A DNA stretch of 60,878 nt from the IMG/VR virus record IMGVR_UViG_3300023184_009656, positions 1 to 60,878 of that record; one strand, written 5' to 3'. This DNA is from a virus. Below are positions 1 to 60,878 of the stretch, piece after piece. The notes beneath the pieces are model-generated. The model did not search any database and was not told where the DNA came from. It saw only the letters and a list, made by a program, of their open reading frames with translations. Positions within the stretch are counted from its first letter, which is position 1, and every line of letters begins with the position of its first letter. A program made the position numbers and the translations under genes.

Positions 1-3000
1 ACTAATTTAAATTCAACTGGCGCTAATTTAAATACTTCAATAAATAATTTAAGTGGATTGTTTACTGGATATACTGGAACTTTAGACGCAACTTATGCAA
101 CAGATTCTCAATTAAATTCAACTGGTAATACATTAAATAATAACATAAATTCACTCAGCGGAACTCTAACTTCCAACTACGCAACGATTACTAATCTTGC
201 ATCTACTGGCGCTACTTTAACTTCTAGTATAAATTCTCTTAATTCTGCTTTCACTGGATTTACTGGAAATCTTGATGCAACATATGCGACTGATAGTCAA
301 CTTACTTCTACTGGAACAACTCTTATTAGTACTATTAATTCTTTGAGTGGCACCTTAACAGGAAATTATTTAACTACTAATTCTGCATCTTCTACTTACG
401 CTACGATTATAAATCTTGCAAGCACTGGTAGTACACTAACAACTAATCTCGCAAGTACTGGTTCAACTTTACAGACAAATATAAATAATCTTAGTAATAC
501 TTATGCGACAATAATAAATCTTGCATCTACTGGTAGTAATTTAAATAATACTATCAATTCTTTAAGCGGAACTGTTACGGGAAACTATGTTACAAAATCT
601 AATGGTCAATTCACTAATCGTCCAACAGTAAATGGCACTGGTATTTTATTAAGTGGTGAAGCTGCTTCTTTACCAACTACAATTCTTTATACAACTGGAA
701 ATCAAATTAAAAGCGGTCGTTTAATAATTGGTGATGATGCAATTAGCATAGTAGATCCAAATTCTATATATACGTTAAGTCTTCAGACAAATAGCCCAAG
801 AACTTGGTTAGAAATTTTAAATAATAGTGGCGCTAATAAAGGAGTATTTTTTGGAATAGAGGGCAATGATTTTGAACAATATAATTGGCAAGCTGGAGAT
901 ATAAAATTCTTTACTTCTGAAAATTTTTCTAATGGAACAGAAAGATTAAGAATAAAAAATGATGGTAAAGTTGGTATAGGCACAAGTTCTCCATCTGAAA
1001 AATTAGAAGTAAGTGGAAATATAAAAGCAAGTGGCGCAAGTTTTATTTATCGCCCAACTGTAAATGGCACAGGAGTATTATTAAGTGGAGATATTCCATA
1101 TGTTCAAACCAATTCATATTTCTATGTTGATGCCACTAGAACAGATTCATATATTGAAAATGGAAATATTTTATATCCATATAAAACTTTAAGTGGAGCT
1201 TACAATGCAGCAAAAAATATTGCATCTTTTCACAATCCAACTTATATAACGCTTCTTAGCCCAATAGCTGAAAATTTAACTATAGATAAAGGATATATTA
1301 ATTTAATAGGAAATAATACAAATAAAAATGATCCAATTAGAATAACTGGCTCATTAGTTTTTGCAGCTACTGGTATTGGTACAACTGCAACAGATAATAA
1401 TTTTTCAATAGGTGGGTTAGGAGTAACGGCCACTTCAAATAATAAATGTATATTATTTTCTGGAAATAACCCTCAAAGATTGTTTATTCAAGATTGTTGG
1501 TTGATAGCAAAAGATAATGGAACTTGTTTATATTCAAATAATACAAATACAACTTCAAGATTGCAAGGAGATATATTAAAATTTAGTCCAGAAGGAGTAA
1601 ATACAACAGCAATTGATATAGTAAGTGGAACATCTTCGATTTCTTTTGCTGAGACTAGTAGTTCTGCAAGTGTTTTAGCTTACGTTAGAAATAATAGTAC
1701 TTTAAATATAAGTAACTCTCAAATAGAAACAAGTGGAGCAAAAGCTTTTCAAGTTGAAAACGCTGCTAGATTAACTTTATTAAATAGCGTGCTAACAAAT
1801 ACAGCGAATCCTTCGACTGGAATATTTTTAAAAGATGCATCTTCTACAGCAGTAGTAGTTGGTTCAGCAATTTCTGTTCCAGCAAACGCTAATAGTTATG
1901 CTATAAATGGAGTAGCTTATTCTTATCTTTTTTATAAAAATCTTTATTTTAGTATAGATGCTGCTGGCCAAAGCACAGAATCAAAAATTGGAAATAATGT
2001 TAATAAAAATTTAATTAATTCATATGATCCAGTAGTTTATAGTATAGGTGATCAAACTATTTCTGGAATTAAAACTTTTGATGTATTTCCAGTTGTTAGC
2101 GGAAATAAATTAATAACAGGAGTAGATTTAAGTTCTTACGCAACAATAACTAATCTTGCAAGTACTGGATCAACTTTAACTAACAGCATCAATTCGTTAA
2201 GCGGAACATTAACCTCAACATATGCCACAATAACTAATTTAGTTTCGACTGGCTCAACACTTCAAACCAATATAGATAATCTTAGCGGGTATATAAATTC
2301 TTCAGGTAGTAATATACTATTTACAACTGGAAGCCAAACTATAAATGGATTTAAAACATTTAATACAGGTATCTCATTTATTTTACCACCAACTGGCACA
2401 GGAATTTTTGGAATAGGCCCTTATATAAATATTACTGGATCTTTAGCTAGTGGAAATTTGTTTACTGGAATTAGTATAAATCTAGGAGCAGATAATAGCA
2501 CTAATGCTGGAACTAATAGATTAATAAGTGCTAGAGTTGGAGGAAGCGATAGATTTGTTGTAAGGAGCGATGGACAAACGACCATTGGTGGAGCAACGAG
2601 CATTCAAAGCAGTATAAGTACAAATAATAATATAAATATGACAGCTACTACTCCTACTATAGTAATGTATGCTGGAGGTAGTCAAAATCTCGTTCTTTCT
2701 CCAGATAATATATCTGGAAATCTTTCTATAAGAAATGGAGCGAATCCAACTCAATTAAGAGTATTTAATCGAACTGGCACGAACACTGGTGAATTTGGAT
2801 TATTTGGTTGGCGAAATAATGAATTAATTGTTGGTCCGCAACAAACGACCTCTGGTGCTCTTCGTGATTTAACTTTAACTGGTGCGAATATTAATATCAA
2901 TGCTTCTGGTGATTTTAACATTTTTGATAATACTAACATACTTGGCAATTTAAATGTAACTGGAAATATTTTACTTAGCGGCAACCAAGTATTAACTGGA

Positions 3001-3867
3001 TCAAGCACTTTATATGCAACCTCAGAAAATCTTGCTTCTACTGGTTCTACTTTGAATTCTAATATAAATTCATTGAGTGGTACATTGACTGGGAATTATC
3101 TTACGACTTCATCTGCTTCTAGCACTTATGCAACTATCACTAATCTAGCAAGCACTGGCTCTACTTTAAATACCAGAATAAACAATCTAAGTGGTTATAT
3201 AAATTCTACATCTAGCAATATTGTATTTACAACTGGAAATCAAACTATCTCTGGAGTTAAAAGTTTTGCTCAAGATACAGTATTTGGCGACTCGGCGCAA
3301 GGTGATTTTTTAGTTATTTCTGGAAATAATTTTACAGTTTATGGAAGTGGTAATTTTACTAGTGGACTTTTTGTAAATGGAAATGCAGTATTAACTGGAA
3401 ATCTATATGCAACTGCAGTTAACCTTGCAAGCACAGGTTCTACTCTTGATAATAAAATAAATAATCTTAGTGGAGTTTCAGTATTAACATTTGGAAATCA
3501 AACAATTAATGGATTAAAAACTTTTACATCTGGAATAGATTTAAATAATTCTAAATTAATTAATGCTACTCCAGATCTTTTAAATGTTTCAGCAAACTTC
3601 AATATAACAGGAACTCAAAATAGCAGAGTAATCCTTGCTAATTCACCAACTATAATAACTGGATCAATTGTTAGTGGCAATCCAATTGGATTTAATACTT
3701 CAATAATTCAAATTAGTTCGGGACAAGTTTTAATTACTGGTATTGGATCTAATGTTATAGTCAATAGTTATAATAATCAATTTAGAACAGCAGCTCAATA
3801 TGCAACAATTTCAATTCTTCATACAGGAAATGATGGATACATAATGTATGGAAATACTAGCACATGA
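1..3867 (+). CDS. Tail fibre protein, 5'-truncated by window edge
   Basis: The frame is open from base 1, so the true start lies upstream; the TTG at 58 is not a convincing start because the same repeats continue before it. At least 1288 residues are visible. The protein is built from many degenerate copies of a unit reading roughly YATITNLASTGSTL then INSLSGTL, interleaved with NQTISGxKTF units, both typical of trimeric phage fibre shafts. A KVGIGTSSPSEKLEVSGNI segment near base 1000 is common in fibre proteins ahead of head domains. Between about bases 1120 and 2000 the repeats give way to a hydrophobic/Asn-rich stretch that looks like a right-handed beta-helix (pectate-lyase-like) insertion. 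No S74 chaperone domain is visible at the C-terminus. It overlaps the next gene by ATGA. Role inferred: host binding. Confidence 0.85.
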   Translation, partial: TNLNSTGANLNTSINNLSGLFTGYTGTLDATYATDSQLNSTGNTLNNNINSLSGTLTSNYATITNLASTGATLTSSINSLNSAFTGFTGNLDATYATDSQLTSTGTTLISTINSLSGTLTGNYLTTNSASSTYATIINLASTGSTLTTNLASTGSTLQTNINNLSNTYATIINLASTGSNLNNTINSLSGTVTGNYVTKSNGQFTNRPTVNGTGILLSGEAASLPTTILYTTGNQIKSGRLIIGDDAISIVDPNSIYTLSLQTNSPRTWLEILNNSGANKGVFFGIEGNDFEQYNWQAGDIKFFTSENFSNGTERLRIKNDGKVGIGTSSPSEKLEVSGNIKASGASFIYRPTVNGTGVLLSGDIPYVQTNSYFYVDATRTDSYIENGNILYPYKTLSGAYNAAKNIASFHNPTYITLLSPIAENLTIDKGYINLIGNNTNKNDPIRITGSLVFAATGIGTTATDNNFSIGGLGVTATSNNKCILFSGNNPQRLFIQDCWLIAKDNGTCLYSNNTNTTSRLQGDILKFSPEGVNTTAIDIVSGTSSISFAETSSSASVLAYVRNNSTLNISNSQIETSGAKAFQVENAARLTLLNSVLTNTANPSTGIFLKDASSTAVVVGSAISVPANANSYAINGVAYSYLFYKNLYFSIDAAGQSTESKIGNNVNKNLINSYDPVVYSIGDQTISGIKTFDVFPVVSGNKLITGVDLSSYATITNLASTGSTLTNSINSLSGTLTSTYATITNLVSTGSTLQTNIDNLSGYINSSGSNILFTTGSQTINGFKTFNTGISFILPPTGTGIFGIGPYINITGSLASGNLFTGISINLGADNSTNAGTNRLISARVGGSDRFVVRSDGQTTIGGATSIQSSISTNNNINMTATTPTIVMYAGGSQNLVLSPDNISGNLSIRNGANPTQLRVFNRTGTNTGEFGLFGWRNNELIVGPQQTTSGALRDLTLTGANININASGDFNIFDNTNILGNLNVTGNILLSGNQVLTGSSTLYATSENLASTGSTLNSNINSLSGTLTGNYLTTSSASSTYATITNLASTGSTLNTRINNLSGYINSTSSNIVFTTGNQTISGVKSFAQDTVFGDSAQGDFLVISGNNFTVYGSGNFTSGLFVNGNAVLTGNLYATAVNLASTGSTLDNKINNLSGVSVLTFGNQTINGLKTFTSGIDLNNSKLINATPDLLNVSANFNITGTQNSRVILANSPTIITGSIVSGNPIGFNTSIIQISSGQVLITGIGSNVIVNSYNNQFRTAAQYATISILHTGNDGYIMYGNTST

Positions 3868-4766
3868 TAGTCTTGCCATCAACTTCTTCTGGTTTTATAA
3901 GTAGCAATAAAGCTTTTCCTTATCTTCCTAGATCTATAAGAGAAAATAACTCTTTATATCCTAATAATGAATTTATAGTTTTACCTACTGAAGGTGAAGT
4001 AGCTAAATGGACAGAAAGAGCTCCAAATGGTTGGGGTCAATATTCACCATATTATAATGTATTTTTAAAATATTATTTAAAATCAGATGACAGCGCCGAA
4101 AGTATACCAGCTGGAGGAGGAAATATTCATTGTTTAAAAGCTGCAGGAATTGGCTCACGATTAGGTCTTGGAAGAGTAAGAAATATTACAAAAAATCCTA
4201 TAGGCACAACAAATCTTGCTAATGATTGGAGTTTGTATAATATATCATCTAGTTCTGTTTCAATTACTACTCAAACTTATGTTGATTTTGGATGTTTTTA
4301 TAGAGTAACTAGTAATGACCCAATGAGATCATTAAATTTTGGAGCAATTGCTATAAATTTTTCAAGAGTTACACCTGTTCCTTCTAATAGTTATTTAAAT
4401 TACTCAATAATACATGGTGGCGGAGTTAATCTTCTTGGAAATAATTCTACTTATACATATTTTAATACATATGATGAAGCTAAAACTTATGAAGCATATA
4501 ATCAATGGCTTGGGTCAGCATTTATTAAGTTTAAAAAACTTGACGAAATAAACCAAAGCTCAGTATTTAATCAATGGCAATTTTTAAGTTATAGGGTCAC
4601 AATTCCAACATTTGTAGATACTCCACAAGACGATGGAGCTACTGGTAAAGCTCAGATCTGTACCCTTAGACTATGCTTTTGTGAAAATAATAGTTATCTT
4701 GATGATGGTTCTGGCTTAAATACTGGGTCTATTCAATTTTTATATCCATTTTTGAATTTGAGCTAA
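3864..4766 (+). CDS. Hypothetical protein, probable fibre-associated virion protein
   Basis: A 300-residue protein whose ATG overlaps the stop of the tail fibre gene (ATGA), which implies translational coupling. It is rich in Tyr, Asn, Ser and Gly with few charged clusters, as expected for a beta-rich virion component. A segment around residues 45-60 (EVAKWTERAPNGWGQYSPYYN) and a C-terminal hydrophobic sheet-like stretch are visible, but I recognise no family. No signal peptide or membrane segment is seen. Coupling to the fibre suggests a fibre tip, receptor-binding cap or fibre chaperone; this is inference from position only. Confidence 0.75.
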   Translation: MIVLPSTSSGFISSNKAFPYLPRSIRENNSLYPNNEFIVLPTEGEVAKWTERAPNGWGQYSPYYNVFLKYYLKSDDSAESIPAGGGNIHCLKAAGIGSRLGLGRVRNITKNPIGTTNLANDWSLYNISSSSVSITTQTYVDFGCFYRVTSNDPMRSLNFGAIAINFSRVTPVPSNSYLNYSIIHGGGVNLLGNNSTYTYFNTYDEAKTYEAYNQWLGSAFIKFKKLDEINQSSVFNQWQFLSYRVTIPTFVDTPQDDGATGKAQICTLRLCFCENNSYLDDGSGLNTGSIQFLYPFLNLS

Positions 4767-4782
4767 AAAATCATTATTATAT

Positions 4783-4790
4783 AGTGTAAT
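4783..4790 (+). promoter_or_regulatory. AGTGTAAT element, candidate late promoter
   Basis: AGTGTAAT lies in the 33-base gap before the 4800 gene, 9 bases from its ATG, with no Shine-Dalgarno in between. The same octamer or close variants sit in most + strand gaps. If it is a -10-like box, the transcript would start almost at the ATG. Confidence 0.5.
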
Positions 4791-4799
4791 ATCTATTAT

Positions 4800-5324
4800 A
4801 TGACCACTAATAAAATTGTAGATATTGCAGATGAAATTTATCGCGAATTAGGCGAACCAACTGATCTTAGTCATGCTAGTATTGCTTTTTGGTTAAGAAC
4901 TAATATTGGCGATCTTAATCTTCTTATTAATAAAAGATTTTACATAAGTGAAGATACTTTTGAAGTAACTGTTCCAGAAGATCTTAATGATACTTTTGGA
5001 GATATTGAAAAAAGCGTATTTAAAATGATTTATAGTATTCATTATTATGAAAGACTTTTTAGAAATGCTCTTGGCGCAGCTAGCACAGATAGCACAATTG
5101 AAATAACAGAAAATGGATTTACTGGCAGAAAAGTTAATAAAAATGAATTAGCAAAAACTTATGCTCAATTAAGAAAGCAAATCAATGATGAGCTTCTTGT
5201 TCTTACTAAAAATTACAATCTTAATGAAGCTAAACCTATTCAAGTTGCTGGAGATGATATTTATCAAGATCCAACAAGACCTTATACTTATACTAGCTAT
5301 CTCAGAAGCATAGAGAATTCATAA
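4800..5324 (+). CDS. Putative neck / head-tail connector protein
   Basis: A 174-residue mostly helical soluble protein opening the small-gene block between the fibre genes and the tail tube gene. It contains the hydrophobic helical segment HASIAFWLRTNIGDLNLLIN near residue 25 and a helical middle (KSVFKMIYSIHYYERLFRN), then a charged helix (KTYAQLRKQINDELLVLTK). This pattern fits gp6/gp15-type head-tail adaptors, and the genomic slot just upstream of head-closure and tail-completion positions agrees. I cannot identify the family from sequence alone. The ATG lies 9 bases after an AGTGTAAT element and has no visible Shine-Dalgarno. The next gene begins one base after its stop. Confidence 0.7.
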   Translation: MTTNKIVDIADEIYRELGEPTDLSHASIAFWLRTNIGDLNLLINKRFYISEDTFEVTVPEDLNDTFGDIEKSVFKMIYSIHYYERLFRNALGAASTDSTIEITENGFTGRKVNKNELAKTYAQLRKQINDELLVLTKNYNLNEAKPIQVAGDDIYQDPTRPYTYTSYLRSIENS

Positions 5325-5325
5325 T

Positions 5326-5769
5326 ATGGCTTCATTTTTGTCAGCTGGTGATATTGCAGGATTTCAAAAAGATGTAAATACTCATTTTGATACATTTAAA
5401 AGATTATTAACAGTTCATAAAACACCAGTTAAAAAAATTACAGTTTCTATTCAAAATCCACAAGTTCTTGGATACGAAACTAATTCTGTAGAACAACAAT
5501 TTGAATACGAACAAAGGAGTTCAGATTTTTATGCAATTATATCATATGAAACAGAAAGAAGACCAGATATTATAGAGCAAATTCAAATTAAAACTAATAA
5601 TCCTCTTGTTTCTATTAAAGTTCAAAAAGATGCTAGAGATTACATCTTAAATGGCAAAACAGAAAAAATTGCTTTTGATGATAAAAGTTTTAATGTAGTA
5701 AGCACAGATATAGTTAAAAATTATCAAGGGCTAAAATATTATTTATTCTATTTAGAAGAAGCAAAATAA
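5326..5769 (+). CDS. Putative head-closure/neck protein
   Basis: A 147-residue protein with a short helical N-terminus (SAGDIAGFQKDVNTHFDTFKR) followed by alternating beta-like stretches such as KKITVSIQNP and FYAIISYETERRP. Size, secondary structure pattern and position second in the connector block resemble head-closure or stopper proteins of long-tailed phages. No diagnostic motif is recognised. The ATG sits directly after the upstream stop, and its own stop is followed one base later by the next ATG, so the genes are probably translated as one unit. Confidence 0.65.
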   Translation: MASFLSAGDIAGFQKDVNTHFDTFKRLLTVHKTPVKKITVSIQNPQVLGYETNSVEQQFEYEQRSSDFYAIISYETERRPDIIEQIQIKTNNPLVSIKVQKDARDYILNGKTEKIAFDDKSFNVVSTDIVKNYQGLKYYLFYLEEAK

Positions 5770-5770
5770 C

Positions 5771-6361
5771 ATGGGCAGCGTAGACTATACTTCTATTCGA
5801 GAGAAGATTAAAAATGTAAAAAAACTAGAAGTTTTGGCTGACAAAAAAGTTCAAGCTGGCGTAGAAGAAGCTAAAAGTAATTTCATAGAACAATTTGAAG
5901 AGCATCCAATTACCAAAGAAATTCAAGATGGCCCAGAAGCAAGTAATTCATCTGGAACATTAAATGGTCAAGGAAATCTTTTTAGTTTTATAGGTTTTGA
6001 AAGAGGATCTAATCCAATCGCGCCAGTTTCTAATTTCTTAAAAAATGCATTTCAAGTTAAAAAGTTAAAAACAGAAATTGGTAGATCAAAAATAGTTATA
6101 AATTATAAAGTATCATATCCAACACAAAAAGAATTAGATGGCTTAACTCCTATGCCTTGGGAACCTGGTAATAGTTGGTTAATTAATGTAGAAAAAGGTA
6201 TATCTGGTTTTAGTAATTATATTAGCAAAAAATTCTCTAAAGGTAGATCTGGAACAGGTGTTCAATCATCAGAAAATGTTAGATCTGCCAATTTCAAACC
6301 AACGAAATATATGTCAGATATAGTTAGTAATTTCTTAAAAAGTGTAAAGAAGATTAAGTGA
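5771..6361 (+). CDS. Putative tail-completion protein (HK97 gp10-like position)
   Basis: A 196-residue basic protein. An N-terminal helix (residues about 1-45, Lys-rich, with KVQAGVEEAKSNFIEQFEEHP) is followed by a Gly/Ser-rich loop and a beta-rich middle, ending in a Lys-rich helix. Tail-completion proteins commonly combine an N-terminal helix with a beta domain, and this is the expected gene position. Its final codons overlap the GTG start of the next gene (GTGA). The match is by architecture and synteny only. Confidence 0.6.
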   Translation: MGSVDYTSIREKIKNVKKLEVLADKKVQAGVEEAKSNFIEQFEEHPITKEIQDGPEASNSSGTLNGQGNLFSFIGFERGSNPIAPVSNFLKNAFQVKKLKTEIGRSKIVINYKVSYPTQKELDGLTPMPWEPGNSWLINVEKGISGFSNYISKKFSKGRSGTGVQSSENVRSANFKPTKYMSDIVSNFLKSVKKIK

Positions 6362-7209
6362 AAATACAATTTGATAATTTAGTTACTTCTAGTATGATGC
6401 TATTTATTGATAATAAATTGTGTTCTAAAGGAGAAGCTTTTACTAATTATAGTGGTCAAATATATCCTATTGAAAGTAGTTATTACTCTTATAACACTTA
6501 CGCTTTACCATTTAGACAAATTATAGCAGATAGTTCAATTAGTGGCGCTAATATTATGTCTGGAGTTTATGTTAATAATACATTTACTCCTGTTAATACT
6601 AGTAATTTAGTAGGAATTAATCATTATAGAGGTCAAGCATATTTTAGTGGAGCTGCTGGTGGCAATTTAAGTGGCAGATACGCTGTAAAAGATTTTAATA
6701 TATATTTAACTAACAAACCAGAAGAAGAGATATTATTTGAAACTCAATACAAAATAAGGCCAAAAATAGCTCAAAGTTTAACTGGTTTAGCTGATAATGT
6801 TGAAACTATACCATCAATTTTCATCAAAAATAATGGCAGTATGAATCAGCCTTTTGCTTTTGGTGGCATTAAAAATTCAATGTTAGATATAAGAGTTATT
6901 GTTTTAGCTGATAATTTATATAATTTAGATGCTGTTTGTTCAATTTTAAGAGATACAGCCAATACTTTTGTATATACAATAGAATCTAGTGATTTAAAAC
7001 TAGATAATTTAGGTAATTTTACAAGTGGCTATTATAACTATAATAATATAGTAAGTAATAAGGTAAATAGCACAGATAAGCTTTATATTGAAGAAGTTAG
7101 GGTAAGTAAAGTCCCCAATGTAGGATTTAATAGCGTTAATTACAAAAACGTACTATACCCCGCTTTTATTGATTTTACTCTAAGAAAAGTTAGAGCAAAT
7201 TTGAATTAA
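6358..7209 (+). CDS. Hypothetical virion protein before the tail tube gene
   Basis: A 283-residue protein starting at GTG, which overlaps the upstream TGA; no better ATG lies near the N-terminus. It is Asn/Ser/Tyr/Gly-rich with a central beta-type region (residues about 100-160) and ends with IDFTLRKVRANLN. It occupies the slot normally held by the tail terminator just before the major tail protein, but at 283 residues it is longer than usual terminators. A tail terminator or a neck whisker/collar protein are both possible. An AGTGTAAA run 9 bases before the GTG may be coincidental because it also encodes part of the upstream protein. Confidence 0.6.
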   Translation: MKIQFDNLVTSSMMLFIDNKLCSKGEAFTNYSGQIYPIESSYYSYNTYALPFRQIIADSSISGANIMSGVYVNNTFTPVNTSNLVGINHYRGQAYFSGAAGGNLSGRYAVKDFNIYLTNKPEEEILFETQYKIRPKIAQSLTGLADNVETIPSIFIKNNGSMNQPFAFGGIKNSMLDIRVIVLADNLYNLDAVCSILRDTANTFVYTIESSDLKLDNLGNFTSGYYNYNNIVSNKVNSTDKLYIEEVRVSKVPNVGFNSVNYKNVLYPAFIDFTLRKVRANLN

Positions 7210-7232
7210 AAGTTCTCAAGTGAGATAATTTG

Positions 7233-7240
7233 ATGTAATT
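7233..7240 (+). promoter_or_regulatory. Weak variant of the AGTGTAAT element (ATGTAATT)
   Basis: ATGTAATT lies in the 59-base leader of the tail tube gene, ahead of a strong Shine-Dalgarno AGGAGA at 7255-7260. It matches the late element in its GTAAT core only. Confidence 0.3.
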
Positions 7241-7268
7241 TTAAATGAATTTATAGGAGAAAAAATAT

Positions 7269-8084
7269 ATGGGCAATGTAACATACTATCCAGCACAAAA
7301 ACTAACCGTAACAGGTACAGAACTTAATCTAGTTCAAAGCGCAGATGTCGATTTTAGTATTAGTCGTCAAGATATTTTTGAATTCGGCAATCTTTACGCA
7401 ATTGATAACATTCAAGTAGAACCGCCAACCGCTACTTTAAATTTTTCTTACATTCTAGCTACTGGAATTAATAATCACATTCTATTAGGTTTAAACAACC
7501 TAGACGTTTTACTCGCTGATGTAACTGGCAAACAATATGTGTTAAGCGGTGCTGGAGCACTTACAATTCCAAGTGGAGTTATTACTTCTTATGCAGTAGA
7601 AGGCTCAGTAGGAAATGTTCCAACAGTTACCGTGAGTGTTCAAGCTCTCGATGCAACGTATACTGCTGGTCTCCCAACTTATCCAGCGGGTAGCATTAAT
7701 GATATTAATGTTATTCGCCCAGATCAAATTAGTGTTAGTCTCGCTGGAACAAACTACGAATGTAGATCTTTCTCATTCACATTAGATATTCCACGCGAAT
7801 ATGTTAATAAGTTAGGGCAATTAACTCCTATTGCTAATATTTTAACTGGCCCACCAAAGGTTACAGTAGAAGCAGAAATTATTCTAAGAGATAGCGCAAA
7901 TCCAAAATTCGCAAATGATGCTTCCAATAACGTAAACATTGTTTGCGGTTCACTAAATTTTGCGGTTTCTGGAGCCAAACTAGCTAACTTTACTTCTAAT
8001 ACAACTCTAGACGATATTCAAATCGCCTCAGTAACATTAGAAGCACCAGTTAAATCAAATTCTCAAATCACAATCTCTGCTTAA
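7269..8084 (+). CDS. Major tail tube protein
   Basis: A 271-residue beta-rich protein with balanced Thr/Val/Ala/Leu composition. N-terminal residues include TYYPAQKLTVTGTELNLVQS, then an alternating pattern expected for a tail-tube beta barrel. It is followed, after two small genes and a chaperone-position pair, by the tape measure gene, the standard order of long-tailed phages. It has the strongest Shine-Dalgarno of the block (AGGAGA, 8 bases from the ATG). It also uses noticeably more C-ending codons (AAC, GAC, TAC, CTC, CGC) than neighbours, as expected for an abundant protein. A long hairpin follows its stop. No sheath gene accompanies it in this window. The identification rests on position, composition and expression signals. 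Confidence 0.75.
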   Translation: MGNVTYYPAQKLTVTGTELNLVQSADVDFSISRQDIFEFGNLYAIDNIQVEPPTATLNFSYILATGINNHILLGLNNLDVLLADVTGKQYVLSGAGALTIPSGVITSYAVEGSVGNVPTVTVSVQALDATYTAGLPTYPAGSINDINVIRPDQISVSLAGTNYECRSFSFTLDIPREYVNKLGQLTPIANILTGPPKVTVEAEIILRDSANPKFANDASNNVNIVCGSLNFAVSGAKLANFTSNTTLDDIQIASVTLEAPVKSNSQITISA

Positions 8085-8090
8085 GGTTTC

Positions 8091-8140
8091 AATATTATTA
8101 TAATAAACTAGACTTTCCGTTTGGTTTATTATATAATATT
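8091..8140 (+). terminator. Long AT-rich hairpin after the tail tube gene
   Basis: The left arm (8091-8108) and right arm (8124-8140) are complementary over 17 base pairs apart from one extra base, with a 15-base loop (8109-8123). A short T run follows. It could terminate part of the tail tube transcript or protect/process its 3' end, lowering expression of downstream genes. Confidence 0.6.
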
Positions 8141-8157
8141 TTAAAGGTAAAAGGTGT

Positions 8158-8373
8158 ATGTCAAAGGAACAAGACTATCTATCATTTCAAGTTAGAAGAA
8201 AAGTTACTTCTTTATTCAAGAATTATTTTATAATCTTAGAAGATCTCGTTAGAGAAAATCCTTCTATTTCACAAGAAAAATATAATCAAATCCGTAAAAG
8301 GATTTTAGATTATAGTAATGATACAATTAGAGAAATTGAGCAAGATATTGAACAATTCAAAATTTCTTTATGA
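8158..8373 (+). CDS. Small helical hypothetical protein
   Basis: A 71-residue highly charged protein, almost entirely helical, containing VRRKVTSLFKNYFIILEDL and a C-terminal EIEQDIEQF segment that could form a coiled coil. It lies between the tail tube gene and the chaperone-position genes. The start is supported by an AAAGGTAAAAGG purine-rich Shine-Dalgarno region. Its last bases overlap the next ATG (ATGA). No family is recognised; a tail-assembly helper role is inferred from position. Confidence 0.7.
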   Translation: MSKEQDYLSFQVRRKVTSLFKNYFIILEDLVRENPSISQEKYNQIRKRILDYSNDTIREIEQDIEQFKISL

Positions 8374-8630
8374 AAAAAATATCATTCAATTTTCCAGCCC
8401 AAAGTATAATTGAGGCTAATTTAAATTTACAATCTATACAAAGAGCTCTTTCTCAAGAATATAAAATCTATAGCCCAAAGCTAGAAACATTAATTAGTGA
8501 TAAATTTATATCCATATACAAAACATGGGATATTAAAAGAAAAGAAGATTTCGTCAGAACAATTGCTGGTAAACTTAACTTTAAGAAAGTTAAATCTTTT
8601 TTTGATGAAAAAACAGGAGAACAAATATGA
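8370..8630 (+). CDS. Small hypothetical protein in tail assembly block
   Basis: An 86-residue basic protein (MKKISFNFPAQSIIEANLN at the N-terminus) with a helical C-terminal half. The gene overlaps both neighbours by ATGA, so it is translated within a tightly coupled set running from 8158 to the tape measure. No recognised motif. It may be an assembly factor or a minor tail component. Confidence 0.65.
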   Translation: MKKISFNFPAQSIIEANLNLQSIQRALSQEYKIYSPKLETLISDKFISIYKTWDIKRKEDFVRTIAGKLNFKKVKSFFDEKTGEQI

Positions 8631-9388
8631 TACCACTTAAATTTTTATACAAATTCAAAGCTATTGAAACAATTGAAAAAGAACAAATCGAAGAGTCAAA
8701 AAATGACCAAGGCGAAGTAGTTAAAACTATTAAAACAGTCAAAGAAGAGAATCCTGTAGAATTCGCAGTTAGAAAACCTAACAGAGTTCTTTTTGATGAT
8801 GCAGAACTTTTCTATGGCGTAAAATTGGCTGAAGCAATTAAAGCTGGTATGTTAACTAAAACATTAATGATTAAAAAGTATGAAAAAGATGGCGGTATTT
8901 TTACTGAAAATGAATTAGAAAGAATTAAAAATATACTTGAATCTCTAGGTGAAACTCAAGCTAAATTAGATATTCTAGATCCAAAAGAAGAAACTAAAGA
9001 ATTATCAGAAGAAGAGAAAAAAGAAAAAGATAACCTTGAAGCTATGCTTAAATCTTTAAGATTAGAATTAATGGAAGTTGAGAATAATAAGAATAATATA
9101 TTTGAACAAACTGCTGAAAATAGAGCTAAGAACAAAATGTTAATGTGGTGGATTTTACAATTATGTTATAGGAAAGAGGGTGAAATATACTCTCCTCTTT
9201 TTGGTGAAGGTTCTTACGAACAAAGGATAGCAAAGTATGATGAATTAGAAGAAGGTGATGATAAATTCTTAAAGAAAGTACTTACTAAGTTCGCATATTT
9301 TGTTAGTTTTTGGTATGCTGGTAAAGCTAATACAGAAGAAGAATTTAAAAATGTAGAAGATTTTGTTGATAAGGAAAATGAATCTTGA
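8627..9388 (+). CDS. Putative tail assembly chaperone, copy 1
   Basis: A 253-residue acidic protein in the position of the gpG-type tail assembly chaperone, shortly upstream of the tape measure. The N-terminal region contains VEFAVRKPNRVLFDDAELFYG, a charged coiled coil covers residues about 105-160, and residues about 163-180 carry the pattern A-E-x-x-A-x-N-K followed by aromatic residues and I-L. The same pattern recurs in the next gene, so the two look paralogous. The C-terminus is acidic. Tail chaperones bind the tape measure and guide tube polymerisation in the cytoplasm. The stop overlaps a TTG start for the next gene (TTGA); there is no usable -1 slippery window, so coupling rather than frameshifting is likely. 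Confidence 0.65.
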   Translation: MIPLKFLYKFKAIETIEKEQIEESKNDQGEVVKTIKTVKEENPVEFAVRKPNRVLFDDAELFYGVKLAEAIKAGMLTKTLMIKKYEKDGGIFTENELERIKNILESLGETQAKLDILDPKEETKELSEEEKKEKDNLEAMLKSLRLELMEVENNKNNIFEQTAENRAKNKMLMWWILQLCYRKEGEIYSPLFGEGSYEQRIAKYDELEEGDDKFLKKVLTKFAYFVSFWYAGKANTEEEFKNVEDFVDKENES

Positions 9389-10377
9389 TAGATCTAACAG
9401 AAAAGAAATTAAAACTTTTATTCTTTGAAATTTGTAATGGCTATTCTAAACTTTTAGATAAAGATAATAAAACATACATATACATAAAACATTTTGGCGA
9501 GTTTACTTCTGGTGAGTTTGAGGAGTATTTTTTTGAGCAATATGAAATAGCCAAGAAAAAAGGTTTGCCCACGTTAGCAGAAAAAGAAAAATTTCTAATA
9601 GATCAAGATTATTGGACTAAAACTCAAAATGAAGAGTTAAAATATAAGCAAGAAAAATTACAAAAACTAGAAAAAAGCTATGCGGACTTATTCTTAAAGT
9701 CTCATATGGATAAGGCTAAAAAAGAAATAACTGAATTACGTAAAAATGTTAAAGCCTTAGAAGATGAAAAGAAAGACTTATTAGGTATGCATGCTGAAAC
9801 ATATGCTGAAAATAAGCTAGAATATTTTTATATTTTAAATTCATTTTATAAAGATAAAGAGTTAAAAGAGAAATTATTTGATTTTTACAACGAAGATGTA
9901 GATAGCGATTCTTATTATCAATATATTGTTTTACATAATAAAATTATCGAAAAATTCAATATTAATCATATTAAAGCTTTGGGTTTATCTAATTCATTTC
10001 AAAATATAATTAACGTATCAGATGAAAATTGTTACTATCTATTTGGAAAACCAATATATCATTTAACTTATTACCAAAATAGTATATTCACTTATGGCAA
10101 GTACTTTTCTAATATATTATCTATGCAAGAGGCTAAAAAATTAGATACAGCAACCAAAACTAATGCAGATAAGTTATTAGAATGGTATAATGCCCTTGTT
10201 AATTTTAAGTCTAAAAACCCTAATAGTTCTGGTAAAGGCATGAGTTTCGTTATGGGCGCAAACAAAGAAGACATGGAATATCTAAAGCAAGATGTGAAAA
10301 ACGATATGAATGATATAGCAAAAGCTCAAGGTGGAAAATTAGGTATACAAGAACTAGCGAAATTATCTAAAATATAA
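9385..10377 (+). CDS. Putative tail assembly chaperone, copy 2
   Basis: A 330-residue Lys/Glu-rich protein whose TTG start overlaps the upstream TGA. Residues about 80-135 form a predicted coiled coil, followed by A-E-x-x-A-x-N-K-L plus aromatic residues and I-L, aligning with the preceding protein. The C-terminal 70 residues include a Gly/Ser/Lys segment (NPNSSGKGMSFVMGANKED) unlike the rest. In many phages this slot holds the frameshifted chaperone extension; here the two proteins seem to be separate genes produced by duplication. A direct role with the tape measure is inferred from position. Confidence 0.65.
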   Translation: MIDLTEKKLKLLFFEICNGYSKLLDKDNKTYIYIKHFGEFTSGEFEEYFFEQYEIAKKKGLPTLAEKEKFLIDQDYWTKTQNEELKYKQEKLQKLEKSYADLFLKSHMDKAKKEITELRKNVKALEDEKKDLLGMHAETYAENKLEYFYILNSFYKDKELKEKLFDFYNEDVDSDSYYQYIVLHNKIIEKFNINHIKALGLSNSFQNIINVSDENCYYLFGKPIYHLTYYQNSIFTYGKYFSNILSMQEAKKLDTATKTNADKLLEWYNALVNFKSKNPNSSGKGMSFVMGANKEDMEYLKQDVKNDMNDIAKAQGGKLGIQELAKLSKI

Positions 10378-10384
10378 AAATATA

Positions 10385-10392
10385 AGTGTAAT
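10385..10392 (+). promoter_or_regulatory. AGTGTAAT element before the tape measure gene
   Basis: An exact AGTGTAAT lies in the 40-base gap ahead of the tape measure gene, 25 bases from the ATG. A Shine-Dalgarno region (AGGAAAAAGG, 10401-10410) lies between, so this leader would be ordinary if the element is a promoter. Confidence 0.5.
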
Positions 10393-10417
10393 AATATCAT
10401 AGGAAAAAGGTTAATCT

Positions 10418-13400
10418 ATGAGTGATATTATTATTTCGGTGGATGGAGATACAAGGCCGTTAGAGGCTAAGTTAGGCAAGATATCCGCCAGAACAGTAAA
10501 TTTAAATCTAAAGGATAGCTTATCACAGCCTTTAGGTAGAATTACTGGTAAAGTATCAGAATTCCAGAAATCATTAGAAGCATCTAATGCTCGTGTTTTA
10601 GCCTTCGGCGCATCAGCAGGAGCTATATATACTGTTCAAAAAGCTTTTTCTGAAATAGTAAAATCAACCATAGAAGTTGAAAAAAGTTTAGCGGATATTA
10701 ATGTAGTTTTAAATGCATCCAGTAAAGATCTTGGAAAATTTGGTAGTAGTTTATTTGGTATAGCAAAAAGTACTGGACAAAGTTTCGATCAAGTATCAAA
10801 AGCTGCAACAGAATTTGCTCGTCAAGGTTTAGGAGTAGCTGAAACATTAAAAAGAACAAGTGATGCTTTGATATTAAGTCGTCTTTCTGGATTAGATGCA
10901 GCAAGAAGTGTAGAAACTTTAACTGCAGCAGTAAATTCGTTTGCTCGTGCTGGATTAACTTCTACTCAAATCATTAACAAATTAGCAAATGTTGATGCAA
11001 GTTTTGCTGTTAGTACTGGTGATTTAGCAGAAGCTATTAGTCGAGTTGGTAGTACTGCTCAAGACGTTGGAGTAGATTTGGATCAATTAATTGCACTTGT
11101 TACTTCTGCTCAACAAACAACTGCTAGAGGTGGAGCAGTAATTGGTAACTCATTTAAAACTATTTTCACTAGAATTCAAAGAGCAGATACTCTTGATGCA
11201 TTAGAAGGTGTTGGTGTTGCTGTTAGAGATTTACAAGGCAATGTTTTACCAGCAATGCAAGTGTTAGATAATTTAGCAAAAACATTTGGAAAATTAACTC
11301 AAGCTCAACAAGCTTCAATTGCAGAAGATGTTGGTGGCGTATTCCAAATTAATATTTTGCGAGCAGCACTAGCAGACTTAGGAAAAGAATATAATGTTTA
11401 TAATAGTGCTTTAGGAGTTTCAAGAACTGCAACAGATCAAGCTATCAAAAGAAATGAAGCACTAAATCAAACTCTTTCAGCTCTAACAAATAAAACTTTC
11501 GTTAATTTAAAAGAAGCTGCAGCTAAAGTTGGTGAAATAACAATAGCTCCAACAATTAAAGGTGGGCTAGGTGGACTTAATGTTTTATTAGAAGAATTTA
11601 ATAAACCACAAGAGAGTCAAGGTATTGGAACACAAATCGCGACAGGAATTTTATCTGGTATAGGAAATTATATAAGTGGTCCAGGATTAGCAGTTGTTGG
11701 TGCAGCTTTTATTAAAATTTTTGGTGGATTGACTAAGTTTAGTGCTGAAGCATTAAAGAGTTTAATTGGAATTAGCAGTCAAGCAGATAAAATCGCAGCA
11801 GCTCAAGAAAGAGTTAACACTATTCTTGCTCAAAATCCAAGTTTAATTCAAGCTATTATTTCAAAAGAAAGCTCTTTGCTTCAAATAGAAAATCAAATAT
11901 TAAAAATTATACAATCTCAAAATGCAGCAAGAGCAGTTGGTGCAAGTATTTCTGCTAGAGTTGCTCCAGCAGCCGCAGCATTACCAATTCCAACGGTAAA
12001 AACAAAAACAAAAGCTGGTGGACATATTCCTAATTTCTCAGCTGCAGCAGCGCAAGAAATTATGGGAGCATATGCTGGAGGATATACTCCAGGAGCAGTT
12101 AAAAAAACCAATGGAATGTATTATAATACAGCAGAATCTGTTGTTCAATTTCCTGGAGCTAGCGGTCCAGCAATAATTCCTCCAGAAAATAGTGATGCAG
12201 GAAAAAATTATAAAAAACAATTTCAACGTTCTGCTGGATTTGATCCTTATGCGTCAAATGGATTCATTCCTAATTTTGCTAAAACATTAACAGAAAGTTA
12301 TCCAGAAAAAGGTTCTGCATCCAAACAAGTCTCAATGATTTATGCTAAAAAAGCTGGTATTGGGTTAGGAACTGGTGTTGCAAAATATGGAGATTATAAT
12401 GTTCCAATTAGTTTTAATACAGCTGGATTTTCTGCAAGTAAAGTTAGAAAACCTGAAGATGTTAATTTAGAAAAACAATTAGGAGATTATTTAGTTAAAT
12501 TTACAAATCAATTTGCTCAAAGAATTTTTGCTGGAGGATCTGGCGGAGGAGCAGCTAAAATTGGAGGGATAAGTGAATTATCAAATAGAGGTTCATTTGG
12601 TAGTATAGTTGGAACAGTATTTGAAACAGCAGTAGATTTAGCAGCAGGAAAATTAAATGAAGGTAGAGCACAAAATGCTCCTATTGATTTTGCAAGTCCA
12701 AATGGATTATTAAGAAAAATGTTTGGTGGTGCTCCAGGCCAATACGAAGCTAAAGTTAATAACAATCCAGATCAATTAAATAGCGTTGCTCAAAAAATTC
12801 TAAATACAGGTTTAATTTCTCCTCAATTAAAAAATTTATTAGGAATAAATACTAAACCAGAAGGAAAAAGAAGAGCTAAACAAAAACCCGCAAGATATCA
12901 AAAGAAAGCATCAGTTGGATTTATACCTAATTTTTCAGCTCTTCAAGAAGCGATAGGTAGAGAGCAAGCTGCTGGTATTTCTTCTAGTCAAATTAGAGTT
13001 GGAGCTGATTCAACTTTAATGAATAAAAATAATCCTTTTGGTCTAGGAGTTTACAATACAAAAGATGAACCAGCAGGATTAAAGCAAGGAATAAATAGGT
13101 CAAGAGGAAATATACCAAATTTTGCTATGCCAGTTGCAACTCCTGGAGCAGGAAGTATACCTGTTCCAGAAATGAAAAAACTTAAAGAAACTACTATAAA
13201 TTTGTCAGAAAAAATGGTTGTTAGTCAAGGCAGATTAATGGCTTTGAGTTTTGGTCTTTCTACAGCTCAAGGCATTATAACTCAATTTGGTTCAGAAACA
13301 AATAAAGTAACAAAAGGATTATCTCAAAGTTTGGGAATAATGAGTACAGTAGCTTCTGGATTTTCTGTTGGAGGGAAAAAATACGGAGGAGCAATTGCAG

Positions 13401-15682
13401 GAACCATGGTAGCTGCTCAAGGAGTTGCTGGATTGTCCGAATCAGCCAACAAACCATATACAACACAAATAGATAGTTTAAATAAAAGTTTAGATGAGAT
13501 GAAAAATAAATCTGGACAATTAGAATCAACAATTAGTTCTTTAACTCCAACTATTAATGAATATGTTGCAGAATTAGATAAAAGTGAACCAGATCCAGCA
13601 AAAATATCAGACTTTAAAAAAGCAATATTAGAAGGCATAGCTCCACTTGGAAAAGAAATGCAAGATAAGATTATGAAAAATTTATCTTCTCCAAAAGAAG
13701 TTCAAGCCGCTTTAAGCAAAGAACAAAGAGGAGGAGCAATCGAACAGTCTCAAAAAGAACTAACGAGAGATATTTATCAAAAACAATTAAATTCAAGAAA
13801 ACAAATGGGATTTCAAGGCCAAGTTGGTCAAATATTATCTGCAGTTCCAGGTTTAGGTGGAGTTGGCAAGCGTATGATAGAAGGTCAAGGAACTCAAGAT
13901 GTATTAGGAAATAAACAAGATATAGAAGGAATGGCTGGAAATTTATTAGCTCCATTAGCTCAAACTCCAGAAGGATTAGCTTCTCTTGCTGAAAATTTAT
14001 CAAATGTCTCTACTAACACAAATGATGTTATTGCTGTATTAAAAATGATGTATGAAAGTGCTGGAGTTAGTACTGAATCTATTAATGCTTTAAATGGCGC
14101 ACTTGCTCAAAGTCCAAAATCAGCAAATGAACTTACTCAAGCTTTATTTAAAACATTAGAAGCAGAAATTAAAAGAACAAAAGCTATAAAAGAACAAGGC
14201 GCTGGTCAAGGTGGAGGTATTGTAAAAAATTACGCAGGAGCAGAAAATATTGTTACAAAAGAAAGTGTTCAAGGAGGAAAAGAAACAAGCTTAAAAGCCA
14301 GATTAGCAGAGATGACTGCTATAACTACTCGCGCAAAAAAAATTGGTCCAGCAGCTCAAGTTTTCCAAGATCTAGGTTCATCTAATCTTATAGATCTTAT
14401 GAGTCAAAGTGGAGTATCTCTTGATACGTTAAAACAAACAAATCCAGAATTAGTAAAAATGGGAGAACAAGGATACGTTAATAAAGCTAAAGAAAATTTT
14501 GCTGCTCAAAGAGAAGCTATTGTTGCAACTGGTGGAGATGTTGGAAAATTTGATGAAATGATGAAAAAATTAAATCTTGAAGATCTTGGTAAAGCTGCAT
14601 TTGAAAAATCTTATACTGGAAAAGATTTACCAGATTATACTAAAATGGGAACATTTTTTCAAGAACAAAGCGCAGCGCAAAAAGAAAATACAGCTGCTGT
14701 TCAAGCTTTAACAGCAGCTCAACAACAAGCAGCTGCAGGATCAGCAAATGCAAAAAATGCTACGTTCGATCAAGGCCAGGCATCTAGAATGGGAACTGAA
14801 GTTCCAGGAACTCAACCAGATTGGGTGAATACATTATTAACTACTTTAGGAGCAGGTGGAGGCGTAGTTAGTAGTGCTCTTGGAGGAGCTCTTGGAGGTG
14901 GAGTAGCTAATGTATCAACAAAAGCTGTTGGAGGTGCACTTAATGTAGGAAAAAATGTTGTTGGAGGTGCAGTTAATGTAGGAAAAAATGTTGTTGGAGG
15001 TATAGGAGGAGGATTTGGAGCTGCCAGAGGAGTATTAAATACAGCAGCTGCAGCAAATGGAATGAATATAGGAGTAGGAGAGGCATTAGCGTTACCTGGA
15101 GGAGCTCTAACAACAGCTGCTTTAGGTGTTGGTGCATTTGCTGGTGGCGCAGCTCTTGGTTATGGAGCTGGAGAACTTGTTGATCCTGGAGCAGAAAAAC
15201 GTACAGCTATGCTTGAATCAATTCCTGGAGTCAAAACTGGGTTTAAATCATTATCTTCTGTTTTACCTAGTTTTCTTGGCGGTGGAGGAGCTGAAGGACC
15301 TAGCCAAGAAGATGAAGCTAAAACAACTGAAATGTTCAATCGAGCTAAAGAAAAACAAAAACAAAGACTACAAAGACAACAAGCCGTCTCAGAAGCACCA
15401 ACCGTAGAAGTTCCAGAAAACCAACTTAAAGAAGTGCAAAAAACAGCTAGCACAGAAAAAGCTCAACAGAATCAGATTACTAACACAATTTCTGTATCAC
15501 CAACAATAAGTATTGCTCAACAAGCAGCAGCAAATGATAAGGCGGATCTGCAAAAAATGATAGAAGCAGAAGTAAAGAAATTTGGTGAAGGGTTATTAAA
15601 AATTGTAGAAGAAAAATCTAAAAACACGGCAAAAGGAACTGTCACTCCACCTCAATCAATGAGGGCTCAGATGGCAGCATAA
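10418..15682 (+). CDS. Tape measure protein
   Basis: A 1754-residue protein, the longest in the window, at the canonical tape measure position. Residues about 60-350 match the TP901-type tape measure core, with alternating Ala-rich helices and the segment GGVFQINILRAALADLGKE. A hydrophobic, Gly-rich stretch follows at about 400-430. Residues about 534-902 carry four copies of G-x-I-P-N-F-(A/S). The C-terminal quarter has two 33-base tandem repeats encoding a GG(A)xNVGKNVV unit and a long hydrophobic Gly/Ala segment (about residues 1555-1590) that could insert in a membrane during DNA injection. The final part is helical and Gln/Lys-rich. It sets tail length and is ejected with DNA. No lysozyme or peptidase motif was recognised. 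Confidence 0.92.
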   Translation: MSDIIISVDGDTRPLEAKLGKISARTVNLNLKDSLSQPLGRITGKVSEFQKSLEASNARVLAFGASAGAIYTVQKAFSEIVKSTIEVEKSLADINVVLNASSKDLGKFGSSLFGIAKSTGQSFDQVSKAATEFARQGLGVAETLKRTSDALILSRLSGLDAARSVETLTAAVNSFARAGLTSTQIINKLANVDASFAVSTGDLAEAISRVGSTAQDVGVDLDQLIALVTSAQQTTARGGAVIGNSFKTIFTRIQRADTLDALEGVGVAVRDLQGNVLPAMQVLDNLAKTFGKLTQAQQASIAEDVGGVFQINILRAALADLGKEYNVYNSALGVSRTATDQAIKRNEALNQTLSALTNKTFVNLKEAAAKVGEITIAPTIKGGLGGLNVLLEEFNKPQESQGIGTQIATGILSGIGNYISGPGLAVVGAAFIKIFGGLTKFSAEALKSLIGISSQADKIAAAQERVNTILAQNPSLIQAIISKESSLLQIENQILKIIQSQNAARAVGASISARVAPAAAALPIPTVKTKTKAGGHIPNFSAAAAQEIMGAYAGGYTPGAVKKTNGMYYNTAESVVQFPGASGPAIIPPENSDAGKNYKKQFQRSAGFDPYASNGFIPNFAKTLTESYPEKGSASKQVSMIYAKKAGIGLGTGVAKYGDYNVPISFNTAGFSASKVRKPEDVNLEKQLGDYLVKFTNQFAQRIFAGGSGGGAAKIGGISELSNRGSFGSIVGTVFETAVDLAAGKLNEGRAQNAPIDFASPNGLLRKMFGGAPGQYEAKVNNNPDQLNSVAQKILNTGLISPQLKNLLGINTKPEGKRRAKQKPARYQKKASVGFIPNFSALQEAIGREQAAGISSSQIRVGADSTLMNKNNPFGLGVYNTKDEPAGLKQGINRSRGNIPNFAMPVATPGAGSIPVPEMKKLKETTINLSEKMVVSQGRLMALSFGLSTAQGIITQFGSETNKVTKGLSQSLGIMSTVASGFSVGGKKYGGAIAGTMVAAQGVAGLSESANKPYTTQIDSLNKSLDEMKNKSGQLESTISSLTPTINEYVAELDKSEPDPAKISDFKKAILEGIAPLGKEMQDKIMKNLSSPKEVQAALSKEQRGGAIEQSQKELTRDIYQKQLNSRKQMGFQGQVGQILSAVPGLGGVGKRMIEGQGTQDVLGNKQDIEGMAGNLLAPLAQTPEGLASLAENLSNVSTNTNDVIAVLKMMYESAGVSTESINALNGALAQSPKSANELTQALFKTLEAEIKRTKAIKEQGAGQGGGIVKNYAGAENIVTKESVQGGKETSLKARLAEMTAITTRAKKIGPAAQVFQDLGSSNLIDLMSQSGVSLDTLKQTNPELVKMGEQGYVNKAKENFAAQREAIVATGGDVGKFDEMMKKLNLEDLGKAAFEKSYTGKDLPDYTKMGTFFQEQSAAQKENTAAVQALTAAQQQAAAGSANAKNATFDQGQASRMGTEVPGTQPDWVNTLLTTLGAGGGVVSSALGGALGGGVANVSTKAVGGALNVGKNVVGGAVNVGKNVVGGIGGGFGAARGVLNTAAAANGMNIGVGEALALPGGALTTAALGVGAFAGGAALGYGAGELVDPGAEKRTAMLESIPGVKTGFKSLSSVLPSFLGGGGAEGPSQEDEAKTTEMFNRAKEKQKQRLQRQQAVSEAPTVEVPENQLKEVQKTASTEKAQQNQITNTISVSPTISIAQQAAANDKADLQKMIEAEVKKFGEGLLKIVEEKSKNTAKGTVTPPQSMRAQMAA
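14927..14992 (+). repeat. Tandem 33-base repeat in tape measure gene
   Basis: Two adjacent 33-base units (14927-14959 and 14960-14992) are nearly identical and encode VGGA(L/V)NVGKNV; the first nine bases of a third copy follow. Being a multiple of three, copy-number change would keep the frame. Confidence 0.85.
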
Positions 15683-15685
15683 AAT

Positions 15686-17371
15686 ATGGCAAATCCAGTA
15701 TTTAATATAAATTTACAATATCCACAAATTACTAGCGCGACAAAAAAGATCGAAAAAAATCAAGCTAATTTTTTATTAAGAATTATCCAAGAGATTACTG
15801 TAAAAGGAAAACTATTAAAATTTAATAATCTAAGTGGTTATTCTGAAATATGGGCTCAAATTGATGCTATTCAAGATAATAAATCAGCTAAAAATTGTAC
15901 TCTTAATTTTGCAAATTTAGTATCTTATAGTGGAGTTAAAATAACTAGTATTAGTTTTGATCAAACAAATAATCAAGATGTTCAAAGTAAAGATTTTTCT
16001 ATAACTTTTGAAGTATACGAAGCAGTAAGCTCTTCTGGTTTAACTCAATATGGAGTTACTACAACTCAATTAAAAGATTTAGAAGATATTAAAATAACTC
16101 AAGTTAAAGATCAAAATTTAGAAGGAGAAACTTTAACAACTTCAGTTGGAATAACATTTACCCCTAATGCAAATACTTTTAATGAAAGTATAGCGAATAC
16201 TATTGCTAAAGCTGTATTAGCTGCAACAAATATACTCTCATTAACATCATCAAGAACAACAGTTTCAAATGTTTACGATGAAAAAACTGCAACGTATACA
16301 TATATAGAAGTAAAGAACAAATTTAGAGGAAGTGGTGGTGGATTTGCAATTTTAAGATCTAATAATTATAATATTCAAAATAACGGATCAATTCTTGTGA
16401 CAGATAATACTCAAATTAAAATAGAAAGCAATACTTATACAATTAACGAACTATATTCTAGAGCTTTATCTGAAGCTAGTGGAGCATTAGGTAGATGTCA
16501 ACAATTTCTTAACATTTATTATTCATTTAGTTATGGAACTCCTCCAGCTGGATATAGAAACACTTTCTTACTTTTCAATAAGCAAATAACAGTAGATGAA
16601 GCTTCTGGTACTGCTCAAGCTAGTGCTTCTATAACTAATGAACCAGAATATACTGGTAATGTTAAAGTAGAAATTGTAAGCACAATAGAAGATCTTAAAA
16701 AAGAAGATTCAAAAAGAAAAACAGTTAGGGGGACTATAACTGGCATAAATAATCCACCAGATAAAGAAATCAATCCCACATCTAATAAAAAATTAGCAGC
16801 TGCAAAAAATTATTTTGATAGTAATTATAAACCTAAATTTATAAGCGCAAAAAATTTTATTGATGCAAAAGGTGAAATAACTGGAGCTAAGTATAAAGCT
16901 TATATTACAAATGGAGATGTTTCGTATAATATTAGTGAAGGATCTATTAATTTTAGTTTAACTTACGAAAGCAGACCAAATTTTGATGTTTCTGAAAGCA
17001 CTATGATTTATGGTTCTGCAGAATTAACAAATCAATCTGCAGTTCATTTAGCAAATCAATTTATTATAATTGGCGGACAAACTCCAGGAGAAGAATTAAT
17101 TCAAGAAAGTAATCAATCTAGACCAATAGAACAAACATTAAAAGTCCAAGCTTTATTTAAAAAACCTGCAGATATTAAAAATTATATATCAAAATTTAAA
17201 GATCTTATTAGTCAGAACTACAATGATGGAATCATTAAATCAATAAATATTTCAGCAGAATTAATAAATAGAACATTTCAAGGTAGTGCAACTTGGTTAA
17301 AATTTGGGGATTATAGAGAAAGAAGTAATATTAGCCTTAAAGTTACAACACCAAAACAGGTAAAAGTCTAA
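15686..17371 (+). CDS. Tail tip / baseplate protein (distal-tail position)
   Basis: A 561-residue beta-rich protein encoded directly after the tape measure, where distal tail proteins usually lie. The N-terminal 140 residues alternate short beta strands, including SYSEIWAQIDAIQDN-like and ITSISFDQTNNQDVQ segments, typical of Dit-like ring proteins. A middle region has Lys/Thr-rich stretches, and the C-terminal part repeats beta motifs ending FGDYRERSNISLKV. Its TAA shares one base with the next ATG (TAATG). The next gene has a similar strand pattern and a shared SRP-containing segment (ESRPNF here, ESRPAT there), so the two may be distant paralogues. Function is assigned by position. Confidence 0.6.
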   Translation: MANPVFNINLQYPQITSATKKIEKNQANFLLRIIQEITVKGKLLKFNNLSGYSEIWAQIDAIQDNKSAKNCTLNFANLVSYSGVKITSISFDQTNNQDVQSKDFSITFEVYEAVSSSGLTQYGVTTTQLKDLEDIKITQVKDQNLEGETLTTSVGITFTPNANTFNESIANTIAKAVLAATNILSLTSSRTTVSNVYDEKTATYTYIEVKNKFRGSGGGFAILRSNNYNIQNNGSILVTDNTQIKIESNTYTINELYSRALSEASGALGRCQQFLNIYYSFSYGTPPAGYRNTFLLFNKQITVDEASGTAQASASITNEPEYTGNVKVEIVSTIEDLKKEDSKRKTVRGTITGINNPPDKEINPTSNKKLAAAKNYFDSNYKPKFISAKNFIDAKGEITGAKYKAYITNGDVSYNISEGSINFSLTYESRPNFDVSESTMIYGSAELTNQSAVHLANQFIIIGGQTPGEELIQESNQSRPIEQTLKVQALFKKPADIKNYISKFKDLISQNYNDGIIKSINISAELINRTFQGSATWLKFGDYRERSNISLKVTTPKQVKV

Positions 17372-18906
17372 TGAGTAATATATCTTTATCTTCTCTTTAT
17401 CCAAATTTTTTAGAAGGTTCAAGTTTAACTGATAAAAAAATTACAGCTTTTGCTACTAAAAGAATAGAACCAGTATTTAATGGACCAATTCAATATGCAA
17501 ATAAAGTAATCTTTACAATAGAAGGAGAATATCTTCCTCAAGGAGTTGGGGGAAATATACCCAATCAAGCAGTAATTGGAATTAAAACATTTTTAGATAC
17601 TTTTTCTGTATTGAATAATGGAAATTGTACTCTTTCAAATATTACTTTAAATGAAGCTAATTGGGTTGGTCATGTTCCATATACTGTAGAATGTGAATGT
17701 TATAGTTTTATGGATGATAATATAAATAAAACTATTGATGCAAAAAATGAAATTAGCATTACTGAAAACCTAGATGGTACAATAAGTATAAATAGAAGCA
17801 TTAATGTAAGCGCTATATCTATAAATGGTTCTAGCGCTGTAAATGATGCAAGAACTTTTGCTTCACTTTTAAGTGGACAAGTAGGTAGCTGGAAATTAAA
17901 TTATTCTACAAGTAATAAAGCTGGAAGTTTGAATAGTATAGTTTTAAATAGTGATTCACAAACTGCGGATATTAGTAATGGAGGTTATAGTATTCAACAA
18001 AATTTTACAGCAAATTTATTACCAAGAGATATATCAAAAAAAGGTATAGTAAAACATTCTGCAGAATTTCAATCTAGTATAGATGGATTAGCCACAGTCA
18101 ATGTAAAATCTAATGTAATTGGTGGAATAAATACAACTGAAAATGATTTAAAGGCTTTAATAAAATCTAACCCATTTTCTACTCCAGCTGGTTTTAAAGT
18201 TATATCTAATACAGCAAGTTACGATGATGTTCAAAAGTCAATGGAAATAAATACTACTTTTTCTAACGATTTGACAATCACTACAAATGGAAATAAAGTT
18301 AGTAATTCATTAAGTTTTAATTTTGATTTTTTTACACAAAATACAAATGCTACTTTTAATTCAGAATCAAGACCAGCAACCGTTGTAAAAAACTCTAATT
18401 CAACGGCATCAGATTTATCAAAAAATATTTCTCAACAAATAAAAACTTATAATCCTCTTGGAGAAGATCTTATATTAGAAACAACTAGCGATGGAGATGG
18501 GGTAGTAACTCAAGTTTCAACTTATTCTGAAAATTATATAAGATCTTCAAATATTATAGCAAATGGCAATAATATTCAATATACAGATGTAAATGTTAAT
18601 GTTGATTATCAAGCCGCATTTCCACAAAATAGTTTCGCACCACTTTTAAGTGGAAAAGGAAATTATTACTTAGAAAATTTAGATTATATTAATAATTCAA
18701 TTATTAATACTTCTGTTCAAGGAAAATATATCTCAACAGCACCACAAACAAGCTTTTTTAAAGATTTCGACAAGAGTGGAGATTTAGTAGCTTTAACTAA
18801 AACTTTACTATTAAAAGATGAAATGGGGCTTGATACTCAAAATAGATCATTCTCTTATGTTATACAAAAAGTTGGAAACGATAAAACTTTTGAAAGCTTA
18901 AAATGA
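17371..18906 (+). CDS. Tail tip / baseplate protein, possible paralogue of upstream gene
   Basis: A 511-residue Asn/Ser/Thr-rich beta protein. The N-terminal region includes NKVIFTIEGEYLPQG and a Cys pair near residues 110-112 (VECECYSF). Alternating strands continue through the protein, with an NSESRPATVVK segment near residue 335 that parallels the upstream protein. It starts in a TAATG junction and ends in an ATGA junction, so it is coupled on both sides. Likely a structural ring or hub component of the tail tip; no enzymatic motif is seen. Confidence 0.6.
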   Translation: MSNISLSSLYPNFLEGSSLTDKKITAFATKRIEPVFNGPIQYANKVIFTIEGEYLPQGVGGNIPNQAVIGIKTFLDTFSVLNNGNCTLSNITLNEANWVGHVPYTVECECYSFMDDNINKTIDAKNEISITENLDGTISINRSINVSAISINGSSAVNDARTFASLLSGQVGSWKLNYSTSNKAGSLNSIVLNSDSQTADISNGGYSIQQNFTANLLPRDISKKGIVKHSAEFQSSIDGLATVNVKSNVIGGINTTENDLKALIKSNPFSTPAGFKVISNTASYDDVQKSMEINTTFSNDLTITTNGNKVSNSLSFNFDFFTQNTNATFNSESRPATVVKNSNSTASDLSKNISQQIKTYNPLGEDLILETTSDGDGVVTQVSTYSENYIRSSNIIANGNNIQYTDVNVNVDYQAAFPQNSFAPLLSGKGNYYLENLDYINNSIINTSVQGKYISTAPQTSFFKDFDKSGDLVALTKTLLLKDEMGLDTQNRSFSYVIQKVGNDKTFESLK

Positions 18907-21900
18907 AAAATAGTACAAAATATTTTTTAAATAATCTAAGTGTTGATTCTGAGAATTATATACTTCATTATTTCTTTGATACTGGAAATTTTAGTGGCAA
19001 TAACTATATTTATAATAATACTGAATATACAGATTATACTGGCACTTATGTTGGATCAAATTTAAATACTAATTTAAATAAAAAAACTGGATATCTGTTT
19101 TTTGATACAACTAATAGAATTGATATACCTTTAAAAAATTTAAATATTAATTCTTATACATTTATCATTAGTTATGAAAAAACTGGATCTGGACCATGTG
19201 TTTTATTTTCTAATTTGAATACTGGAATTAGTGGTCAATATTATGGATTTAATATTTGCGTTAATGATTATAACAATTTACTTATAGAGTATTATGATAC
19301 TAATAAGAATTTAAAATATCTTTCACCAACTTATAATCTTGATACAAAAGGAATTGTTTGTTTTAGAGGATATGAAAATAATATTTTCGTTAATTATTAT
19401 AATGCAGCTTATGATGATTTTTATACAGAAGCTTTCGAAATTGATAACAATTCGACTCCTAATGTAACTGGTTCGATAGTTTTAGGTAGCGGTAGATTTT
19501 CTAATTTTCCAAATTATAGCGGATATATAAAAGACTTTATATTAATTGATGATAATATAACAAATTTTCAACTCAACAATGTGTTAGATCAGTTTGCATT
19601 TAATTTAAATTATTATTATACGTTCCAAAGAAACAATGAATTTTATGGATATGAAAACTATCCAGACAATGTTACTCATGTTTTTGATAGTTATGCTGAT
19701 GTAACTGGTTGTTTTAATAATACATTTTTAGATAATACTGGAGTAATTTATGGCAGTATAACAGGAAGTAATTATAGTTTAGATCTTACTGGAAATAGTG
19801 GCGTTGCTACTAATTTAGATCGTTCTCTATTTTTATCATTAAAAAATAAAATTAAAAAAACTCAAATATTTGGAATAACCACGTTGGGTGCCAAAACATC
19901 AATCGTTCTATTAAATGATGGCACAATAACTGGTTGGGGAACTAACAATTTAGGACAAGTATATGGAGTTCCACTTTATGTTGGAGATTGGACTGGTTCA
20001 CCTGTTGGAAAATTAACAGATATTCAAGATATTTCATGTGATACATATAGTTGTTTAGCTCTTAAAAATGATGGAACGGTTACTGGTTGGGGGTCTAATT
20101 ATAATGGAGGAATTTATGCAACTATTATAGATAATGATCCATTGTCTAATATATTTACTGGAGATTATAATAATACTCCGCTTGGTCAATTAACAGATAT
20201 CAGTGGAATTAGTATGGGTACTTATTTTTCTGTTTTTTTAAAAAATGATGGTACAGTACTAAGTTGGGGATCAAATAATCAAGGGCAAGTTGCTGGCATA
20301 AATGATAGAATTTTACCATATCCTCTTAAAATACAAATTACTGGAATATATAATGATTGGAGCTATCTTTCTGGATTAACTTTAAACTATACTGGACAAT
20401 ATAACTCTAAACCAGCATATAAATATACCAATGATCTTGAAAATTTTGGTCTTTCCTTATATAACGATACAACTGGATGGGTTTTAAACTATAGTAGTTT
20501 ATCTGATGTTATTAAAATTACTGGAAATACAAGCTTGCCAACAAACAACAATTTAAACCTTCCATATCAAGTAGTAATTGAGGATAGTCAAGATACAGGA
20601 GCAAATGGTTTATATACTTATAATATTGCTTATGCATTTTATGAAAAGAATGGAGACGTAACTAGAGTAATAAATTTTGAATCAGATCCTAATGACAATT
20701 ATTGGGCTGTTGTTTCTGGTGGAAATAACCTTTATATTAATAGTGGTATTGGATCGTCTAGTTTATTTCCTTTAACTGGCTGGAGTGGGAATAATGAATT
20801 AGGTTACTATGGCGATATTACTATAAAACCAAAATATGTTCAATTAGATTATGTATATAATACTGATTCTAATAATAGATTTACTGGAGTTTTTGAAGAA
20901 ACTATAGTTGGGCAATTAACAGGAATAAAAAAAATATCAGCAGGTGCCTTTCATGTTTATGCATTGAAAAATGATAATACTATTACTGGTTGGGGAAACA
21001 ATCAATATTATCAAATTGATCCTTACAACGCATCTACTATGTGGACTGGGAATTGGAATAATAACAAATTAAATTTATTAACTGGCGTATCAGATATTGT
21101 AGCTGGTTCAACCGCTGGATTAGTATTATTTGATAATAATAAAATAAGTGGTTGGGGAGGTATCGGAGCTATTGGACTAAGTGGAAACTATTTAACTGGA
21201 GTAAAACAAATAGGCGGAGGCTTTGCATTTTTAAATGCTTTATTGCAAAATGAAGTATTAACGGGATGGGGAACAAATACAGGAGCTTATCCAAAAATAG
21301 CTAGCGGAGTTAAACAATACAATAGTTCTCAACACGGAACATATTACGAAAACATTACTGGCCAACAAGTTAAAAATCTAGTCTCTGGTAATGCTTATTT
21401 TGTTTATAACATAGAAGTAGAAAGACCAACTATAATAACAGAAACTATAACAACAATAGTTAGTCAAATCTCTGGTTTTGAAAATCAAGTATTATTCTCT
21501 GGAGTAACTGGATATAATACTGGTTGGTATAAAGATATTCCAGATTTTTGTGGAACAGGATTTCCGCTTTATCTTATTTCTGGAATTATTGGGGTTATTA
21601 CTGGCGATGTATTAACTGGTATTGATATTACAACATCAACATCTACTTCTCAAAAATTAGTATTAAGTAATACAACTTATCAAACTGGTTCTTCTTCTGG
21701 AATTTATAACGCATCAAAAACTGGAAATTATATTTATGAATTTAATTATACTAACAACGGATCTAGCATTGATGGATTAGAAACATTATACTTAGATTCT
21801 GGTTATCATACCTTGCAATCTAAAAATATACTTGATCCAGATAACTCTTTAATTGCTATAAAAAATAGCAACTTACAATATACTAAAAATTATTTTTTAA

Positions 21901-22607
21901 CAAGGAATATCGAATTTTTACAAGACCTTGGCGTAGATTTATTATTAATAAATCAATATTTAGATGCAAAAGATATTATAGAAATTTATCTTTTCCAAAT
22001 TAATAGTGGTTTAAATATTAGCTTAAACAATGGTTTGTCGATGAGTAAAGCTTCAAAAGATTTTAGATTTGGTACAACTGGATTAAATTATTCAGTTAAT
22101 TTAAATGGAGTTGCTCAAACTACTGGTAATAATTATACAGTATCAAATATTAATGTAGGCTCACCAATTTCCTTGTATGAATTTAATGATAATTTAGAAG
22201 GTGATCTAGCTAAAACTGGCGAAGTATTATTTAATTATACTGGTCAAACTGGTCAAGCTTTGTCTAAAAAAGATTTCTTATATTTAAATGGTCAAAAATT
22301 AATAAGTGGATATCAATATAACTTTGGTTCTACAACTATTAGTTTTATTACAGGAAATATTCCTGTTACAGGATTAGTTCATGGCTTTAATAGTTTAATT
22401 AATTATATTAGATATACTGGCAATATGTATAGTTTTGATTTACCTAGATTTAGTAAAAATAGTGAGTTAATTTGGCTTAACGGTATTAAGTTAAATTCTG
22501 ATAGTTATTATGAAATATCTGAAAATGATAAATTTTATAATCCAACTTTTTATGACAAATCAACTGTAATTATATATAATAATACGGACAATTATTTCAA
22601 TGCCTAG
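18903..22607 (+). CDS. Large tail protein with LamG-like and RCC1-like propeller domains
   Basis: A 1234-residue protein. Residues about 1-235 resemble a concanavalin/LamG-type lectin fold, ending in a strand pattern with SGYIKDFILIDD. From about residue 320 there are RCC1-type propeller repeats recognisable as L-K-N-D-G-T-(V/I)-x-x-W-G-x-N: three copies between 20 kb positions 19870 and 20310, then an insertion of roughly 190 residues, then about three further copies up to 21310. The C-terminal third is Tyr/Asn/Gly-rich without known motif. RCC1 propellers mediate protein or ligand binding; in a tail protein they plausibly bind host surface structures. The next gene starts 8 bases before this stop (ATGCCTAG). 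Confidence 0.75.
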   Translation: MKNSTKYFLNNLSVDSENYILHYFFDTGNFSGNNYIYNNTEYTDYTGTYVGSNLNTNLNKKTGYLFFDTTNRIDIPLKNLNINSYTFIISYEKTGSGPCVLFSNLNTGISGQYYGFNICVNDYNNLLIEYYDTNKNLKYLSPTYNLDTKGIVCFRGYENNIFVNYYNAAYDDFYTEAFEIDNNSTPNVTGSIVLGSGRFSNFPNYSGYIKDFILIDDNITNFQLNNVLDQFAFNLNYYYTFQRNNEFYGYENYPDNVTHVFDSYADVTGCFNNTFLDNTGVIYGSITGSNYSLDLTGNSGVATNLDRSLFLSLKNKIKKTQIFGITTLGAKTSIVLLNDGTITGWGTNNLGQVYGVPLYVGDWTGSPVGKLTDIQDISCDTYSCLALKNDGTVTGWGSNYNGGIYATIIDNDPLSNIFTGDYNNTPLGQLTDISGISMGTYFSVFLKNDGTVLSWGSNNQGQVAGINDRILPYPLKIQITGIYNDWSYLSGLTLNYTGQYNSKPAYKYTNDLENFGLSLYNDTTGWVLNYSSLSDVIKITGNTSLPTNNNLNLPYQVVIEDSQDTGANGLYTYNIAYAFYEKNGDVTRVINFESDPNDNYWAVVSGGNNLYINSGIGSSSLFPLTGWSGNNELGYYGDITIKPKYVQLDYVYNTDSNNRFTGVFEETIVGQLTGIKKISAGAFHVYALKNDNTITGWGNNQYYQIDPYNASTMWTGNWNNNKLNLLTGVSDIVAGSTAGLVLFDNNKISGWGGIGAIGLSGNYLTGVKQIGGGFAFLNALLQNEVLTGWGTNTGAYPKIASGVKQYNSSQHGTYYENITGQQVKNLVSGNAYFVYNIEVERPTIITETITTIVSQISGFENQVLFSGVTGYNTGWYKDIPDFCGTGFPLYLISGIIGVITGDVLTGIDITTSTSTSQKLVLSNTTYQTGSSSGIYNASKTGNYIYEFNYTNNGSSIDGLETLYLDSGYHTLQSKNILDPDNSLIAIKNSNLQYTKNYFLTRNIEFLQDLGVDLLLINQYLDAKDIIEIYLFQINSGLNISLNNGLSMSKASKDFRFGTTGLNYSVNLNGVAQTTGNNYTVSNINVGSPISLYEFNDNLEGDLAKTGEVLFNYTGQTGQALSKKDFLYLNGQKLISGYQYNFGSTTISFITGNIPVTGLVHGFNSLINYIRYTGNMYSFDLPRFSKNSELIWLNGIKLNSDSYYEISENDKFYNPTFYDKSTVIIYNNTDNYFNA

Positions 22608-25600
22608 TAAAATAAAAGTAGAATCTATAACATTAAATGGCTCAACTAAATATATGGGCGGAAGGATATATTATTGTAATTTTAATCCATCTTTTAGTGA
22701 AAAACCAACTGAATTACAAATTAATGTTATAAGCGACAATGGCCAATATCAAACTCCATCTATTGATTTTAAAAGTTCAGTAAAAGTTAAAATTGGCAAT
22801 TTAGATCTTGGAGATATGTATCCATATAAATATAAAAATACATATTCTTCTCAAGGAAATATTTTGCAAGTATCTTTTATAGATCCAAGTTTTATTCTTG
22901 ATAAAATTTATATTGGATTAAATAGCAAACATGGCTGGACTGATGGTTTTTCTAAAGATATGAGTACAATGAATGAAAAAACATTTTCAGAATATCTTGG
23001 TATAACACCTCCTGGTAGCAGTAGTAGTAGCAGTAGCAGTAGTAGTACATCGTTAGCATCTGATTCTCAATTAAGAAAGAAAAAAACAGATACTTTTTGG
23101 ATTCTTGGTAGACTATTTCATCCTTGTGATACTAATAAAGATAATTTAATAGATCATCAAGAAGCATACAATGTAGATCCTTGTGATCCATGTCCAACTT
23201 GTCCAGAAGATAAATATGATAATCGTTGTAAAGAACTAGCTTATACGACAATATTTGAAGTAGCTTATTCTTTTAAAGATTTAATTGATGCGATTAACGA
23301 ATTTAAACCTAAACAAGGAAGTGTCACTGTTGGAATTGAAACCCCAGCTGCTTTATCAAGCAATATAACCAAATATGAAAAATTTTATAGAGATTATCAT
23401 GGTAATTTAAGAGAAGTTTTAACTAGTTGGGCTAATGATTTTGGTCTTAATTGGTATTATGATATGGTAGATAAAAAAATAAAATTTATAGATATCTCTA
23501 CTCAAGAAATACAAGTTCCAATTGATGAAATAGTAAATAAATATAAAAGTGATAGATTAATATCTTATGAACATGAAGTAAGTGCAGAAAATACATATCA
23601 AAGAGGAGCAATATCATGGTATGAAAGGGGCGGAGAAAGAAAAAGTGCAAATTGTTCAAAAGCTACAACAGTTGTACTTTCTGCTCTATATGGAACAGAT
23701 TATTTAGGAAATAGATCTAGAGATACCGTACAAGGCAACCAAATTAATTCTAATACAGATATTGTTGGATCAATATTAAGAGCTTATAATCCATTATTAA
23801 GAGATTTATTTTGGACAAGAAAAATATATGGGATTACTAAATCATCAGAAGCAATGAAATATCTTGTTGATATTGGAGAACTAAGCTCATCATCTTCATC
23901 TTCATCTACGCAATTAGGAGAATTTCCAGAAGATGGTAAAAAAGGTGATCTAAAAATATTAAATGAAATGGGTAATATGTCAATATTAGCTGTTGTTGAT
24001 TGCAATTTATCCAAAGCAGACAAAGAAAAAACTGAATATCAAAAAATTGCTAATGCCGCATGGAATGATTTAGTCCTAGGTCTGGGTCATACTGATGGAT
24101 TAAATTTTGTTGCAAATAGCGGATTTTTTATTGTAGCAAAAGTCGATGAAGACTTATTAGCAAAAAGATATGAAATGGAAGATGAGCTTTATAGTTTTAT
24201 AGGAAAATTTTTTATAAGAGAAAATTTATTTAGATTGTGTGGTATGACGGGTAATGAAGAATTTGTTAAAAACAATACTAATATTGAATCTGCAGATGGT
24301 TCAGCTAATATTTACTCAAAAAGAGATGGCATAGGAGCCCATCCTCTTAGTCAATATAAATATTATAAAAGTGGATATCTTGGATGCGTTGTTGGAACTG
24401 GAAATTATTCTAATATAAATCCAGCAGAACCAGTAAAACCTGGAGGCACAAAAGAAAATCCCAAAGTAAATGAAAATATACCTAGTTCTACTCAAGGTTT
24501 TGCTCTTCAAAAAGGTACAGTTAATAATGTAGAAGTCGTTAGTTTACAAAGTACTCCTCCAGCATATACTCAAGCAGAAGGTGGAAATGGAATGTTTTCT
24601 ATTAAAAAAGCAGATCAAACTGTACCAAGATTTGAGCAAACTGCAATTATTTTAGAAAGAACACCTAAATGGATTCCAGAACCACAAACTTTTCAAGAGA
24701 ATTATAATGAAAATTTAACTAAAGCATTAGGTCATTTAGAGTGGTCACAATTTGGTAACGGAGGAACTCCTCCAGGATCTCAATTCTTAGAATTTGTTTT
24801 TGGTTTTGGCAATACAGACGCTTTTAAGAGCGGTATAATGAAAAAAATTAAAATTTTTGCAGTCAATACTGGCGTATTTGAAGTTTATCCTGCATTCCAA
24901 GATGAATTTGATGGAAAAATAAAAAATCCATTAGATAAAATAGCAACCGTAGAAAGAAAAATGCTTAGAAGAGTTGGTGGAAAATATTCTCCATTAACAC
25001 CAATAGGATTATTAAATAATGATTGTCATCAAATTGATCTCAGTGGAAATGCAATTCTAAAAGGACTACCAAGTATAATTACTCCTCCACATACTTTTGT
25101 GCCTGTAAAGAAAAAAGATTTAATTGAAAAAGATATTTTAAGTAAAACTAAATCACAAGGAGATAAAGCTACTAGTTGCGATGAGGGTTTAAAAACTGAA
25201 ACTTTCAGAGTTCCAGCTTATAGAGTGTATGTAACTCAAGCTTTTGATCAAGCTGTTACATTACCAAAAATTCAAACTGGAGTAGATACTCTAATGAAAT
25301 GCGCTGATAATGTTAGAAGATTAGATGTATTATATAATAAATTTACAGATGATGATTTTAATGCTTTTAGTGGAAGAGCTGGAGGATATGGATGTACACC
25401 TAACGTGGCTCATATAACAGGAATGCATGATGCTTACACTGGAAATGCTTTTTCTAATACAGGAGCAGATGATACTTTAAGTTTAGAAATTAAAGGATTG
25501 CCTAGTATACAAAATTATTCTTCTGAAATTAAAAAAGGATTAGAGAGTTTCAGTATACAAATTTCAGACCAAGGAATTTCAACATCTTTGCAATATAGCA

Positions 25601-25683
25601 CAAAAATTATCAAAGGCATATCTCCTGATTTATTAAAATTCCAAAATAGTAGAAGTTTTGACAGGATGTCAAAAGGAGTTTGA
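22600..25683 (+). CDS. Putative baseplate hub / tail-associated protein with EF-hand-like loop
   Basis: A 1027-residue protein. The N-terminal 120 residues are beta-rich (GGRIYYCNFNPSFSEKPTEL). A polyserine linker (residues about 140-150) leads to a Cys-rich element: an EF-hand-like loop at residues 177-188 (D-x-N-x-D-x-x-I-D-x-x-E) followed by CDPCPTCP and further Cys. The central part (about 240-330) contains YHGNLREVLTSWANDFGLNW and a YDMVDKKIKFID strand, like the hub domains of gp27/Tal-type proteins, which have a similar helix then beta layout. A second polyserine run occurs near residue 430. The C-terminal half has scattered Cys. It may be the central hub to which propeller proteins attach. 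No peptidase motif seen. Confidence 0.6.
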   Translation: MPSKIKVESITLNGSTKYMGGRIYYCNFNPSFSEKPTELQINVISDNGQYQTPSIDFKSSVKVKIGNLDLGDMYPYKYKNTYSSQGNILQVSFIDPSFILDKIYIGLNSKHGWTDGFSKDMSTMNEKTFSEYLGITPPGSSSSSSSSSSTSLASDSQLRKKKTDTFWILGRLFHPCDTNKDNLIDHQEAYNVDPCDPCPTCPEDKYDNRCKELAYTTIFEVAYSFKDLIDAINEFKPKQGSVTVGIETPAALSSNITKYEKFYRDYHGNLREVLTSWANDFGLNWYYDMVDKKIKFIDISTQEIQVPIDEIVNKYKSDRLISYEHEVSAENTYQRGAISWYERGGERKSANCSKATTVVLSALYGTDYLGNRSRDTVQGNQINSNTDIVGSILRAYNPLLRDLFWTRKIYGITKSSEAMKYLVDIGELSSSSSSSSTQLGEFPEDGKKGDLKILNEMGNMSILAVVDCNLSKADKEKTEYQKIANAAWNDLVLGLGHTDGLNFVANSGFFIVAKVDEDLLAKRYEMEDELYSFIGKFFIRENLFRLCGMTGNEEFVKNNTNIESADGSANIYSKRDGIGAHPLSQYKYYKSGYLGCVVGTGNYSNINPAEPVKPGGTKENPKVNENIPSSTQGFALQKGTVNNVEVVSLQSTPPAYTQAEGGNGMFSIKKADQTVPRFEQTAIILERTPKWIPEPQTFQENYNENLTKALGHLEWSQFGNGGTPPGSQFLEFVFGFGNTDAFKSGIMKKIKIFAVNTGVFEVYPAFQDEFDGKIKNPLDKIATVERKMLRRVGGKYSPLTPIGLLNNDCHQIDLSGNAILKGLPSIITPPHTFVPVKKKDLIEKDILSKTKSQGDKATSCDEGLKTETFRVPAYRVYVTQAFDQAVTLPKIQTGVDTLMKCADNVRRLDVLYNKFTDDDFNAFSGRAGGYGCTPNVAHITGMHDAYTGNAFSNTGADDTLSLEIKGLPSIQNYSSEIKKGLESFSIQISDQGISTSLQYSTKIIKGISPDLLKFQNSRSFDRMSKGV

Positions 25684-27782
25684 TGATAACTAGTTCTTTA
25701 GTTTATAGAAATTTCTTAAATCAAACTGGAGATTTGTCCACGACTTGGAATCTATCTATAGATAATTTAACAGGATCAGGCTCTTTTGGTTTGAGTGGAA
25801 CAAATGGAAAATATAGTTTCATAGTGAAAAGCGGCGAATTATATGACCCATACAACAAGTTACTTGGTTCATATAAAATCAATGAACCTTTTAGTTTGCA
25901 GAATAATATAAAAAGTTCAAAAGATACTTTATATTTTAATAACTCTGCTAAATTCTTTTTTAAGGAAAGCGATTTTTTTACAGCTAAAAATTATAATTAT
26001 TTTTTTGTTGATCCTTCTGGATTAACTATAGATTTTGATTTTTCAATTCAAGGAGAAGCAACAACATTACAAGCTTCTATTTTAAATACAAGATATAAAA
26101 ATGATAATACAAATCAAATAATAAATACGATAACTGGAAGATTCGTTAATACTAAACCAAATTTAAACGTAAAAATTTTTGATGCTCAAATCAATGGAAC
26201 AGCATTATATAGTTTATCTGGTTTTCCATTGTCATTTAATAATACTGGATATTTTTATATATTGACGGATTCTGGAACAAACCCAATTAATAATAATAAT
26301 ATCACAACTTTACCAATTGTTGCTAATACAAATTATGGTGATGTAGGATTTAGTTTAAATGTTCAAAATGAATATATTGCACCAATTTTTCATACTTTTT
26401 CAATTTCTCCTGTTGGAAATCAAAATATTCAAAATAATGAAACAATTCCATTTGTTTTGCAATATGGATCAAGTAGTGGTTCTTCATTAAATATACAATT
26501 AAATTATATTAGTGGAACAAATGGACTATTTACTGGTAATCTTATTGGCACTGGATATTTAAATAAAACTATATCAGGACTAATTACTGGTTCTGGATTT
26601 ATTGAACAAGTTATAACTGATCCAATTACGCTTTCTGGATATAATCCATACTATGAAGATTATCAATATACTGAAATAACTGGTATTGTAGGAAAACAGT
26701 TTGTTTATGCTACTGGAGATGTTGTATTCAATTATTCCGTGACTGGAACTGGATTAGGAACAGGTTATGTTTATTTAGATATTCCATCTTCTGGACAAGT
26801 CACGGTTAATGTATCTGGATATGTTCCTTATGTTGGTGGGGGACCTCTTTTTTATACTACAGGAAATTTTAAAAGTACAGGATATAGTTTAGATATAAAT
26901 AATAATTCAATTGTAATCACTGGATTTTCTAACGTAATTAGTAATTCTGTAAATGTATTTTATACAGGAAAAATTTCTGGAGTATTTTTAAATACTGGAC
27001 AATATATATCAAAAGCATTTTCTGGATCACATACTGGATCTCTTGCTGGACTTGCTATAAGTGGAAATAAGTATTATCAATTAGCAACTGGATTTGGAAC
27101 TGGTCAATTTAAAACTGGCACAGTAAATGCAGATTTTTTTAGATTTATAGAAGGAGGAAATTATTATTTTACAAAAATTGTAACTGGGATTTCTGGTTTT
27201 TTTGCTTTAAAAGATTCTGCAGAAGTTATAACTGGTCTTTCTGGACTATTAAATTGTAAATCTAATCAAAGTGATTTTAATTATTCTGGTATAGGTAAAA
27301 TTACTGGAATAAATAATTTTAATTTATTTATAAATGATTGCGATACTGAAACTCAAATGTTTTATTTCTTGGCTACAGGAAATCCTCTAGAAGATTTCAA
27401 ATTATATACATCTCAAGGCAATCAAATTATTGAAGAAAAAGATATACCTAAATTTGTTATTCTGAAAGTCACTGGAAATGAGTCTGAATTTACTCATTTA
27501 GAAAATTTAAATTATTTAACTGCAAACGCTTATGGAACAGGAATAAGAACTAGAATATCTCATCTTGGAAATACAATTAGTGGCAGTGGCTATTTTAGTG
27601 GAATATTTTCAGAAGGTGCTTGTGAAAACGAAGGCATTTGGGAGCATAATTTTACTAATTTCACAACTAAGACTGGAATTTATTCTACAAATAATTATAT
27701 ATCTCAATGTTCTTTTAAAGTAATATCTGCAGAAGATAATATTATAGATAATTTCAATAGTATTAAGTTTAATATTCTATAA
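25683..27782 (+). CDS. Tyr/Thr/Gly-rich virion protein
   Basis: A 699-residue protein. The ATG at 25683 is chosen over the TTG immediately before it because ATG overlaps the upstream TGA (TGATG) and follows a good AAAGGAG Shine-Dalgarno. The N-terminus (SSLVYRNFLNQTGD) shares YRNFLN with the 36819 protein. From residue 200 onward short beta repeats contain Thr-Gly every 10-20 residues (for example SGxxTGxF). This is typical of extended fibre or adhesin-type folds. A few Cys lie near the C-terminus. No enzyme motif; a tail tip or fibre component is inferred. Confidence 0.65.
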   Translation: MITSSLVYRNFLNQTGDLSTTWNLSIDNLTGSGSFGLSGTNGKYSFIVKSGELYDPYNKLLGSYKINEPFSLQNNIKSSKDTLYFNNSAKFFFKESDFFTAKNYNYFFVDPSGLTIDFDFSIQGEATTLQASILNTRYKNDNTNQIINTITGRFVNTKPNLNVKIFDAQINGTALYSLSGFPLSFNNTGYFYILTDSGTNPINNNNITTLPIVANTNYGDVGFSLNVQNEYIAPIFHTFSISPVGNQNIQNNETIPFVLQYGSSSGSSLNIQLNYISGTNGLFTGNLIGTGYLNKTISGLITGSGFIEQVITDPITLSGYNPYYEDYQYTEITGIVGKQFVYATGDVVFNYSVTGTGLGTGYVYLDIPSSGQVTVNVSGYVPYVGGGPLFYTTGNFKSTGYSLDINNNSIVITGFSNVISNSVNVFYTGKISGVFLNTGQYISKAFSGSHTGSLAGLAISGNKYYQLATGFGTGQFKTGTVNADFFRFIEGGNYYFTKIVTGISGFFALKDSAEVITGLSGLLNCKSNQSDFNYSGIGKITGINNFNLFINDCDTETQMFYFLATGNPLEDFKLYTSQGNQIIEEKDIPKFVILKVTGNESEFTHLENLNYLTANAYGTGIRTRISHLGNTISGSGYFSGIFSEGACENEGIWEHNFTNFTTKTGIYSTNNYISQCSFKVISAEDNIIDNFNSIKFNIL

Positions 27783-27789
27783 TGAAACT

Positions 27790-27797
27790 AGTGTAAA
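27790..27797 (+). promoter_or_regulatory. AGTGTAAA element before FG-GAP propeller gene
   Basis: AGTGTAAA occurs in the 40-base gap, 25 bases before the ATG of the 27823 gene. A purine-rich AAAGGAAAAAGG Shine-Dalgarno lies between. Same layout as the tape measure leader. Confidence 0.5.
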
Positions 27798-27822
27798 TAT
27801 ACAAAGGAAAAAGGAATAAAAT

Positions 27823-30006
27823 ATGTCTTTCTGGACTCAAAGCTTTAAACTAACTGGAGAGCCTGGTGACCAATTTGGAACTAGAGCATCTATAAATTCT
27901 TTAGGAAATATAGCTCTCGTAGGGGCACCTAGAGCAGATTTACCTTCTAAAGCTAATGCTGGCGCTGCATATTTCTATACTGGCAGTGGGAACAATTGGG
28001 TTCAAGTTGCAAAGATTACGGCAAGTGATAGCACTGCAAGCGACCAATTTGGCTGTAGCGTAGATATAAATTCGTCAGGAAATATTGCTGTAATCGGCGC
28101 TTTTCATGATGATATAAACGGACTATCTAATGTTGGATCAGCATATATCTTTACTGGTCGTGCAAGCAACTGGGTTCAAGTCGCAAAGATAATAGCAAAT
28201 GATGGCACTTCTGAAGATTTTTTCGGCCATGCCGTAGCTATAAATTCATCAGGAGATACTATTCTTGTTGGAGCATATAACGATAATGTAGGGGGAGTTT
28301 TAAATGTTGGTTCTACTTATATCTTTACAGGAAATGGGGCTAATTGGGCTCAAGCCGCAAAGATAACAGGAAATGATAGCGCTTCTGGAGACTTTTTTGG
28401 CCATAGCGTAGCTATAAACTCGTCAGGGAATATTGCGGTCATAAGTGCGTATGAAGATGATATAAACGGACTATCTAATGTTGGATCGGCTTATATCTTT
28501 ACTGGGAAAGGAAGCAACTGGGTTCAAACTGCAAAGATCACAGGAAATGATGGTGATGCAAACGATGGATTTGGCTCTAGCGTAGCTATAAATTCGTCAG
28601 GAAATATTATTCTTATCGGCGCATACCAGGAAGATACATTTTATACTGATCAAGGCGCAGCATATGTATTTACTGGTAATGGAAGTAATTGGACTCAAAC
28701 TGCTAAAATAATTGCAAATGATCTACAAGACGTTGATCTTTTTGGAGCTAGCGTAGATTTAAATGCAGCTGGAGATGTTGCTATAATAAGCGCATCTTTT
28801 GAAGATCCAAAACAAATATACTCTAATAATCTAACTAGTTCGGCTGGAGCGGCTTATATTTTTTCTGGTAGTCCAAGTAACTGGAATCAAATTGTTAAAC
28901 TTTTTGCTCCTTTAGATTTAGCAGTAAACGCTAATTATGGTAACAGCGTATCTATTAATTCTTTAGGACAGGTTGGGATACTAGGCGCATATAGCAGTAG
29001 TGCAGCTTATATTTGTACCAGTCTTAATTATAGCGTAGAACAACAATTTAGAGATCCTTGCAATTTTCCTGGGGAAGATTTAATAAATGAAAATTTTAAT
29101 TTTACTTTAGAAGGTGAATTAAATCCAGATTATACTACTAAACATAAAATTATTATTTATAAAAGCGGATCTAATACTGGCTATTTGCCAATTCATGAAA
29201 CAGAATATTCGGGTTACTCTTCTGATGTTATAACATTTAATTTACAATTAGATTCTGGTAATTATTTAAGTAAAGTAAAAAGCATTTATCAGGAAAATCA
29301 ACAATATACTAGTTTTTGTAATGACGGTATTCAAGTCTTAAATTTAATTGATATTTCTCGCAGTAATCAATCTGGATTTCAAGTTATAAAAACTTCTGCT
29401 GAATTATTTTTTGAAGAATTTCTAAAAGAGAATGTAAAAAATAAAATCTCAAATGTATTTTTTTCTAATAATAAATATGCAATTACTGGCTTTGATTTTA
29501 CTAATAGTACTGGAATTTTAAGAAATTCATTCACTGGTATACAAATTATTAATTCTACTATAGAAGGATCTGCGATTTTGGAAGCGGTATCTTATATAAA
29601 TAGAGTATCATGGAATGCAAATCCACTTAATACAATACAGATAGTAAATATTATCACTAATAGTGTACCATATATAGTTGCAAATAGAAGTGGTGATAAT
29701 AATCAAGATATAAGAAATATATATTTTAGCCCACCATTTGAAATTAAATATAGAGATTTAGAAAATGATACATATAATAACATATATTATCTTAATAAAA
29801 ATGTAAATTTTATTTATTTTGATAAAAATTTAAATGTAAATTTAGATCCAAAAAATCTCATATTAGATGAAAATCAAATTAGATTATTTTATAAAAATTT
29901 AGCTTTTAAATTAAATGGATCATTTTCACACAACGAAATATCACCAATGATAAGATCTATAAATAACGCTAGAGATATTCAAAAACAAAGGGGTAATTGT
30001 GTATGA
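27823..30006 (+). CDS. Virion protein with seven-repeat FG-GAP-like beta-propeller
   Basis: A 727-residue protein. Residues about 1-405 consist of seven consecutive repeats of 55-62 residues. The common pattern is x-Q-x-A-K-I-x-x-x-D, then F-G-x-S-V-x-I-N-S-x-G-N-I-A-V-I-G-A, then G-x-A-Y-I-F-T-G-x-x-x-N-W. This is the integrin-type FG-GAP unit, and seven copies fit a complete seven-bladed propeller. The remaining 320 residues are Asn/Tyr-rich and unassigned. FG-GAP propellers bind proteins or glycans, often with Ca2+. The gene has its own leader and overlaps the next gene, whose C-terminal part carries a second such propeller. Probable host-contact protein. Confidence 0.8.
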   Translation: MSFWTQSFKLTGEPGDQFGTRASINSLGNIALVGAPRADLPSKANAGAAYFYTGSGNNWVQVAKITASDSTASDQFGCSVDINSSGNIAVIGAFHDDINGLSNVGSAYIFTGRASNWVQVAKIIANDGTSEDFFGHAVAINSSGDTILVGAYNDNVGGVLNVGSTYIFTGNGANWAQAAKITGNDSASGDFFGHSVAINSSGNIAVISAYEDDINGLSNVGSAYIFTGKGSNWVQTAKITGNDGDANDGFGSSVAINSSGNIILIGAYQEDTFYTDQGAAYVFTGNGSNWTQTAKIIANDLQDVDLFGASVDLNAAGDVAIISASFEDPKQIYSNNLTSSAGAAYIFSGSPSNWNQIVKLFAPLDLAVNANYGNSVSINSLGQVGILGAYSSSAAYICTSLNYSVEQQFRDPCNFPGEDLINENFNFTLEGELNPDYTTKHKIIIYKSGSNTGYLPIHETEYSGYSSDVITFNLQLDSGNYLSKVKSIYQENQQYTSFCNDGIQVLNLIDISRSNQSGFQVIKTSAELFFEEFLKENVKNKISNVFFSNNKYAITGFDFTNSTGILRNSFTGIQIINSTIEGSAILEAVSYINRVSWNANPLNTIQIVNIITNSVPYIVANRSGDNNQDIRNIYFSPPFEIKYRDLENDTYNNIYYLNKNVNFIYFDKNLNVNLDPKNLILDENQIRLFYKNLAFKLNGSFSHNEISPMIRSINNARDIQKQRGNCV

Positions 30007-33000
30007 GTAAATATCTTACAAAAATAACTTCTCCAAGTGGTGGTTATGGTGATTTTTTTGGATCAGGTACAGCAGTAAATGGTGATGGAAATTTATTATA
30101 TGTAAACTCTAATAAAAATACAGGAATTCATGTTTATTGGAAGGATACCATTAATAATACATGGATTCCAAGTCATTATATCGACATGACTGGAAATGGT
30201 TATAAACCAATAAATATAACAGTAAATAATACTGGAAATATATTATATACCTCAAATGAAAAAAAATTCTCAATTTTTACTAGTAGAATAAATGAATTTA
30301 GTGGCGCTGGTGAAAAAGAATCTATAAATACAGAATTAATAAATCAATGCAAAATAAATAATACAAATGGAAATAGAGTAATCACTAGCACAAAAAAGGT
30401 TGGAACAAGTATAATACCAAAAAAAGTTATTCTATATGATTTAGGAACACGTAATAATAAATATGATTACGTGGAAATACGTAATAAAAAAGTTAAAGAA
30501 TTTATTGATCCAACTATGGCAAGTTTAAATTGTTATAAAAAAATCCAAATAGGATTAGACCATGGTATTTTATTAAAAAATAACGGAAGGATAACTGGCT
30601 GGGGATATGATCAAGGTAAAGCTAATGTATTTCCTACGGGATTTACTAATGAGGGCAGTGAAATTTATGTAACGGATATAGCTGCTTTTCCTTTAGGAAA
30701 TCTTGTAATATATAATAGTGGAATATATACTGGATTAATGACAGGTTTTGGAGACGGAGATAATCTTTTAAATAAATATCATAAAAAACATCCTCTTATT
30801 ACAGGTTATACAAAAGTAGCAGCTGGTGATTATAATTTTGTAGCTATAGCTGCTACTGGTACTGTTATTTGGTGGGGAGGAACAGGTATTGGGACCCCAA
30901 GTCGCCCTGCTGTTGTACCAATTCAAAAACCAATATTACCTGTAACTGGAGCAATTGATGTTAGTGCTAGTAATATATATGATAATGGCCAAACTTATGC
31001 TTGGCCAGTTTGTTTAGTTCTTTTGAATAATGGGACTGTTACTGGTTGGGGAGAGAATCAGTATAATCAACTTACTCCTCCTCCACCTCGTCTCAATTTA
31101 CTTACAATGGAGCAACTTAAAATAAAAGCGATTTCTGCTGGAAGATTTCATTCTTTATATTTATATGAAGATAATGTAGTAACTGGAATTGGAATTGATG
31201 ATGAAAATTATGTAAAACAAGAAAATTATAGTTATAATTGGCAAGTATTTAAAAGCACAACTAGAATTAGGGCTGGAGATGGATTTTCTCTAATTGATAA
31301 TAATGAATTTTCTTCTACTTTTGGAGGACTTACTGGTTATGGATATGGTAATGGAGAACAAAGTATTAAAGAGTTCATAGAAAATAGTACTATTAGTTAT
31401 GGATCCCCAGTAGGTGCCGATGGAACCCTTTTACCTGAGTATACATCTCATAGAAACGTAGTAGATTATGATGTATATGGAGATTATTTTTCGGATCAAT
31501 TATATTGGGCAGCTGCAATCTTAGAAAATGGAAAAATAAATGCTTGGGGTTTTAATACGGATGCTAAATATTTAGACAATGATTTAGTTTTGAAAGAAGA
31601 GTTATTAAATATTCCATCTTCAATACAAAATTGTACTGGTTCTGGTAATATAAATTCTAAATTTGGAGATTCTATAGCAATAAATTCTGGAGATTTAATT
31701 TTCATTGCTGATTCTAGCTATAACAATACTGGCGTTATATACGTATATTCTGAAAAATTAAATTGGGAAAAAACTGGTACGATTACTGGTAGTAAAAATC
31801 AAGCTAATCAATCTTTTGGTTACAGTTTTAATATAACAGATGATGGAAATACTGTTGTCGTGGGTTGCCCAGATACATTCAATAAATCTGGATCTTTTTA
31901 TGTTTTTGAAAAACAAGGAAATTCTTGGCAAGAAAAATTTAATGTTACTGGATTTAGTGGGCGACATTATTCGGGTTTGGGTGATAGAATTGCTATTAAT
32001 AATTCAAAAAATTTAATTTTAGTTTCATCTTTAAGTGGATCTGGATCAATACATTTATATACTGGAAATATTCAAGGTTGGAGTGGTATAAGTATGGTCA
32101 CTAATCCATCAAACCCAAATTCAGGATCATGGAACTTGAATGCTTTTGATCAATGGACAGTGAGTAAAAATTTTAATACTTTAATTATACCAGATCCATA
32201 TTTTAATTCAAGTCCATTAACATCATCAACTGGCTGGGGCCAGATTGCAAAACTTAGCGCAACTGATGGCGTAGTGATGGATAATTTTGGAAATAGCGTA
32301 TGTTTTAATAGTTTAGGAAATGTTGCTATTATTGGCGCAGAGCAAGCGAATATAAATGAAAAAATCGATGCGGGTGCTGCTTATATATTCACTGGAAGTG
32401 GAACTAACTGGGTTCAAACTGCAAAGCTCACAGGAAATAGTGTTATTGGTAGCGGTAATTTTGGAAATAGTGTAGCTCTTAATAGTTTAGGAAATATTGC
32501 AATAATAGGACAAAAAAATTGTACGGGAAATTTTATAGGAGGTGAAATAAATTATGCCCCAACCATTGGAGCTGCTTATATATTCACTGGAAGCGGAAGT
32601 AATTGGGTTCAAACAGCAAAGATTACTGGAAAAAATATTGTTGATAGCGGTCTTTTTGGATACAGTGTAGCTCTTAATAGTTTAGGAAATATTGCATTAA
32701 TAGGAGCGCCTTATAGAGATATAAACGAAAAAACTACTGCTGGAGAAGCTTATATTTTTACTGGAAGCGGAAGTAATTGGTTTCAAACTGCCTCGATTAC
32801 TGGTAATGATATAAATATTAATGATCGCTTTGGACATACCGTAGCTCTTAATGCCTCTGGAAATGTAGCTATCATAGGATCATATGGTGTAGATATCAAT
32901 GGAATAAGTAACGTTGGAGCAGCTTATATTTTTACTGGAAGTGGAACTAACTGGGTTCAGACTGCTAAGATTACTGGTAGCGAATCAACAACTAATGGTT

Positions 33001-33992
33001 ATTTTTCATCTAGCTTAGATCTTAATGATTCTGGAAATGTAGCTATAGTAGGAGCAGATGGTTTAGAAATAAATGGAATAAGTAACGTTGGAGCAGCTTA
33101 TATTTTTACTGGAAGTGGAACTAACTGGGTTCAGACTGCTAAGATTACTGGAACAAATGGACTTAATAGTATTTTCGGAGCTAGCGTAGCTCTTAATGGC
33201 TCTGGAAATGTAGCTATAGTAGGAGCAGATGGTGAAAACGTCGCCTACATCTTTACTGGTAATCAAAATAGAAATAATTGGGGTAAAGTAACAACAATTA
33301 CTAGCAATGATTTATTGCGTAGTGATTCTTTTGGTAGTCCAATATCTATTAATCGTTTAGGAGATATTGCAATTGTAGGAGTAATGAATGATGAAGATAA
33401 TTTACTTGGTTCTCTTAACGACTTAGGCGCAGCTTATATTTTTAATCCTAATGTAGTTACTTCTACATCTATTGAAAGTAGTGGTATTCTTTATGTTGTT
33501 GAAGGCGACTATTTTGGCGATTATCTTCCTCTCCCTTCTAGTAGCTCCAGTAGTTCATCTAGCAGTTCTTCGTCTAGCAGTTCTTCGTCTAGCAGTTCTT
33601 CGTCTAGCAGTTCTTCGTCTAGCAGTTCTTCGTCTAGCAGTTCTTCATCCATTAACCCTAACTATGAAAATTGTAAAAATTGTTGTGGAGTAACTCCTTC
33701 TTTAAATATTACTAATTTAAGACAAAATAATTTAAATAAATTTAACGCAACTTTATCTATAGGAATAGAAAACAAAAATTGCTCTGATATAGTAGATTCT
33801 TACAAAGTTTATTGTAATAATAATATAATTTATGAGAATCTATATTCAATGACTGGATCTGGTTCTTATAGTAAAGTATTAACTGTTTTTAATATATCTC
33901 CTATTAATAATTGGGCAGATTTAAAATTAAAAGTAAATAATATATCAAATATATATGAAATTAAAACTGGATTTTATGCTTTTAATTATTAA
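30003..33992 (+). CDS. Virion protein with RCC1-like repeats, FG-GAP propeller and polyserine linker
   Basis: The ATG at 30003 is preferred: it overlaps the upstream stop as ATGA and follows AAAGGGG, whereas an in-frame TTG two codons earlier has no support. The product is 1329 residues. RCC1-type motifs (LLKNNGRITGWG, LLNNGTVTGWGENQ, ILENGKINAWG) occur between about residues 190 and 520. Three weak FG-GAP-like units follow, then seven clear FG-GAP repeats from about residue 743 to 1150. Two adjacent blades share an exact 80-base DNA duplication. A 36-residue polyserine linker, built on a 15-base satellite, joins this to a small Cys-containing beta domain (NYENCKNCCGV onward). It is likely a multi-domain adhesin of the tail tip. 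Confidence 0.8.
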   Translation: MSKYLTKITSPSGGYGDFFGSGTAVNGDGNLLYVNSNKNTGIHVYWKDTINNTWIPSHYIDMTGNGYKPINITVNNTGNILYTSNEKKFSIFTSRINEFSGAGEKESINTELINQCKINNTNGNRVITSTKKVGTSIIPKKVILYDLGTRNNKYDYVEIRNKKVKEFIDPTMASLNCYKKIQIGLDHGILLKNNGRITGWGYDQGKANVFPTGFTNEGSEIYVTDIAAFPLGNLVIYNSGIYTGLMTGFGDGDNLLNKYHKKHPLITGYTKVAAGDYNFVAIAATGTVIWWGGTGIGTPSRPAVVPIQKPILPVTGAIDVSASNIYDNGQTYAWPVCLVLLNNGTVTGWGENQYNQLTPPPPRLNLLTMEQLKIKAISAGRFHSLYLYEDNVVTGIGIDDENYVKQENYSYNWQVFKSTTRIRAGDGFSLIDNNEFSSTFGGLTGYGYGNGEQSIKEFIENSTISYGSPVGADGTLLPEYTSHRNVVDYDVYGDYFSDQLYWAAAILENGKINAWGFNTDAKYLDNDLVLKEELLNIPSSIQNCTGSGNINSKFGDSIAINSGDLIFIADSSYNNTGVIYVYSEKLNWEKTGTITGSKNQANQSFGYSFNITDDGNTVVVGCPDTFNKSGSFYVFEKQGNSWQEKFNVTGFSGRHYSGLGDRIAINNSKNLILVSSLSGSGSIHLYTGNIQGWSGISMVTNPSNPNSGSWNLNAFDQWTVSKNFNTLIIPDPYFNSSPLTSSTGWGQIAKLSATDGVVMDNFGNSVCFNSLGNVAIIGAEQANINEKIDAGAAYIFTGSGTNWVQTAKLTGNSVIGSGNFGNSVALNSLGNIAIIGQKNCTGNFIGGEINYAPTIGAAYIFTGSGSNWVQTAKITGKNIVDSGLFGYSVALNSLGNIALIGAPYRDINEKTTAGEAYIFTGSGSNWFQTASITGNDININDRFGHTVALNASGNVAIIGSYGVDINGISNVGAAYIFTGSGTNWVQTAKITGSESTTNGYFSSSLDLNDSGNVAIVGADGLEINGISNVGAAYIFTGSGTNWVQTAKITGTNGLNSIFGASVALNGSGNVAIVGADGENVAYIFTGNQNRNNWGKVTTITSNDLLRSDSFGSPISINRLGDIAIVGVMNDEDNLLGSLNDLGAAYIFNPNVVTSTSIESSGILYVVEGDYFGDYLPLPSSSSSSSSSSSSSSSSSSSSSSSSSSSSSSSSSSSSSSINPNYENCKNCCGVTPSLNITNLRQNNLNKFNATLSIGIENKNCSDIVDSYKVYCNNNIIYENLYSMTGSGSYSKVLTVFNISPINNWADLKLKVNNISNIYEIKTGFYAFNY
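32898..33151 (+). repeat. Exact 80-base direct duplication of a propeller blade segment
   Basis: Bases 32898-32977 and 33072-33151 are identical over 80 bases and are 174 bases apart, exactly one 58-residue repeat. This indicates recent duplication or gene conversion between blades. Confidence 0.9.
33558..33647 (+). repeat. 15-base satellite encoding polyserine
   Basis: Six tandem copies of TCTAGCAGTTCTTCG run from 33558 to 33647; the last copy differs only in its final base. Each unit encodes five serines using both TCN and AGY codons. Flanking serines extend the homopolymer on both sides. Confidence 0.95.
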
Positions 33993-34002
33993 AAATAAAA
34001 TA

Positions 34003-34020
34003 GATATATTATAATATATC
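34003..34020 (+). promoter_or_regulatory. Perfect 18-base palindrome, possible operator or promoter region
   Basis: The sequence from 34003 to 34020 is its own reverse complement (GATATATTATAATATATC). It contains a TATAAT box on both strands. It sits 15 bases before the 34035 ATG in a gap that lacks the AGTGTAA element. Pure A/T composition makes a chance palindrome more likely. Confidence 0.35.
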
Positions 34021-34034
34021 ATATATAATTAAAT

Positions 34035-34451
34035 ATGGAAACAAAAATATCCGAAAATATAGCTATAGTTGTTTTGCATTTGATAAAAGATGATATTATC
34101 TTTTTAAAAGAATTTAAGAAATTTGTTCCAGTTCTTGAAAAAGAAATCCAAGATTTTTCTGAAGGTCGAGATCAAGCAAAAGACCAAATTTTGTCATATA
34201 TAAAAATTAATGAACAAGCAACGGTAAATTTTGTCGAATATTTTTTAAAAAATAACCCTCAAGTTCAAATTAATATTGACGAAATAATACAAAAATATCA
34301 AACAAAAGACCTAAGAGGGAAGGTATTTAAAATATCTAAGACTCCAGAAGCATTTGAAAATTTTTACATGTACATTAGATCAAATAATTCCAGCTTTAGA
34401 CAATTCTCTGTTACTTCAGAAGAAGACTCTTGGGTTATATTTTTCCTCTAA
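34035..34451 (+). CDS. Small helical hypothetical protein within tail genes
   Basis: A 138-residue acidic, helix-rich protein, unlike its Asn/Gly-rich neighbours. Helical segments include KDDIIFLKEFKKFVPVLEKE and a later NFVEYFLKNNPQVQINIDEI; the C-terminus is a beta-like stretch ending EEDSWVIFFL. Composition suggests a soluble cytoplasmic factor, for example an assembly chaperone for a nearby tail protein, rather than a virion subunit. No family recognised. The gene lies between two leader regions and may be its own transcription unit. Confidence 0.7.
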   Translation: METKISENIAIVVLHLIKDDIIFLKEFKKFVPVLEKEIQDFSEGRDQAKDQILSYIKINEQATVNFVEYFLKNNPQVQINIDEIIQKYQTKDLRGKVFKISKTPEAFENFYMYIRSNNSSFRQFSVTSEEDSWVIFFL

Positions 34452-34465
34452 GCTACTCATATTCT

Positions 34466-34473
34466 AGTGTAAA
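34466..34473 (+). promoter_or_regulatory. AGTGTAAA element before the 34522 gene
   Basis: AGTGTAAA lies in the 70-base gap, 48 bases before the ATG. A hairpin separates it from the Shine-Dalgarno, so this would be the longest leader of the set. Confidence 0.45.
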
Positions 34474-34477
34474 TTAC

Positions 34478-34505
34478 TTAGGAATCTGCAAAGATTCCAC
34501 CCTAA
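34478..34505 (+). promoter_or_regulatory. Leader hairpin upstream of the 34522 gene
   Basis: GGAATC (34481-34486) pairs with GATTCC (34493-34498) around the loop TGCAAA. The stem can extend by three pairs (34478-34480 with 34503-34505) across a 4-base bulge. The Shine-Dalgarno lies just downstream. No T run follows, so a terminator is unlikely; it may modulate translation or mRNA stability. Confidence 0.5.
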
Positions 34506-34521
34506 AGGATAAAGGTAAAAT

Positions 34522-35742
34522 ATGAGGAACGATTATTTTGAATTTAATGATATATCTGGTCATGGATTGCCGTCTTTTATAACTGGCTTGAATTATGTAT
34601 TACCAACTGGGATTAATGATAAAATTTTTATTGATTTAAATATTATTATAACTGGATATTACAAAACTCAAGACTCTACTAGAAATCCAATAATTTTGAA
34701 TGTTTCAAATTTACCAAATAATATTTTTTTTAATACAGGAACTAAATACTTACAAGGTTATTTACAAGATGAAGGAATTTATAACATAAAGACTCATATA
34801 TTAGAATCTGGAATTGCTCATGAAAAAACTTTAAGATTAACTTGTTATAATCCAAACAATAAATACATATATAAAGTTAATTATCCTATTAATATTGGAT
34901 TTATCAAATATAACCCTTTAGAAAGATTAGGAATATCTACATTATCTGATGGAGATGCTAGAAGATATTTTAATCGTACTAATATATCTAATACTTCAAT
35001 TCAAAATAAAATAAGTAATTTTGTAAGTGGATTAAAAAATCTAAATGTTTGGAACAAGTTTCAAAACATTTGGATATTAAAAAGTGGTTATAATTCTAAT
35101 GATAGTAGTTTTTATGATTTAAAAAATATAAATTTTAGTGGTTCTATAATAGGCGGAATGACAAAAAGCATAAGTGGATATAAAATTACAACAAATGGAA
35201 TTGGAACTCCACCTAGTCGTTTGTCTTTTTTAAATTATCCTATAAAATTTACTGGCAATTGGACAACTATGTTTTTATTGGAAAATTATACTGGATCATT
35301 ACCTACTACTTCTCAAGCTTTTTTAAGTAACGACAGTTATCAAGCAAGTGGATTTAGAATGGGATATCCAGCGAATAAGGAATTTAATTTTTGGAATACT
35401 GAAAGTCTTCCTCCTGGTAGCGGAGGTTTTGGAATAGCTGAAACTAATTCTCATTTAACCAAATATTCATTTATCACAGCTAGTCTTTCGACTGGAACTC
35501 TAGGATATGTATATTCTGGAACAGCTAAACTTTTAGTTGATAATAAAAATAAAATTCAATCTAGTGCACCTTATAAAATATCTAACAGAGCCATCCAAGA
35601 TTTATCTTCTCCTGCTGGTGGAAATTATGGATTTGAAAATAATATAGCATTTTTTGGATTATCAAATCAAGATTTATCTGATTATCATTCTGGAATAAGA
35701 GATCTAGCAAGAAATACTATATATGATAATTTAAACTTTTAA
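34522..35742 (+). CDS. Putative virion protein with LamG-like C-terminal domain
   Basis: A 406-residue protein. The N-terminal 135 residues contain Ig-like strand patterns (SNLPNNIFFNTGTKYLQGY). From about residue 185 the pattern W-x-I-L-K-S-G-Y then LNYPIKFTGNWTTMFLLENY and the final NNIAFFGLSNQDLSDYHSG resembles a LamG/concanavalin-like lectin fold, in which a Phe/Gly-rich last strand is usual. Such domains bind carbohydrates on cell surfaces. The start is supported by an AAAGGATAAAGG Shine-Dalgarno. Assignment of the domain is moderate; the virion role is inferred from position. Confidence 0.6.
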   Translation: MRNDYFEFNDISGHGLPSFITGLNYVLPTGINDKIFIDLNIIITGYYKTQDSTRNPIILNVSNLPNNIFFNTGTKYLQGYLQDEGIYNIKTHILESGIAHEKTLRLTCYNPNNKYIYKVNYPINIGFIKYNPLERLGISTLSDGDARRYFNRTNISNTSIQNKISNFVSGLKNLNVWNKFQNIWILKSGYNSNDSSFYDLKNINFSGSIIGGMTKSISGYKITTNGIGTPPSRLSFLNYPIKFTGNWTTMFLLENYTGSLPTTSQAFLSNDSYQASGFRMGYPANKEFNFWNTESLPPGSGGFGIAETNSHLTKYSFITASLSTGTLGYVYSGTAKLLVDNKNKIQSSAPYKISNRAIQDLSSPAGGNYGFENNIAFFGLSNQDLSDYHSGIRDLARNTIYDNLNF

Positions 35743-35753
35743 ATTAATGATAT

Positions 35754-35761
35754 AGTGTAAT
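35754..35761 (+). promoter_or_regulatory. AGTGTAAT element before the 35783 gene
   Basis: An exact AGTGTAAT starts 29 bases before the ATG in a 40-base gap; AGGAACAAGGA follows as Shine-Dalgarno region. Confidence 0.5.
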
Positions 35762-35782
35762 TTATTTATAGGAACAAGGAAA

Positions 35783-36826
35783 ATGGTAGATAAAAGCTAT
35801 AATGTAAGTATTGGACCAAAAACTATATATAATATATATAGTGATTTTGGTCAATTTGAATGTTATTATATTAATGGTATAGAAGCTTCTGGTCTTTATT
35901 TTGAAAAAGGAAAAGACTATCAATTTATTCAAACTGACATTTCAAATATCGGAAATCCTTTAAATATTTATCTTGATGAATATGGCAATAAGAAATTAGA
36001 AAAATATATAACAATAAGTGGTTCCGCTGGTCTTAATAGATACCTTACAGTTTCTATACCAAAAACTTTCAAACAAACAAATACTCTTTATTATGGAAAT
36101 GAAAGTGGACAATTTTTTGGTGCGCCCATTAAATTAACTTCAACAGAATATTATTTAAAACATAATATCCAATTATATTGTTTTAATGCATATCATGATA
36201 ATACTAAATACATTATACCCGATAATATCTTAACTCAAAATGCAAAATTTTATAATGAATTTACTTTAATTTCTGGTATTTTACCTTTTATAAATAAAAA
36301 TAATTATCTTTTTAAATCAAATTATCTTTCTAATATTCGAACAGATGTTATAAAAATTAATGCTTATATACCTAATAAAGGAATAATGCCAGATGATTCT
36401 TTAAATTTGAATTTTTTTGGGAATAATTTATATTATAAAAACATTAAAACTGATGCAACTAACCAATGGTCTAATTTGTATGATTTATATAATTTAATAA
36501 TAGATTTATCTTTTGCGGATTCTGGTTCATTAGAATCTGGGACTCAATCTAGTGCAAAGTATTATCAATATGGTTATCGACTATCTGGTTGCGAAGGATG
36601 TATTGATAAAATTACTCTAACTACTGGATTTAATAATTTTTATTCTGGACAAATAACTCTTTTTTATAATCCTAGAAAAATTTATGAAAATTATAGAAGC
36701 TATCCATTGATGAATGTAAACGGAGAAAGTATTAATAATACAAATTTCGTTAGTCCAAATACAATTATTGCTGAAGAAAATTTTAAATATACTAAATATA
36801 CTGGAGCCGAAGCATATTATGCCTAA
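35783..36826 (+). CDS. Hypothetical virion protein
   Basis: A 347-residue Tyr/Asn/Ile-rich protein of beta character with a Cys pair near residue 270 (SGCEGCIDK). The N-terminus reads DKSYNVSIGPKTIYNIYSDF. No family is recognised. It overlaps the next gene by 8 bases (ATGCCTAA), the same overlap form as at 22600. Together with its neighbours it likely contributes to the tail-tip complex. Confidence 0.6.
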   Translation: MVDKSYNVSIGPKTIYNIYSDFGQFECYYINGIEASGLYFEKGKDYQFIQTDISNIGNPLNIYLDEYGNKKLEKYITISGSAGLNRYLTVSIPKTFKQTNTLYYGNESGQFFGAPIKLTSTEYYLKHNIQLYCFNAYHDNTKYIIPDNILTQNAKFYNEFTLISGILPFINKNNYLFKSNYLSNIRTDVIKINAYIPNKGIMPDDSLNLNFFGNNLYYKNIKTDATNQWSNLYDLYNLIIDLSFADSGSLESGTQSSAKYYQYGYRLSGCEGCIDKITLTTGFNNFYSGQITLFYNPRKIYENYRSYPLMNVNGESINNTNFVSPNTIIAEENFKYTKYTGAEAYYA

Positions 36827-39416
36827 TTATTATATAGGATATAGAAATTTTTTAAATTTGCTTAATAAGAAGCTTTCTTCAAAAACATCTTATGGTATAC
36901 AGAAATTTAATTCAAGTGGAAAATACATCAATCAATTTGTTGATCAATACAGAACTCAAGATTATAAAACATATAATGAAACATTAAATCCAATAATTTT
37001 AGAAGATATATCTTTTATACCTTTGCAAAATTATGTTAAACATATTTATACAGGTTTATATTATAGAAAAGAACCATATGAATATGAAACTGGGAGTTAT
37101 AATTTACCAAAAATTACTGGCAATTTAATTACGGGTGATATAAATTATATAGACTATCAAGCTGCGAGTTATATAAAAAATTCAAATGATCCATATTATG
37201 ACTCTCAAATGCCAAAATCTGGAGAAAAGCATATATTACATTTAAATCTCAATTTATATGGATTTGAAGAAGATGCTATTGAAGATTGCGATATAGAATT
37301 GAATGCAATGGTTTTAAAAACTGGATTTTTCCAGCAAATACCTAAAGATCCAACTATATTAAATTTAAAAATTAATGATATTAATCCTACATATTCTATT
37401 ACAGATTCTGTAAATGATTATATTCAACAAAAAAGAATTTTAAAGTCTTCAGAAGCTAATAATTTTATAAGTTATAATCCAAGTTTCAATCGTTTCAATT
37501 CAGATACTTTTTCTAATAATACAACTGTAATTGAAAAATATAAATATATAAAAAATACAATTACAATATCAAATCCATTTTTTAGTAATAATAAAAATAT
37601 TGCTCTACCATGTTTATTTCAATATAAATCTACAAACAGTAATCTAACATACAATCTTGGAGAATATAAATTTTTAATTTTTGATAGTTCAAATAACTAT
37701 TTACAAAGTGGAAATTATATAACTGGAACTCAAACTGGTTTCCTATACTTCTTAGCTCCAGGGACTTATACAACAATAATATCTGGTAATGAAAATGATT
37801 TCTTATATACAGAAAATAGTTTAAGTGGTAAAAATCAAAATATTCATTTACTTTCTATGAGTGTTGATTTTGTGACAGGAGAAAAATTACAAGAAATTTA
37901 TATTGAAAATCAAGATAAAATCTGGGCTACTTACGCACTAGGTCCAAGAGAATTAGTCTTTGGATCTGGATATAATAGTTTAAATTATCAAAATCCAGTA
38001 GCATTTGCAATTGATTTTGAAAGAAATTTAAGTGGGCAAGTAGATAGCCCATTTTTATTTTATAGGGAAATGGCTGGATCTTATAAAGATTTATGCACGC
38101 CAACAATAGTTCAAATTGGAATTGGAGAAGGGTGTACTACGGCATTTTGCTTAATTTGCGATCAAGCAGGTAAATTATTTAAGCAAGGACAAAGTTATAT
38201 TGATGTGCCAAAAGAATATCTTCCTCTCGAAAAATATGCTGCAATATTTAAATATTATGAAGATCCAAATTCAAATACATACAGAGTAGCAATAGATGAA
38301 TCTTTTATCGCTCAATGTTGTAGTTGCAAAGAGCAAGGTTGTACTAATCTTGCGGCAACAGTACAAACTCAAATAAATAATCCAACATTAAATCAAAGTG
38401 GTGATGCAATTTATTCTGGAGTATTTTTCTTAGATAATTTAAATCCAGCTACAGTAAATATAAAATATAATATAAACTATTACTCAGGACAAATAGCTTT
38501 TAATAGTTTTTATGAAGGAGACAAGATCACATTTAAGCAATATCCATTTGATTTTGAAAAAGTATATCAAAGATTGTATGGATCGGCTCCTGCAATTAAA
38601 GAGTATATAACAGAATTTATATTCTCAAAATCTTTAGTTGGAAATAATTACTTTAATAATAAACAAGATTTAATAAATAAAATAAATATTAAATTAGCTT
38701 CTTCTGGCTTATATAGTTGGAAACCTTTAAAATATAAAAATATACCAGAATTTGAATACGGTCCATTATTAACTGGAATTGATATAGGAATTGATGCGTC
38801 AGGAAATGATTTAATTGATATAATTTCTTTAAGGAGCGGAAAATTTGGAAGTCATGATATTAAATTAGTATTACAACCTAGACTTCAAATATATAATTAT
38901 CTTGTACCTAATATTATAAGATTGGAAATTTCTGATGACTTTATTAATTGGACTGGAGTTGTGTCTTCTCAAAATAGACAACCAATTAATACTTATATTA
39001 AATCACCAAATAATACAGTTGGCAATATTCGATATGACGAAATAGAAAATACAAAATACACAATAACTAAAATTATTCCAACTTCTTCAGAAACAGAAAG
39101 CATTGATGAAGAAGAACTTGATTTAGAAAAATTAGCAAGTAGTTTTGCTTCTGGAAATTTGGTTTCAGGAGATTATATTTGTATATTAGATGCTAATAGT
39201 AGTGGAATAAATTGTGGAACTGGTTATAAAGATTATTTCGTTGGAACTAAATTAGATTTTACTTGTAAAGAAAAATTACCAAGTGAACTACCAGATACAG
39301 GTTCAAGTGGACAATCTCCTCAACAACAAGAAAAAACTCAAAAAGCAGAAGATTCTCAAGCATTAACCCAAGATATTGATAGATTTAGAATAGGATTCTA
39401 TGACTATTTATCTTAA
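36819..39416 (+). CDS. Large virion protein with Cys-rich centre
   Basis: The ATG at 36819 gives an 865-residue protein and is preferred over an upstream TTG (36768) lying inside the previous gene: its N-terminus MPNYYIGYRNFLN matches the YRNFLN start region of the 25683 protein. The middle contains LDFERNLSGQ-like beta segments, then a Cys cluster at about residues 440-530 (CTPTIVQIGIGEGCTTAFC, CLIC, QCCSCKEQGC) that may bind metal or form disulfides. The C-terminal 60 residues are Gln/Ser-rich and disordered-looking. No enzyme motif. Likely baseplate or tail-tip component. Confidence 0.65.
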   Translation: MPNYYIGYRNFLNLLNKKLSSKTSYGIQKFNSSGKYINQFVDQYRTQDYKTYNETLNPIILEDISFIPLQNYVKHIYTGLYYRKEPYEYETGSYNLPKITGNLITGDINYIDYQAASYIKNSNDPYYDSQMPKSGEKHILHLNLNLYGFEEDAIEDCDIELNAMVLKTGFFQQIPKDPTILNLKINDINPTYSITDSVNDYIQQKRILKSSEANNFISYNPSFNRFNSDTFSNNTTVIEKYKYIKNTITISNPFFSNNKNIALPCLFQYKSTNSNLTYNLGEYKFLIFDSSNNYLQSGNYITGTQTGFLYFLAPGTYTTIISGNENDFLYTENSLSGKNQNIHLLSMSVDFVTGEKLQEIYIENQDKIWATYALGPRELVFGSGYNSLNYQNPVAFAIDFERNLSGQVDSPFLFYREMAGSYKDLCTPTIVQIGIGEGCTTAFCLICDQAGKLFKQGQSYIDVPKEYLPLEKYAAIFKYYEDPNSNTYRVAIDESFIAQCCSCKEQGCTNLAATVQTQINNPTLNQSGDAIYSGVFFLDNLNPATVNIKYNINYYSGQIAFNSFYEGDKITFKQYPFDFEKVYQRLYGSAPAIKEYITEFIFSKSLVGNNYFNNKQDLINKINIKLASSGLYSWKPLKYKNIPEFEYGPLLTGIDIGIDASGNDLIDIISLRSGKFGSHDIKLVLQPRLQIYNYLVPNIIRLEISDDFINWTGVVSSQNRQPINTYIKSPNNTVGNIRYDEIENTKYTITKIIPTSSETESIDEEELDLEKLASSFASGNLVSGDYICILDANSSGINCGTGYKDYFVGTKLDFTCKEKLPSELPDTGSSGQSPQQQEKTQKAEDSQALTQDIDRFRIGFYDYLS

Positions 39417-39423
39417 ACATAAG

Positions 39424-39435
39424 TGTGTAATAAAT
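39424..39435 (+). promoter_or_regulatory. Variant late element (TGTGTAATAAAT)
   Basis: TGTGTAATAAAT lies in the 31-base gap, 12 bases before the ATG of the 39448 gene. It shares the GTGTAAT core with the other elements. There is no evident Shine-Dalgarno. Confidence 0.4.
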
Positions 39436-39447
39436 ATATAATATAAT

Positions 39448-40767
39448 ATGAAAAGCGTAGATGATATATTAATAGTTCCTAAAGCTATATATTTTGCTGC
39501 AAATAAGAATACGTGGTTCAAATATAAAATTGAAGGAGTACTAGGGTATTATTCTGATTTTAGAACTACAATGAGTCATAATACTCTGGTCGTAACTCCA
39601 GATTTATATATAGTTGGACATATAAAAACCCAAATTGGTTGGAATTATCAATATATATATTTTTACGACAAAGAAGGTAGAATATCAGTTTTAACGATTG
39701 GAATTTATGTATTAAATTTAACTTGTGATGGTGGAGAAACAAGATGTGAAGATTTTAAGTATTCTTCTGTGCCTTTACCTTTATCAAGTTGCAGTGTTAA
39801 GGTTGTTTTTATAGGAAATCTTGCGTGCTATGGTTGTCAAGATCTAAGTTCAAGTTCGATTCCAGAAAGTTGTGAAAAATATAATTTTTTCTCTAGTCAA
39901 GTAGAGTGCGTTGATAATTCTTTAAGTACTAAAATTTTTGTAAATGGATTAGAATGTTATACTTGTGAAGATTTTTCATCTTCATCTTCATCTAGTAGTA
40001 GTTCTTCTAGTAGTAGTATCCCGCTTCCACAGCTTCCAAATCCACCACAGCCTCCTAGTCCTAGTCCAACCCCAACTCCAACTCCTTCAGTGGGTAAATG
40101 CGCTGATTATGGTTATAGTAATACTTCAATTATAAGTTGTCCACCAGGTCAACAGGCAAAATCTATTGGTGTTAATGGTTTGCTATGTTGGGCATGTCAA
40201 GATATTGGTGGTGGTCCATCACCAACCCCAAGCCCAACTCCTAGTCCTAGCCCAAGTCCTAGCCCAAGTCCTAGCCCAAGTCCTAGCCCAAGCCCAAGTC
40301 CTAGTCCAGTTGGAATTCCTGGTAGTCCTGGCGATCCTTCTACTACAGTTGGAGTAGCAGGAAACCCACCTTGTTGTAGTTGTCCAGGAGGAAGCTTTAA
40401 TGGTTGCAGCTTTTTCGAAAGAGTATGTCCTGAATCATATAGTCTGAAAGGAAAGTGCATAGATCCGTTTAGTGGGTGGGATATTTGTAATAAAATATGT
40501 TATATCTGTGGAGCCATTTGTGATCAGAGCAATTGTCCCGATGATTGGAAACCTTTTTGTAGATATGGAATTATTCGTTTTACAAAAACTTGCAATGTAG
40601 GTTGCCCTAGTGATCGTTGCACTGCTAAAGGTTATAGATGTCAAAAAGATCAATACGATAATGGTTTAAATATTAAAAATACATTAGATATTGAATCTAG
40701 ATATCAAGATTATATTGAAGCTTTTCAAGTTTTACCAATGATTGTAGATTTTTTCAAAAATGAATAA
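39448..40767 (+). CDS. Modular Cys-rich protein with polyserine and Ser-Pro linkers
   Basis: A 439-residue protein. After an N-terminal beta region (about 1-90) come three homologous Cys modules: C100/C115/C127/C130, C142/C154/C170/C173 and C217/C230/C246/C249. Each ends G-x-x-C-x-x-C-(Q/E)-D. They are joined by Ser runs (up to 15 residues) and by Pro-rich linkers with Ser-Pro and Thr-Pro repeats. A second Cys-rich region with about 17 Cys occupies residues 310-405. No signal peptide is evident. It could be a flexible, disulfide- or metal-stabilised tail appendage. The next gene starts 8 bases before its stop (ATGAATAA). Confidence 0.7.
   Translation: MKSVDDILIVPKAIYFAANKNTWFKYKIEGVLGYYSDFRTTMSHNTLVVTPDLYIVGHIKTQIGWNYQYIYFYDKEGRISVLTIGIYVLNLTCDGGETRCEDFKYSSVPLPLSSCSVKVVFIGNLACYGCQDLSSSSIPESCEKYNFFSSQVECVDNSLSTKIFVNGLECYTCEDFSSSSSSSSSSSSSSIPLPQLPNPPQPPSPSPTPTPTPSVGKCADYGYSNTSIISCPPGQQAKSIGVNGLLCWACQDIGGGPSPTPSPTPSPSPSPSPSPSPSPSPSPSPSPVGIPGSPGDPSTTVGVAGNPPCCSCPGGSFNGCSFFERVCPESYSLKGKCIDPFSGWDICNKICYICGAICDQSNCPDDWKPFCRYGIIRFTKTCNVGCPSDRCTAKGYRCQKDQYDNGLNIKNTLDIESRYQDYIEAFQVLPMIVDFFKNE
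40218..40310 (+). repeat. Ser-Pro repeat tract with 12-base units
   Basis: CCTAGCCCAAGT is repeated in tandem from 40246 (units at 40246, 40258, 40270, and 40282 with one change). Related CCA/ACT/AGC units lie on both sides. It encodes a Ser-Pro linker and is locally far more GC-rich than its surroundings. Confidence 0.9.
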
Positions 40768-42427
40768 ATATAAATACGCGAGAATATTCATGACAGGTTT
40801 TAGAAGTGCGCCTGTTGATCCAAGAGTTTTAACAGAATTACAAAATAAAAATATTTCATTTAAATCTTTTCCTTTGAATAAAATTAAAGTACGTAATATT
40901 ACTCTTTTTTCTGATTATGATATAAACATAAATGAACCTCAGAATATAGTATTGTCTGGAATAAGTTCTGTATATGATTCAACATACTCTGGAAATTTGT
41001 ATGCAAAAATAACTGGAATAGCTGAATTTATTGATATCGGAGTAACTAATAATTCAGGAATTTATAATCCTAGTGGATTTCATACTGGATTTTTTATTAA
41101 TGGACAAACTTTTTATGATAGAAAAAATAGACAAGTATATCCTGTTAATAAAAATTTAACTATTTCATCTTCTAGTAACGTAAAATATTTAGCATCTGGT
41201 AAAGTTACTGGACAAGATTTAAATCCTAATGATTTTACATTAAAAAGTACTTCTGGAATTATAAATGCCCCTATAACTCTAAGAGATAATTTATATTCTG
41301 GTTTATATAGTGGTATAAAAACTTTACAAGAAAATTTTTATGATCCAGATACATTTACTGTATCTTTTTATAAAGATTATAGTTATATAGTAACTGGTAG
41401 TAATCTTTGGATGAGTAATTTCAATGTTGTGAATCCAATTGCATCCTCAATAACAGAAACTCCAGGAATATTTATTTTGAATAAAGTTCTGAATAATGGA
41501 AGTGGTTATGCTTTTTCAACTCAAACAGTTATAGCTAGTGGTAATATTCCAAATGTAAAATTACCAAGAAAAAATTTAACTGGAACTGCACTTTTGACTG
41601 GATTTTTAACTGGAAAAGTTTTAGAAATTGATAGTGGAATTTATATATTTAATCAAATCGTTACTGGTTCTGGTATTAACGCAAAACAATCTTATGCTAC
41701 TGGATATTTAAATGCTTTTAATTATTTAAATTATAATACTCCAGAAGAATTTGACTTTATAAGTATTGAAGATCCAATAAATGATACATTAAGCACATTT
41801 ACTTATAGCACTGGAGAATTATTTAATCCTCCACTTTATTTTAATTCTTTAGCTACTTTAAATAATATTATAAATTCTGGAAGTGGTTCTTATGGCGTAT
41901 ATTCTGAAATAGTTGGTTCTAAATTAAAATTAACTTCATCAACTTCTGGAGAAAGTGGTAATTTGATATCTATACAAACTATTGGTTCAGCTGGAACTCC
42001 AACTTTACAAACTGGAAATTACTTATTAAGTGGAATTTCTTATTATCAACCATTAAATTCAACTGGAATATTTTACGCTCAAGTATATGGAATTATTTTA
42101 GCTACGGGGCTAATGAGAAAAAATTATATTAATGCTATTACTGGAAATATGACTGGTATATTAGGTAATAAAACATTCCTTAATACATGGAATATATATA
42201 CATCTGATAATAGCACATCTTATGTATATTTAAATAATTATACCTCATTAACTAGTAATACTGGAATAAATTATAACACTAATTATATAGATGAATCCGC
42301 TAATTATTTATATAATATTAATGTAAGATATAATAATATTAATAATAATATATATGACGATATTGCTCAATTAAAAATAACTTTAAATAATGAACAACAA
42401 ATCATTATTAATTTAACTGGAGTATAA
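40760..42427 (+). CDS. Hypothetical virion protein, Ser/Gly/Thr-rich
   Basis: A 555-residue protein with N-terminus NKYKYARIFMTGFRSAP followed by beta repeats containing Thr-Gly and Ser-Gly turns (for example YSGNLYAKITGIAEF). The region around residues 325-415 (a LSTFTYSTGELFNPP stretch, then SLATLNNIINSGSGSYGVYS) resembles repeats found in flagellin-like and tail-fibre proteins. No catalytic motif. Its stop is followed one base later by the next ATG. Confidence 0.6.
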   Translation: MNKYKYARIFMTGFRSAPVDPRVLTELQNKNISFKSFPLNKIKVRNITLFSDYDININEPQNIVLSGISSVYDSTYSGNLYAKITGIAEFIDIGVTNNSGIYNPSGFHTGFFINGQTFYDRKNRQVYPVNKNLTISSSSNVKYLASGKVTGQDLNPNDFTLKSTSGIINAPITLRDNLYSGLYSGIKTLQENFYDPDTFTVSFYKDYSYIVTGSNLWMSNFNVVNPIASSITETPGIFILNKVLNNGSGYAFSTQTVIASGNIPNVKLPRKNLTGTALLTGFLTGKVLEIDSGIYIFNQIVTGSGINAKQSYATGYLNAFNYLNYNTPEEFDFISIEDPINDTLSTFTYSTGELFNPPLYFNSLATLNNIINSGSGSYGVYSEIVGSKLKLTSSTSGESGNLISIQTIGSAGTPTLQTGNYLLSGISYYQPLNSTGIFYAQVYGIILATGLMRKNYINAITGNMTGILGNKTFLNTWNIYTSDNSTSYVYLNNYTSLTSNTGINYNTNYIDESANYLYNINVRYNNINNNIYDDIAQLKITLNNEQQIIINLTGV

Positions 42428-42428
42428 A

Positions 42429-43097
42429 ATGGCAGCACCAATTTTTAAAACTCTAGCAAGCAAGGAAAATACTTATATTCCATTTGAAGTTTCTGCTGTC
42501 CAAGAATCTAACAAAATATATCTTACTGTTGAGCCTAGATCTGTAGTATATAGATCTTTCAATTTAAAAGACATGATGATATATACTGGGTTCATTGATG
42601 ATGCTACAAAATCTACAATTGAAAGTTTAGAGGGAACTATAAGTGGTCATGCTATAAATGGATTAGGCCATAAATTTGAAGTAGATAAAGAAAATAAAAT
42701 TCTATATCTAAGAGTTGGAATTGGTCCAAATCTTTATGCGACTGGTGCAGAAATAGGAATTAGTAATTTAGATAATCCTTGGAGTGGATATCCAGAACCA
42801 TTTGAATATAATCCTGGAATTGAATTTGATGAACAAGGTAATTTAAAAAGCTCTATTATTTACAGAAGGCAAACTGCAGCTTATTTTCCATTAGCTTATT
42901 TAACTAATGATACATCTCAAATAGGAAAAGTTGTGCCAATAGCAAAAAATAAAAAAGTAGAACAAGTAAATAAATTAGTACAAGTAATTAATTACAATAT
43001 AATGATGACAACATTTAATTATGATGGAAATCCTGTAGCTTATGGAATTCCATTTATGAATCCTTTCTTTTATTATAGTAGCAGTAGCACAAGCTAA
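42429..43097 (+). CDS. Hypothetical tail protein with Ser-rich C-terminus
   Basis: A 222-residue protein of mixed alpha/beta character. It includes VQESNKIYLTVEPRSVVYR and a Gly/Pro/Tyr-rich centre, and ends with FFYYSSSSTS, a miniature of the polyserine runs in other tail proteins of this phage. No family recognised. It is coupled closely to the upstream gene, so it may be an accessory or capping subunit for the same structure. Confidence 0.6.
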   Translation: MAAPIFKTLASKENTYIPFEVSAVQESNKIYLTVEPRSVVYRSFNLKDMMIYTGFIDDATKSTIESLEGTISGHAINGLGHKFEVDKENKILYLRVGIGPNLYATGAEIGISNLDNPWSGYPEPFEYNPGIEFDEQGNLKSSIIYRRQTAAYFPLAYLTNDTSQIGKVVPIAKNKKVEQVNKLVQVINYNIMMTTFNYDGNPVAYGIPFMNPFFYYSSSSTS

Positions 43098-43105
43098 TAA
43101 TTAAA

Positions 43106-44449
43106 ATGAGTGAATTAGTTTCAGCTAATTGGAATCCTCAATATGGAATGGAAAATCCAAAAAATGTTTTAAATAAAGTCAGTCATCTTGGAGCTTTACC
43201 AATTAATCAACATTACGTTTTTTTTAAAAATGGCGCTACCAAAATGATGCAAAATGATAAAAACATTCTTCCAGAAGTCAAAGAAGAACTAGAAAGAGAA
43301 AGATTACTTAGAGATAAGAACGAATATGGAGAAGGAACCGCTAGACCTGCGGCTTTCACAGAAACTCAAATGAGTGATTTATATTATAATTCTTTTGGTT
43401 TAGATATAGACATACTTTCTAGGCCATATACGGTTGATCCACTTACAGTCATATTAATTACTGGAGGTTATAGTGGCTTACTTGCACTTTTAGTAGGACA
43501 AAGCATAGCTCTCAAATTACAAATGGTTGTAGATGAACTTTTTAGCTCTGTGATTAAAGCACAAGTACCAAGAATTGGATATACAGATTTTTATACTTAT
43601 GAAGAAAAAAAAGTTGGTGATGAAAAAAGTAAAATTTTATCTAAATTAGTAAAAAGAAAACACCCGTATATTGATGAAAAAAATAACAATAAAATTCAAA
43701 AAGATCAATTAATTAATCTTTCTAGTGAGGCAGGATTCAAGAAAGTAACTGGTGTCTCAACTTATGATACAATTTTAAGTAAATATCAATTTAATGGTGG
43801 ATCAGGATTTTCATCAAGTATTTTCAAAAATCTATCAAAAGAAAACATAAAAACTTTTATGGAAACTTTAAAAGCGAATAGTGAGATTAAATACGACCAG
43901 CTAAATAAATTAACAAAAAAATATACTGATTCTTCATTTATTAATAAATCTAAAACTAAAGAAATGGCTATAATGGATACTTTAAAATTTCAAATAAATA
44001 ATGTTCTTAGACCAATTTCAGTACATATAGATTTTAGTGACTACACAACAGTCCTAAGTGGTATGAGGCAAAAAGGATATCCAAATAAACAAAAAGAAAA
44101 ATCTATATTTGGTCCTTATATTTGCAGATCTAAAAAAGTTTTTTTATATTATCCTAAGATTATCATTCAAGATAAAGCGCTAAGTACTATAGCTAAACAA
44201 TCAAATGGAATTCCTTATATTGGAAGTTTGGATCTTTTTGGAGTACCAACAACAGCTTATAGTGTATCTTTTACTAATGATCTTTCATCTTTTGAATTGA
44301 TATTAAGAATGGCATCTTTTGGCTTACTACCTCAAATTAATGGTGGATGCAAATATTTAGCTAAAGACAACGCTTTTAATCTTGGGGCTGGATACTCTGA
44401 TGGAAAAACAGATTACAAACCCTATAAAGCTTGTCCTGGATGTCCTTGA
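43106..44449 (+). CDS. Hypothetical protein with one hydrophobic segment, last gene of virion block
   Basis: A 447-residue protein. A hydrophobic stretch at about residues 112-138 (TVILITGGYSGLLALLVGQS) is long enough for a membrane segment. The rest is soluble, Lys-rich in the middle (KILSKLVKRKHPY) and ends with KACPGCP. It could be a tail-tip component that contacts the membrane during infection, or a non-virion protein. It converges with the - strand block with only three bases between stops, and no terminator hairpin was found there. Confidence 0.6.
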   Translation: MSELVSANWNPQYGMENPKNVLNKVSHLGALPINQHYVFFKNGATKMMQNDKNILPEVKEELERERLLRDKNEYGEGTARPAAFTETQMSDLYYNSFGLDIDILSRPYTVDPLTVILITGGYSGLLALLVGQSIALKLQMVVDELFSSVIKAQVPRIGYTDFYTYEEKKVGDEKSKILSKLVKRKHPYIDEKNNNKIQKDQLINLSSEAGFKKVTGVSTYDTILSKYQFNGGSGFSSSIFKNLSKENIKTFMETLKANSEIKYDQLNKLTKKYTDSSFINKSKTKEMAIMDTLKFQINNVLRPISVHIDFSDYTTVLSGMRQKGYPNKQKEKSIFGPYICRSKKVFLYYPKIIIQDKALSTIAKQSNGIPYIGSLDLFGVPTTAYSVSFTNDLSSFELILRMASFGLLPQINGGCKYLAKDNAFNLGAGYSDGKTDYKPYKACPGCP

Positions 44450-44452
44450 TTT

Positions 44453-45256
44453 TTATTTAATTTTTTTAATTCTTTCAATTAATTCGAAAATTTTAGCTTT
44501 AGGAATATCATTTAAAGAGTTTATATTTTCTACATTATCAAAATTTTCTTTAATGAGTTTACTTTTTAAAATTTCAAATGAAATGCTTTTTTGTTTCATA
44601 ATCTTTTCCAGTAAACTTAATGGAGAAGTTGGATTTTCTTGAGAAGAAGATCCTTCATCTAATAATTTAGCATCTCCAAGTTCTTCTTGAGACACGATAT
44701 TAATCTTTAAAAAATTACGAACACATCTTACAAATGCGCGATTTTCAGCAATTGCAGCCAAAAAGAATCTAGCAAAAGATTTAGTATTATTAGTTGTTGC
44801 ATCTGCGAGAGATTCAAATACAATTTCACGACCACCTGTTTCATAATTTGGAATCCAAGTTATACGACAATTTGTTGCAAAATAGTTTTCACTTGCTGCA
44901 ACTACTTTGTATTCAACACTTGTATATCCACGAATTTGAGCAAGCTCTTTGATGCCACCTAATAGAATAAGCAAATCTTTATCTTGGAGTTTTGATACGT
45001 CTGTTTCTTGAGTCTTTTGTCTATTAGGTACAAGATGCTCGGTTTTTACCATTTTACGCCAATTAATTGTTCCATCATCATTAAATATATAGTTATGATT
45101 TTTATCATCAATTAGTCCATATTGATTTCTGGTAATAAGATTTGGAGGAACAACTTGAACTACTGGTTGGGTATCTTTTGATGCTACATTTATATCAACT
45201 AATTCAGAACTACCAATAGTAGTAGTATTTTCGTTATCTTTAATTTTTGGACTCAT
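44453..45256 (-). CDS. Putative single-strand annealing protein (Rad52/Erf-like)
   Basis: A 267-residue protein. The first 60 residues look disordered. The core (about 90-195) alternates strands and helices and includes SVEYKVVAASENYFATNCRI and ADATTNNTKSFARFFLAAIA, then E-N-R-A-F-V-R-C-V-R-N-F-L. The A-E-x-R-A-x-x-R-x-x-R helix pattern is typical of Rad52-superfamily phage annealing proteins. The C-terminus is helical and Lys-rich. It would pair complementary strands during phage recombination, complementing the RecA-like gene at 59736. No second motif confirms the call, so an unrelated DNA-binding protein remains possible. It has its own consensus promoter. Confidence 0.45.
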   Translation of the reverse strand: MSPKIKDNENTTTIGSSELVDINVASKDTQPVVQVVPPNLITRNQYGLIDDKNHNYIFNDDGTINWRKMVKTEHLVPNRQKTQETDVSKLQDKDLLILLGGIKELAQIRGYTSVEYKVVAASENYFATNCRITWIPNYETGGREIVFESLADATTNNTKSFARFFLAAIAENRAFVRCVRNFLKINIVSQEELGDAKLLDEGSSSQENPTSPLSLLEKIMKQKSISFEILKSKLIKENFDNVENINSLNDIPKAKIFELIERIKKIK

Positions 45257-45262
45257 TTTATG

Positions 45263-45291
45263 AGTATAGTTCGTATTTATTATTTTGTCAA
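45263..45291 (-). promoter_or_regulatory. Sigma70 promoter for the 44453-45256 gene
   Basis: On the - strand, TTGACA (45286-45291) is followed after exactly 17 bases by TATACT (45263-45268), 6 bases before the ATG. The -35 box lies inside the 3' end of the upstream gene. Confidence 0.8.
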
Positions 45292-46464
45292 GTCCATTGT
45301 AAAGATATAGAATTTTTCTGGATTTTCATTTAATATGTTAATATCATAAAATTCTTGGATATTTTCATTAATATTTTTAACTGGTTTATTATCAAAAAAA
45401 GCTTTTTCACTTAAAAATACTTGACCTTGGCTTAATATTAAATTATTTGATTTATAAAAGATTTTTTTATCCATATGTTGTTTGATTTGATTTTCAACTT
45501 CTGGATGTTTTAAGGTAACGTTAATTATTATACCATAATCAATATAGGCTAATTTATAGTCATTTATCTTTTCTTTGGGTAAATAAGAATATAATTGATA
45601 TTTGATATTTAAATTTTTCAAGTTTTTAATGAATTCAATACTAGATTCATCTTCTACGAAATAGTTTACTCCTAAGATATTTGATTTATTTTCTTTTAAA
45701 ATATCTAAACTAATTGGTTTATTTGAAGCAATAATACATGGCATTAATTTTAATTGATTATTTAAATTTTGTTCATTAAAATCTAAATCCATTCTTACAA
45801 TACAACCATTTATCATCTGAGATCTTTCGACTAGATGATTGGGAATAATATGAAAAATTTTATTGTTATATAATCTGCCATTATAAATGGTTTCCATGAG
45901 ATGTAAATTATTATCTATACCAAGTAGTCTTAAAACCGCTTGAGCGATTTTTTCTGGTTTAATTTCATTTATTGATTTTGGATTTTCTTCAGCAGCATAA
46001 CTAGGTTTTTTATCAATTTTCGGAGATAGCAAAGCCATATCTTCTTCATTGGTCCAATATGGTTTTACATTGTTTATATTATTATTACTATATAATGCTA
46101 TAATTCTTTTATTAAATCCAGAAGCTATGTGGGCTCCAAAACTATCAGTACCAAGATGTAATAATGAGTTTTTAATTATATAAGCTGCTTGTCTTATTGT
46201 AGTTTGACCATTCACAGTATAGCAGTTGTCTATGACTTTTTCTTTCTCTCCACCAATTTGAACAATTTGAATATTATTCTGCCTTAAAATAGGTGAAATT
46301 AAATTAATGACCTCTTGCCAATAATCATAGTCTTTTGCAGTATATTTACTAAAAGGTTGAAATGATATATATTTATCAAAGGGTAGTGGAAAATAACATT
46401 CCAATATAAATGGTTTTCCTATTTTTAATCCACAAGATGTGGCGTATGATTCTACGAGGTGCAT
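45280..46464 (-). CDS. GT9-type C-terminal half plus unknown domain (split glycosyltransferase)
   Basis: A 394-residue protein. Residues 1-190 read as the C-terminal Rossmann half of a GT9 (heptosyltransferase-like) enzyme: an H-L-V-E-S-Y linker helix, then ISFQPFSKY, a V-Q-I-G-G strand-turn, and L-G-T-D-S-F-G-A-H-I-A-S-G (equivalent of the D-S-G-x-x-H-L-A-A nucleotide-sugar motif) followed by R-I-I-A-L-Y. It lacks the N-terminal Rossmann half, which instead ends the 47096-49018 protein. Residues 190-394 form an additional unrecognised domain. Probably acts with the upstream product as one enzyme transferring a sugar; donor and acceptor unknown. It follows the GT-A gene with a 3-base gap. Confidence 0.6.
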   Translation of the reverse strand: MHLVESYATSCGLKIGKPFILECYFPLPFDKYISFQPFSKYTAKDYDYWQEVINLISPILRQNNIQIVQIGGEKEKVIDNCYTVNGQTTIRQAAYIIKNSLLHLGTDSFGAHIASGFNKRIIALYSNNNINNVKPYWTNEEDMALLSPKIDKKPSYAAEENPKSINEIKPEKIAQAVLRLLGIDNNLHLMETIYNGRLYNNKIFHIIPNHLVERSQMINGCIVRMDLDFNEQNLNNQLKLMPCIIASNKPISLDILKENKSNILGVNYFVEDESSIEFIKNLKNLNIKYQLYSYLPKEKINDYKLAYIDYGIIINVTLKHPEVENQIKQHMDKKIFYKSNNLILSQGQVFLSEKAFFDNKPVKNINENIQEFYDINILNENPEKFYIFTMDLTK

Positions 46465-46467
46465 AAA

Positions 46468-47109
46468 TTAATGAAAGTTTTCTCCATATTTAGGTAAAAA
46501 TGCATGTCTTATTTCTATATTTGGTTCTACTATGATTCTATGTCCTAAACCCCGAACTTTCTCAAAAAAAGGTACATGATCTAATCTTTTATCGTTAATA
46601 TCATATGATACTTTTTTATGTAAGTGGGCTGGAATAATAAAACATGTGCCTACAGAATTAACTTCAGTTTTAACATCTCCATTGGATTTATTATAAGGGG
46701 GTTTAAAGTCAAATTTAATTCCATTTGAATCAATAAATCCGTCAATATCATAAAACCTTTTCCAAGGCCACCAATCATTATCTTCTATATAAACATATGG
46801 GGCAACTACTTCTGTTGTTGAAATAGATAATAATTTTTCAATTATATCAAATGGATATTCGACTATATCTGAGTCCATCCAAAAAACATGAGTATAATCA
46901 TCAGTAAGATTTTCCTCTATTATTTTATTTCTTAATCTAATCAACTTAGCGTATCTATGCTCATTACCCTCAATATAACCATCATATACAGCTCGATGTT
47001 TGTTTTTAAATGTTAAATTATTAAATATATTCTCTGCATTTTGCTTCCAAATAAACCATGCTCCTTTTGGAGATATGAGTTGTGGAACAAGTACTTTAAT
47101 TTGATTCAT
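46468..47109 (-). CDS. GT-A fold glycosyltransferase with DxD motif
   Basis: A 213-residue protein. After an N-terminal strand, residues about 54-66 (KLIRLRNKIIEEN) lead to HVFWMDSDIVEYP, where D79-S80-D81 is a metal-binding DxD motif. The later APYVYIEDNDWWPWKRFYD region and the VGTCFIIPAHLHKK segment complete the pattern seen in Anp1/Mnn9-like and GT2 enzymes. It lies between two genes that together encode a GT9 enzyme, overlapping the upstream one by 14 bases. Likely a cytoplasmic sugar transferase; target unknown. Confidence 0.7.
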   Translation of the reverse strand: MNQIKVLVPQLISPKGAWFIWKQNAENIFNNLTFKNKHRAVYDGYIEGNEHRYAKLIRLRNKIIEENLTDDYTHVFWMDSDIVEYPFDIIEKLLSISTTEVVAPYVYIEDNDWWPWKRFYDIDGFIDSNGIKFDFKPPYNKSNGDVKTEVNSVGTCFIIPAHLHKKVSYDINDKRLDHVPFFEKVRGLGHRIIVEPNIEIRHAFLPKYGENFH

Positions 47110-49018
47110 CTTTTAAAGCGAAAGCTATATTTGTTTTACCATTATGGTGATAATTAAACATTCTTTGAGTTCCAATATGTGGTAAAAATGCAATTTCAAA
47201 ATATCCTTTATGATCTCCGATGCCCTCTAGCCACAATAATTGGTCCATTTGTGGTATGTATTGAATAACTTTATCTACAAAAGGATTACCCTCTAGTACT
47301 GCAAAGTATTGAGGATTAGTTGCTACATATAATTTTTTATTTGGATATTGTTTTTTAATTGATTGAAATAAACTAGTAGAAATATATATGTCGCCTATTG
47401 ATTCTGGCATAACATATAAAATTCTATCTTCTGGTTTTTCTTCACCCAAAAGATCTTCAAAACTAATTTTTTTATTTTTTTCATTTTCTTGAGCTGCAAT
47501 TTTTCTAAAATAATTTTCAATGTCAGCGCGTTTTGCACCTTTAGCTATTTCTTGAATCCAATATTTATGGCCATCATCATTATTATCTACGTGATTCATC
47601 TTTAATATATTATGATACATACAAGTCAACCATTCTGCATCATCTTTAATTTCTGGTATTTGAAAATATGGATTTTTTTCTTCTTCTTTTGTAGAAAAGT
47701 CATAATTAGTTTCTGGAGCATTATCAATAAAATCTTCTATAAATTTTCCAACAGTTTCGACTGAGAAATACTCTATAGTCCACTCTCTGGCTTTTCTACC
47801 CATTTCTCTTCTTTTTTGAATGGGCATATTGTATACTTTATTTAATTGTTTAGCTATTGAAGATGGTTTTGTGGATGCTTTTTTAAATTCTGTTCCATGC
47901 TCTCTATATTCTGACCAATCTAATTCAAATGATCCTGCTTCTGGTTCGCACATTTCTTCTCCACAAGAATAGTTTGTTACCAAAGTAATAAGCTCAGTAA
48001 GTTTTGCTTCTTGAATTGGAATTTCTTGTCCACCACTTGTAAAAGGATGACAATATACATCCATCAAATTATATACTTCGTTTAGTTGATCTTCTGTGAC
48101 TCCTAAGCTAACATTTGTTGTGATTTGAGATTTTTGAGTATTACAAAATCTGCAATCTACTTCTGGCCCATGAAAAGGTTTAACTTCATAATTTCCACAA
48201 TTTCTACAAATATATGTAGTTAAAATTTCATTTAAATTAATTCCATACTCTTGTGCTAATCTATGAATATTCCATCCCTCACCCCAATGAGTATGAAGAA
48301 GTAAATAAGTATTTTTAATATGTGGATTTGATCTCTTCCAAAGAGCATATCCTTCTAGAAGATTTGGAACACTTTTTCTTAATTGATTTCTAAAAACGAA
48401 TCCTACAATAAATGCATCTAATGGAATATTAAATCTTTTCCTGAGATCTTCTCTTTTGGAATTTTCTAATCTATAAAAATTTTGAGTTTCAATTGGACCA
48501 TGCACAGTTTTAATATGTTTATGGCCTAATTCATGCATAGCTTTTGTAGCAAAATTACTCCAAATCCAATAATTTTTAATTTTGTCTGCTTTGGTGAGTG
48601 CAGATGGTAGAATAGGCAAAGAATCTAGTGTCGTCCATAGCACAGAAGTTATTTTATCAAACCATTTCTTTTCTACTGCAAAATCAATTCCCCAAATATC
48701 TTGGACTGCAATATATACATCTGGTTTTTCTTCTTGAACAACTTTATCTAAATAATGCGCCCCATAACTAGCTAATCTAGCTATATTTGGATCTTTATTT
48801 AATTCTTGCATTTCTTGAGGATTATTAGGTAATGATCCAACTGTTTTCCATGGAGTTCTTTGAAACTCTGGATGAGCATATGGCAATCCACAAGAATAAT
48901 GAGTTATATCATATTTACCAGTTTTATATAAATAAGATAAAAGAGCTTTAGCTGATCTTCCGAAGCCTGTCTTGGCTAAACTAAAATCAGATTGATATAA
49001 TAGTTTCTTTTTCTTCAT
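47096..49018 (-). CDS. GT4 glycosyltransferase fused to GT9-type N-terminal half
   Basis: A 640-residue protein. Residues 1-435 form a GT4-type (GT-B) enzyme: an N-terminal KTGFGRSAKALLSYL loop, a VGFVFRNQLRKSVPNLLEGY second-domain start and G-G-Q-E-I-P-I-Q-E-A, the E-x-x-x-x-x-E-A nucleotide-sugar site. A zinc-ribbon insert with C271, C274, C289 and C292 interrupts the second domain. Residues 532-640 look like the N-terminal Rossmann half of a GT9 enzyme: P-E-S-I-G-D-I-Y-I-S-T-S-L and N-P-F-V-D-K-V-I, stopping where the second half should begin. That second half is in the 45280-46464 gene. Probably functions in a glycan-building complex. Confidence 0.65.
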   Translation of the reverse strand: MKKKKLLYQSDFSLAKTGFGRSAKALLSYLYKTGKYDITHYSCGLPYAHPEFQRTPWKTVGSLPNNPQEMQELNKDPNIARLASYGAHYLDKVVQEEKPDVYIAVQDIWGIDFAVEKKWFDKITSVLWTTLDSLPILPSALTKADKIKNYWIWSNFATKAMHELGHKHIKTVHGPIETQNFYRLENSKREDLRKRFNIPLDAFIVGFVFRNQLRKSVPNLLEGYALWKRSNPHIKNTYLLLHTHWGEGWNIHRLAQEYGINLNEILTTYICRNCGNYEVKPFHGPEVDCRFCNTQKSQITTNVSLGVTEDQLNEVYNLMDVYCHPFTSGGQEIPIQEAKLTELITLVTNYSCGEEMCEPEAGSFELDWSEYREHGTEFKKASTKPSSIAKQLNKVYNMPIQKRREMGRKAREWTIEYFSVETVGKFIEDFIDNAPETNYDFSTKEEEKNPYFQIPEIKDDAEWLTCMYHNILKMNHVDNNDDGHKYWIQEIAKGAKRADIENYFRKIAAQENEKNKKISFEDLLGEEKPEDRILYVMPESIGDIYISTSLFQSIKKQYPNKKLYVATNPQYFAVLEGNPFVDKVIQYIPQMDQLLWLEGIGDHKGYFEIAFLPHIGTQRMFNYHHNGKTNIAFALKDESN

Positions 49019-49022
49019 TCAA

Positions 49023-49577
49023 CTACCAAAGTTCACTGTCTTCTTGATTATTAGAGCTTTCTGTAGTTGGATTTTCTGGTTGTTCTTTTTTAGAGTTTTT
49101 TAAATTTTTAATAGTTTCAATTCTTTGAGTTTCAAATACAGAGTTTAAAGCGTAAGATAAAAACTCTTTGACAAGACGAGCTTCATTGAAATAAAAACCA
49201 ATTAGGTATGATTGTTTATTTTCGCTATTTTGCTTGTCTTCCTTATTAACTGAATATGAGAATCCAACTTGTTTGTCATCCCTAATATATGGGCAGAACT
49301 TAATTCTAGTGGTTTGCTTTTCAGATGTATGATAAGCAGAAAATTCGGTATTCCTTTCAATTGCATCTAGAATGCCAGCAGCTTCTGTAAGAGAAAACTT
49401 AACTTTAACACTCTTGTTGGGATTATTTTGATTATTTGAAAATGAGCCAATCTTTTTAGCTTCATTCCATGAGCTTTGTTTAATTAATGATCCCCAAATT
49501 GAGGCATCTTTTGAGTTTACTGTGAAGCTACAGGCTGTTCCTGTATTTTTACTATTTGGTTTATAAAATGATATCAT
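49023..49577 (-). CDS. Putative single-stranded DNA-binding protein
   Basis: A 184-residue protein. The N-terminal 130 residues are beta-rich (ACSFTVNSKDASIWGSLIK, VKVKFSLTEAAGILDAIERN), followed by a helix and a Lys/Pro region. The acidic tail ends with E-D-S-E-L-W, similar in logic to the acidic, aromatic-ended tails of SSB proteins that recruit partners. Its position next to polymerase core and recombination genes fits. The fold may be PC4/Whirly-like rather than OB. It has its own consensus promoter and leads the glycosyltransferase genes. Family assignment is inference. Confidence 0.5.
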   Translation of the reverse strand: MISFYKPNSKNTGTACSFTVNSKDASIWGSLIKQSSWNEAKKIGSFSNNQNNPNKSVKVKFSLTEAAGILDAIERNTEFSAYHTSEKQTTRIKFCPYIRDDKQVGFSYSVNKEDKQNSENKQSYLIGFYFNEARLVKEFLSYALNSVFETQRIETIKNLKNSKKEQPENPTTESSNNQEDSELW

Positions 49578-49583
49578 ATTGAG

Positions 49584-49612
49584 ATAATACCACAGTTATT
49601 AATGAATGTCAA
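49584..49612 (-). promoter_or_regulatory. Sigma70 promoter for the SSB-like gene and glycosyltransferases
   Basis: TTGACA (49607-49612) and TATTAT (49584-49589) on the - strand are separated by exactly 17 bases, 6 bases before the ATG of the 49023-49577 gene. It is the only clear promoter ahead of the glycosyltransferase cassette. Confidence 0.8.
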
Positions 49613-49622
49613 ATCTTTTGTA

Positions 49623-52187
49623 TTAAGAACTTCTCTTGAGTTCGCTTAATTTCATATAAATTTGATGATCTTGAATTGCTGCAATATCTGCAAATATACA
49701 ATCTTCTTTTTTGATACCTTTAAATATAACAATGTTCTTTTCTTCAAAATTCTTGTCTTTATTTAGTGTTTTATTATTATCTATCTTATCATTGAATAAT
49801 AAGACATTAATATTGCCAGTTTCATCGCCAGTATTTAATCTTAAAAATCTAGTTTTCTTTTCATTTTTAGATACGCCAGAATAACTATCCATAATTTCTG
49901 CAACAAATGCTACTTTAGAATTAACTGGTAAATCTAGAATTTCATTAATAGTCATTAAGTCTTCTTTCTTTTCAATAAAGATATCTCTTAATGATTTTTC
50001 GTAAGTATAACCAAGAAGTCTTTTTTCGTAATACCAATTAGCAAAGCTTTCGCTTTTGCTATTTTGATTATAAATTTTAAGATAAGGCTCATATTTATTT
50101 TTAATTGTTTCTAACCTAGAACCTTTAATAATAACTTTATTTTTCTCATCTGTAAAAGAATTTAAATGTTTAATAATCTTAATTAAATCGTGATCAAATT
50201 TTTCAGCAAATGAAATCACATATCTTTTTTCTTTGGTAGTTAAGATATTCCAAAGTTGAGCTTCTAGTACGATTTTACTTCTACTTTGCTTAAAGCCAGT
50301 TAATGCTCCAGCTTGAATTAAGGAGCATAATACTCCTATATTTAAATCTGCTTCTTCTGCTGCTTGAAAAATTTCAAACTTATTCGAGTATTTGTTTCTG
50401 AAGCTATTTAACTTTTCAATTGATTTATCCGAAATACCTTTTACAGAAAGTAATCCAAATCTGATATCTTGACCTTCAATTGAGAAATCCATTTCAGATT
50501 TAATAACATGTGGTCTTAAAAGTTTGATTCCAAAAGATGCCATTTCCTTTTGAATCTTAGAAATTTCACCAATTGGATCTGGTTCATGTCTAGTCATCTT
50601 TAATAAAGATAAAAAGAATTGTTGAGGATAGTTAAACTTTAGATAAACTGTAACTGCTGCTAAAGCTGCATAAGCTAGTGAATGAGATTTATTGAATGAA
50701 TAATTTGCAGAATCTTCCATAATCTTCCAAAGAATATCTCCAACTTCTTTTGGAAGTTTATTTTCTTTTATTTTTTGCTTAATTTTTGATTGCCATTCTT
50801 TAATTTCTTCGGTCTTCTTTTTTCCAACGATTCTTCTTAAGATTTCTGCTTCATCTAATGTGAAACCAATCTTATGAGCCATTTGCATCAATTGCTCTTG
50901 GTACAATGCAACTCCACCAGTATCTTTTAGAATATCATCGAAGAATGGATGAATACTTTCAGATTGTTGAAAATTTGTATGAGCAGCATATTTATCTACG
51001 AATTGTAATGCTCCAGGTCTTGCAAGTGCTAAAACTCCACTGAGTTCTTCTAGACTTTTAGGTTTAACTTTTTGACATACTCTGAAATTTGTATCAGCTT
51101 CAATTTGAAATAATCCATGTGGTGATCTTAAGTCTTGAAGGTTTCTATATATTGATTCGTCATTCAAATCAATATCTGTAACTTTCCTATTAATACTTTT
51201 ACAAACATCATCTACAACAGAAACGCTTCTTAAGCCTAGAATATCAAGTTTAATATTAAATAAACTTACCCAACTCATATCGAAACTGGAAACAGCTTCT
51301 TTGTCGCTCGATAACTCTGTTGGGCAAGCGTTCTCTAAATAATCATAAGATAGTAATACTCCAGATGGATGGACTCCTTTGTTCTTGATTAGATTTCTTA
51401 ATTTTAAAGCTATTTGATAAATTTCTTTATTTGCGTCACACCAATCTTTAAATTTTGGTACTTCTTCATAAGCAGTTGAAATATCTTTGACTTGACCGAA
51501 CACTTTGGGAATTAAAGAGGATACTTCGGTCATCTCTTGTTCTGATTTTTCATCAATAATTTTGCCACACTCCTTAATGAGTAATTTTCCACTTAGAGTA
51601 TTCAATGTTAAAATCTTGCTAGTTTTACCTTTAAATTTTTCTTCTAAATATTGTAATACTTTAGGTCGATTATAATAACAAATATCCAAATCAACGTCGC
51701 ACATTAAACTACCATCTAAGTATGTTACTCCATCAACAACCTGCTTTTTAGCTCGAATCTTGGATATAAATCTTTCGAAATAAAGGTCATATCTGACTGG
51801 ATCAATTCTAGTTACCCCAATTAGATATAAGATTAATGACCCAGCAGCTGATCCTCTGCCAAGGCCAACTGGAATGCCCTGTTCTTTACAGTAGTTGATA
51901 ACGTCCCAAACCAATAATATATAATCAATAAATCCTAATTCTTTTAAAGTATCTAGTTCGTATTTAGCTCTATCAATATATTTCTTGTATTCTGGTGAAT
52001 CTTTTTTGATATTTAAATCTTTGAAACCTTTTAAAGATAAAGCTCTTAAGAAATCATAGTTAGATGAGTCTTCACTAATCTCTACTTGATGTTTGTATAC
52101 TTTATCTATAACAAACTCTGGTAATCTTACTCCATGCAGAGGAAGATCAATCTTACTGAAGCTTGAGGAAAAATCTTTAGAATTCAT
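49623..52187 (-). CDS. dnaE: DNA polymerase III alpha subunit, polymerase core without PHP domain
   Basis: An 854-residue protein from ATG at 52187; a TTG at 52211 would add eight residues. It starts at the point in DnaE just after the PHP domain (PLHGVRLPEF). Visible landmarks are G-R-G-S-A-A-G (about 110-116), the catalytic C-D-V-D-L-D-I-C with D166 and D168, H-P-S-G-V, the third Asp D315 in K-L-D-I-L-G-L-R, A-L-Y-Q-E-Q-L-M and N-K-S-H-S-L-A-Y in the finger/thumb region, and a C-terminal OB-fold near residue 730. All three catalytic Asp are present. The missing PHP domain is encoded separately at 53510-54271. It is the phage replicative polymerase; sliding clamp and loader genes are not in the window. 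It overlaps the 74-residue gene upstream. Confidence 0.93.
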   Translation of the reverse strand: MNSKDFSSSFSKIDLPLHGVRLPEFVIDKVYKHQVEISEDSSNYDFLRALSLKGFKDLNIKKDSPEYKKYIDRAKYELDTLKELGFIDYILLVWDVINYCKEQGIPVGLGRGSAAGSLILYLIGVTRIDPVRYDLYFERFISKIRAKKQVVDGVTYLDGSLMCDVDLDICYYNRPKVLQYLEEKFKGKTSKILTLNTLSGKLLIKECGKIIDEKSEQEMTEVSSLIPKVFGQVKDISTAYEEVPKFKDWCDANKEIYQIALKLRNLIKNKGVHPSGVLLSYDYLENACPTELSSDKEAVSSFDMSWVSLFNIKLDILGLRSVSVVDDVCKSINRKVTDIDLNDESIYRNLQDLRSPHGLFQIEADTNFRVCQKVKPKSLEELSGVLALARPGALQFVDKYAAHTNFQQSESIHPFFDDILKDTGGVALYQEQLMQMAHKIGFTLDEAEILRRIVGKKKTEEIKEWQSKIKQKIKENKLPKEVGDILWKIMEDSANYSFNKSHSLAYAALAAVTVYLKFNYPQQFFLSLLKMTRHEPDPIGEISKIQKEMASFGIKLLRPHVIKSEMDFSIEGQDIRFGLLSVKGISDKSIEKLNSFRNKYSNKFEIFQAAEEADLNIGVLCSLIQAGALTGFKQSRSKIVLEAQLWNILTTKEKRYVISFAEKFDHDLIKIIKHLNSFTDEKNKVIIKGSRLETIKNKYEPYLKIYNQNSKSESFANWYYEKRLLGYTYEKSLRDIFIEKKEDLMTINEILDLPVNSKVAFVAEIMDSYSGVSKNEKKTRFLRLNTGDETGNINVLLFNDKIDNNKTLNKDKNFEEKNIVIFKGIKKEDCIFADIAAIQDHQIYMKLSELKRSS

Positions 52188-52401
52188 CTTCTGGTTTATC
52201 TTCTCTATCAATTTTATCTATTTCTTCATTAAATGCTTGTAATCCTTTGGATAAAACTCTCATAGATTCTGCACTTTTGAGATAATAAAATACGTCAGCT
52301 TTACCTTGCTTCTTGCCTTTGGTAACAGTAATAAGAAGATATTCAATATTATTATCTTCTAGTCTTTGTGTCATATCGTATACGTCGTCTAATGATGCCA
52401 T
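52177..52401 (-). CDS. Small acidic hypothetical protein between exonuclease and polymerase core
   Basis: A 74-residue protein with an N-terminal helix (MASLDDVYDMTQRLED), a central beta hairpin containing YLLITVTKGKKQGKADVFYY and an acidic C-terminus (DREDKPEDEF). It lies one base after the exonuclease stop, and its end overlaps the polymerase core gene. No family recognised. Position suggests an accessory or linker subunit of the split polymerase. Confidence 0.65.
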   Translation of the reverse strand: MASLDDVYDMTQRLEDNNIEYLLITVTKGKKQGKADVFYYLKSAESMRVLSKGLQAFNEEIDKIDREDKPEDEF

Positions 52402-52402
52402 A

Positions 52403-53041
52403 TTATATCTCCATTTGCCATTTCAATTTATTCCATACTTTTAAATTCAAGTCAAGATCATTAATAGCGTCATGAAGTTTGTCGTAGTCATGTTCTATAT
52501 TATTCTCTTTTCCTAAAGCTGTCAATGAACTTTTTACATTTTTCTTTTTAGTATGATAGATTTTGTATTGATACTCTAATAAATTTATATCATTTTTATA
52601 TGGAGTTCCATATTTTATGCCTCTAGCAATACAATTTGTATCAATTATCTTGTTTAATAAATGCTCATAATGACAACCCATTGTTTTATAAAGCTCTTTA
52701 ATTAAATAAACATCGAAACCTAAAATATTATGTCCAACAATATAATCTGCGTGATCTAGCCAATCTTTGATTGTTGGAAAAGCGTCTTTAATGTTTAAAC
52801 CTTCTTTTTGAACTCTTTTATGATCGTATCTTGTGATTCTTGCTGCATCATCACTTATTTTCAAATCCGTGTCCCATTTAATATAAAAGTTTTTACTATC
52901 AACTCTAAAATCTCCTTTAGCTTTAATAAGTCCAATTTGCCAAGGCAAGTTATGTGAAAAATTTAAACAAAGATTAAATGTTTCCAAGTCTATGAAAACA
53001 AAAGTTTTATTTTTATTATATCTTAAAAGATGTTCGTCCAT
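52403..53041 (-). CDS. DnaQ-type 3'-5' exonuclease (proofreading)
   Basis: A 212-residue DEDDh exonuclease. Exo I is F-I-D-L-E-T (D18, E20), Exo II is G-H-N-I-L-G-F-D (D110) and Exo III is H-D-A-I-N-D-L-D (H190, D195). All four acidic residues and the catalytic His are present. It resembles the epsilon subunit that proofreads for polymerase III alpha. It lies between the split parts of the polymerase and shares tight spacing with them, so it probably serves the same complex. The local PHP domain has lost metal ligands, making this the likely proofreader. Confidence 0.88.
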   Translation of the reverse strand: MDEHLLRYNKNKTFVFIDLETFNLCLNFSHNLPWQIGLIKAKGDFRVDSKNFYIKWDTDLKISDDAARITRYDHKRVQKEGLNIKDAFPTIKDWLDHADYIVGHNILGFDVYLIKELYKTMGCHYEHLLNKIIDTNCIARGIKYGTPYKNDINLLEYQYKIYHTKKKNVKSSLTALGKENNIEHDYDKLHDAINDLDLNLKVWNKLKWQMEI

Positions 53042-53042
53042 A

Positions 53043-53516
53043 TTAATCTAAAAATGGATCTGTATTTGTTTTAACAAATCCATTTAAACCTCTTATTTGA
53101 TAATGCCAATTTAAATATTCTTGTGGTGAGATGTGTTTCCATCCGTCTTGCTTACAAAGATTATACATAGAAAATCCAGAAAGATCTTGCAAAAAAGCAA
53201 CGATATAAGCATCAACCCCTAATCTATTTGCAACTTTGATAATTCTTCTAGCTTGAGTATCTCTTACGAAGAACCTATGGATAATAGCTTCAAAATATTT
53301 ATCTGAAGGCTTAAATTCTCTATCAATTCTAGTTAATTCAAGAACTGCAACTGGTTCTTCTTGATTATTTTGGTAGCCCCATTCAATTTGGTCAATATCA
53401 GATGCATATAGTTTAGGTTGATCATAAATCCATTGTTTATAATCTCTTAATCTATCCTCTCGATCTTCTCTTTGGATAGCTTTTGTACCATTGATAGTTA
53501 ATTTTTTGACTAACAT
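53043..53516 (-). CDS. Unknown protein inside the split polymerase locus
   Basis: A 157-residue protein, basic at the N-terminus (GTKAIQREDREDRLRDYKQ). It includes YFEAIIHRFFVRDTQARRI, then a KVANRLGVDAYIVAFL strand region and KQDGWKHISPQEYLNWHY. The alternating pattern suggests an alpha/beta fold, possibly nuclease-like, but no catalytic set is evident. It overlaps the PHP gene by 7 bases and ends one base before the exonuclease, so it is embedded in the polymerase operon. It may be a polymerase accessory factor. Confidence 0.65.
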   Translation of the reverse strand: MLVKKLTINGTKAIQREDREDRLRDYKQWIYDQPKLYASDIDQIEWGYQNNQEEPVAVLELTRIDREFKPSDKYFEAIIHRFFVRDTQARRIIKVANRLGVDAYIVAFLQDLSGFSMYNLCKQDGWKHISPQEYLNWHYQIRGLNGFVKTNTDPFLD

Positions 53517-54271
53517 TTAACCTGCTCTTTCCAAGCTTCGAAAGAAAATTCATCACTGCTCATATGATTTAATTCTGGTTTATTTAAGGTCGTTCTGTTA
53601 TTGATGCATCTAAATGTAAGATAAGATTTGAAATCTTTTTTAGTTTTGTAGTAGATGCTCTTTACATTCATTAGTTCAAGTTTATTTGCTTCTGCATATT
53701 TAATAATTTTTTCTTTTATAATAAAATTAAAAGGTAAGCAATTATTTTCTAAAAGCATAACTGGTTTAGTAAAATTAAAATTTGGAACACAAATAAAATT
53801 CTTTAATGTGTTATTAAAGATGAAAGAATCGTAAAATGGAATACATAGCATCAAATCATTATCTGACCACATCTTTTCTAAAGTTTTATAATCAATTCTT
53901 GGTTCGTAGTAGAATCCATTCTTCGCTGCTTCTGTAAAGATTTTAATAAGTCTAGTATAACCTTCATTAGTTTTGAAGAATATAACTACTTTTGATGTTT
54001 TACTTCTAGACTCTTCTGTTTTATCTTCTATATTATCGTTAATTGATAGTCTTAATCCATATCTTAGGTTTATATTATTCTTTTTTGTATTAGTATATGC
54101 TTGAAGAAACGAAGACATATTATCTTCAATTAAAAATAAATCTTTAATATCATTCTTTTTAGCTATATCAATAATTGAATCTGGATCATTTTCTGAAATC
54201 TCTTCATCTTCTAAAGTAAGGATTGATCGTCCTATACTGAAGTGAGATTTGAAAACTGGTAATACTTCCAT
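53510..54271 (-). CDS. Free-standing, degenerate PHP domain of DNA polymerase III alpha
   Basis: A 253-residue protein aligning with the N-terminal PHP domain of DnaE. Correspondences include F-K-S-H-F-S-I-G-R-S-I-L at the start (E. coli: H-x-H-S-D-Y-S), I-N-L-R-Y-G-L-R-L, E-G-Y-T-R-L-I-K-I and G-F-Y-Y-E-P-R-I-D with K-T-L. The end matches the final PHP segment (a D-F-K-S-Y-L-T-F-R-C-I helix and T-L-N-K-P-E). The H-x-H metal motif is reduced to one His and other ligands are not obvious, so nuclease activity is probably lost. It likely folds with the polymerase core encoded 1.3 kb downstream. It starts after a perfect consensus promoter. Confidence 0.8.
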   Translation of the reverse strand: MEVLPVFKSHFSIGRSILTLEDEEISENDPDSIIDIAKKNDIKDLFLIEDNMSSFLQAYTNTKKNNINLRYGLRLSINDNIEDKTEESRSKTSKVVIFFKTNEGYTRLIKIFTEAAKNGFYYEPRIDYKTLEKMWSDNDLMLCIPFYDSFIFNNTLKNFICVPNFNFTKPVMLLENNCLPFNFIIKEKIIKYAEANKLELMNVKSIYYKTKKDFKSYLTFRCINNRTTLNKPELNHMSSDEFSFEAWKEQVKC

Positions 54272-54277
54272 TGGGCT

Positions 54278-54306
54278 ATTATATAATCAATGTATTAATT
54301 TGTCAA
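54278..54306 (-). promoter_or_regulatory. Perfect sigma70 promoter for the split polymerase operon
   Basis: TTGACA (54301-54306), 17 bases, TATAAT (54278-54283) on the - strand, 6 bases before the PHP-domain ATG. The -35 box contains the TGA stop of the upstream nuclease gene. Confidence 0.85.
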
Positions 54307-55250
54307 TCTAAAAAGTCATCATCTTTAGATACTGATTTATTATTAAATTTGGGGCATCCTTCGTATTTTCTTGTTTCTACTTTAAATCCTTTAATGTCTT
54401 TAAAATTATTTTGTAAACTAGTTTCTACTATTTGGTCTTTATCATTTACTTTTACATAATATTCATAAGGATCTTTATATGGGCATTTCCACCCACCAAC
54501 TTGACACATCCATTTATTCTTAATATTATCTATTGCAAAATTTGCTTGTGCTGAATTTTCATCAAAATTATTAACATATTCATTTATATGTTGTAGATAA
54601 TGCTCGAATCCTTTAAGTTGATTATCATCAAATGTCAATTCTTGTATTGGTTGTTTTGGAAATCTTAAAAACAAGAATTTAACAATAGGTTTCAACTTGG
54701 GCCATAATTTTTTACTAGCAAGACTATACATCATCGCTTGAATATTAGCTTCAAGGTCATCACCCCTAAACTTGTATTTGGAGCTTTTATAGTCAATTAT
54801 ATGCATTTCTTTTTTGATTTTAATAGGCTTATCTATAAAACCCTTAATATGATATTTTGGTTCTTCATTAACTATATCAAATGCATATTCTGGTTTAACT
54901 ATTTCCCCACCTTCTCCAAAGAAATCATTTTTAAGGCCAACTAGAATCATATCATTTAATAGTTTATAATTGTCTTCTTTAAGTTCAACTTTTTTAGCAA
55001 GTCTCTTAACTAATCTTGCAATAGCTTTATCGCCATCTATTGAGTTTTTCTTAATAACTCTTTTGTAATTTTTAAGGTGTCTTTTATTTAAAAGTAATTC
55101 GAAAATCTTATGACAGATTGTACCTCTTAAAGCTCCATCGTTTTGAGATTGTGGAACTTTAGCATGATAATTAAGCCAATAAACCCAAGAACAAGTTTCA
55201 AGAGTTTTAATTCTAGATGCTGATAATGTTTTTAAAGATTGTTTTTCCAT
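54303..55250 (-). CDS. PD-(D/E)XK nuclease, RecB/Cas4-like
   Basis: A 315-residue nuclease. An L-R-G-T-I-C-H motif (H47) precedes the active-site D140 in I-K-G-F-I-D and the D153-x-K155 motif (I-I-D-Y-K), with a downstream Q-A-M-M-Y helix (Q171). Four Cys at 20, 249, 256 and 299 are spaced like the split iron-sulfur cluster of AddB/Cas4-type nucleases. It probably trims DNA ends for recombination or processes replication intermediates. It overlaps the primase gene by 19 bases. No adjacent CRISPR genes exist, so a Cas4 role is not implied. Confidence 0.8.
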   Translation of the reverse strand: MEKQSLKTLSASRIKTLETCSWVYWLNYHAKVPQSQNDGALRGTICHKIFELLLNKRHLKNYKRVIKKNSIDGDKAIARLVKRLAKKVELKEDNYKLLNDMILVGLKNDFFGEGGEIVKPEYAFDIVNEEPKYHIKGFIDKPIKIKKEMHIIDYKSSKYKFRGDDLEANIQAMMYSLASKKLWPKLKPIVKFLFLRFPKQPIQELTFDDNQLKGFEHYLQHINEYVNNFDENSAQANFAIDNIKNKWMCQVGGWKCPYKDPYEYYVKVNDKDQIVETSLQNNFKDIKGFKVETRKYEGCPKFNNKSVSKDDDFLD

Positions 55251-56137
55251 TGTAATATTTCTTTTTTATTCATTTCTCCAAAATCTTTCTTAGTTGGAAG
55301 TTGAATTGAGAGTTGTCTTGAGTCAAAATATCTTAATAATTTATTCATGCCTTTTTCGCAAGCTTCATTTCCAGCGTTATTTTTCTGTGAATCATTATTA
55401 AATGATATATAAATTTTATTAGGATCAATTTTAAGTAAGAGGTTTAATATTGAAATACTTATTTCTAATCCAAAAGTTACAATAGTATTTTTTACTCCAG
55501 CTTGATAAAGAGACAAGCAATCTCCGATGCTTTCAATTAAGAAAACCTCTTTAGTTTCTTTTATTTGCTCTAAGTTTAAAAACATTGGATAGCACCATGA
55601 GCTTTTGTCTCCTAAATGTTTCCATTTGATCTTGCTTTTATTTGTAATATCTCTGCCAGAAAATCCTGTGATTTCATTTTTGCTATTAAATATTGGGAAT
55701 ACGTATCTGTCTTTCATTTTGCCAGCACTAGCAATTCCACCTTGAAATTCTTTTATTACTTGTTCTTCTACTCCTCTATTAATCCAGTAGTCATGATTTT
55801 TATTTAATTTTAAAAGAAGATCTTTATCAAATGTTTTCTTCTCTTTCATTTTAGGTTTTTCATCTTTATTTACTACATGTTGAAAGTTATTATTCTTTAA
55901 CCAGATTTTAGCTTGTTCTTCGGTTTCAAGTTTCAAGCTCATCTTAACTAAAGAGTTAAAATCTCCACTAATATTTTCTTTGAAATCTACCCAAAATCCA
56001 GAATCTTTATAAATTCTTAATACAGTATCATTATCACTATCTCTATAAATAGGTTTAGTTCGATATTCTCTACCAAAGTCTTTTAGAGAATATCCCATGC
56101 TGGTTAATATTTGATGAATATTTACTCCTGTTTCCAC
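55232..56137 (-). CDS. DnaG-like primase with altered Toprim and no zinc cysteines
   Basis: A 301-residue primase. The GTG start is supported by a CGGAGG Shine-Dalgarno 7 bases upstream. Residues about 20-65 resemble a CHC2 zinc-binding domain fold but hold no Cys. Residues 144-163 (R-Y-V-F-P-I-F and G-F-S-G-R-D-I) match the DnaG catalytic N-terminal subdomain. The Toprim is V-F-L-I-E-S-I-G-D (E202, D206) and a final I-S-F-N-N-D (D249) in place of the usual D-x-D, so the first Asp is Asn. There is no C-terminal helicase-binding domain. It should make RNA primers with the DnaB encoded two genes upstream. Confidence 0.82.
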   Translation of the reverse strand: METGVNIHQILTSMGYSLKDFGREYRTKPIYRDSDNDTVLRIYKDSGFWVDFKENISGDFNSLVKMSLKLETEEQAKIWLKNNNFQHVVNKDEKPKMKEKKTFDKDLLLKLNKNHDYWINRGVEEQVIKEFQGGIASAGKMKDRYVFPIFNSKNEITGFSGRDITNKSKIKWKHLGDKSSWCYPMFLNLEQIKETKEVFLIESIGDCLSLYQAGVKNTIVTFGLEISISILNLLLKIDPNKIYISFNNDSQKNNAGNEACEKGMNKLLRYFDSRQLSIQLPTKKDFGEMNKKEILQWKNNL

Positions 56138-56781
56138 TCTAAAGCCTCCGATATAGTTGGGAATTGTTCCATAAAAATCTTTTTACAATCTTCTGCAATT
56201 AGTCTATGTTCTTTTTGAGTGTTCTTTTCTGTTCTAAGATCAAGATAATGAATCCAGCTTCTTAAAGAGCCTTTCATATACATTGTGGTTTGAGTTGTCA
56301 ATGGTAATACCATTCTGGCTACTTCTTTAGCTATTCCAGATTGAATCATAAGATCATAACAATCTTGGGCCATAGCTAAACTTTCCATCATAAAAGTAGT
56401 TACGTTGTCATATTGTGGATGATCTTTGGGAATTAACTCTTCTCCAACTTGTCTATTTTTATCACCCTGCATTCTAAGTTCGATATCCTCAAATTCATTT
56501 GCTGCGCTATATCTTTGACTAAATTCTTGAAATGAAAAAGAGCGATGCCTTAATATCTGCGCTGCAATTGCTCTACTAGTTTTTATCTCTACTGTTAAGT
56601 CCACCATTTCAAATGGACTCCAATGTTTATGTTTAATTAGAAATTTTAAAAGTTTTGGAGCGGTTTCTGTATTTATTTGATTAGATGGATTACTGACTCT
56701 TGCACAATAAGCTACTAAATCCTCTGCGTTATAGACTTCTTCTACTTCTGGTTTAGTAATTGATATTAATTTGACGCTCAT
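56122..56781 (-). CDS. thyX: Flavin-dependent thymidylate synthase
   Basis: A 219-residue ThyX. It contains the signature R-H-R-x(7)-S (R78, H79, R80, S88) within a FAD/dUMP-binding helix, plus H-W-S-P-F-E-M and a later M-Y-M-K-G-S-L-R-S-W-I-H-Y-L segment typical of the family. It makes dTMP from dUMP using methylene-tetrahydrofolate, NADPH and FAD, supplying thymidine for AT-rich phage DNA. It overlaps DnaB by ATGA and the primase by 16 bases, so it is in the replication operon. All key residues are present; high confidence. Confidence 0.95.
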   Translation of the reverse strand: MSVKLISITKPEVEEVYNAEDLVAYCARVSNPSNQINTETAPKLLKFLIKHKHWSPFEMVDLTVEIKTSRAIAAQILRHRSFSFQEFSQRYSAANEFEDIELRMQGDKNRQVGEELIPKDHPQYDNVTTFMMESLAMAQDCYDLMIQSGIAKEVARMVLPLTTQTTMYMKGSLRSWIHYLDLRTEKNTQKEHRLIAEDCKKIFMEQFPTISEALEWKQE

Positions 56782-58262
56782 AGTAATTCTCCATCATTTT
56801 GATTTTGATCATTTAATTCGTATTGCTCTCTTTGTCTAGCTGCAATTTCTACTAATGAACCATGTTCTGTGATATTGAAATTTTCTACTCTATAGTTAAG
56901 ATAATTTTGAGCCCATGTTTCTTTACCAGTACAATCTAATCTGCGAACAATATCTTGGTGTCCAGCTGCATCTTTACCTTGGAATCGAGTTTTGGTTGGA
57001 ATTAATTTATGAGTTCCAAATTGTGGAGTATCTAAAGCTAATTCATCAACTGTTTTTCTTCTGAAGATTGCAACAAATGAAGCGAACCATTGCAATCTAT
57101 CTGATAATGAAATTGCAGAAGCATCGTCTGTAACATCTGCACCTTTTCGGTTAAAAGATTCTCCGCTTCGATTTAATTGCATCGCTGTGATAATTGGTGC
57201 TTGTAATTCTTCTGAAATTCTTTTTAGCTTATCAATCTTATCTCCAATGGCTTGATGTTCTGCCCAGTTTTGACCAACCTTTTCTCCAGTTAATTTAATA
57301 TAATCATAAGCAATTACTGCTTGGTTTCCTCTTCCAACATGAGAAAGATGCCATCTACGAATCATTGAGCAAATTTGATCTATGTTTTTACTACCAACGT
57401 GATAATGATGATATTGATAATTTTTAATTAATGGCCATGCTGATCTAACTTTTACTACCATTTCTTCATTCTTACGCCAATTACCAGTTTCCAAGTACCA
57501 AACTGGAACACCAGTTAATGAAGATATCATTCTAAATCTAATATCTATTGCTTGCATTTCTGTATCTAAAATTAATGCTTTGACTTTGTTCTTTGGATTG
57601 ATTGATGTTTTAAAACACATGTCATTAATCCAAGTACTTTTCCCTTGGCCTGGACGACTTACAATTGCGTAGATATTTCCATTCTTTAAACCACCATACA
57701 TTCTGTTAAATTCTGGATATGGAGTTATTAACCCAGTTTCTTCTTTTGGTGAATTTCCAATTTCTTCAATGATATCTTCTGCATCTTGAAAAAGATTAAC
57801 TGGTAAATCATTTGTTGTATAAGCAGATATTTTCCCATTATACATGGCATCTGCATCTGCTAAAATTTGATCTATAGATAATTCACTATTTTTCGAAACA
57901 TGAGTTTTAATTTTATCTGCCGTATCAAGTATTTCTCTACGAATTCTTAATTTTAATAATTCTTTGCAAGCTTCTACTGTTGCTTTTTCTGTGATTTGTG
58001 AAAAAGAAAGATTATCAATATAGTCATAAATATTAATATCATCTTTAAAAGAAATACCTAAGTTTTTAATTTTTTCTGCTAATAATACTTTATCAACAGT
58101 TTCGCCTTTGTGTTTTATATTCTTATAAACAGCATATATTGTGGAATGCACATCATTATAGAAATCATTTTCAGAAATAAAGGTATCAATATCTGCAAAA
58201 AGATTTTGATACTTAATTAAACCGCTTAATACATGTCGTTCAATCTGAACAGAATAAATCAT
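56778..58262 (-). CDS. dnaB: DnaB-type replicative helicase
   Basis: A 494-residue helicase. Residues 1-150 match the DnaB N-terminal helical domain. The RecA-like ATPase has Walker A at 202-210 (S-R-P-G-Q-G-K-S-T), Walker B at 315-320 (A-V-I-A-Y-D), and a C-terminal Q-L-N-R motif with an arginine finger region. It unwinds DNA at the fork as a hexamer and recruits the primase. The gene starts an operon with thyX, primase and nuclease under its own sigma70 promoter (TTGACT, 17 bases, TATCAT). Confidence 0.94.
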   Translation of the reverse strand: MIYSVQIERHVLSGLIKYQNLFADIDTFISENDFYNDVHSTIYAVYKNIKHKGETVDKVLLAEKIKNLGISFKDDINIYDYIDNLSFSQITEKATVEACKELLKLRIRREILDTADKIKTHVSKNSELSIDQILADADAMYNGKISAYTTNDLPVNLFQDAEDIIEEIGNSPKEETGLITPYPEFNRMYGGLKNGNIYAIVSRPGQGKSTWINDMCFKTSINPKNKVKALILDTEMQAIDIRFRMISSLTGVPVWYLETGNWRKNEEMVVKVRSAWPLIKNYQYHHYHVGSKNIDQICSMIRRWHLSHVGRGNQAVIAYDYIKLTGEKVGQNWAEHQAIGDKIDKLKRISEELQAPIITAMQLNRSGESFNRKGADVTDDASAISLSDRLQWFASFVAIFRRKTVDELALDTPQFGTHKLIPTKTRFQGKDAAGHQDIVRRLDCTGKETWAQNYLNYRVENFNITEHGSLVEIAARQREQYELNDQNQNDGELL

Positions 58263-58269
58263 TCTATAT

Positions 58270-58298
58270 ATGATACTACGTTAAAAATTAAAAGTCAA
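58270..58298 (-). promoter_or_regulatory. Sigma70 promoter for the dnaB operon
   Basis: TTGACT (58293-58298), 17 bases, TATCAT (58270-58275) on the - strand, 7 bases before the dnaB ATG. Confidence 0.7.
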
Positions 58299-58308
58299 GT
58301 AAAGTATT

Positions 58309-58608
58309 TTATTCTTCAGTATCTTCTGCATCATCTTCACTGTCGAAATCATTATTATTTCTATTATTTTTATCTGATTGTTCTATTATAGCATCTGCTG
58401 TTGCATCCATATTCATTTGATCTACAGTACTGCTCCAAGAACCCAAATAATATAAAAGAGCCATTGCGTTCATTTGATTATCAAATTTTGTAAATACTTG
58501 TGGATCGCCTTTAGAATTAAAATTAAATAGAATATATCCACCAAAACTACATTCATCGAGTTGCTTTAGCAAATTATTAGGAAAATTAAATTTCTTTTTA
58601 TTCGTCAC
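58309..58608 (-). CDS. Small acidic hypothetical protein
   Basis: A 99-residue protein with a basic N-terminus (TNKKKFNFPNNLLKQ), a beta-like middle (GGYILFNFNSKGDPQVF) and a highly acidic C-terminal tail (DFDSEDDAEDTEE). The start is GTG; no in-frame ATG lies nearby. The gap upstream holds the AGTGTAA element 8 bases from the GTG, with no Shine-Dalgarno, the same arrangement as at 4800. Acidic tails of this type are common in DNA mimics and SSB-like proteins. Function unknown; it may be expressed with late genes although it lies in the early block. Confidence 0.65.
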   Translation of the reverse strand: MTNKKKFNFPNNLLKQLDECSFGGYILFNFNSKGDPQVFTKFDNQMNAMALLYYLGSWSSTVDQMNMDATADAIIEQSDKNNRNNNDFDSEDDAEDTEE

Positions 58609-58616
58609 CGAATATT

Positions 58617-58623
58617 TTACACT
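58617..58623 (-). promoter_or_regulatory. AGTGTAA element on the - strand
   Basis: AGTGTAA followed by AATATTCG lies just before the GTG of the 58309-58608 gene. No sigma70 boxes were found here, unlike other - strand leaders. Confidence 0.45.
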
Positions 58624-58641
58624 AAAAATTGAAATTTTATT

Positions 58642-59289
58642 TTATTTTTTGAAAGCAACCGCCATCCCACAATCTGCTCTATCATTTTCAAAATATTTTT
58701 TAATGTCATATAGATTTTTATCAATGGCTTCCAATAAAATAGATGGCCCTGGATGATAATTCGTATCGTGAAAAATCACTATTCCATCATCAGCTAGTAA
58801 ATCTGTATATTTCCAATCATTTATAATTGTATTTAGAGAATGCCAGCCATCAATAAAAAATATTGATATTTTGTCTATACCTATTTCATGCATATAAGCC
58901 CTTACTCTTTCTTGGTCAAAAGAGTTGGCTTGTATTGTGTAAATATTATTTTCTTGATTATTTAAGAAGGTTTTACTCTCTAAATCTATACCTAAATATT
59001 TTGAATTTTTTGGTTTATGATTAAGCATTGCGCGAGTAAAAGAATTTTGTCCATTTCTATGAACTCCAATTTCAACTATATGATGTTTTGCATATTTTTT
59101 GGTAAGTTCCTCAGTAAGAAAAAAATTTGATGGAGATACTTCTATTGCAAAACCGTGGCTAAATGGTAATTGATCTTCATCATTTCCTTTTGGACCAAAA
59201 TTTGTTATTTGAGGTATAAATTTAAGACCTTTTATATTAGATTCATTTTCTTGAATATGAACTTCTGCAGAATTTATATTTAATATCAT
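58642..59289 (-). CDS. Class I SAM-dependent methyltransferase
   Basis: A 215-residue protein of the Methyltransf_24 type. Motif I is V-E-I-G-V-H-R-N-G at 72-80, an acidic residue ends the second strand in L-G-I-D (about 99-102), and F-F-I-D-G-W-H-S (D147, H150) and F-H-D-T (173-176) are typical of the family. Methyltransferases of this group modify sugars or small molecules rather than DNA, so it may act on the glycan made by the phage glycosyltransferases; this link is inference. A perfect consensus promoter precedes it. Confidence 0.75.
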   Translation of the reverse strand: MILNINSAEVHIQENESNIKGLKFIPQITNFGPKGNDEDQLPFSHGFAIEVSPSNFFLTEELTKKYAKHHIVEIGVHRNGQNSFTRAMLNHKPKNSKYLGIDLESKTFLNNQENNIYTIQANSFDQERVRAYMHEIGIDKISIFFIDGWHSLNTIINDWKYTDLLADDGIVIFHDTNYHPGPSILLEAIDKNLYDIKKYFENDRADCGMAVAFKK

Positions 59290-59310
59290 ATATTTTTCCT
59301 TATTTAATAT

Positions 59311-59339
59311 ATTATAATCTTATATAATTATAATGTCAA
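59311..59339 (-). promoter_or_regulatory. Perfect sigma70 promoter for the methyltransferase
   Basis: TTGACA (59334-59339), 17 bases, TATAAT (59311-59316) on the - strand; AAGGAAAA follows as Shine-Dalgarno before the ATG at 59289. The -35 lies within the end of the upstream nuclease gene. Confidence 0.82.
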
Positions 59340-59739
59340 ATTTTTTTTCTATATATTCTGGTGATAAAACCTTTAAATCAGATTCATATAATTCTAAGAA
59401 TTTAAATTCATTCATTTCTAACCATTTTTCTTTTTTTACATCTCTTTTTATACTTTGAAGATATTTTAATCTAGAATTATCATGGAAGAATTTGTTAAAT
59501 GATTCATGTTGATCGCCTTGTATCTCAACGGCTATCTTTTTTGTTGCATTTAATATATCAACTTTAAGCATGGAACCATAGACTGGAAACTCTTCATAAA
59601 CGATATGGTTTTTCCAATAAGGATAAAAAAATTGTTTAAACTTAAACTGTAATTTACTACGGCTTTTACCTTCCCAATCTATTAAGTATTTTCTTACATT
59701 TTTATTAACGAGCCTGCCGTTAATATTTAATAGTCTCAT
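59320..59739 (-). CDS. Putative PD-(D/E)XK endonuclease
   Basis: A 139-residue basic protein. Residues 59-76 carry L-K-V-D-I-L followed by A-V-E-I-Q-G-D-Q-H, where D61 and E72-x-Q74 fit a PD-(D/E)XK active site of the Vsr/DUF559-like group. The C-terminal region has a Lys-rich helix and F-K-F-L-E-L. It may be a recombination endonuclease, a Holliday-junction resolvase or a free-standing homing-type nuclease. It overlaps the RecA-like gene by ATGA, favouring a recombination role. The nuclease call rests on a short motif. Confidence 0.6.
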   Translation of the reverse strand: MRLLNINGRLVNKNVRKYLIDWEGKSRSKLQFKFKQFFYPYWKNHIVYEEFPVYGSMLKVDILNATKKIAVEIQGDQHESFNKFFHDNSRLKYLQSIKRDVKKEKWLEMNEFKFLELYESDLKVLSPEYIEKKFDIIII

Positions 59740-60878
59740 GAAGCCAAAGTATTGATAAATTTACTATAAAAATAATCTACAATTGGTTTATTTTCTTCAA
59801 GATAGGATCTTAGATTATCAATGCCTTGATGTTGCTTTTTAAGCTCAAGATTTTGATTTTTAAGTTCATCAATAATCTCATCTGAGAATGTTACCCATGC
59901 GCCTTTTGCTGTTGCAAATTCCCAAGCAAGTATTTGATCAATAACTTCATACTCTCTCCAAACAGAAGATCCATCTTTGCGACCATATTTGATTGGATAT
60001 TGAATCTTGGAATTTGTGGATTCATTGGTTGACTTTTTGATTACAATTTTAACATTATGACCAATAATTTTATTCTTTACTGAGTCATATTTATCATTTG
60101 GTTTTTCAAGAATAAGATCTTTGTTGAACTTTGGTTCAAATTCAAGAATCCAATTAGCAAAATGCAATAAAGCATTTCCACCAGTAGCGGTAGTTTGACG
60201 AATATCTTTATTCGCAGCATAAGGATCAAGTTTAATATCAGATCGTACTTGACTAATAAAGATTGCCATATGACCACGCTTAGAGAGGGCTAGAGAAATC
60301 TTCTTCATTAACATGGATGAGATAACTGCTCCACCAGCAACCTTTGTTGCTTCAGTCATGCTCTTTTGAGAATCACCTTTAGTCATCAATCCGTCAACTG
60401 AATCAAGAACAAATATATATCTCTTATTCTCATCATTTGATTGAATAAGGTCTTTCATTAATTCTGAAACAGTTTCAAAGATATTACATTCAAATACAAA
60501 GCAAGTTCCATCAACCCATTCTTTAGGATCAGTTACAAACTTAATTCCAGAACGCTCTTTGATTTCTTTGCTTAATCTTCCTTCAGCCTTGAAAAGTAAA
60601 GCTCTAGAGTTTTCTACTGATTTAAGAAAGTTCTTTGTTACTTCAAGTGCTTCTGAGGTTTTACCACCCTCATTCATTCCAATAAATCTATGCAACCCTG
60701 GGCATAAACCACCGCTTGTGGCTATATCCAGGTTTAAGCTACCAGTAGATACTTTATAATAAATTTCATCTTCGAAATTATAATGATCTTCTTTGTTGTC
60801 TTTTAAAAATGATAATAATCTATCTGATGCACTTGGACCAGATGATTCAACGACTTCTTCTTTAGGTTTTCTTGCCAT
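59736..60878 (-). CDS. RecA-like recombinase
   Basis: A 380-residue RecA/UvsX-type protein. Walker A is G-M-N-E-G-G-K-T at 67-74, preceded by S-T-G-S-L-N-L-D-I-A, and Walker B is Y-I-F-V-L-D-S at 154-160. A G-G-N-A-L-L-H-F-A segment corresponds to the RecA L2/loop region. The ATG coincides with the right window edge; an upstream extension cannot be excluded. It catalyses strand exchange in phage recombination and repair. It lies in an operon with the downstream nuclease. Confidence 0.88.
   Translation of the reverse strand: MARKPKEEVVESSGPSASDRLLSFLKDNKEDHYNFEDEIYYKVSTGSLNLDIATSGGLCPGLHRFIGMNEGGKTSEALEVTKNFLKSVENSRALLFKAEGRLSKEIKERSGIKFVTDPKEWVDGTCFVFECNIFETVSELMKDLIQSNDENKRYIFVLDSVDGLMTKGDSQKSMTEATKVAGGAVISSMLMKKISLALSKRGHMAIFISQVRSDIKLDPYAANKDIRQTTATGGNALLHFANWILEFEPKFNKDLILEKPNDKYDSVKNKIIGHNVKIVIKKSTNESTNSKIQYPIKYGRKDGSSVWREYEVIDQILAWEFATAKGAWVTFSDEIIDELKNQNLELKKQHQGIDNLRSYLEENKPIVDYFYSKFINTLAS

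Follow-up and report, generated by a model that had tools for sequence, protein, structure and literature searches.

The AGTGTAAW element is confirmed as a real feature of the window, the whole 60,878-nucleotide stretch of viral DNA analysed here, and of its relatives. It is probably a −10-type late promoter element, read by the host core RNA polymerase together with a phage-encoded sigma factor. Its forms GTGTAAT and GTGTAAA very probably constitute the late-gene start signal across a large, uncultivated phage group. The late-promoter role, which had been proposed in a sequence-only reading of the same DNA, is supported by the orientation of the element, its operon-first position, its fixed spacing to the start codon, the partition of gene classes and its conservation in diverged relatives.

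The window contains seven copies of AGTGTAAW, compared with 6.67 ± 2.58 expected from 100 shuffles. As this total is at the chance level, overall over-representation was dropped as an argument, and the case rests on placement. Six of the seven copies lie in gene gaps, which occupy 717 of the 60,878 bases (1.2%; uncorrected binomial p = 1.8e-11), and among 11,908 patterns of like form TATTATAW is the only one ranked higher for gap placement. All seven copies are in the sense orientation, 15–56 nt upstream of a start codon. The five exact sites listed in the sequence-only reading (4783, 10385, 27790, 34466 and 35754) are each where it had placed them. Its two variants are also present, GATGTAAT at 7232 (ATGTAAT from 7233) and TGTGTAAT at 39424, and it had missed two exact copies, at 6341 (+ strand) and 58616–58623 (− strand). 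Its statement that nearly every + strand gap has the element is slightly generous: of the nine such gaps of at least 15 nt, AGTGTAAW is found in five and NGTGTAAW in six, and the element in seven if GATGTAAT is counted. No copy is present in two + strand gaps of the virion region, those preceding 8158 and 34035. The candidate late elements of the window are the following:

4783..4790, + strand: AGTGTAAT, 17 nt before ATG 4800 (putative leaderless spacing) of a 174-aa gene of the tail cluster; NGTGTAAT in 21 of 21 orthologues.
6341..6348, + strand: AGTGTAAA, within the 3' end of gene 5771–6361 and exactly 17 nt before GTG 6358 (putative leaderless spacing); present in 7 of 21 orthologues.
7232..7239, + strand: weak form GATGTAAT, 37 nt before ATG 7269 with AGGAGA between; the gene is tail-tube-like (name from position), and orthologues have ATGTAAT, CTGTAAT or GGTGTAAT at the equivalent site.
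10385..10392, + strand: AGTGTAAT, 33 nt before ATG 10418 (tape measure protein) with AGGAAAAAGG between; NGTGTAAT in 23 of 23 orthologues.
27790..27797, + strand: AGTGTAAA, 33 nt before ATG 27823 with AAAGGAAAAAGG between.
34466..34473, + strand: AGTGTAAA, 56 nt before ATG 34522; an 18-nt hairpin (34481–34498) follows in the leader.
35754..35761, + strand: AGTGTAAT, 29 nt before ATG 35783 with AGGAACAAGG between; element in 6 of 7 members of the gene family (0.86).
39424..39431, + strand: TGTGTAAT, 24 nt before ATG 39448.
58616..58623, − strand: AGTGTAAA, 15 nt before GTG 58608 of a 99-aa gene (58309–58608) inside the early cluster; late element in 21 of 25 orthologues.

The copy at 6341 could alternatively be a coincidence of coding sequence. 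In two of the seven orthologues that have it (G004 and G024), the start codon is ATG and the spacing is unchanged.

The comparison of gaps with coding sequence that had been suggested earlier was made in 26 related uncultivated phage records (2,354,905 bases, 5.0% of them in gaps), with the reversed pattern as the control. Gaps hold 239 of the 315 copies of AGTGTAAW and 8 of the 119 copies of the reversed pattern, counts that carry some error because the genes of the relatives are our own uncurated longest-ORF calls. Of the 245 gap copies in the 27 records together, 235 point towards the next gene, and the gap copies precede 86 distinct gene families. De novo, GTGTAAT is the top 7-mer of the gaps (281 seen, 0.5 expected from coding sequence). 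The base requirement is strict: GTGTAAT occurs 293 times in gaps and 85 times in coding sequence, GTGTAAA 112 and 117 times, and a substitution anywhere in the first six bases of GTGTAAT lowers the gap share to 0–13%. GTATAAT, a better host −10 sequence, is not enriched in gaps (61 gap, 827 coding). For the most distant records, NGTGTAAW totals do not stand above those of the reversed control (15 against 25 in G028, 43 against 37 in G036), and the gap placement persists there.

The element precedes tail and other virion genes, and TTGACA/TATAAT boxes precede the replication genes. This contrast with sigma70 boxes, drawn in the sequence-only reading, is borne out by the gene families: 17 of 112 have the late element, 18 have sigma70 boxes and none has both, with lenient calling of the boxes (a score of 10/12 is also reached by 71 of 2,529 shuffled upstream sequences). 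Examples of the two classes are the tape measure gene (late element in 23/23) and DnaB (sigma70-type in 26/26). Exceptions are the ribonucleotide reductase small subunit gene, preceded by the late element in 13 of 17 cases, and the 99-aa gene of the early cluster (element at 58616; 21 of 25 orthologues). The copies are operon-first: the element precedes 264 of the 887 genes that follow a same-strand gap of at least 15 nt and 83 of the 260 divergent genes, compared with 30 of the 1,289 genes that adjoin or overlap their upstream neighbour. Among the host-like promoters of the window are:

45263..45291, − strand: TTGACA-17-TATACT, 6 nt before ATG 45256; 25 of 26 in the family.
49584..49612, − strand: TTGACA-17-TATTAT, 6 nt before ATG 49577; 24 of 26 in the family.
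54278..54306, − strand: TTGACA-17-TATAAT, 6 nt before ATG 54271 (N-terminal part of a DnaE-like polymerase); 16 of 26 in the family.
58270..58298, − strand: TTGACT-17-TATCAT, 7 nt before ATG 58262 (DnaB-like helicase); 26 of 26 in the family.
59311..59339, − strand: TTGACA-17-TATAAT, 21 nt before ATG 59289 with AAGGAA between.

No −35 box accompanies the late element, as the sequence-only reading had stated. The upstream positional profile is flat, and a k-mer test found no partner, its top upstream k-mers being shared coding sequence and divergent copies. The profile, the k-mer test and the relatives reveal no other conserved box upstream or downstream. Of 364 host-like boxes, 240 end 6–9 nt upstream of the start codon, and the register of TGTAAW is within about 1 nt of the TATAAT register. 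TGTAAW is a predicted −10 element in which G replaces A at −11.

The distance from the element to the start codon peaks at 15–18 nt, and about half of the gap copies are located 15–19 nt before the start. Among the copies 14–19 nt from the start, 216 of 217 lack a Shine-Dalgarno sequence; in a second set, located 25–36 nt away, one is usual, and 85 of the 106 copies 25–40 nt from the start have it. The tape measure gene has the element at either spacing, depending on the phage. The 15–19 nt spacing without a Shine-Dalgarno sequence at about half of the sites suggests that a leader is probably missing from many late mRNAs.

A profile search detects no sigma-like gene in the 60.9-kb window fragment. 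The expectation of a sigma-like or gp55-like gene in the remaining genome is borne out in the relatives as to its first part, whereas what they encode is not of the gp55 type. Two sigma-like families are found, S1 (about 200 aa) in 22 and S2 (about 227 aa, with a Cys-rich insert) in 11 of 36 records, any of which may be a fragment and none of which is known to be complete. The S1 profile matches RpoD among solved structures (hmmsearch, E = 1.8e-6), and S1 resembles sigma factor folds with a Foldseek probability of 1.00. In Pfam, some of the records have region 2 of S1 over the cut-off, and the region 4 matches are all under it. The region-4-like domain would normally read a −35 box, and there is no such box at the element. 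S2 has Sigma70_r2 over the cut-off in all seven S2-containing records of the subset scanned with Pfam. Its model is of low confidence (mean pLDDT 63.5) with weak matches to ECF sigma factors, and a sequence comparison with solved structures gave no sigma match, only one unrelated chain (E = 0.13). The sigma nature of S2 is less sure because of the low-confidence model and the lack of a convincing sequence match in solved structures.

S1 is present in 15 of the 15 records that hold its neighbourhood, and S2 in 7 of 7; records without either may simply be fragments. The two occur together in 6 of the 36 records. The distant 158-kb record G036 also holds both, and record 3300027720_000011, again with both, has the element as GGTGTAAT. 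The element persists in the distant sets of both families. Co-occurrence failed to tell which of the two is the reader, as each is found in every record with its neighbourhood. Most likely, the element is read by the S1 or S2 of these relatives. T4 gp55 was rejected as the reader: phrog_234 matches in one of the 36 records (E = 0.002), at neither S1 nor S2, and hhalign aligns S1 and S2 neither with gp55 nor with gp36 of phiEco32. PF00562, from the large subunit and indicative of a phage's own multisubunit RNA polymerase, is in none of the 36 possibly fragmentary records (control 14/14). The search of the relatives for a single-subunit RNA polymerase had no working control.

The following course of late-gene activation can be proposed. 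Early genes, including the S1 and S2 operons, would be transcribed from host sigma70-type promoters; such boxes are carried by these operons in most of the records viewed. Synthesis of the sigma would in this way switch on the virion genes. The host core RNA polymerase with S1 or S2 would bind TGTAAW in place of the host TATAAT. The core of the signal is GTGTAA plus a T (or A), flanked by A/T-rich sequence and lacking a −35 box. RNA synthesis would begin about 7–9 nt past the element. For roughly half of the sites the first base would be the A of the start codon, giving a late mRNA without a leader, and at most other sites a short leader with a Shine-Dalgarno sequence would follow.

A −10-only promoter could instead be read by the host main sigma after a phage protein has displaced sigma region 4, the sigma-like genes then serving some other function. 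Gp39 of phage P23-45, which favours extended −10 promoters, is a model for such a process, and TGTAAW and TATAAT differ in only one base. However, A at −11 is the base most needed by the main sigma. The better host sequence GTATAAT is not enriched in gaps, and sigma-like genes are present in all records that hold their neighbourhoods. Although −10-only middle and late promoters of a re-programmed host holoenzyme exist, as the available portion of PMC7403470 describes, this explanation is unlikely.

It is quite improbable that a phage activator or repressor uses the element as an operator lying beside, rather than within, the core promoter. Head-to-head pairs (TTTACACTT...AAGTGTAAT) at divergent gaps of many relatives would suit an operator, but the copies are oriented as a rule, the peak spacing of 15–18 nt leaves no space for a separate downstream −10, and no further box is conserved on either side. 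That an alternative sigma of the host reads the element is highly improbable. The element tracks the phage group across 28–41% G+C, and the phages encode sigma-like genes themselves. An RNA-level translation signal replacing the Shine-Dalgarno sequence is hardly credible: about half of the sites do lie near the Shine-Dalgarno position and almost always lack that sequence, but the second class mostly has a normal one, genes inside operons hardly ever carry the element, and the tape measure gene has it at both spacings in different phages.

A collection of 50,697 phage records contains no match for S1, S2 or the capsid protein of the group. Genome contigs scanned for the host gave only two matches above 32% identity, one at 49% to DnaE on a MAG contig labelled Halobacteriovorax and one at 46% in a bacterium; this is not enough to assign a host. 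Searches of the literature for the motif strings gave only unrelated titles among the matches listed, and no report of such an element is among the titles listed in wider searches.

For a widespread phage group that lacks an isolate in that collection, sequence by itself gives a view of late-gene control, and GTGTAAW can help to call the late operons of such records and their start codons. Two questions become testable: by what means a sigma selects a −10 element having G rather than A at −11, and in what way phages obtain late expression via leaderless mRNAs. More tentatively, a sigma cascade might operate in the group through two divergent sigma-like proteins that these phages themselves encode; early and late mRNAs would be mostly leaderless, and the −10 would also measure out the position of the translation start. 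S2, whose Cys-rich insert resembles a zinc finger, would have its gene a short way upstream of the terminase, a few genes off.

The closest comparison is with phiEco32, whose middle and late promoters (tAATGTAtA) are read by the phage sigma gp36. They too are single short −10-like elements with TGTA and no −35 box, with sigma70 serving the early genes; a phage sigma acts on the host polymerase, as is inferred here, and the start lies 6–8 bp downstream (available text of PMC8948821). The leaderless layout inferred here is not mentioned for phiEco32 in that portion of PMC8948821. The consensus is different, S1 and S2 do not align with gp36, and gp36 has no region-4-like domain, whereas S1 has one. 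Phage 7-11 also employs a phage sigma, gp47, for late genes; unlike the present element, its promoter, GTAAtg-(16)-aCTA, is bipartite with an upstream element (PMC8948821, same portion).

The late promoters of the Kayvirus 515A1 of S. aureus, TGTTATATTA, have a −10 only (a long one) and no −35 box, precede mainly virion genes and contrast with sigma70-type early promoters; an alternative phage sigma was concluded for them in the available part of PMC7698491. Their sequence differs from the element described here. T4 late promoters have the consensus TATAAATA, which also differs, and the gp55 family is essentially absent from the relatives (one weak match in 36 records). The T4 promoters likewise consist of a −10-type element alone and involve gp55, gp33 and the sliding clamp gp45, with a phage sigma that has region 2 homology (PMC2988020, as far as its available text goes). 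The kind of promoter is already known from phiEco32 and Kayvirus, whereas the sequence of the element, the sigma families and the often leaderless layout appear to be new.

The sequence-only reading reported AGTGTAAT or AGTGTAAA before several virion genes of the window and sigma70 boxes on the opposite strand, and these copies of the word are found at the positions it gave. Virion genes were recognised by where they lie relative to the tape measure gene and by their size; in the family search, most structural genes of the window had no match. Counted on both strands, AGTGTAAW occurs seven times, and this number is ordinary (6.67 expected; at least seven in 55 of 100 shuffles). Six of the seven copies lie in intergenic gaps, which make up 1.2% of the window, and the seventh is within the end of an upstream gene, 17 nt before a start codon. 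Two copies had escaped the earlier reading:

6341, + strand, AGTGTAAW copy (pattern match), the one within the upstream gene
58616-58623, - strand, AGTGTAAW copy (pattern match)

Two gaps of the virion region have no late element, and one of them holds a hairpin-forming, terminator-like stretch (8102-8130) 3' of the tail-tube-like gene. A hairpin (GGAATCT-GCAA-AGATTCC, 34481-34498) is present within the 56-nt leader of gene 34522-35742.

Relatives were found by scanning viral contigs with a tail-cluster protein (6 loci) and a DnaE-like polymerase (80 loci), and 26 of the records behind these loci were examined using our own gene calls. The window and its relatives (2,415,783 bases, of which 118,782 are gaps) contain 322 copies of AGTGTAAW. 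Gaps hold 245 of them; of those in coding sequence, 53 are sense and 24 antisense. The reversed control gives 10, 60 and 52 in the same order. With the window left out, 239 of 315 copies are in gaps, compared to 8 of 119 for the control. As the gene-facing gap copies precede 86 different gene families, they do not represent one ancestral site repeated. In an unbiased count of gap k-mers, GTGTAAT is the top 7-mer and AGTGTAAT the top 8-mer, and the next independent motif consists of TTGAC- and TATAAT-type words. Coding sequence holds only 85 occurrences of GTGTAAT, against a median of 435 for 150 sampled letter permutations; this shortage is partly caused by the stop codon in one frame and may partly reflect avoidance.

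GTGTAAT has 78% of its occurrences in gaps, a share that falls to 0-13% on any substitution in its first six bases. The seventh position accepts T (293/378 in gaps) or A (112/229), with weaker gap shares for C (10/36) and G (21/68). The preceding base is unconstrained, being A, C or T in the tape-measure leaders of 23/23 orthologues; G was seen there in one record. The leader of the tail-tube-like gene carries ATGTAAT, CTGTAAT or GGTGTAAT, depending on the phage, so the GATGTAAT at 7232 of the window is a conserved weak form.

Of the 245 gap copies, 235 face the next gene, 123 of them at 15-19 nt. Measured from the first base of NGTGTAAW, distances to the start codon peak sharply at 15-18 nt, with a second maximum at about 25-36 nt. 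A Shine-Dalgarno sequence, present in 24.6% of all genes, is missing in 216/217 genes with the element at 14-19 nt and present in 85/106 with the element at 25-40 nt. Within operons, the element precedes only 30 of the 1,289 genes that overlap or directly adjoin the one before. Where the layout leaves space for a promoter, it precedes 264/887 genes behind a same-strand gap of at least 15 nt and 83/260 divergent genes. Neither the positional profile nor the k-mers reveal an upstream partner, which bears out the earlier remark that no -35 box is visible. Host-like boxes (sigma70 type, matching at 10 of 12 positions or better) end 6-9 nt 5' of the start in 240/364 genes. When TGTAAW is aligned with TATAAT, its end mostly falls 7-9 nt ahead of the start codon, roughly one base further away than that of these boxes. 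The simplest reading of this spacing is that at many sites both promoter classes would begin RNA at the A of the start codon. The early mRNAs of the window look leaderless too, because their boxes end so close to the ATG:

44453-60878, - strand, early-gene TTGACA-17-TATAAT-type boxes, ending 6-7 nt before the ATG at 4/5 checked sites

At divergent gene pairs of several related records, late elements stand head to head about 15 bp apart and form a near-palindrome:

G006, 55607/55622, head-to-head late elements
G008, 39780/39796, head-to-head late elements
G015, 18948/18964, head-to-head late elements; others occur

Among 112 gene families with members in at least seven records, NGTGTAAW precedes at least half of the members in 17 and the host-like box in 18, and no family has both. 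The former include the tape measure protein (23/23), a 174-aa tail-cluster gene (21/21), a minor tail protein and a tail-fibre-assembly-like protein; the latter include DnaB (26/26), a 267-aa core gene (25/26), DNA ligase and UvdE. As exceptions, the late word precedes the ribonucleotide reductase small subunit in 13/17 and a 99-aa early-cluster gene, perhaps a late regulator, in 21/25 relatives:

58309-58608, - strand, 99-aa gene with acidic tail, adjoining DnaB inside the early cluster, late element upstream

Family searches of 27 records gave Sigma70_r2 matches in 18 (10 over the cut-off) and Sigma70_r4 matches in 11 (none over it), which belong to two families. S1 (about 200 aa) contains both region 2 and region 4 and ends in an invariant D-x-I. 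Comparison with solved structures gives a match to RpoD (E 1.8e-6), and there are matches to sigma folds too; the gene adjoining S1, by our own reading of its sequence, would encode a dNMP kinase. S2 (about 227 aa), whose sigma nature is less certain, carries, besides region 2, a segment in which five cysteines are invariant and a helical part towards the C-terminus; the protein ends in D-I-D. Downstream of S2 come a 364-aa gene and the genes of an ERCC4-type nuclease and the large terminase. Profile searches of 36 records found S1 in 22, S2 in 11 and both in 6. Sigma70-type boxes lead the S1 and S2 operons in most records viewed; in the two S2 records nearest the window (G002 and G024), TATAAT precedes the S2 operon without a clear -35. 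A gene adjoining S1 (101-112 aa; 18510-18833 of locus L136, and orthologues) has a conserved acidic-hydrophobic tail of the EDDIL or EEDLL type; the tails of its product, S1 and S2 might be clamp-binding.

At 38 more distant loci (L444-L481; S2 about 60% identical, G+C 0.378), GTGTAAW occurs 104 times in gaps and 82 times in coding sequence (control 4 and 86), and an extra form, AGTGTATA, is found alongside AGTGTAAT. The counts are 24 and 24 (control 3 and 22) for the seven loci with the most distant S1, and 10 and 26 (control 3 and 69) for 16 loci around distant DnaE genes, which are mostly early regions. Annotated phage records gave no match to S1, S2 or the capsid protein, the last named by position and without a family match. 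A contig labelled as a Halobacteriovorax MAG (L240) carries a 49% DnaE relative, which may be taken as a weak hint of the host.

The late promoter proposed from the sequence alone is supported: NGTGTAAW is very probably a promoter. The second half of that proposal, a phage or alternative sigma factor, is supported with less assurance: overall, the element is probably read by a phage sigma, with S1 and S2 as the candidate readers.

Promoters of this kind are already known. The gp36 protein of phiEco32 is described as reading just one element, tAATGTAtA, with transcription beginning 6-8 bp downstream of it (PMC8948821), and Kayvirus late promoters as having a long -10 without a -35 (PMC7698491); the late promoters of T4 are the classical example (PMC2988020). 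Leaderless mRNA in phages has precedents too, since the authors of the AR9 study remark that phage transcripts are frequently leaderless (PMC5312081). The element described here is set apart from those of phiEco32, Kayvirus and T4 by its sequence, its candidate sigma families and its layout, which is probably often leaderless.

Follow-up and report, generated by a model that had tools for sequence, protein, structure and literature searches.

Uncultured phages encode DnaE as separate PHP and polymerase core genes that flank a DEDDh exonuclease gene

The DNA analysed here, a phage contig of 60,878 bases from a virus record (hereafter, the window), is probably a fragment. Its minus strand carries a replication block with the transcription order DnaB, ThyX, primase, PD-(D/E)XK exonuclease, PHP, a 157-aa gene, DEDDh exonuclease, a 74-aa gene, DnaE core and a 184-aa gene (Table 1). 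The original prediction for this stretch was that DNA polymerase III alpha is split between a PHP gene and a polymerase core gene, that a DEDDh exonuclease lies between the two, and that the set forms a holoenzyme of separate subunits. Our analysis confirms the observation and partly supports the interpretation attached to it.

Table 1 Genes of the replication block in the window, with the evidence for each assignment
Feature	Position	Strand	Evidence
Stand-alone PHP domain of DnaE, 253 aa, predicted inactive	53510..54271	-	Pfam, phrog_405, PDB profile match, Foldseek, ligand census
157-aa protein, variable cargo slot between PHP and exonuclease; not a polymerase part	53043..53516	-	Slot contents in relatives
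DEDDh 3'-5' exonuclease, 212 aa, proposed trans proofreader	52403..53041	-	RNase_T, phrog_192, 2p1j, catalytic residues
74-aa protein, kept in only part of the family	52177..52401	-	Alignment, locus census
DnaE core without PHP, 854 aa: palm, thumb, fingers, HhH, OB	49623..52187	-	Pfam, PDB DnaE, hhalign, residue invariance
Neighbouring protein, predicted Whirly-fold ssDNA-binding protein, 184 aa	49023..49577	-	AlphaFold, Foldseek, alignment
Remaining replication block: PD-(D/E)XK exonuclease, primase (Toprim), ThyX, DnaB helicase	54303..58262	-	Pfam, PHROGs

Profile searches align the 253-residue protein with PHP. It matches the Pfam PHP family at an E value of 4e-11, above the curated cut-off, and covers positions 60–294 of phrog_405, a PHROG family of full-length DnaE. 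Among solved structures, its profile matched residues 95–252 of Thermus DnaE (E value 3.7e-9). The AlphaFold model of the protein (pLDDT 80, pTM 0.80) was compared with known structures using Foldseek, and its 19 best solved matches are all PHP domains of DnaE or PolC, led by 4GX9, the isolated E. coli PHP–epsilon chimera (E value 7e-11). In overall fold, the model is nearer to the PHP domain of DnaE than to free-standing PHP phosphoesterases.

The core ORF begins with an ATG at 52187, and a TTG at 52211 also lies in the open frame. The encoded protein contains the Pfam polymerase III alpha palm (1.6e-55), finger (8e-33) and HHH_6 (4e-16) domains and covers positions 322–1089 of phrog_405, so that together with the PHP gene it tiles one DnaE. 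Solved structures of Thermus and E. coli DnaE are matched from the palm onward (E value 7e-89), and hhalign placed the core on E. coli residues 241–1105, including the OB region and lacking the chain end. The catalytic residues D164, D166 and D315 correspond to E. coli D401, D403 and D555 and are retained almost without exception across about 150 sequences. The core thus has the Asp triad and the palm and finger domains of a C-family DnaE but not the N-terminal PHP domain in its own chain, which is a separate gene in all 145 loci of our census (see below). A conserved clamp-type motif comparable to the internal motif at E. coli residues 920–924 was sought in the core and not found.

The two proteins are separated at a domain border. 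The PHP protein ends near E. coli DnaE residue 240, the end of the PHP domain, and its last conserved block (HM-S-EF-FES) is the segment that precedes EEM in the alignment with E. coli. The original prediction, in which the match runs to the last segment, is corrected in this respect: the protein stops with the PHP domain and does not extend to the last segment of the canonical PHP–palm junction. The core begins at the strand preceding LP-F, near E. coli residue 275. At the PHP–palm border, a helix with the pattern EA..NT..IA.RC is present in most of the fused relatives that were examined. This linker helix, 25–35 residues long, is absent from both the PHP gene and the core, indicating that the cut lies at the border and that the linker was removed.

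The metal site of the PHP protein was analysed by a census of nine metal-ligand positions in 142 PHP proteins and aligned controls. The ligand set of active PHP domains is HHDHEH(C/H)DH (PMC12926913), and the window family does not conform to it: two or three positions at most are kept, with the exact number hinging on the alignment of the first motif. A ligand Glu is replaced by R74 (133/142), a His by K94 (138/142), the Cys by F146 (142/142), an Asp by S/T205 (S205 in the window) and another His mostly by Y/F207 (Y207 in the window). Judged by its residues, the PHP protein is a complete DnaE PHP domain that is predicted to be catalytically inactive by the criterion of PMC12926913. Its dN/dS ratio is 0.04–0.11, with values of 0.04–0.06 against the two nearest relatives (loci L018 and L055). 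As the ligands have been lost and purifying selection is nevertheless strong, the protein has a role independent of metals. The conserved basic and aromatic replacements at the former metal site suggest a new binding pocket.

The exonuclease matches Pfam RNase_T (3.6e-12), the PHROG family phrog_192, annotated as 'DNA polymerase exonuclease subunit' (2.5e-21), and, by profile, the PolC exonuclease 2p1j (2e-4). Residues D18, E20, D110, H190 and D195 are invariant in 47 aligned sequences, completing the DEDDh set, and D18, E20, H190 and D195 are present in 146 of 147 sequences, with one gap. The exonuclease and the PHP protein are separate ORFs, unlike in PolC, where the exonuclease is inserted into PHP within one chain. 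The RNase_T match stops at residue 201 of 212, and the C-terminal tail with which epsilon binds alpha is absent. Since bona fide Pol III epsilon (DnaQ) is defined by this tail (PMC3666897), the DEDDh exonuclease of the original prediction stands, whereas its description as epsilon-like is weakened. Any contact between the exonuclease and the PHP protein must accordingly differ from the known one. The invariant residues at its N terminus (M1, D2, H4, L5 and R7) are candidates for such a contact. Among the isolates in the phage collection, the exonuclease found no match and the polymerase family has no representative.

The 184-aa protein downstream of the core is predicted to be a Whirly-fold ssDNA-binding protein, based on its AlphaFold model (pLDDT 87) and a Foldseek match to 4koo, WHY1 (E value 9.5e-6, probability 1.00). 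The family alignment shows an acidic tail with W184 as the invariant last residue.

To define the spread of this arrangement, viral contigs were scanned with the core, yielding 304 related contigs, and with the PHP profile, yielding 396. The fetched contigs gave 145 non-redundant loci that each contain PHP, exonuclease and core. The order PHP–exonuclease–core, which the original prediction proposed to look for in related phages, is found in all 145, and no ORF in them combines two of these genes. Among relatives, identity to the window core drops to about 48–50%, and it is about 41% between distant members in a C-terminal comparison. The genes of the trio are contiguous or overlapping at 29 loci, with both gaps at most 60 bases and often a start/stop overlap; in L237, for example, PHP spans 5147–5884, the exonuclease 5854–6507 and the core 6504–9068. 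From these loci we infer that the tight PHP–exonuclease–core trio is probably the basic unit. The split family forms one clade in the tree (support 100/100), and a search with a distant query found no fused relative of the same family in 70 further loci. The cut between PHP and core is real and old. A cellular origin of the split was considered and rejected, a genome scan having returned a single partial, phage-like match in a Flavobacteriales MAG.

Exactly one match each to the Pol III alpha and PHP families was found in 8 of 8 larger related contigs (91–172 kb), and no complete DnaE was found in them. No Pol A or Pol B was detected in eight contigs of 106–203 kb, a set overlapping the former, and a search for a bacterial beta clamp found none. 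These absences are provisional, as the contigs may be incomplete.

We propose, with a probability of roughly 0.78, that the locus encodes a C-family replicase of three proteins: the core, a structural PHP subunit and a DEDDh exonuclease as proofreader. This reading is supported by the intact residues of the polymerase and exonuclease, the loss of the PHP ligands, the strong purifying selection on PHP, the preserved gene order and the lack of any fusion or intein. The single Pol III alpha per contig, the one clade formed by the split family and the RNase_T gene directly upstream of fused DnaE in two isolate phages also speak for it. Points against it are the missing epsilon-type tail of the exonuclease and the lack of a recognisable clamp-binding motif in the core. 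In E. coli, the PHP domain is likewise dead, binds epsilon and stabilizes the polymerase (PMC3666897), and inactive PHP domains in bacteria are generally accompanied by a DEDDh proofreader (PMC12926913). An ancestral fused DnaE would have been cut at the PHP/palm border, with loss of the linker helix. We infer that the dead PHP protein would then act as a structural subunit, binding the palm again without a covalent link and completing the core, and that the three proteins would assemble. By analogy with the E. coli PHP domain and epsilon, the PHP protein probably docks the exonuclease and would hold it near the polymerase, where it would provide the proofreading no longer possible for PHP. 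More tentatively, and at slightly under even odds, PHP may be an obligate non-catalytic subunit with a conserved basic and aromatic pocket, and may clamp the tail-less exonuclease to the core by a contact not known in any Pol III.

The lost linker and the conserved R74, K94 and F146 at ligand positions, which suggest a new pocket, would also be consistent with a freed PHP protein that has left the polymerase for another task, such as binding a phosphate ligand or regulating replication, and is only co-transcribed. We consider this unlikely, as PHP never occurs apart from the exonuclease and core in the 145 loci, its fold is still nearest to that of DnaE PHP rather than to the free-standing phosphoesterases, and the E. 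coli PHP domain is needed for polymerase stability (PMC3666897).

The adjacency of five genes in the window and its close relatives could point to a holoenzyme of five subunits that includes the 157-aa and 74-aa proteins, as the original prediction had it. The variability of the intervening genes makes this very improbable. The space between PHP and exonuclease is a cargo slot, in which relatives carry 14 unrelated protein clusters, and the 157-aa protein is missing from many loci. The 157-aa family accounts for 30 members; other occupants appear by eye to be PD-(D/E)XK-like, cupin-like, IMPDH-like, GlmS-like or HNH-like, and among the slot proteins tested a nuclease assignment has no Pfam support. 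With its position shared by unrelated clusters, the 157-aa protein is rejected as a polymerase subunit, and for it the five-subunit reading is largely refuted. In 96 of 145 loci the 74-aa gene separates exonuclease and core, which favours its inclusion, but it is missing there in the remaining 49 and lies elsewhere in L081, and the claim that it is an essential subunit is not supported. Neither protein has a significant Pfam match. A theta-like identity for the 74-aa protein was also tried and rejected, its profile having no solved relative and no significant library match.

That the pieces are rejoined into one DnaE chain by a split intein or RNA splicing is barely credible. The core of one family member, L214, contains a real split intein at SFNK/SHS, so these phages may use protein splicing. 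A NUMOD4/HNH endonuclease follows the N-half of this intein, which served as a positive control. At the PHP/core border, however, there is no room for intein halves: in about 40 representatives, no more than about 20 residues follow the last conserved block of the PHP protein, and a few to about 25 residues precede the first block of the core. An intein at this border was therefore rejected, in agreement with the original prediction. No Rfam intron family was found at 49–55 kb, other genes lie between PHP and core, and the linker is gone. As for structured RNA at the border, the sole match was a sub-threshold CRISPR-repeat, which was judged to be due to chance. An assembly artefact or a decaying polymerase gene is refuted by the identical cut in 145 independent contigs, the purifying selection and the intact active sites.

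Bacterial replicative polymerases strictly conserve the PHP domain, including those in which it is dead, and its function is not entirely understood (PMC3666897). A widespread clade of uncultured phages in which PHP is a protein of its own is thus a natural experiment, in which PHP can be added or omitted without cutting a protein. The split has been kept in the only detectable replicative polymerase of the clade through divergence to about 41–50% identity, and a bacterial-type replicase can hence persist in parts over a long time. In the more tentative reading given above, the PHP domain would have become a dedicated subunit of a three-protein replicase, with its former metal site rebuilt.

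Cyanobacterial DnaE is encoded by two genes cut in the fingers region, the products of which are rejoined by split inteins. This example, the only one cited by the original prediction, gives an incomplete picture, as split phage DnaE is recurrent. Two-gene DnaE proteins occur in Cellulophaga phage phiST (gp44/gp45, cut near E. coli residue 397), Rossellomorea phage phiT1 (gp20/gp18, cut near residue 575) and Mycobacterium phage MrMiyagi (gp83/gp84, cut within the core). Group 2.2 jumbo phages encode a minimal split Pol III alpha as separate proteins from distant genes, beside a family B polymerase and with no other Pol III domains, and hence without PHP (PMC7824862). In Pseudomonas phages 14-1 and tabernarius, an RNase_T exonuclease gene lies directly upstream of the DnaE gene; there DnaE is fused and the exonuclease precedes the whole gene, whereas in the window family it lies between the pieces. 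The E. coli Pol III core resembles the proposed replicase in its dead PHP, its DEDDh proofreader in trans and the docking of epsilon by PHP (PMC3666897), but differs in that PHP is a covalent part of alpha and epsilon bears the C-terminal tail.

The closest likeness in the site of the cut, at almost the same border, is found in Krampusvirus (Microbacterium phages of cluster EF), where DnaE is also encoded without inteins as a PHP gene and a core gene running from the palm onward (gp56 and gp57 in Rachella, gp61 and gp63 in Sparcetus). We came upon it through phrog_11165, which resembled a PHP-less DnaE and led via MrMiyagi to Krampusvirus. The available part of its published description mentions two DnaE-related genes without further analysis (PMC7302621). 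In Rachella, gp56 comprises PHP, the linker and a basic tail, and gp57 starts past the linker. Unlike the window family, Krampusvirus retains the metal-ligand residues and the linker helix, and has no exonuclease between the PHP and core genes. It groups with other actinophage polymerases in the tree, and a topology constrained to unite it with the window family is rejected (AU test, p = 1.5e-47); the PHP/palm cut thus arose at least twice, independently. Given the Krampusvirus case and the repeated occurrence of split DnaE in phages, the arrangement in the window is not categorically new. An earlier description of the window family was found in no open-licence paper, and its new features are that an exonuclease gene separates the pieces, that the PHP domain is dead by its residues, that the linker has been lost, and that the family is both deep and broad.

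In one member of the split family, L214, in which DnaE is encoded as separate PHP, DEDDh exonuclease and core genes, a second cut in the core is a split intein at SFNK/SHS. The N-half of this intein is followed by a NUMOD4/HNH endonuclease, between the two halves is a methylase-like ORF interrupted by an in-frame stop, and a LAGLIDADG-like ORF is also present upstream. Elsewhere in the replication block, a GIY-YIG-like homing endonuclease, recognized by eye, is inserted between the primase and PD-(D/E)XK exonuclease genes of L067, and in three contigs (L027, L028 and L029) an insertion of more than 4 kb separates the PD-(D/E)XK exonuclease and PHP genes.

The polymerase block also contains a cargo hot spot; the 72 ORFs that occupy it in the window and its relatives fall into 14 unrelated clusters. 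By eye, several resemble PD-(D/E)XK nucleases; Pfam gives no support for this resemblance.

Locations of features in the window and related loci
Feature	Locus	Location
DnaE core halves, split-family member	L214 (IMGVR_UViG_3300037205_000062)	4927-7260 and 7884-9089
GIY-YIG-like insertion	L067	4026-4781
>4 kb insertion	L027, L028, L029	about 2000-6300
184-aa gene, 3' of core; predicted Whirly-fold ssDNA-binding protein	window	49023-49577
Cargo hot spot	window and equivalent place in relatives	53043-53516 (window)
Krampusvirus split DnaE	L260 (MK737941)	gp56/gp57
Krampusvirus split DnaE	L262 (ON755183)	gp61-gp63

The 184-aa gene adjoins the polymerase in most loci. Its predicted product matches plant WHY1 (Foldseek, E 9.5e-6) and carries an acidic tail in which Trp is the last residue in every case; it is a candidate phage SSB. 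Among the structural-half genes tested (window 1-44449), a single PHROG match, to a tail fibre, was obtained; the virion of this phage family is very divergent from those of described phages.

In Serratia phage KKP 3709 (L261, OR067833), DnaE spans four consecutive ORFs, one a 246-aa PHP piece, which could result from frameshift errors in sequencing or from a genuine division of the gene into four. In Krampusvirus, DnaE is cut at the PHP/palm border; this cut has an origin of its own, independent of the split family. The PHP piece ends in a basic, Arg/Ser-rich C-terminal tail (RRRRTSRRSASAR), and in Sparcetus a 63-aa gene separates the two pieces.
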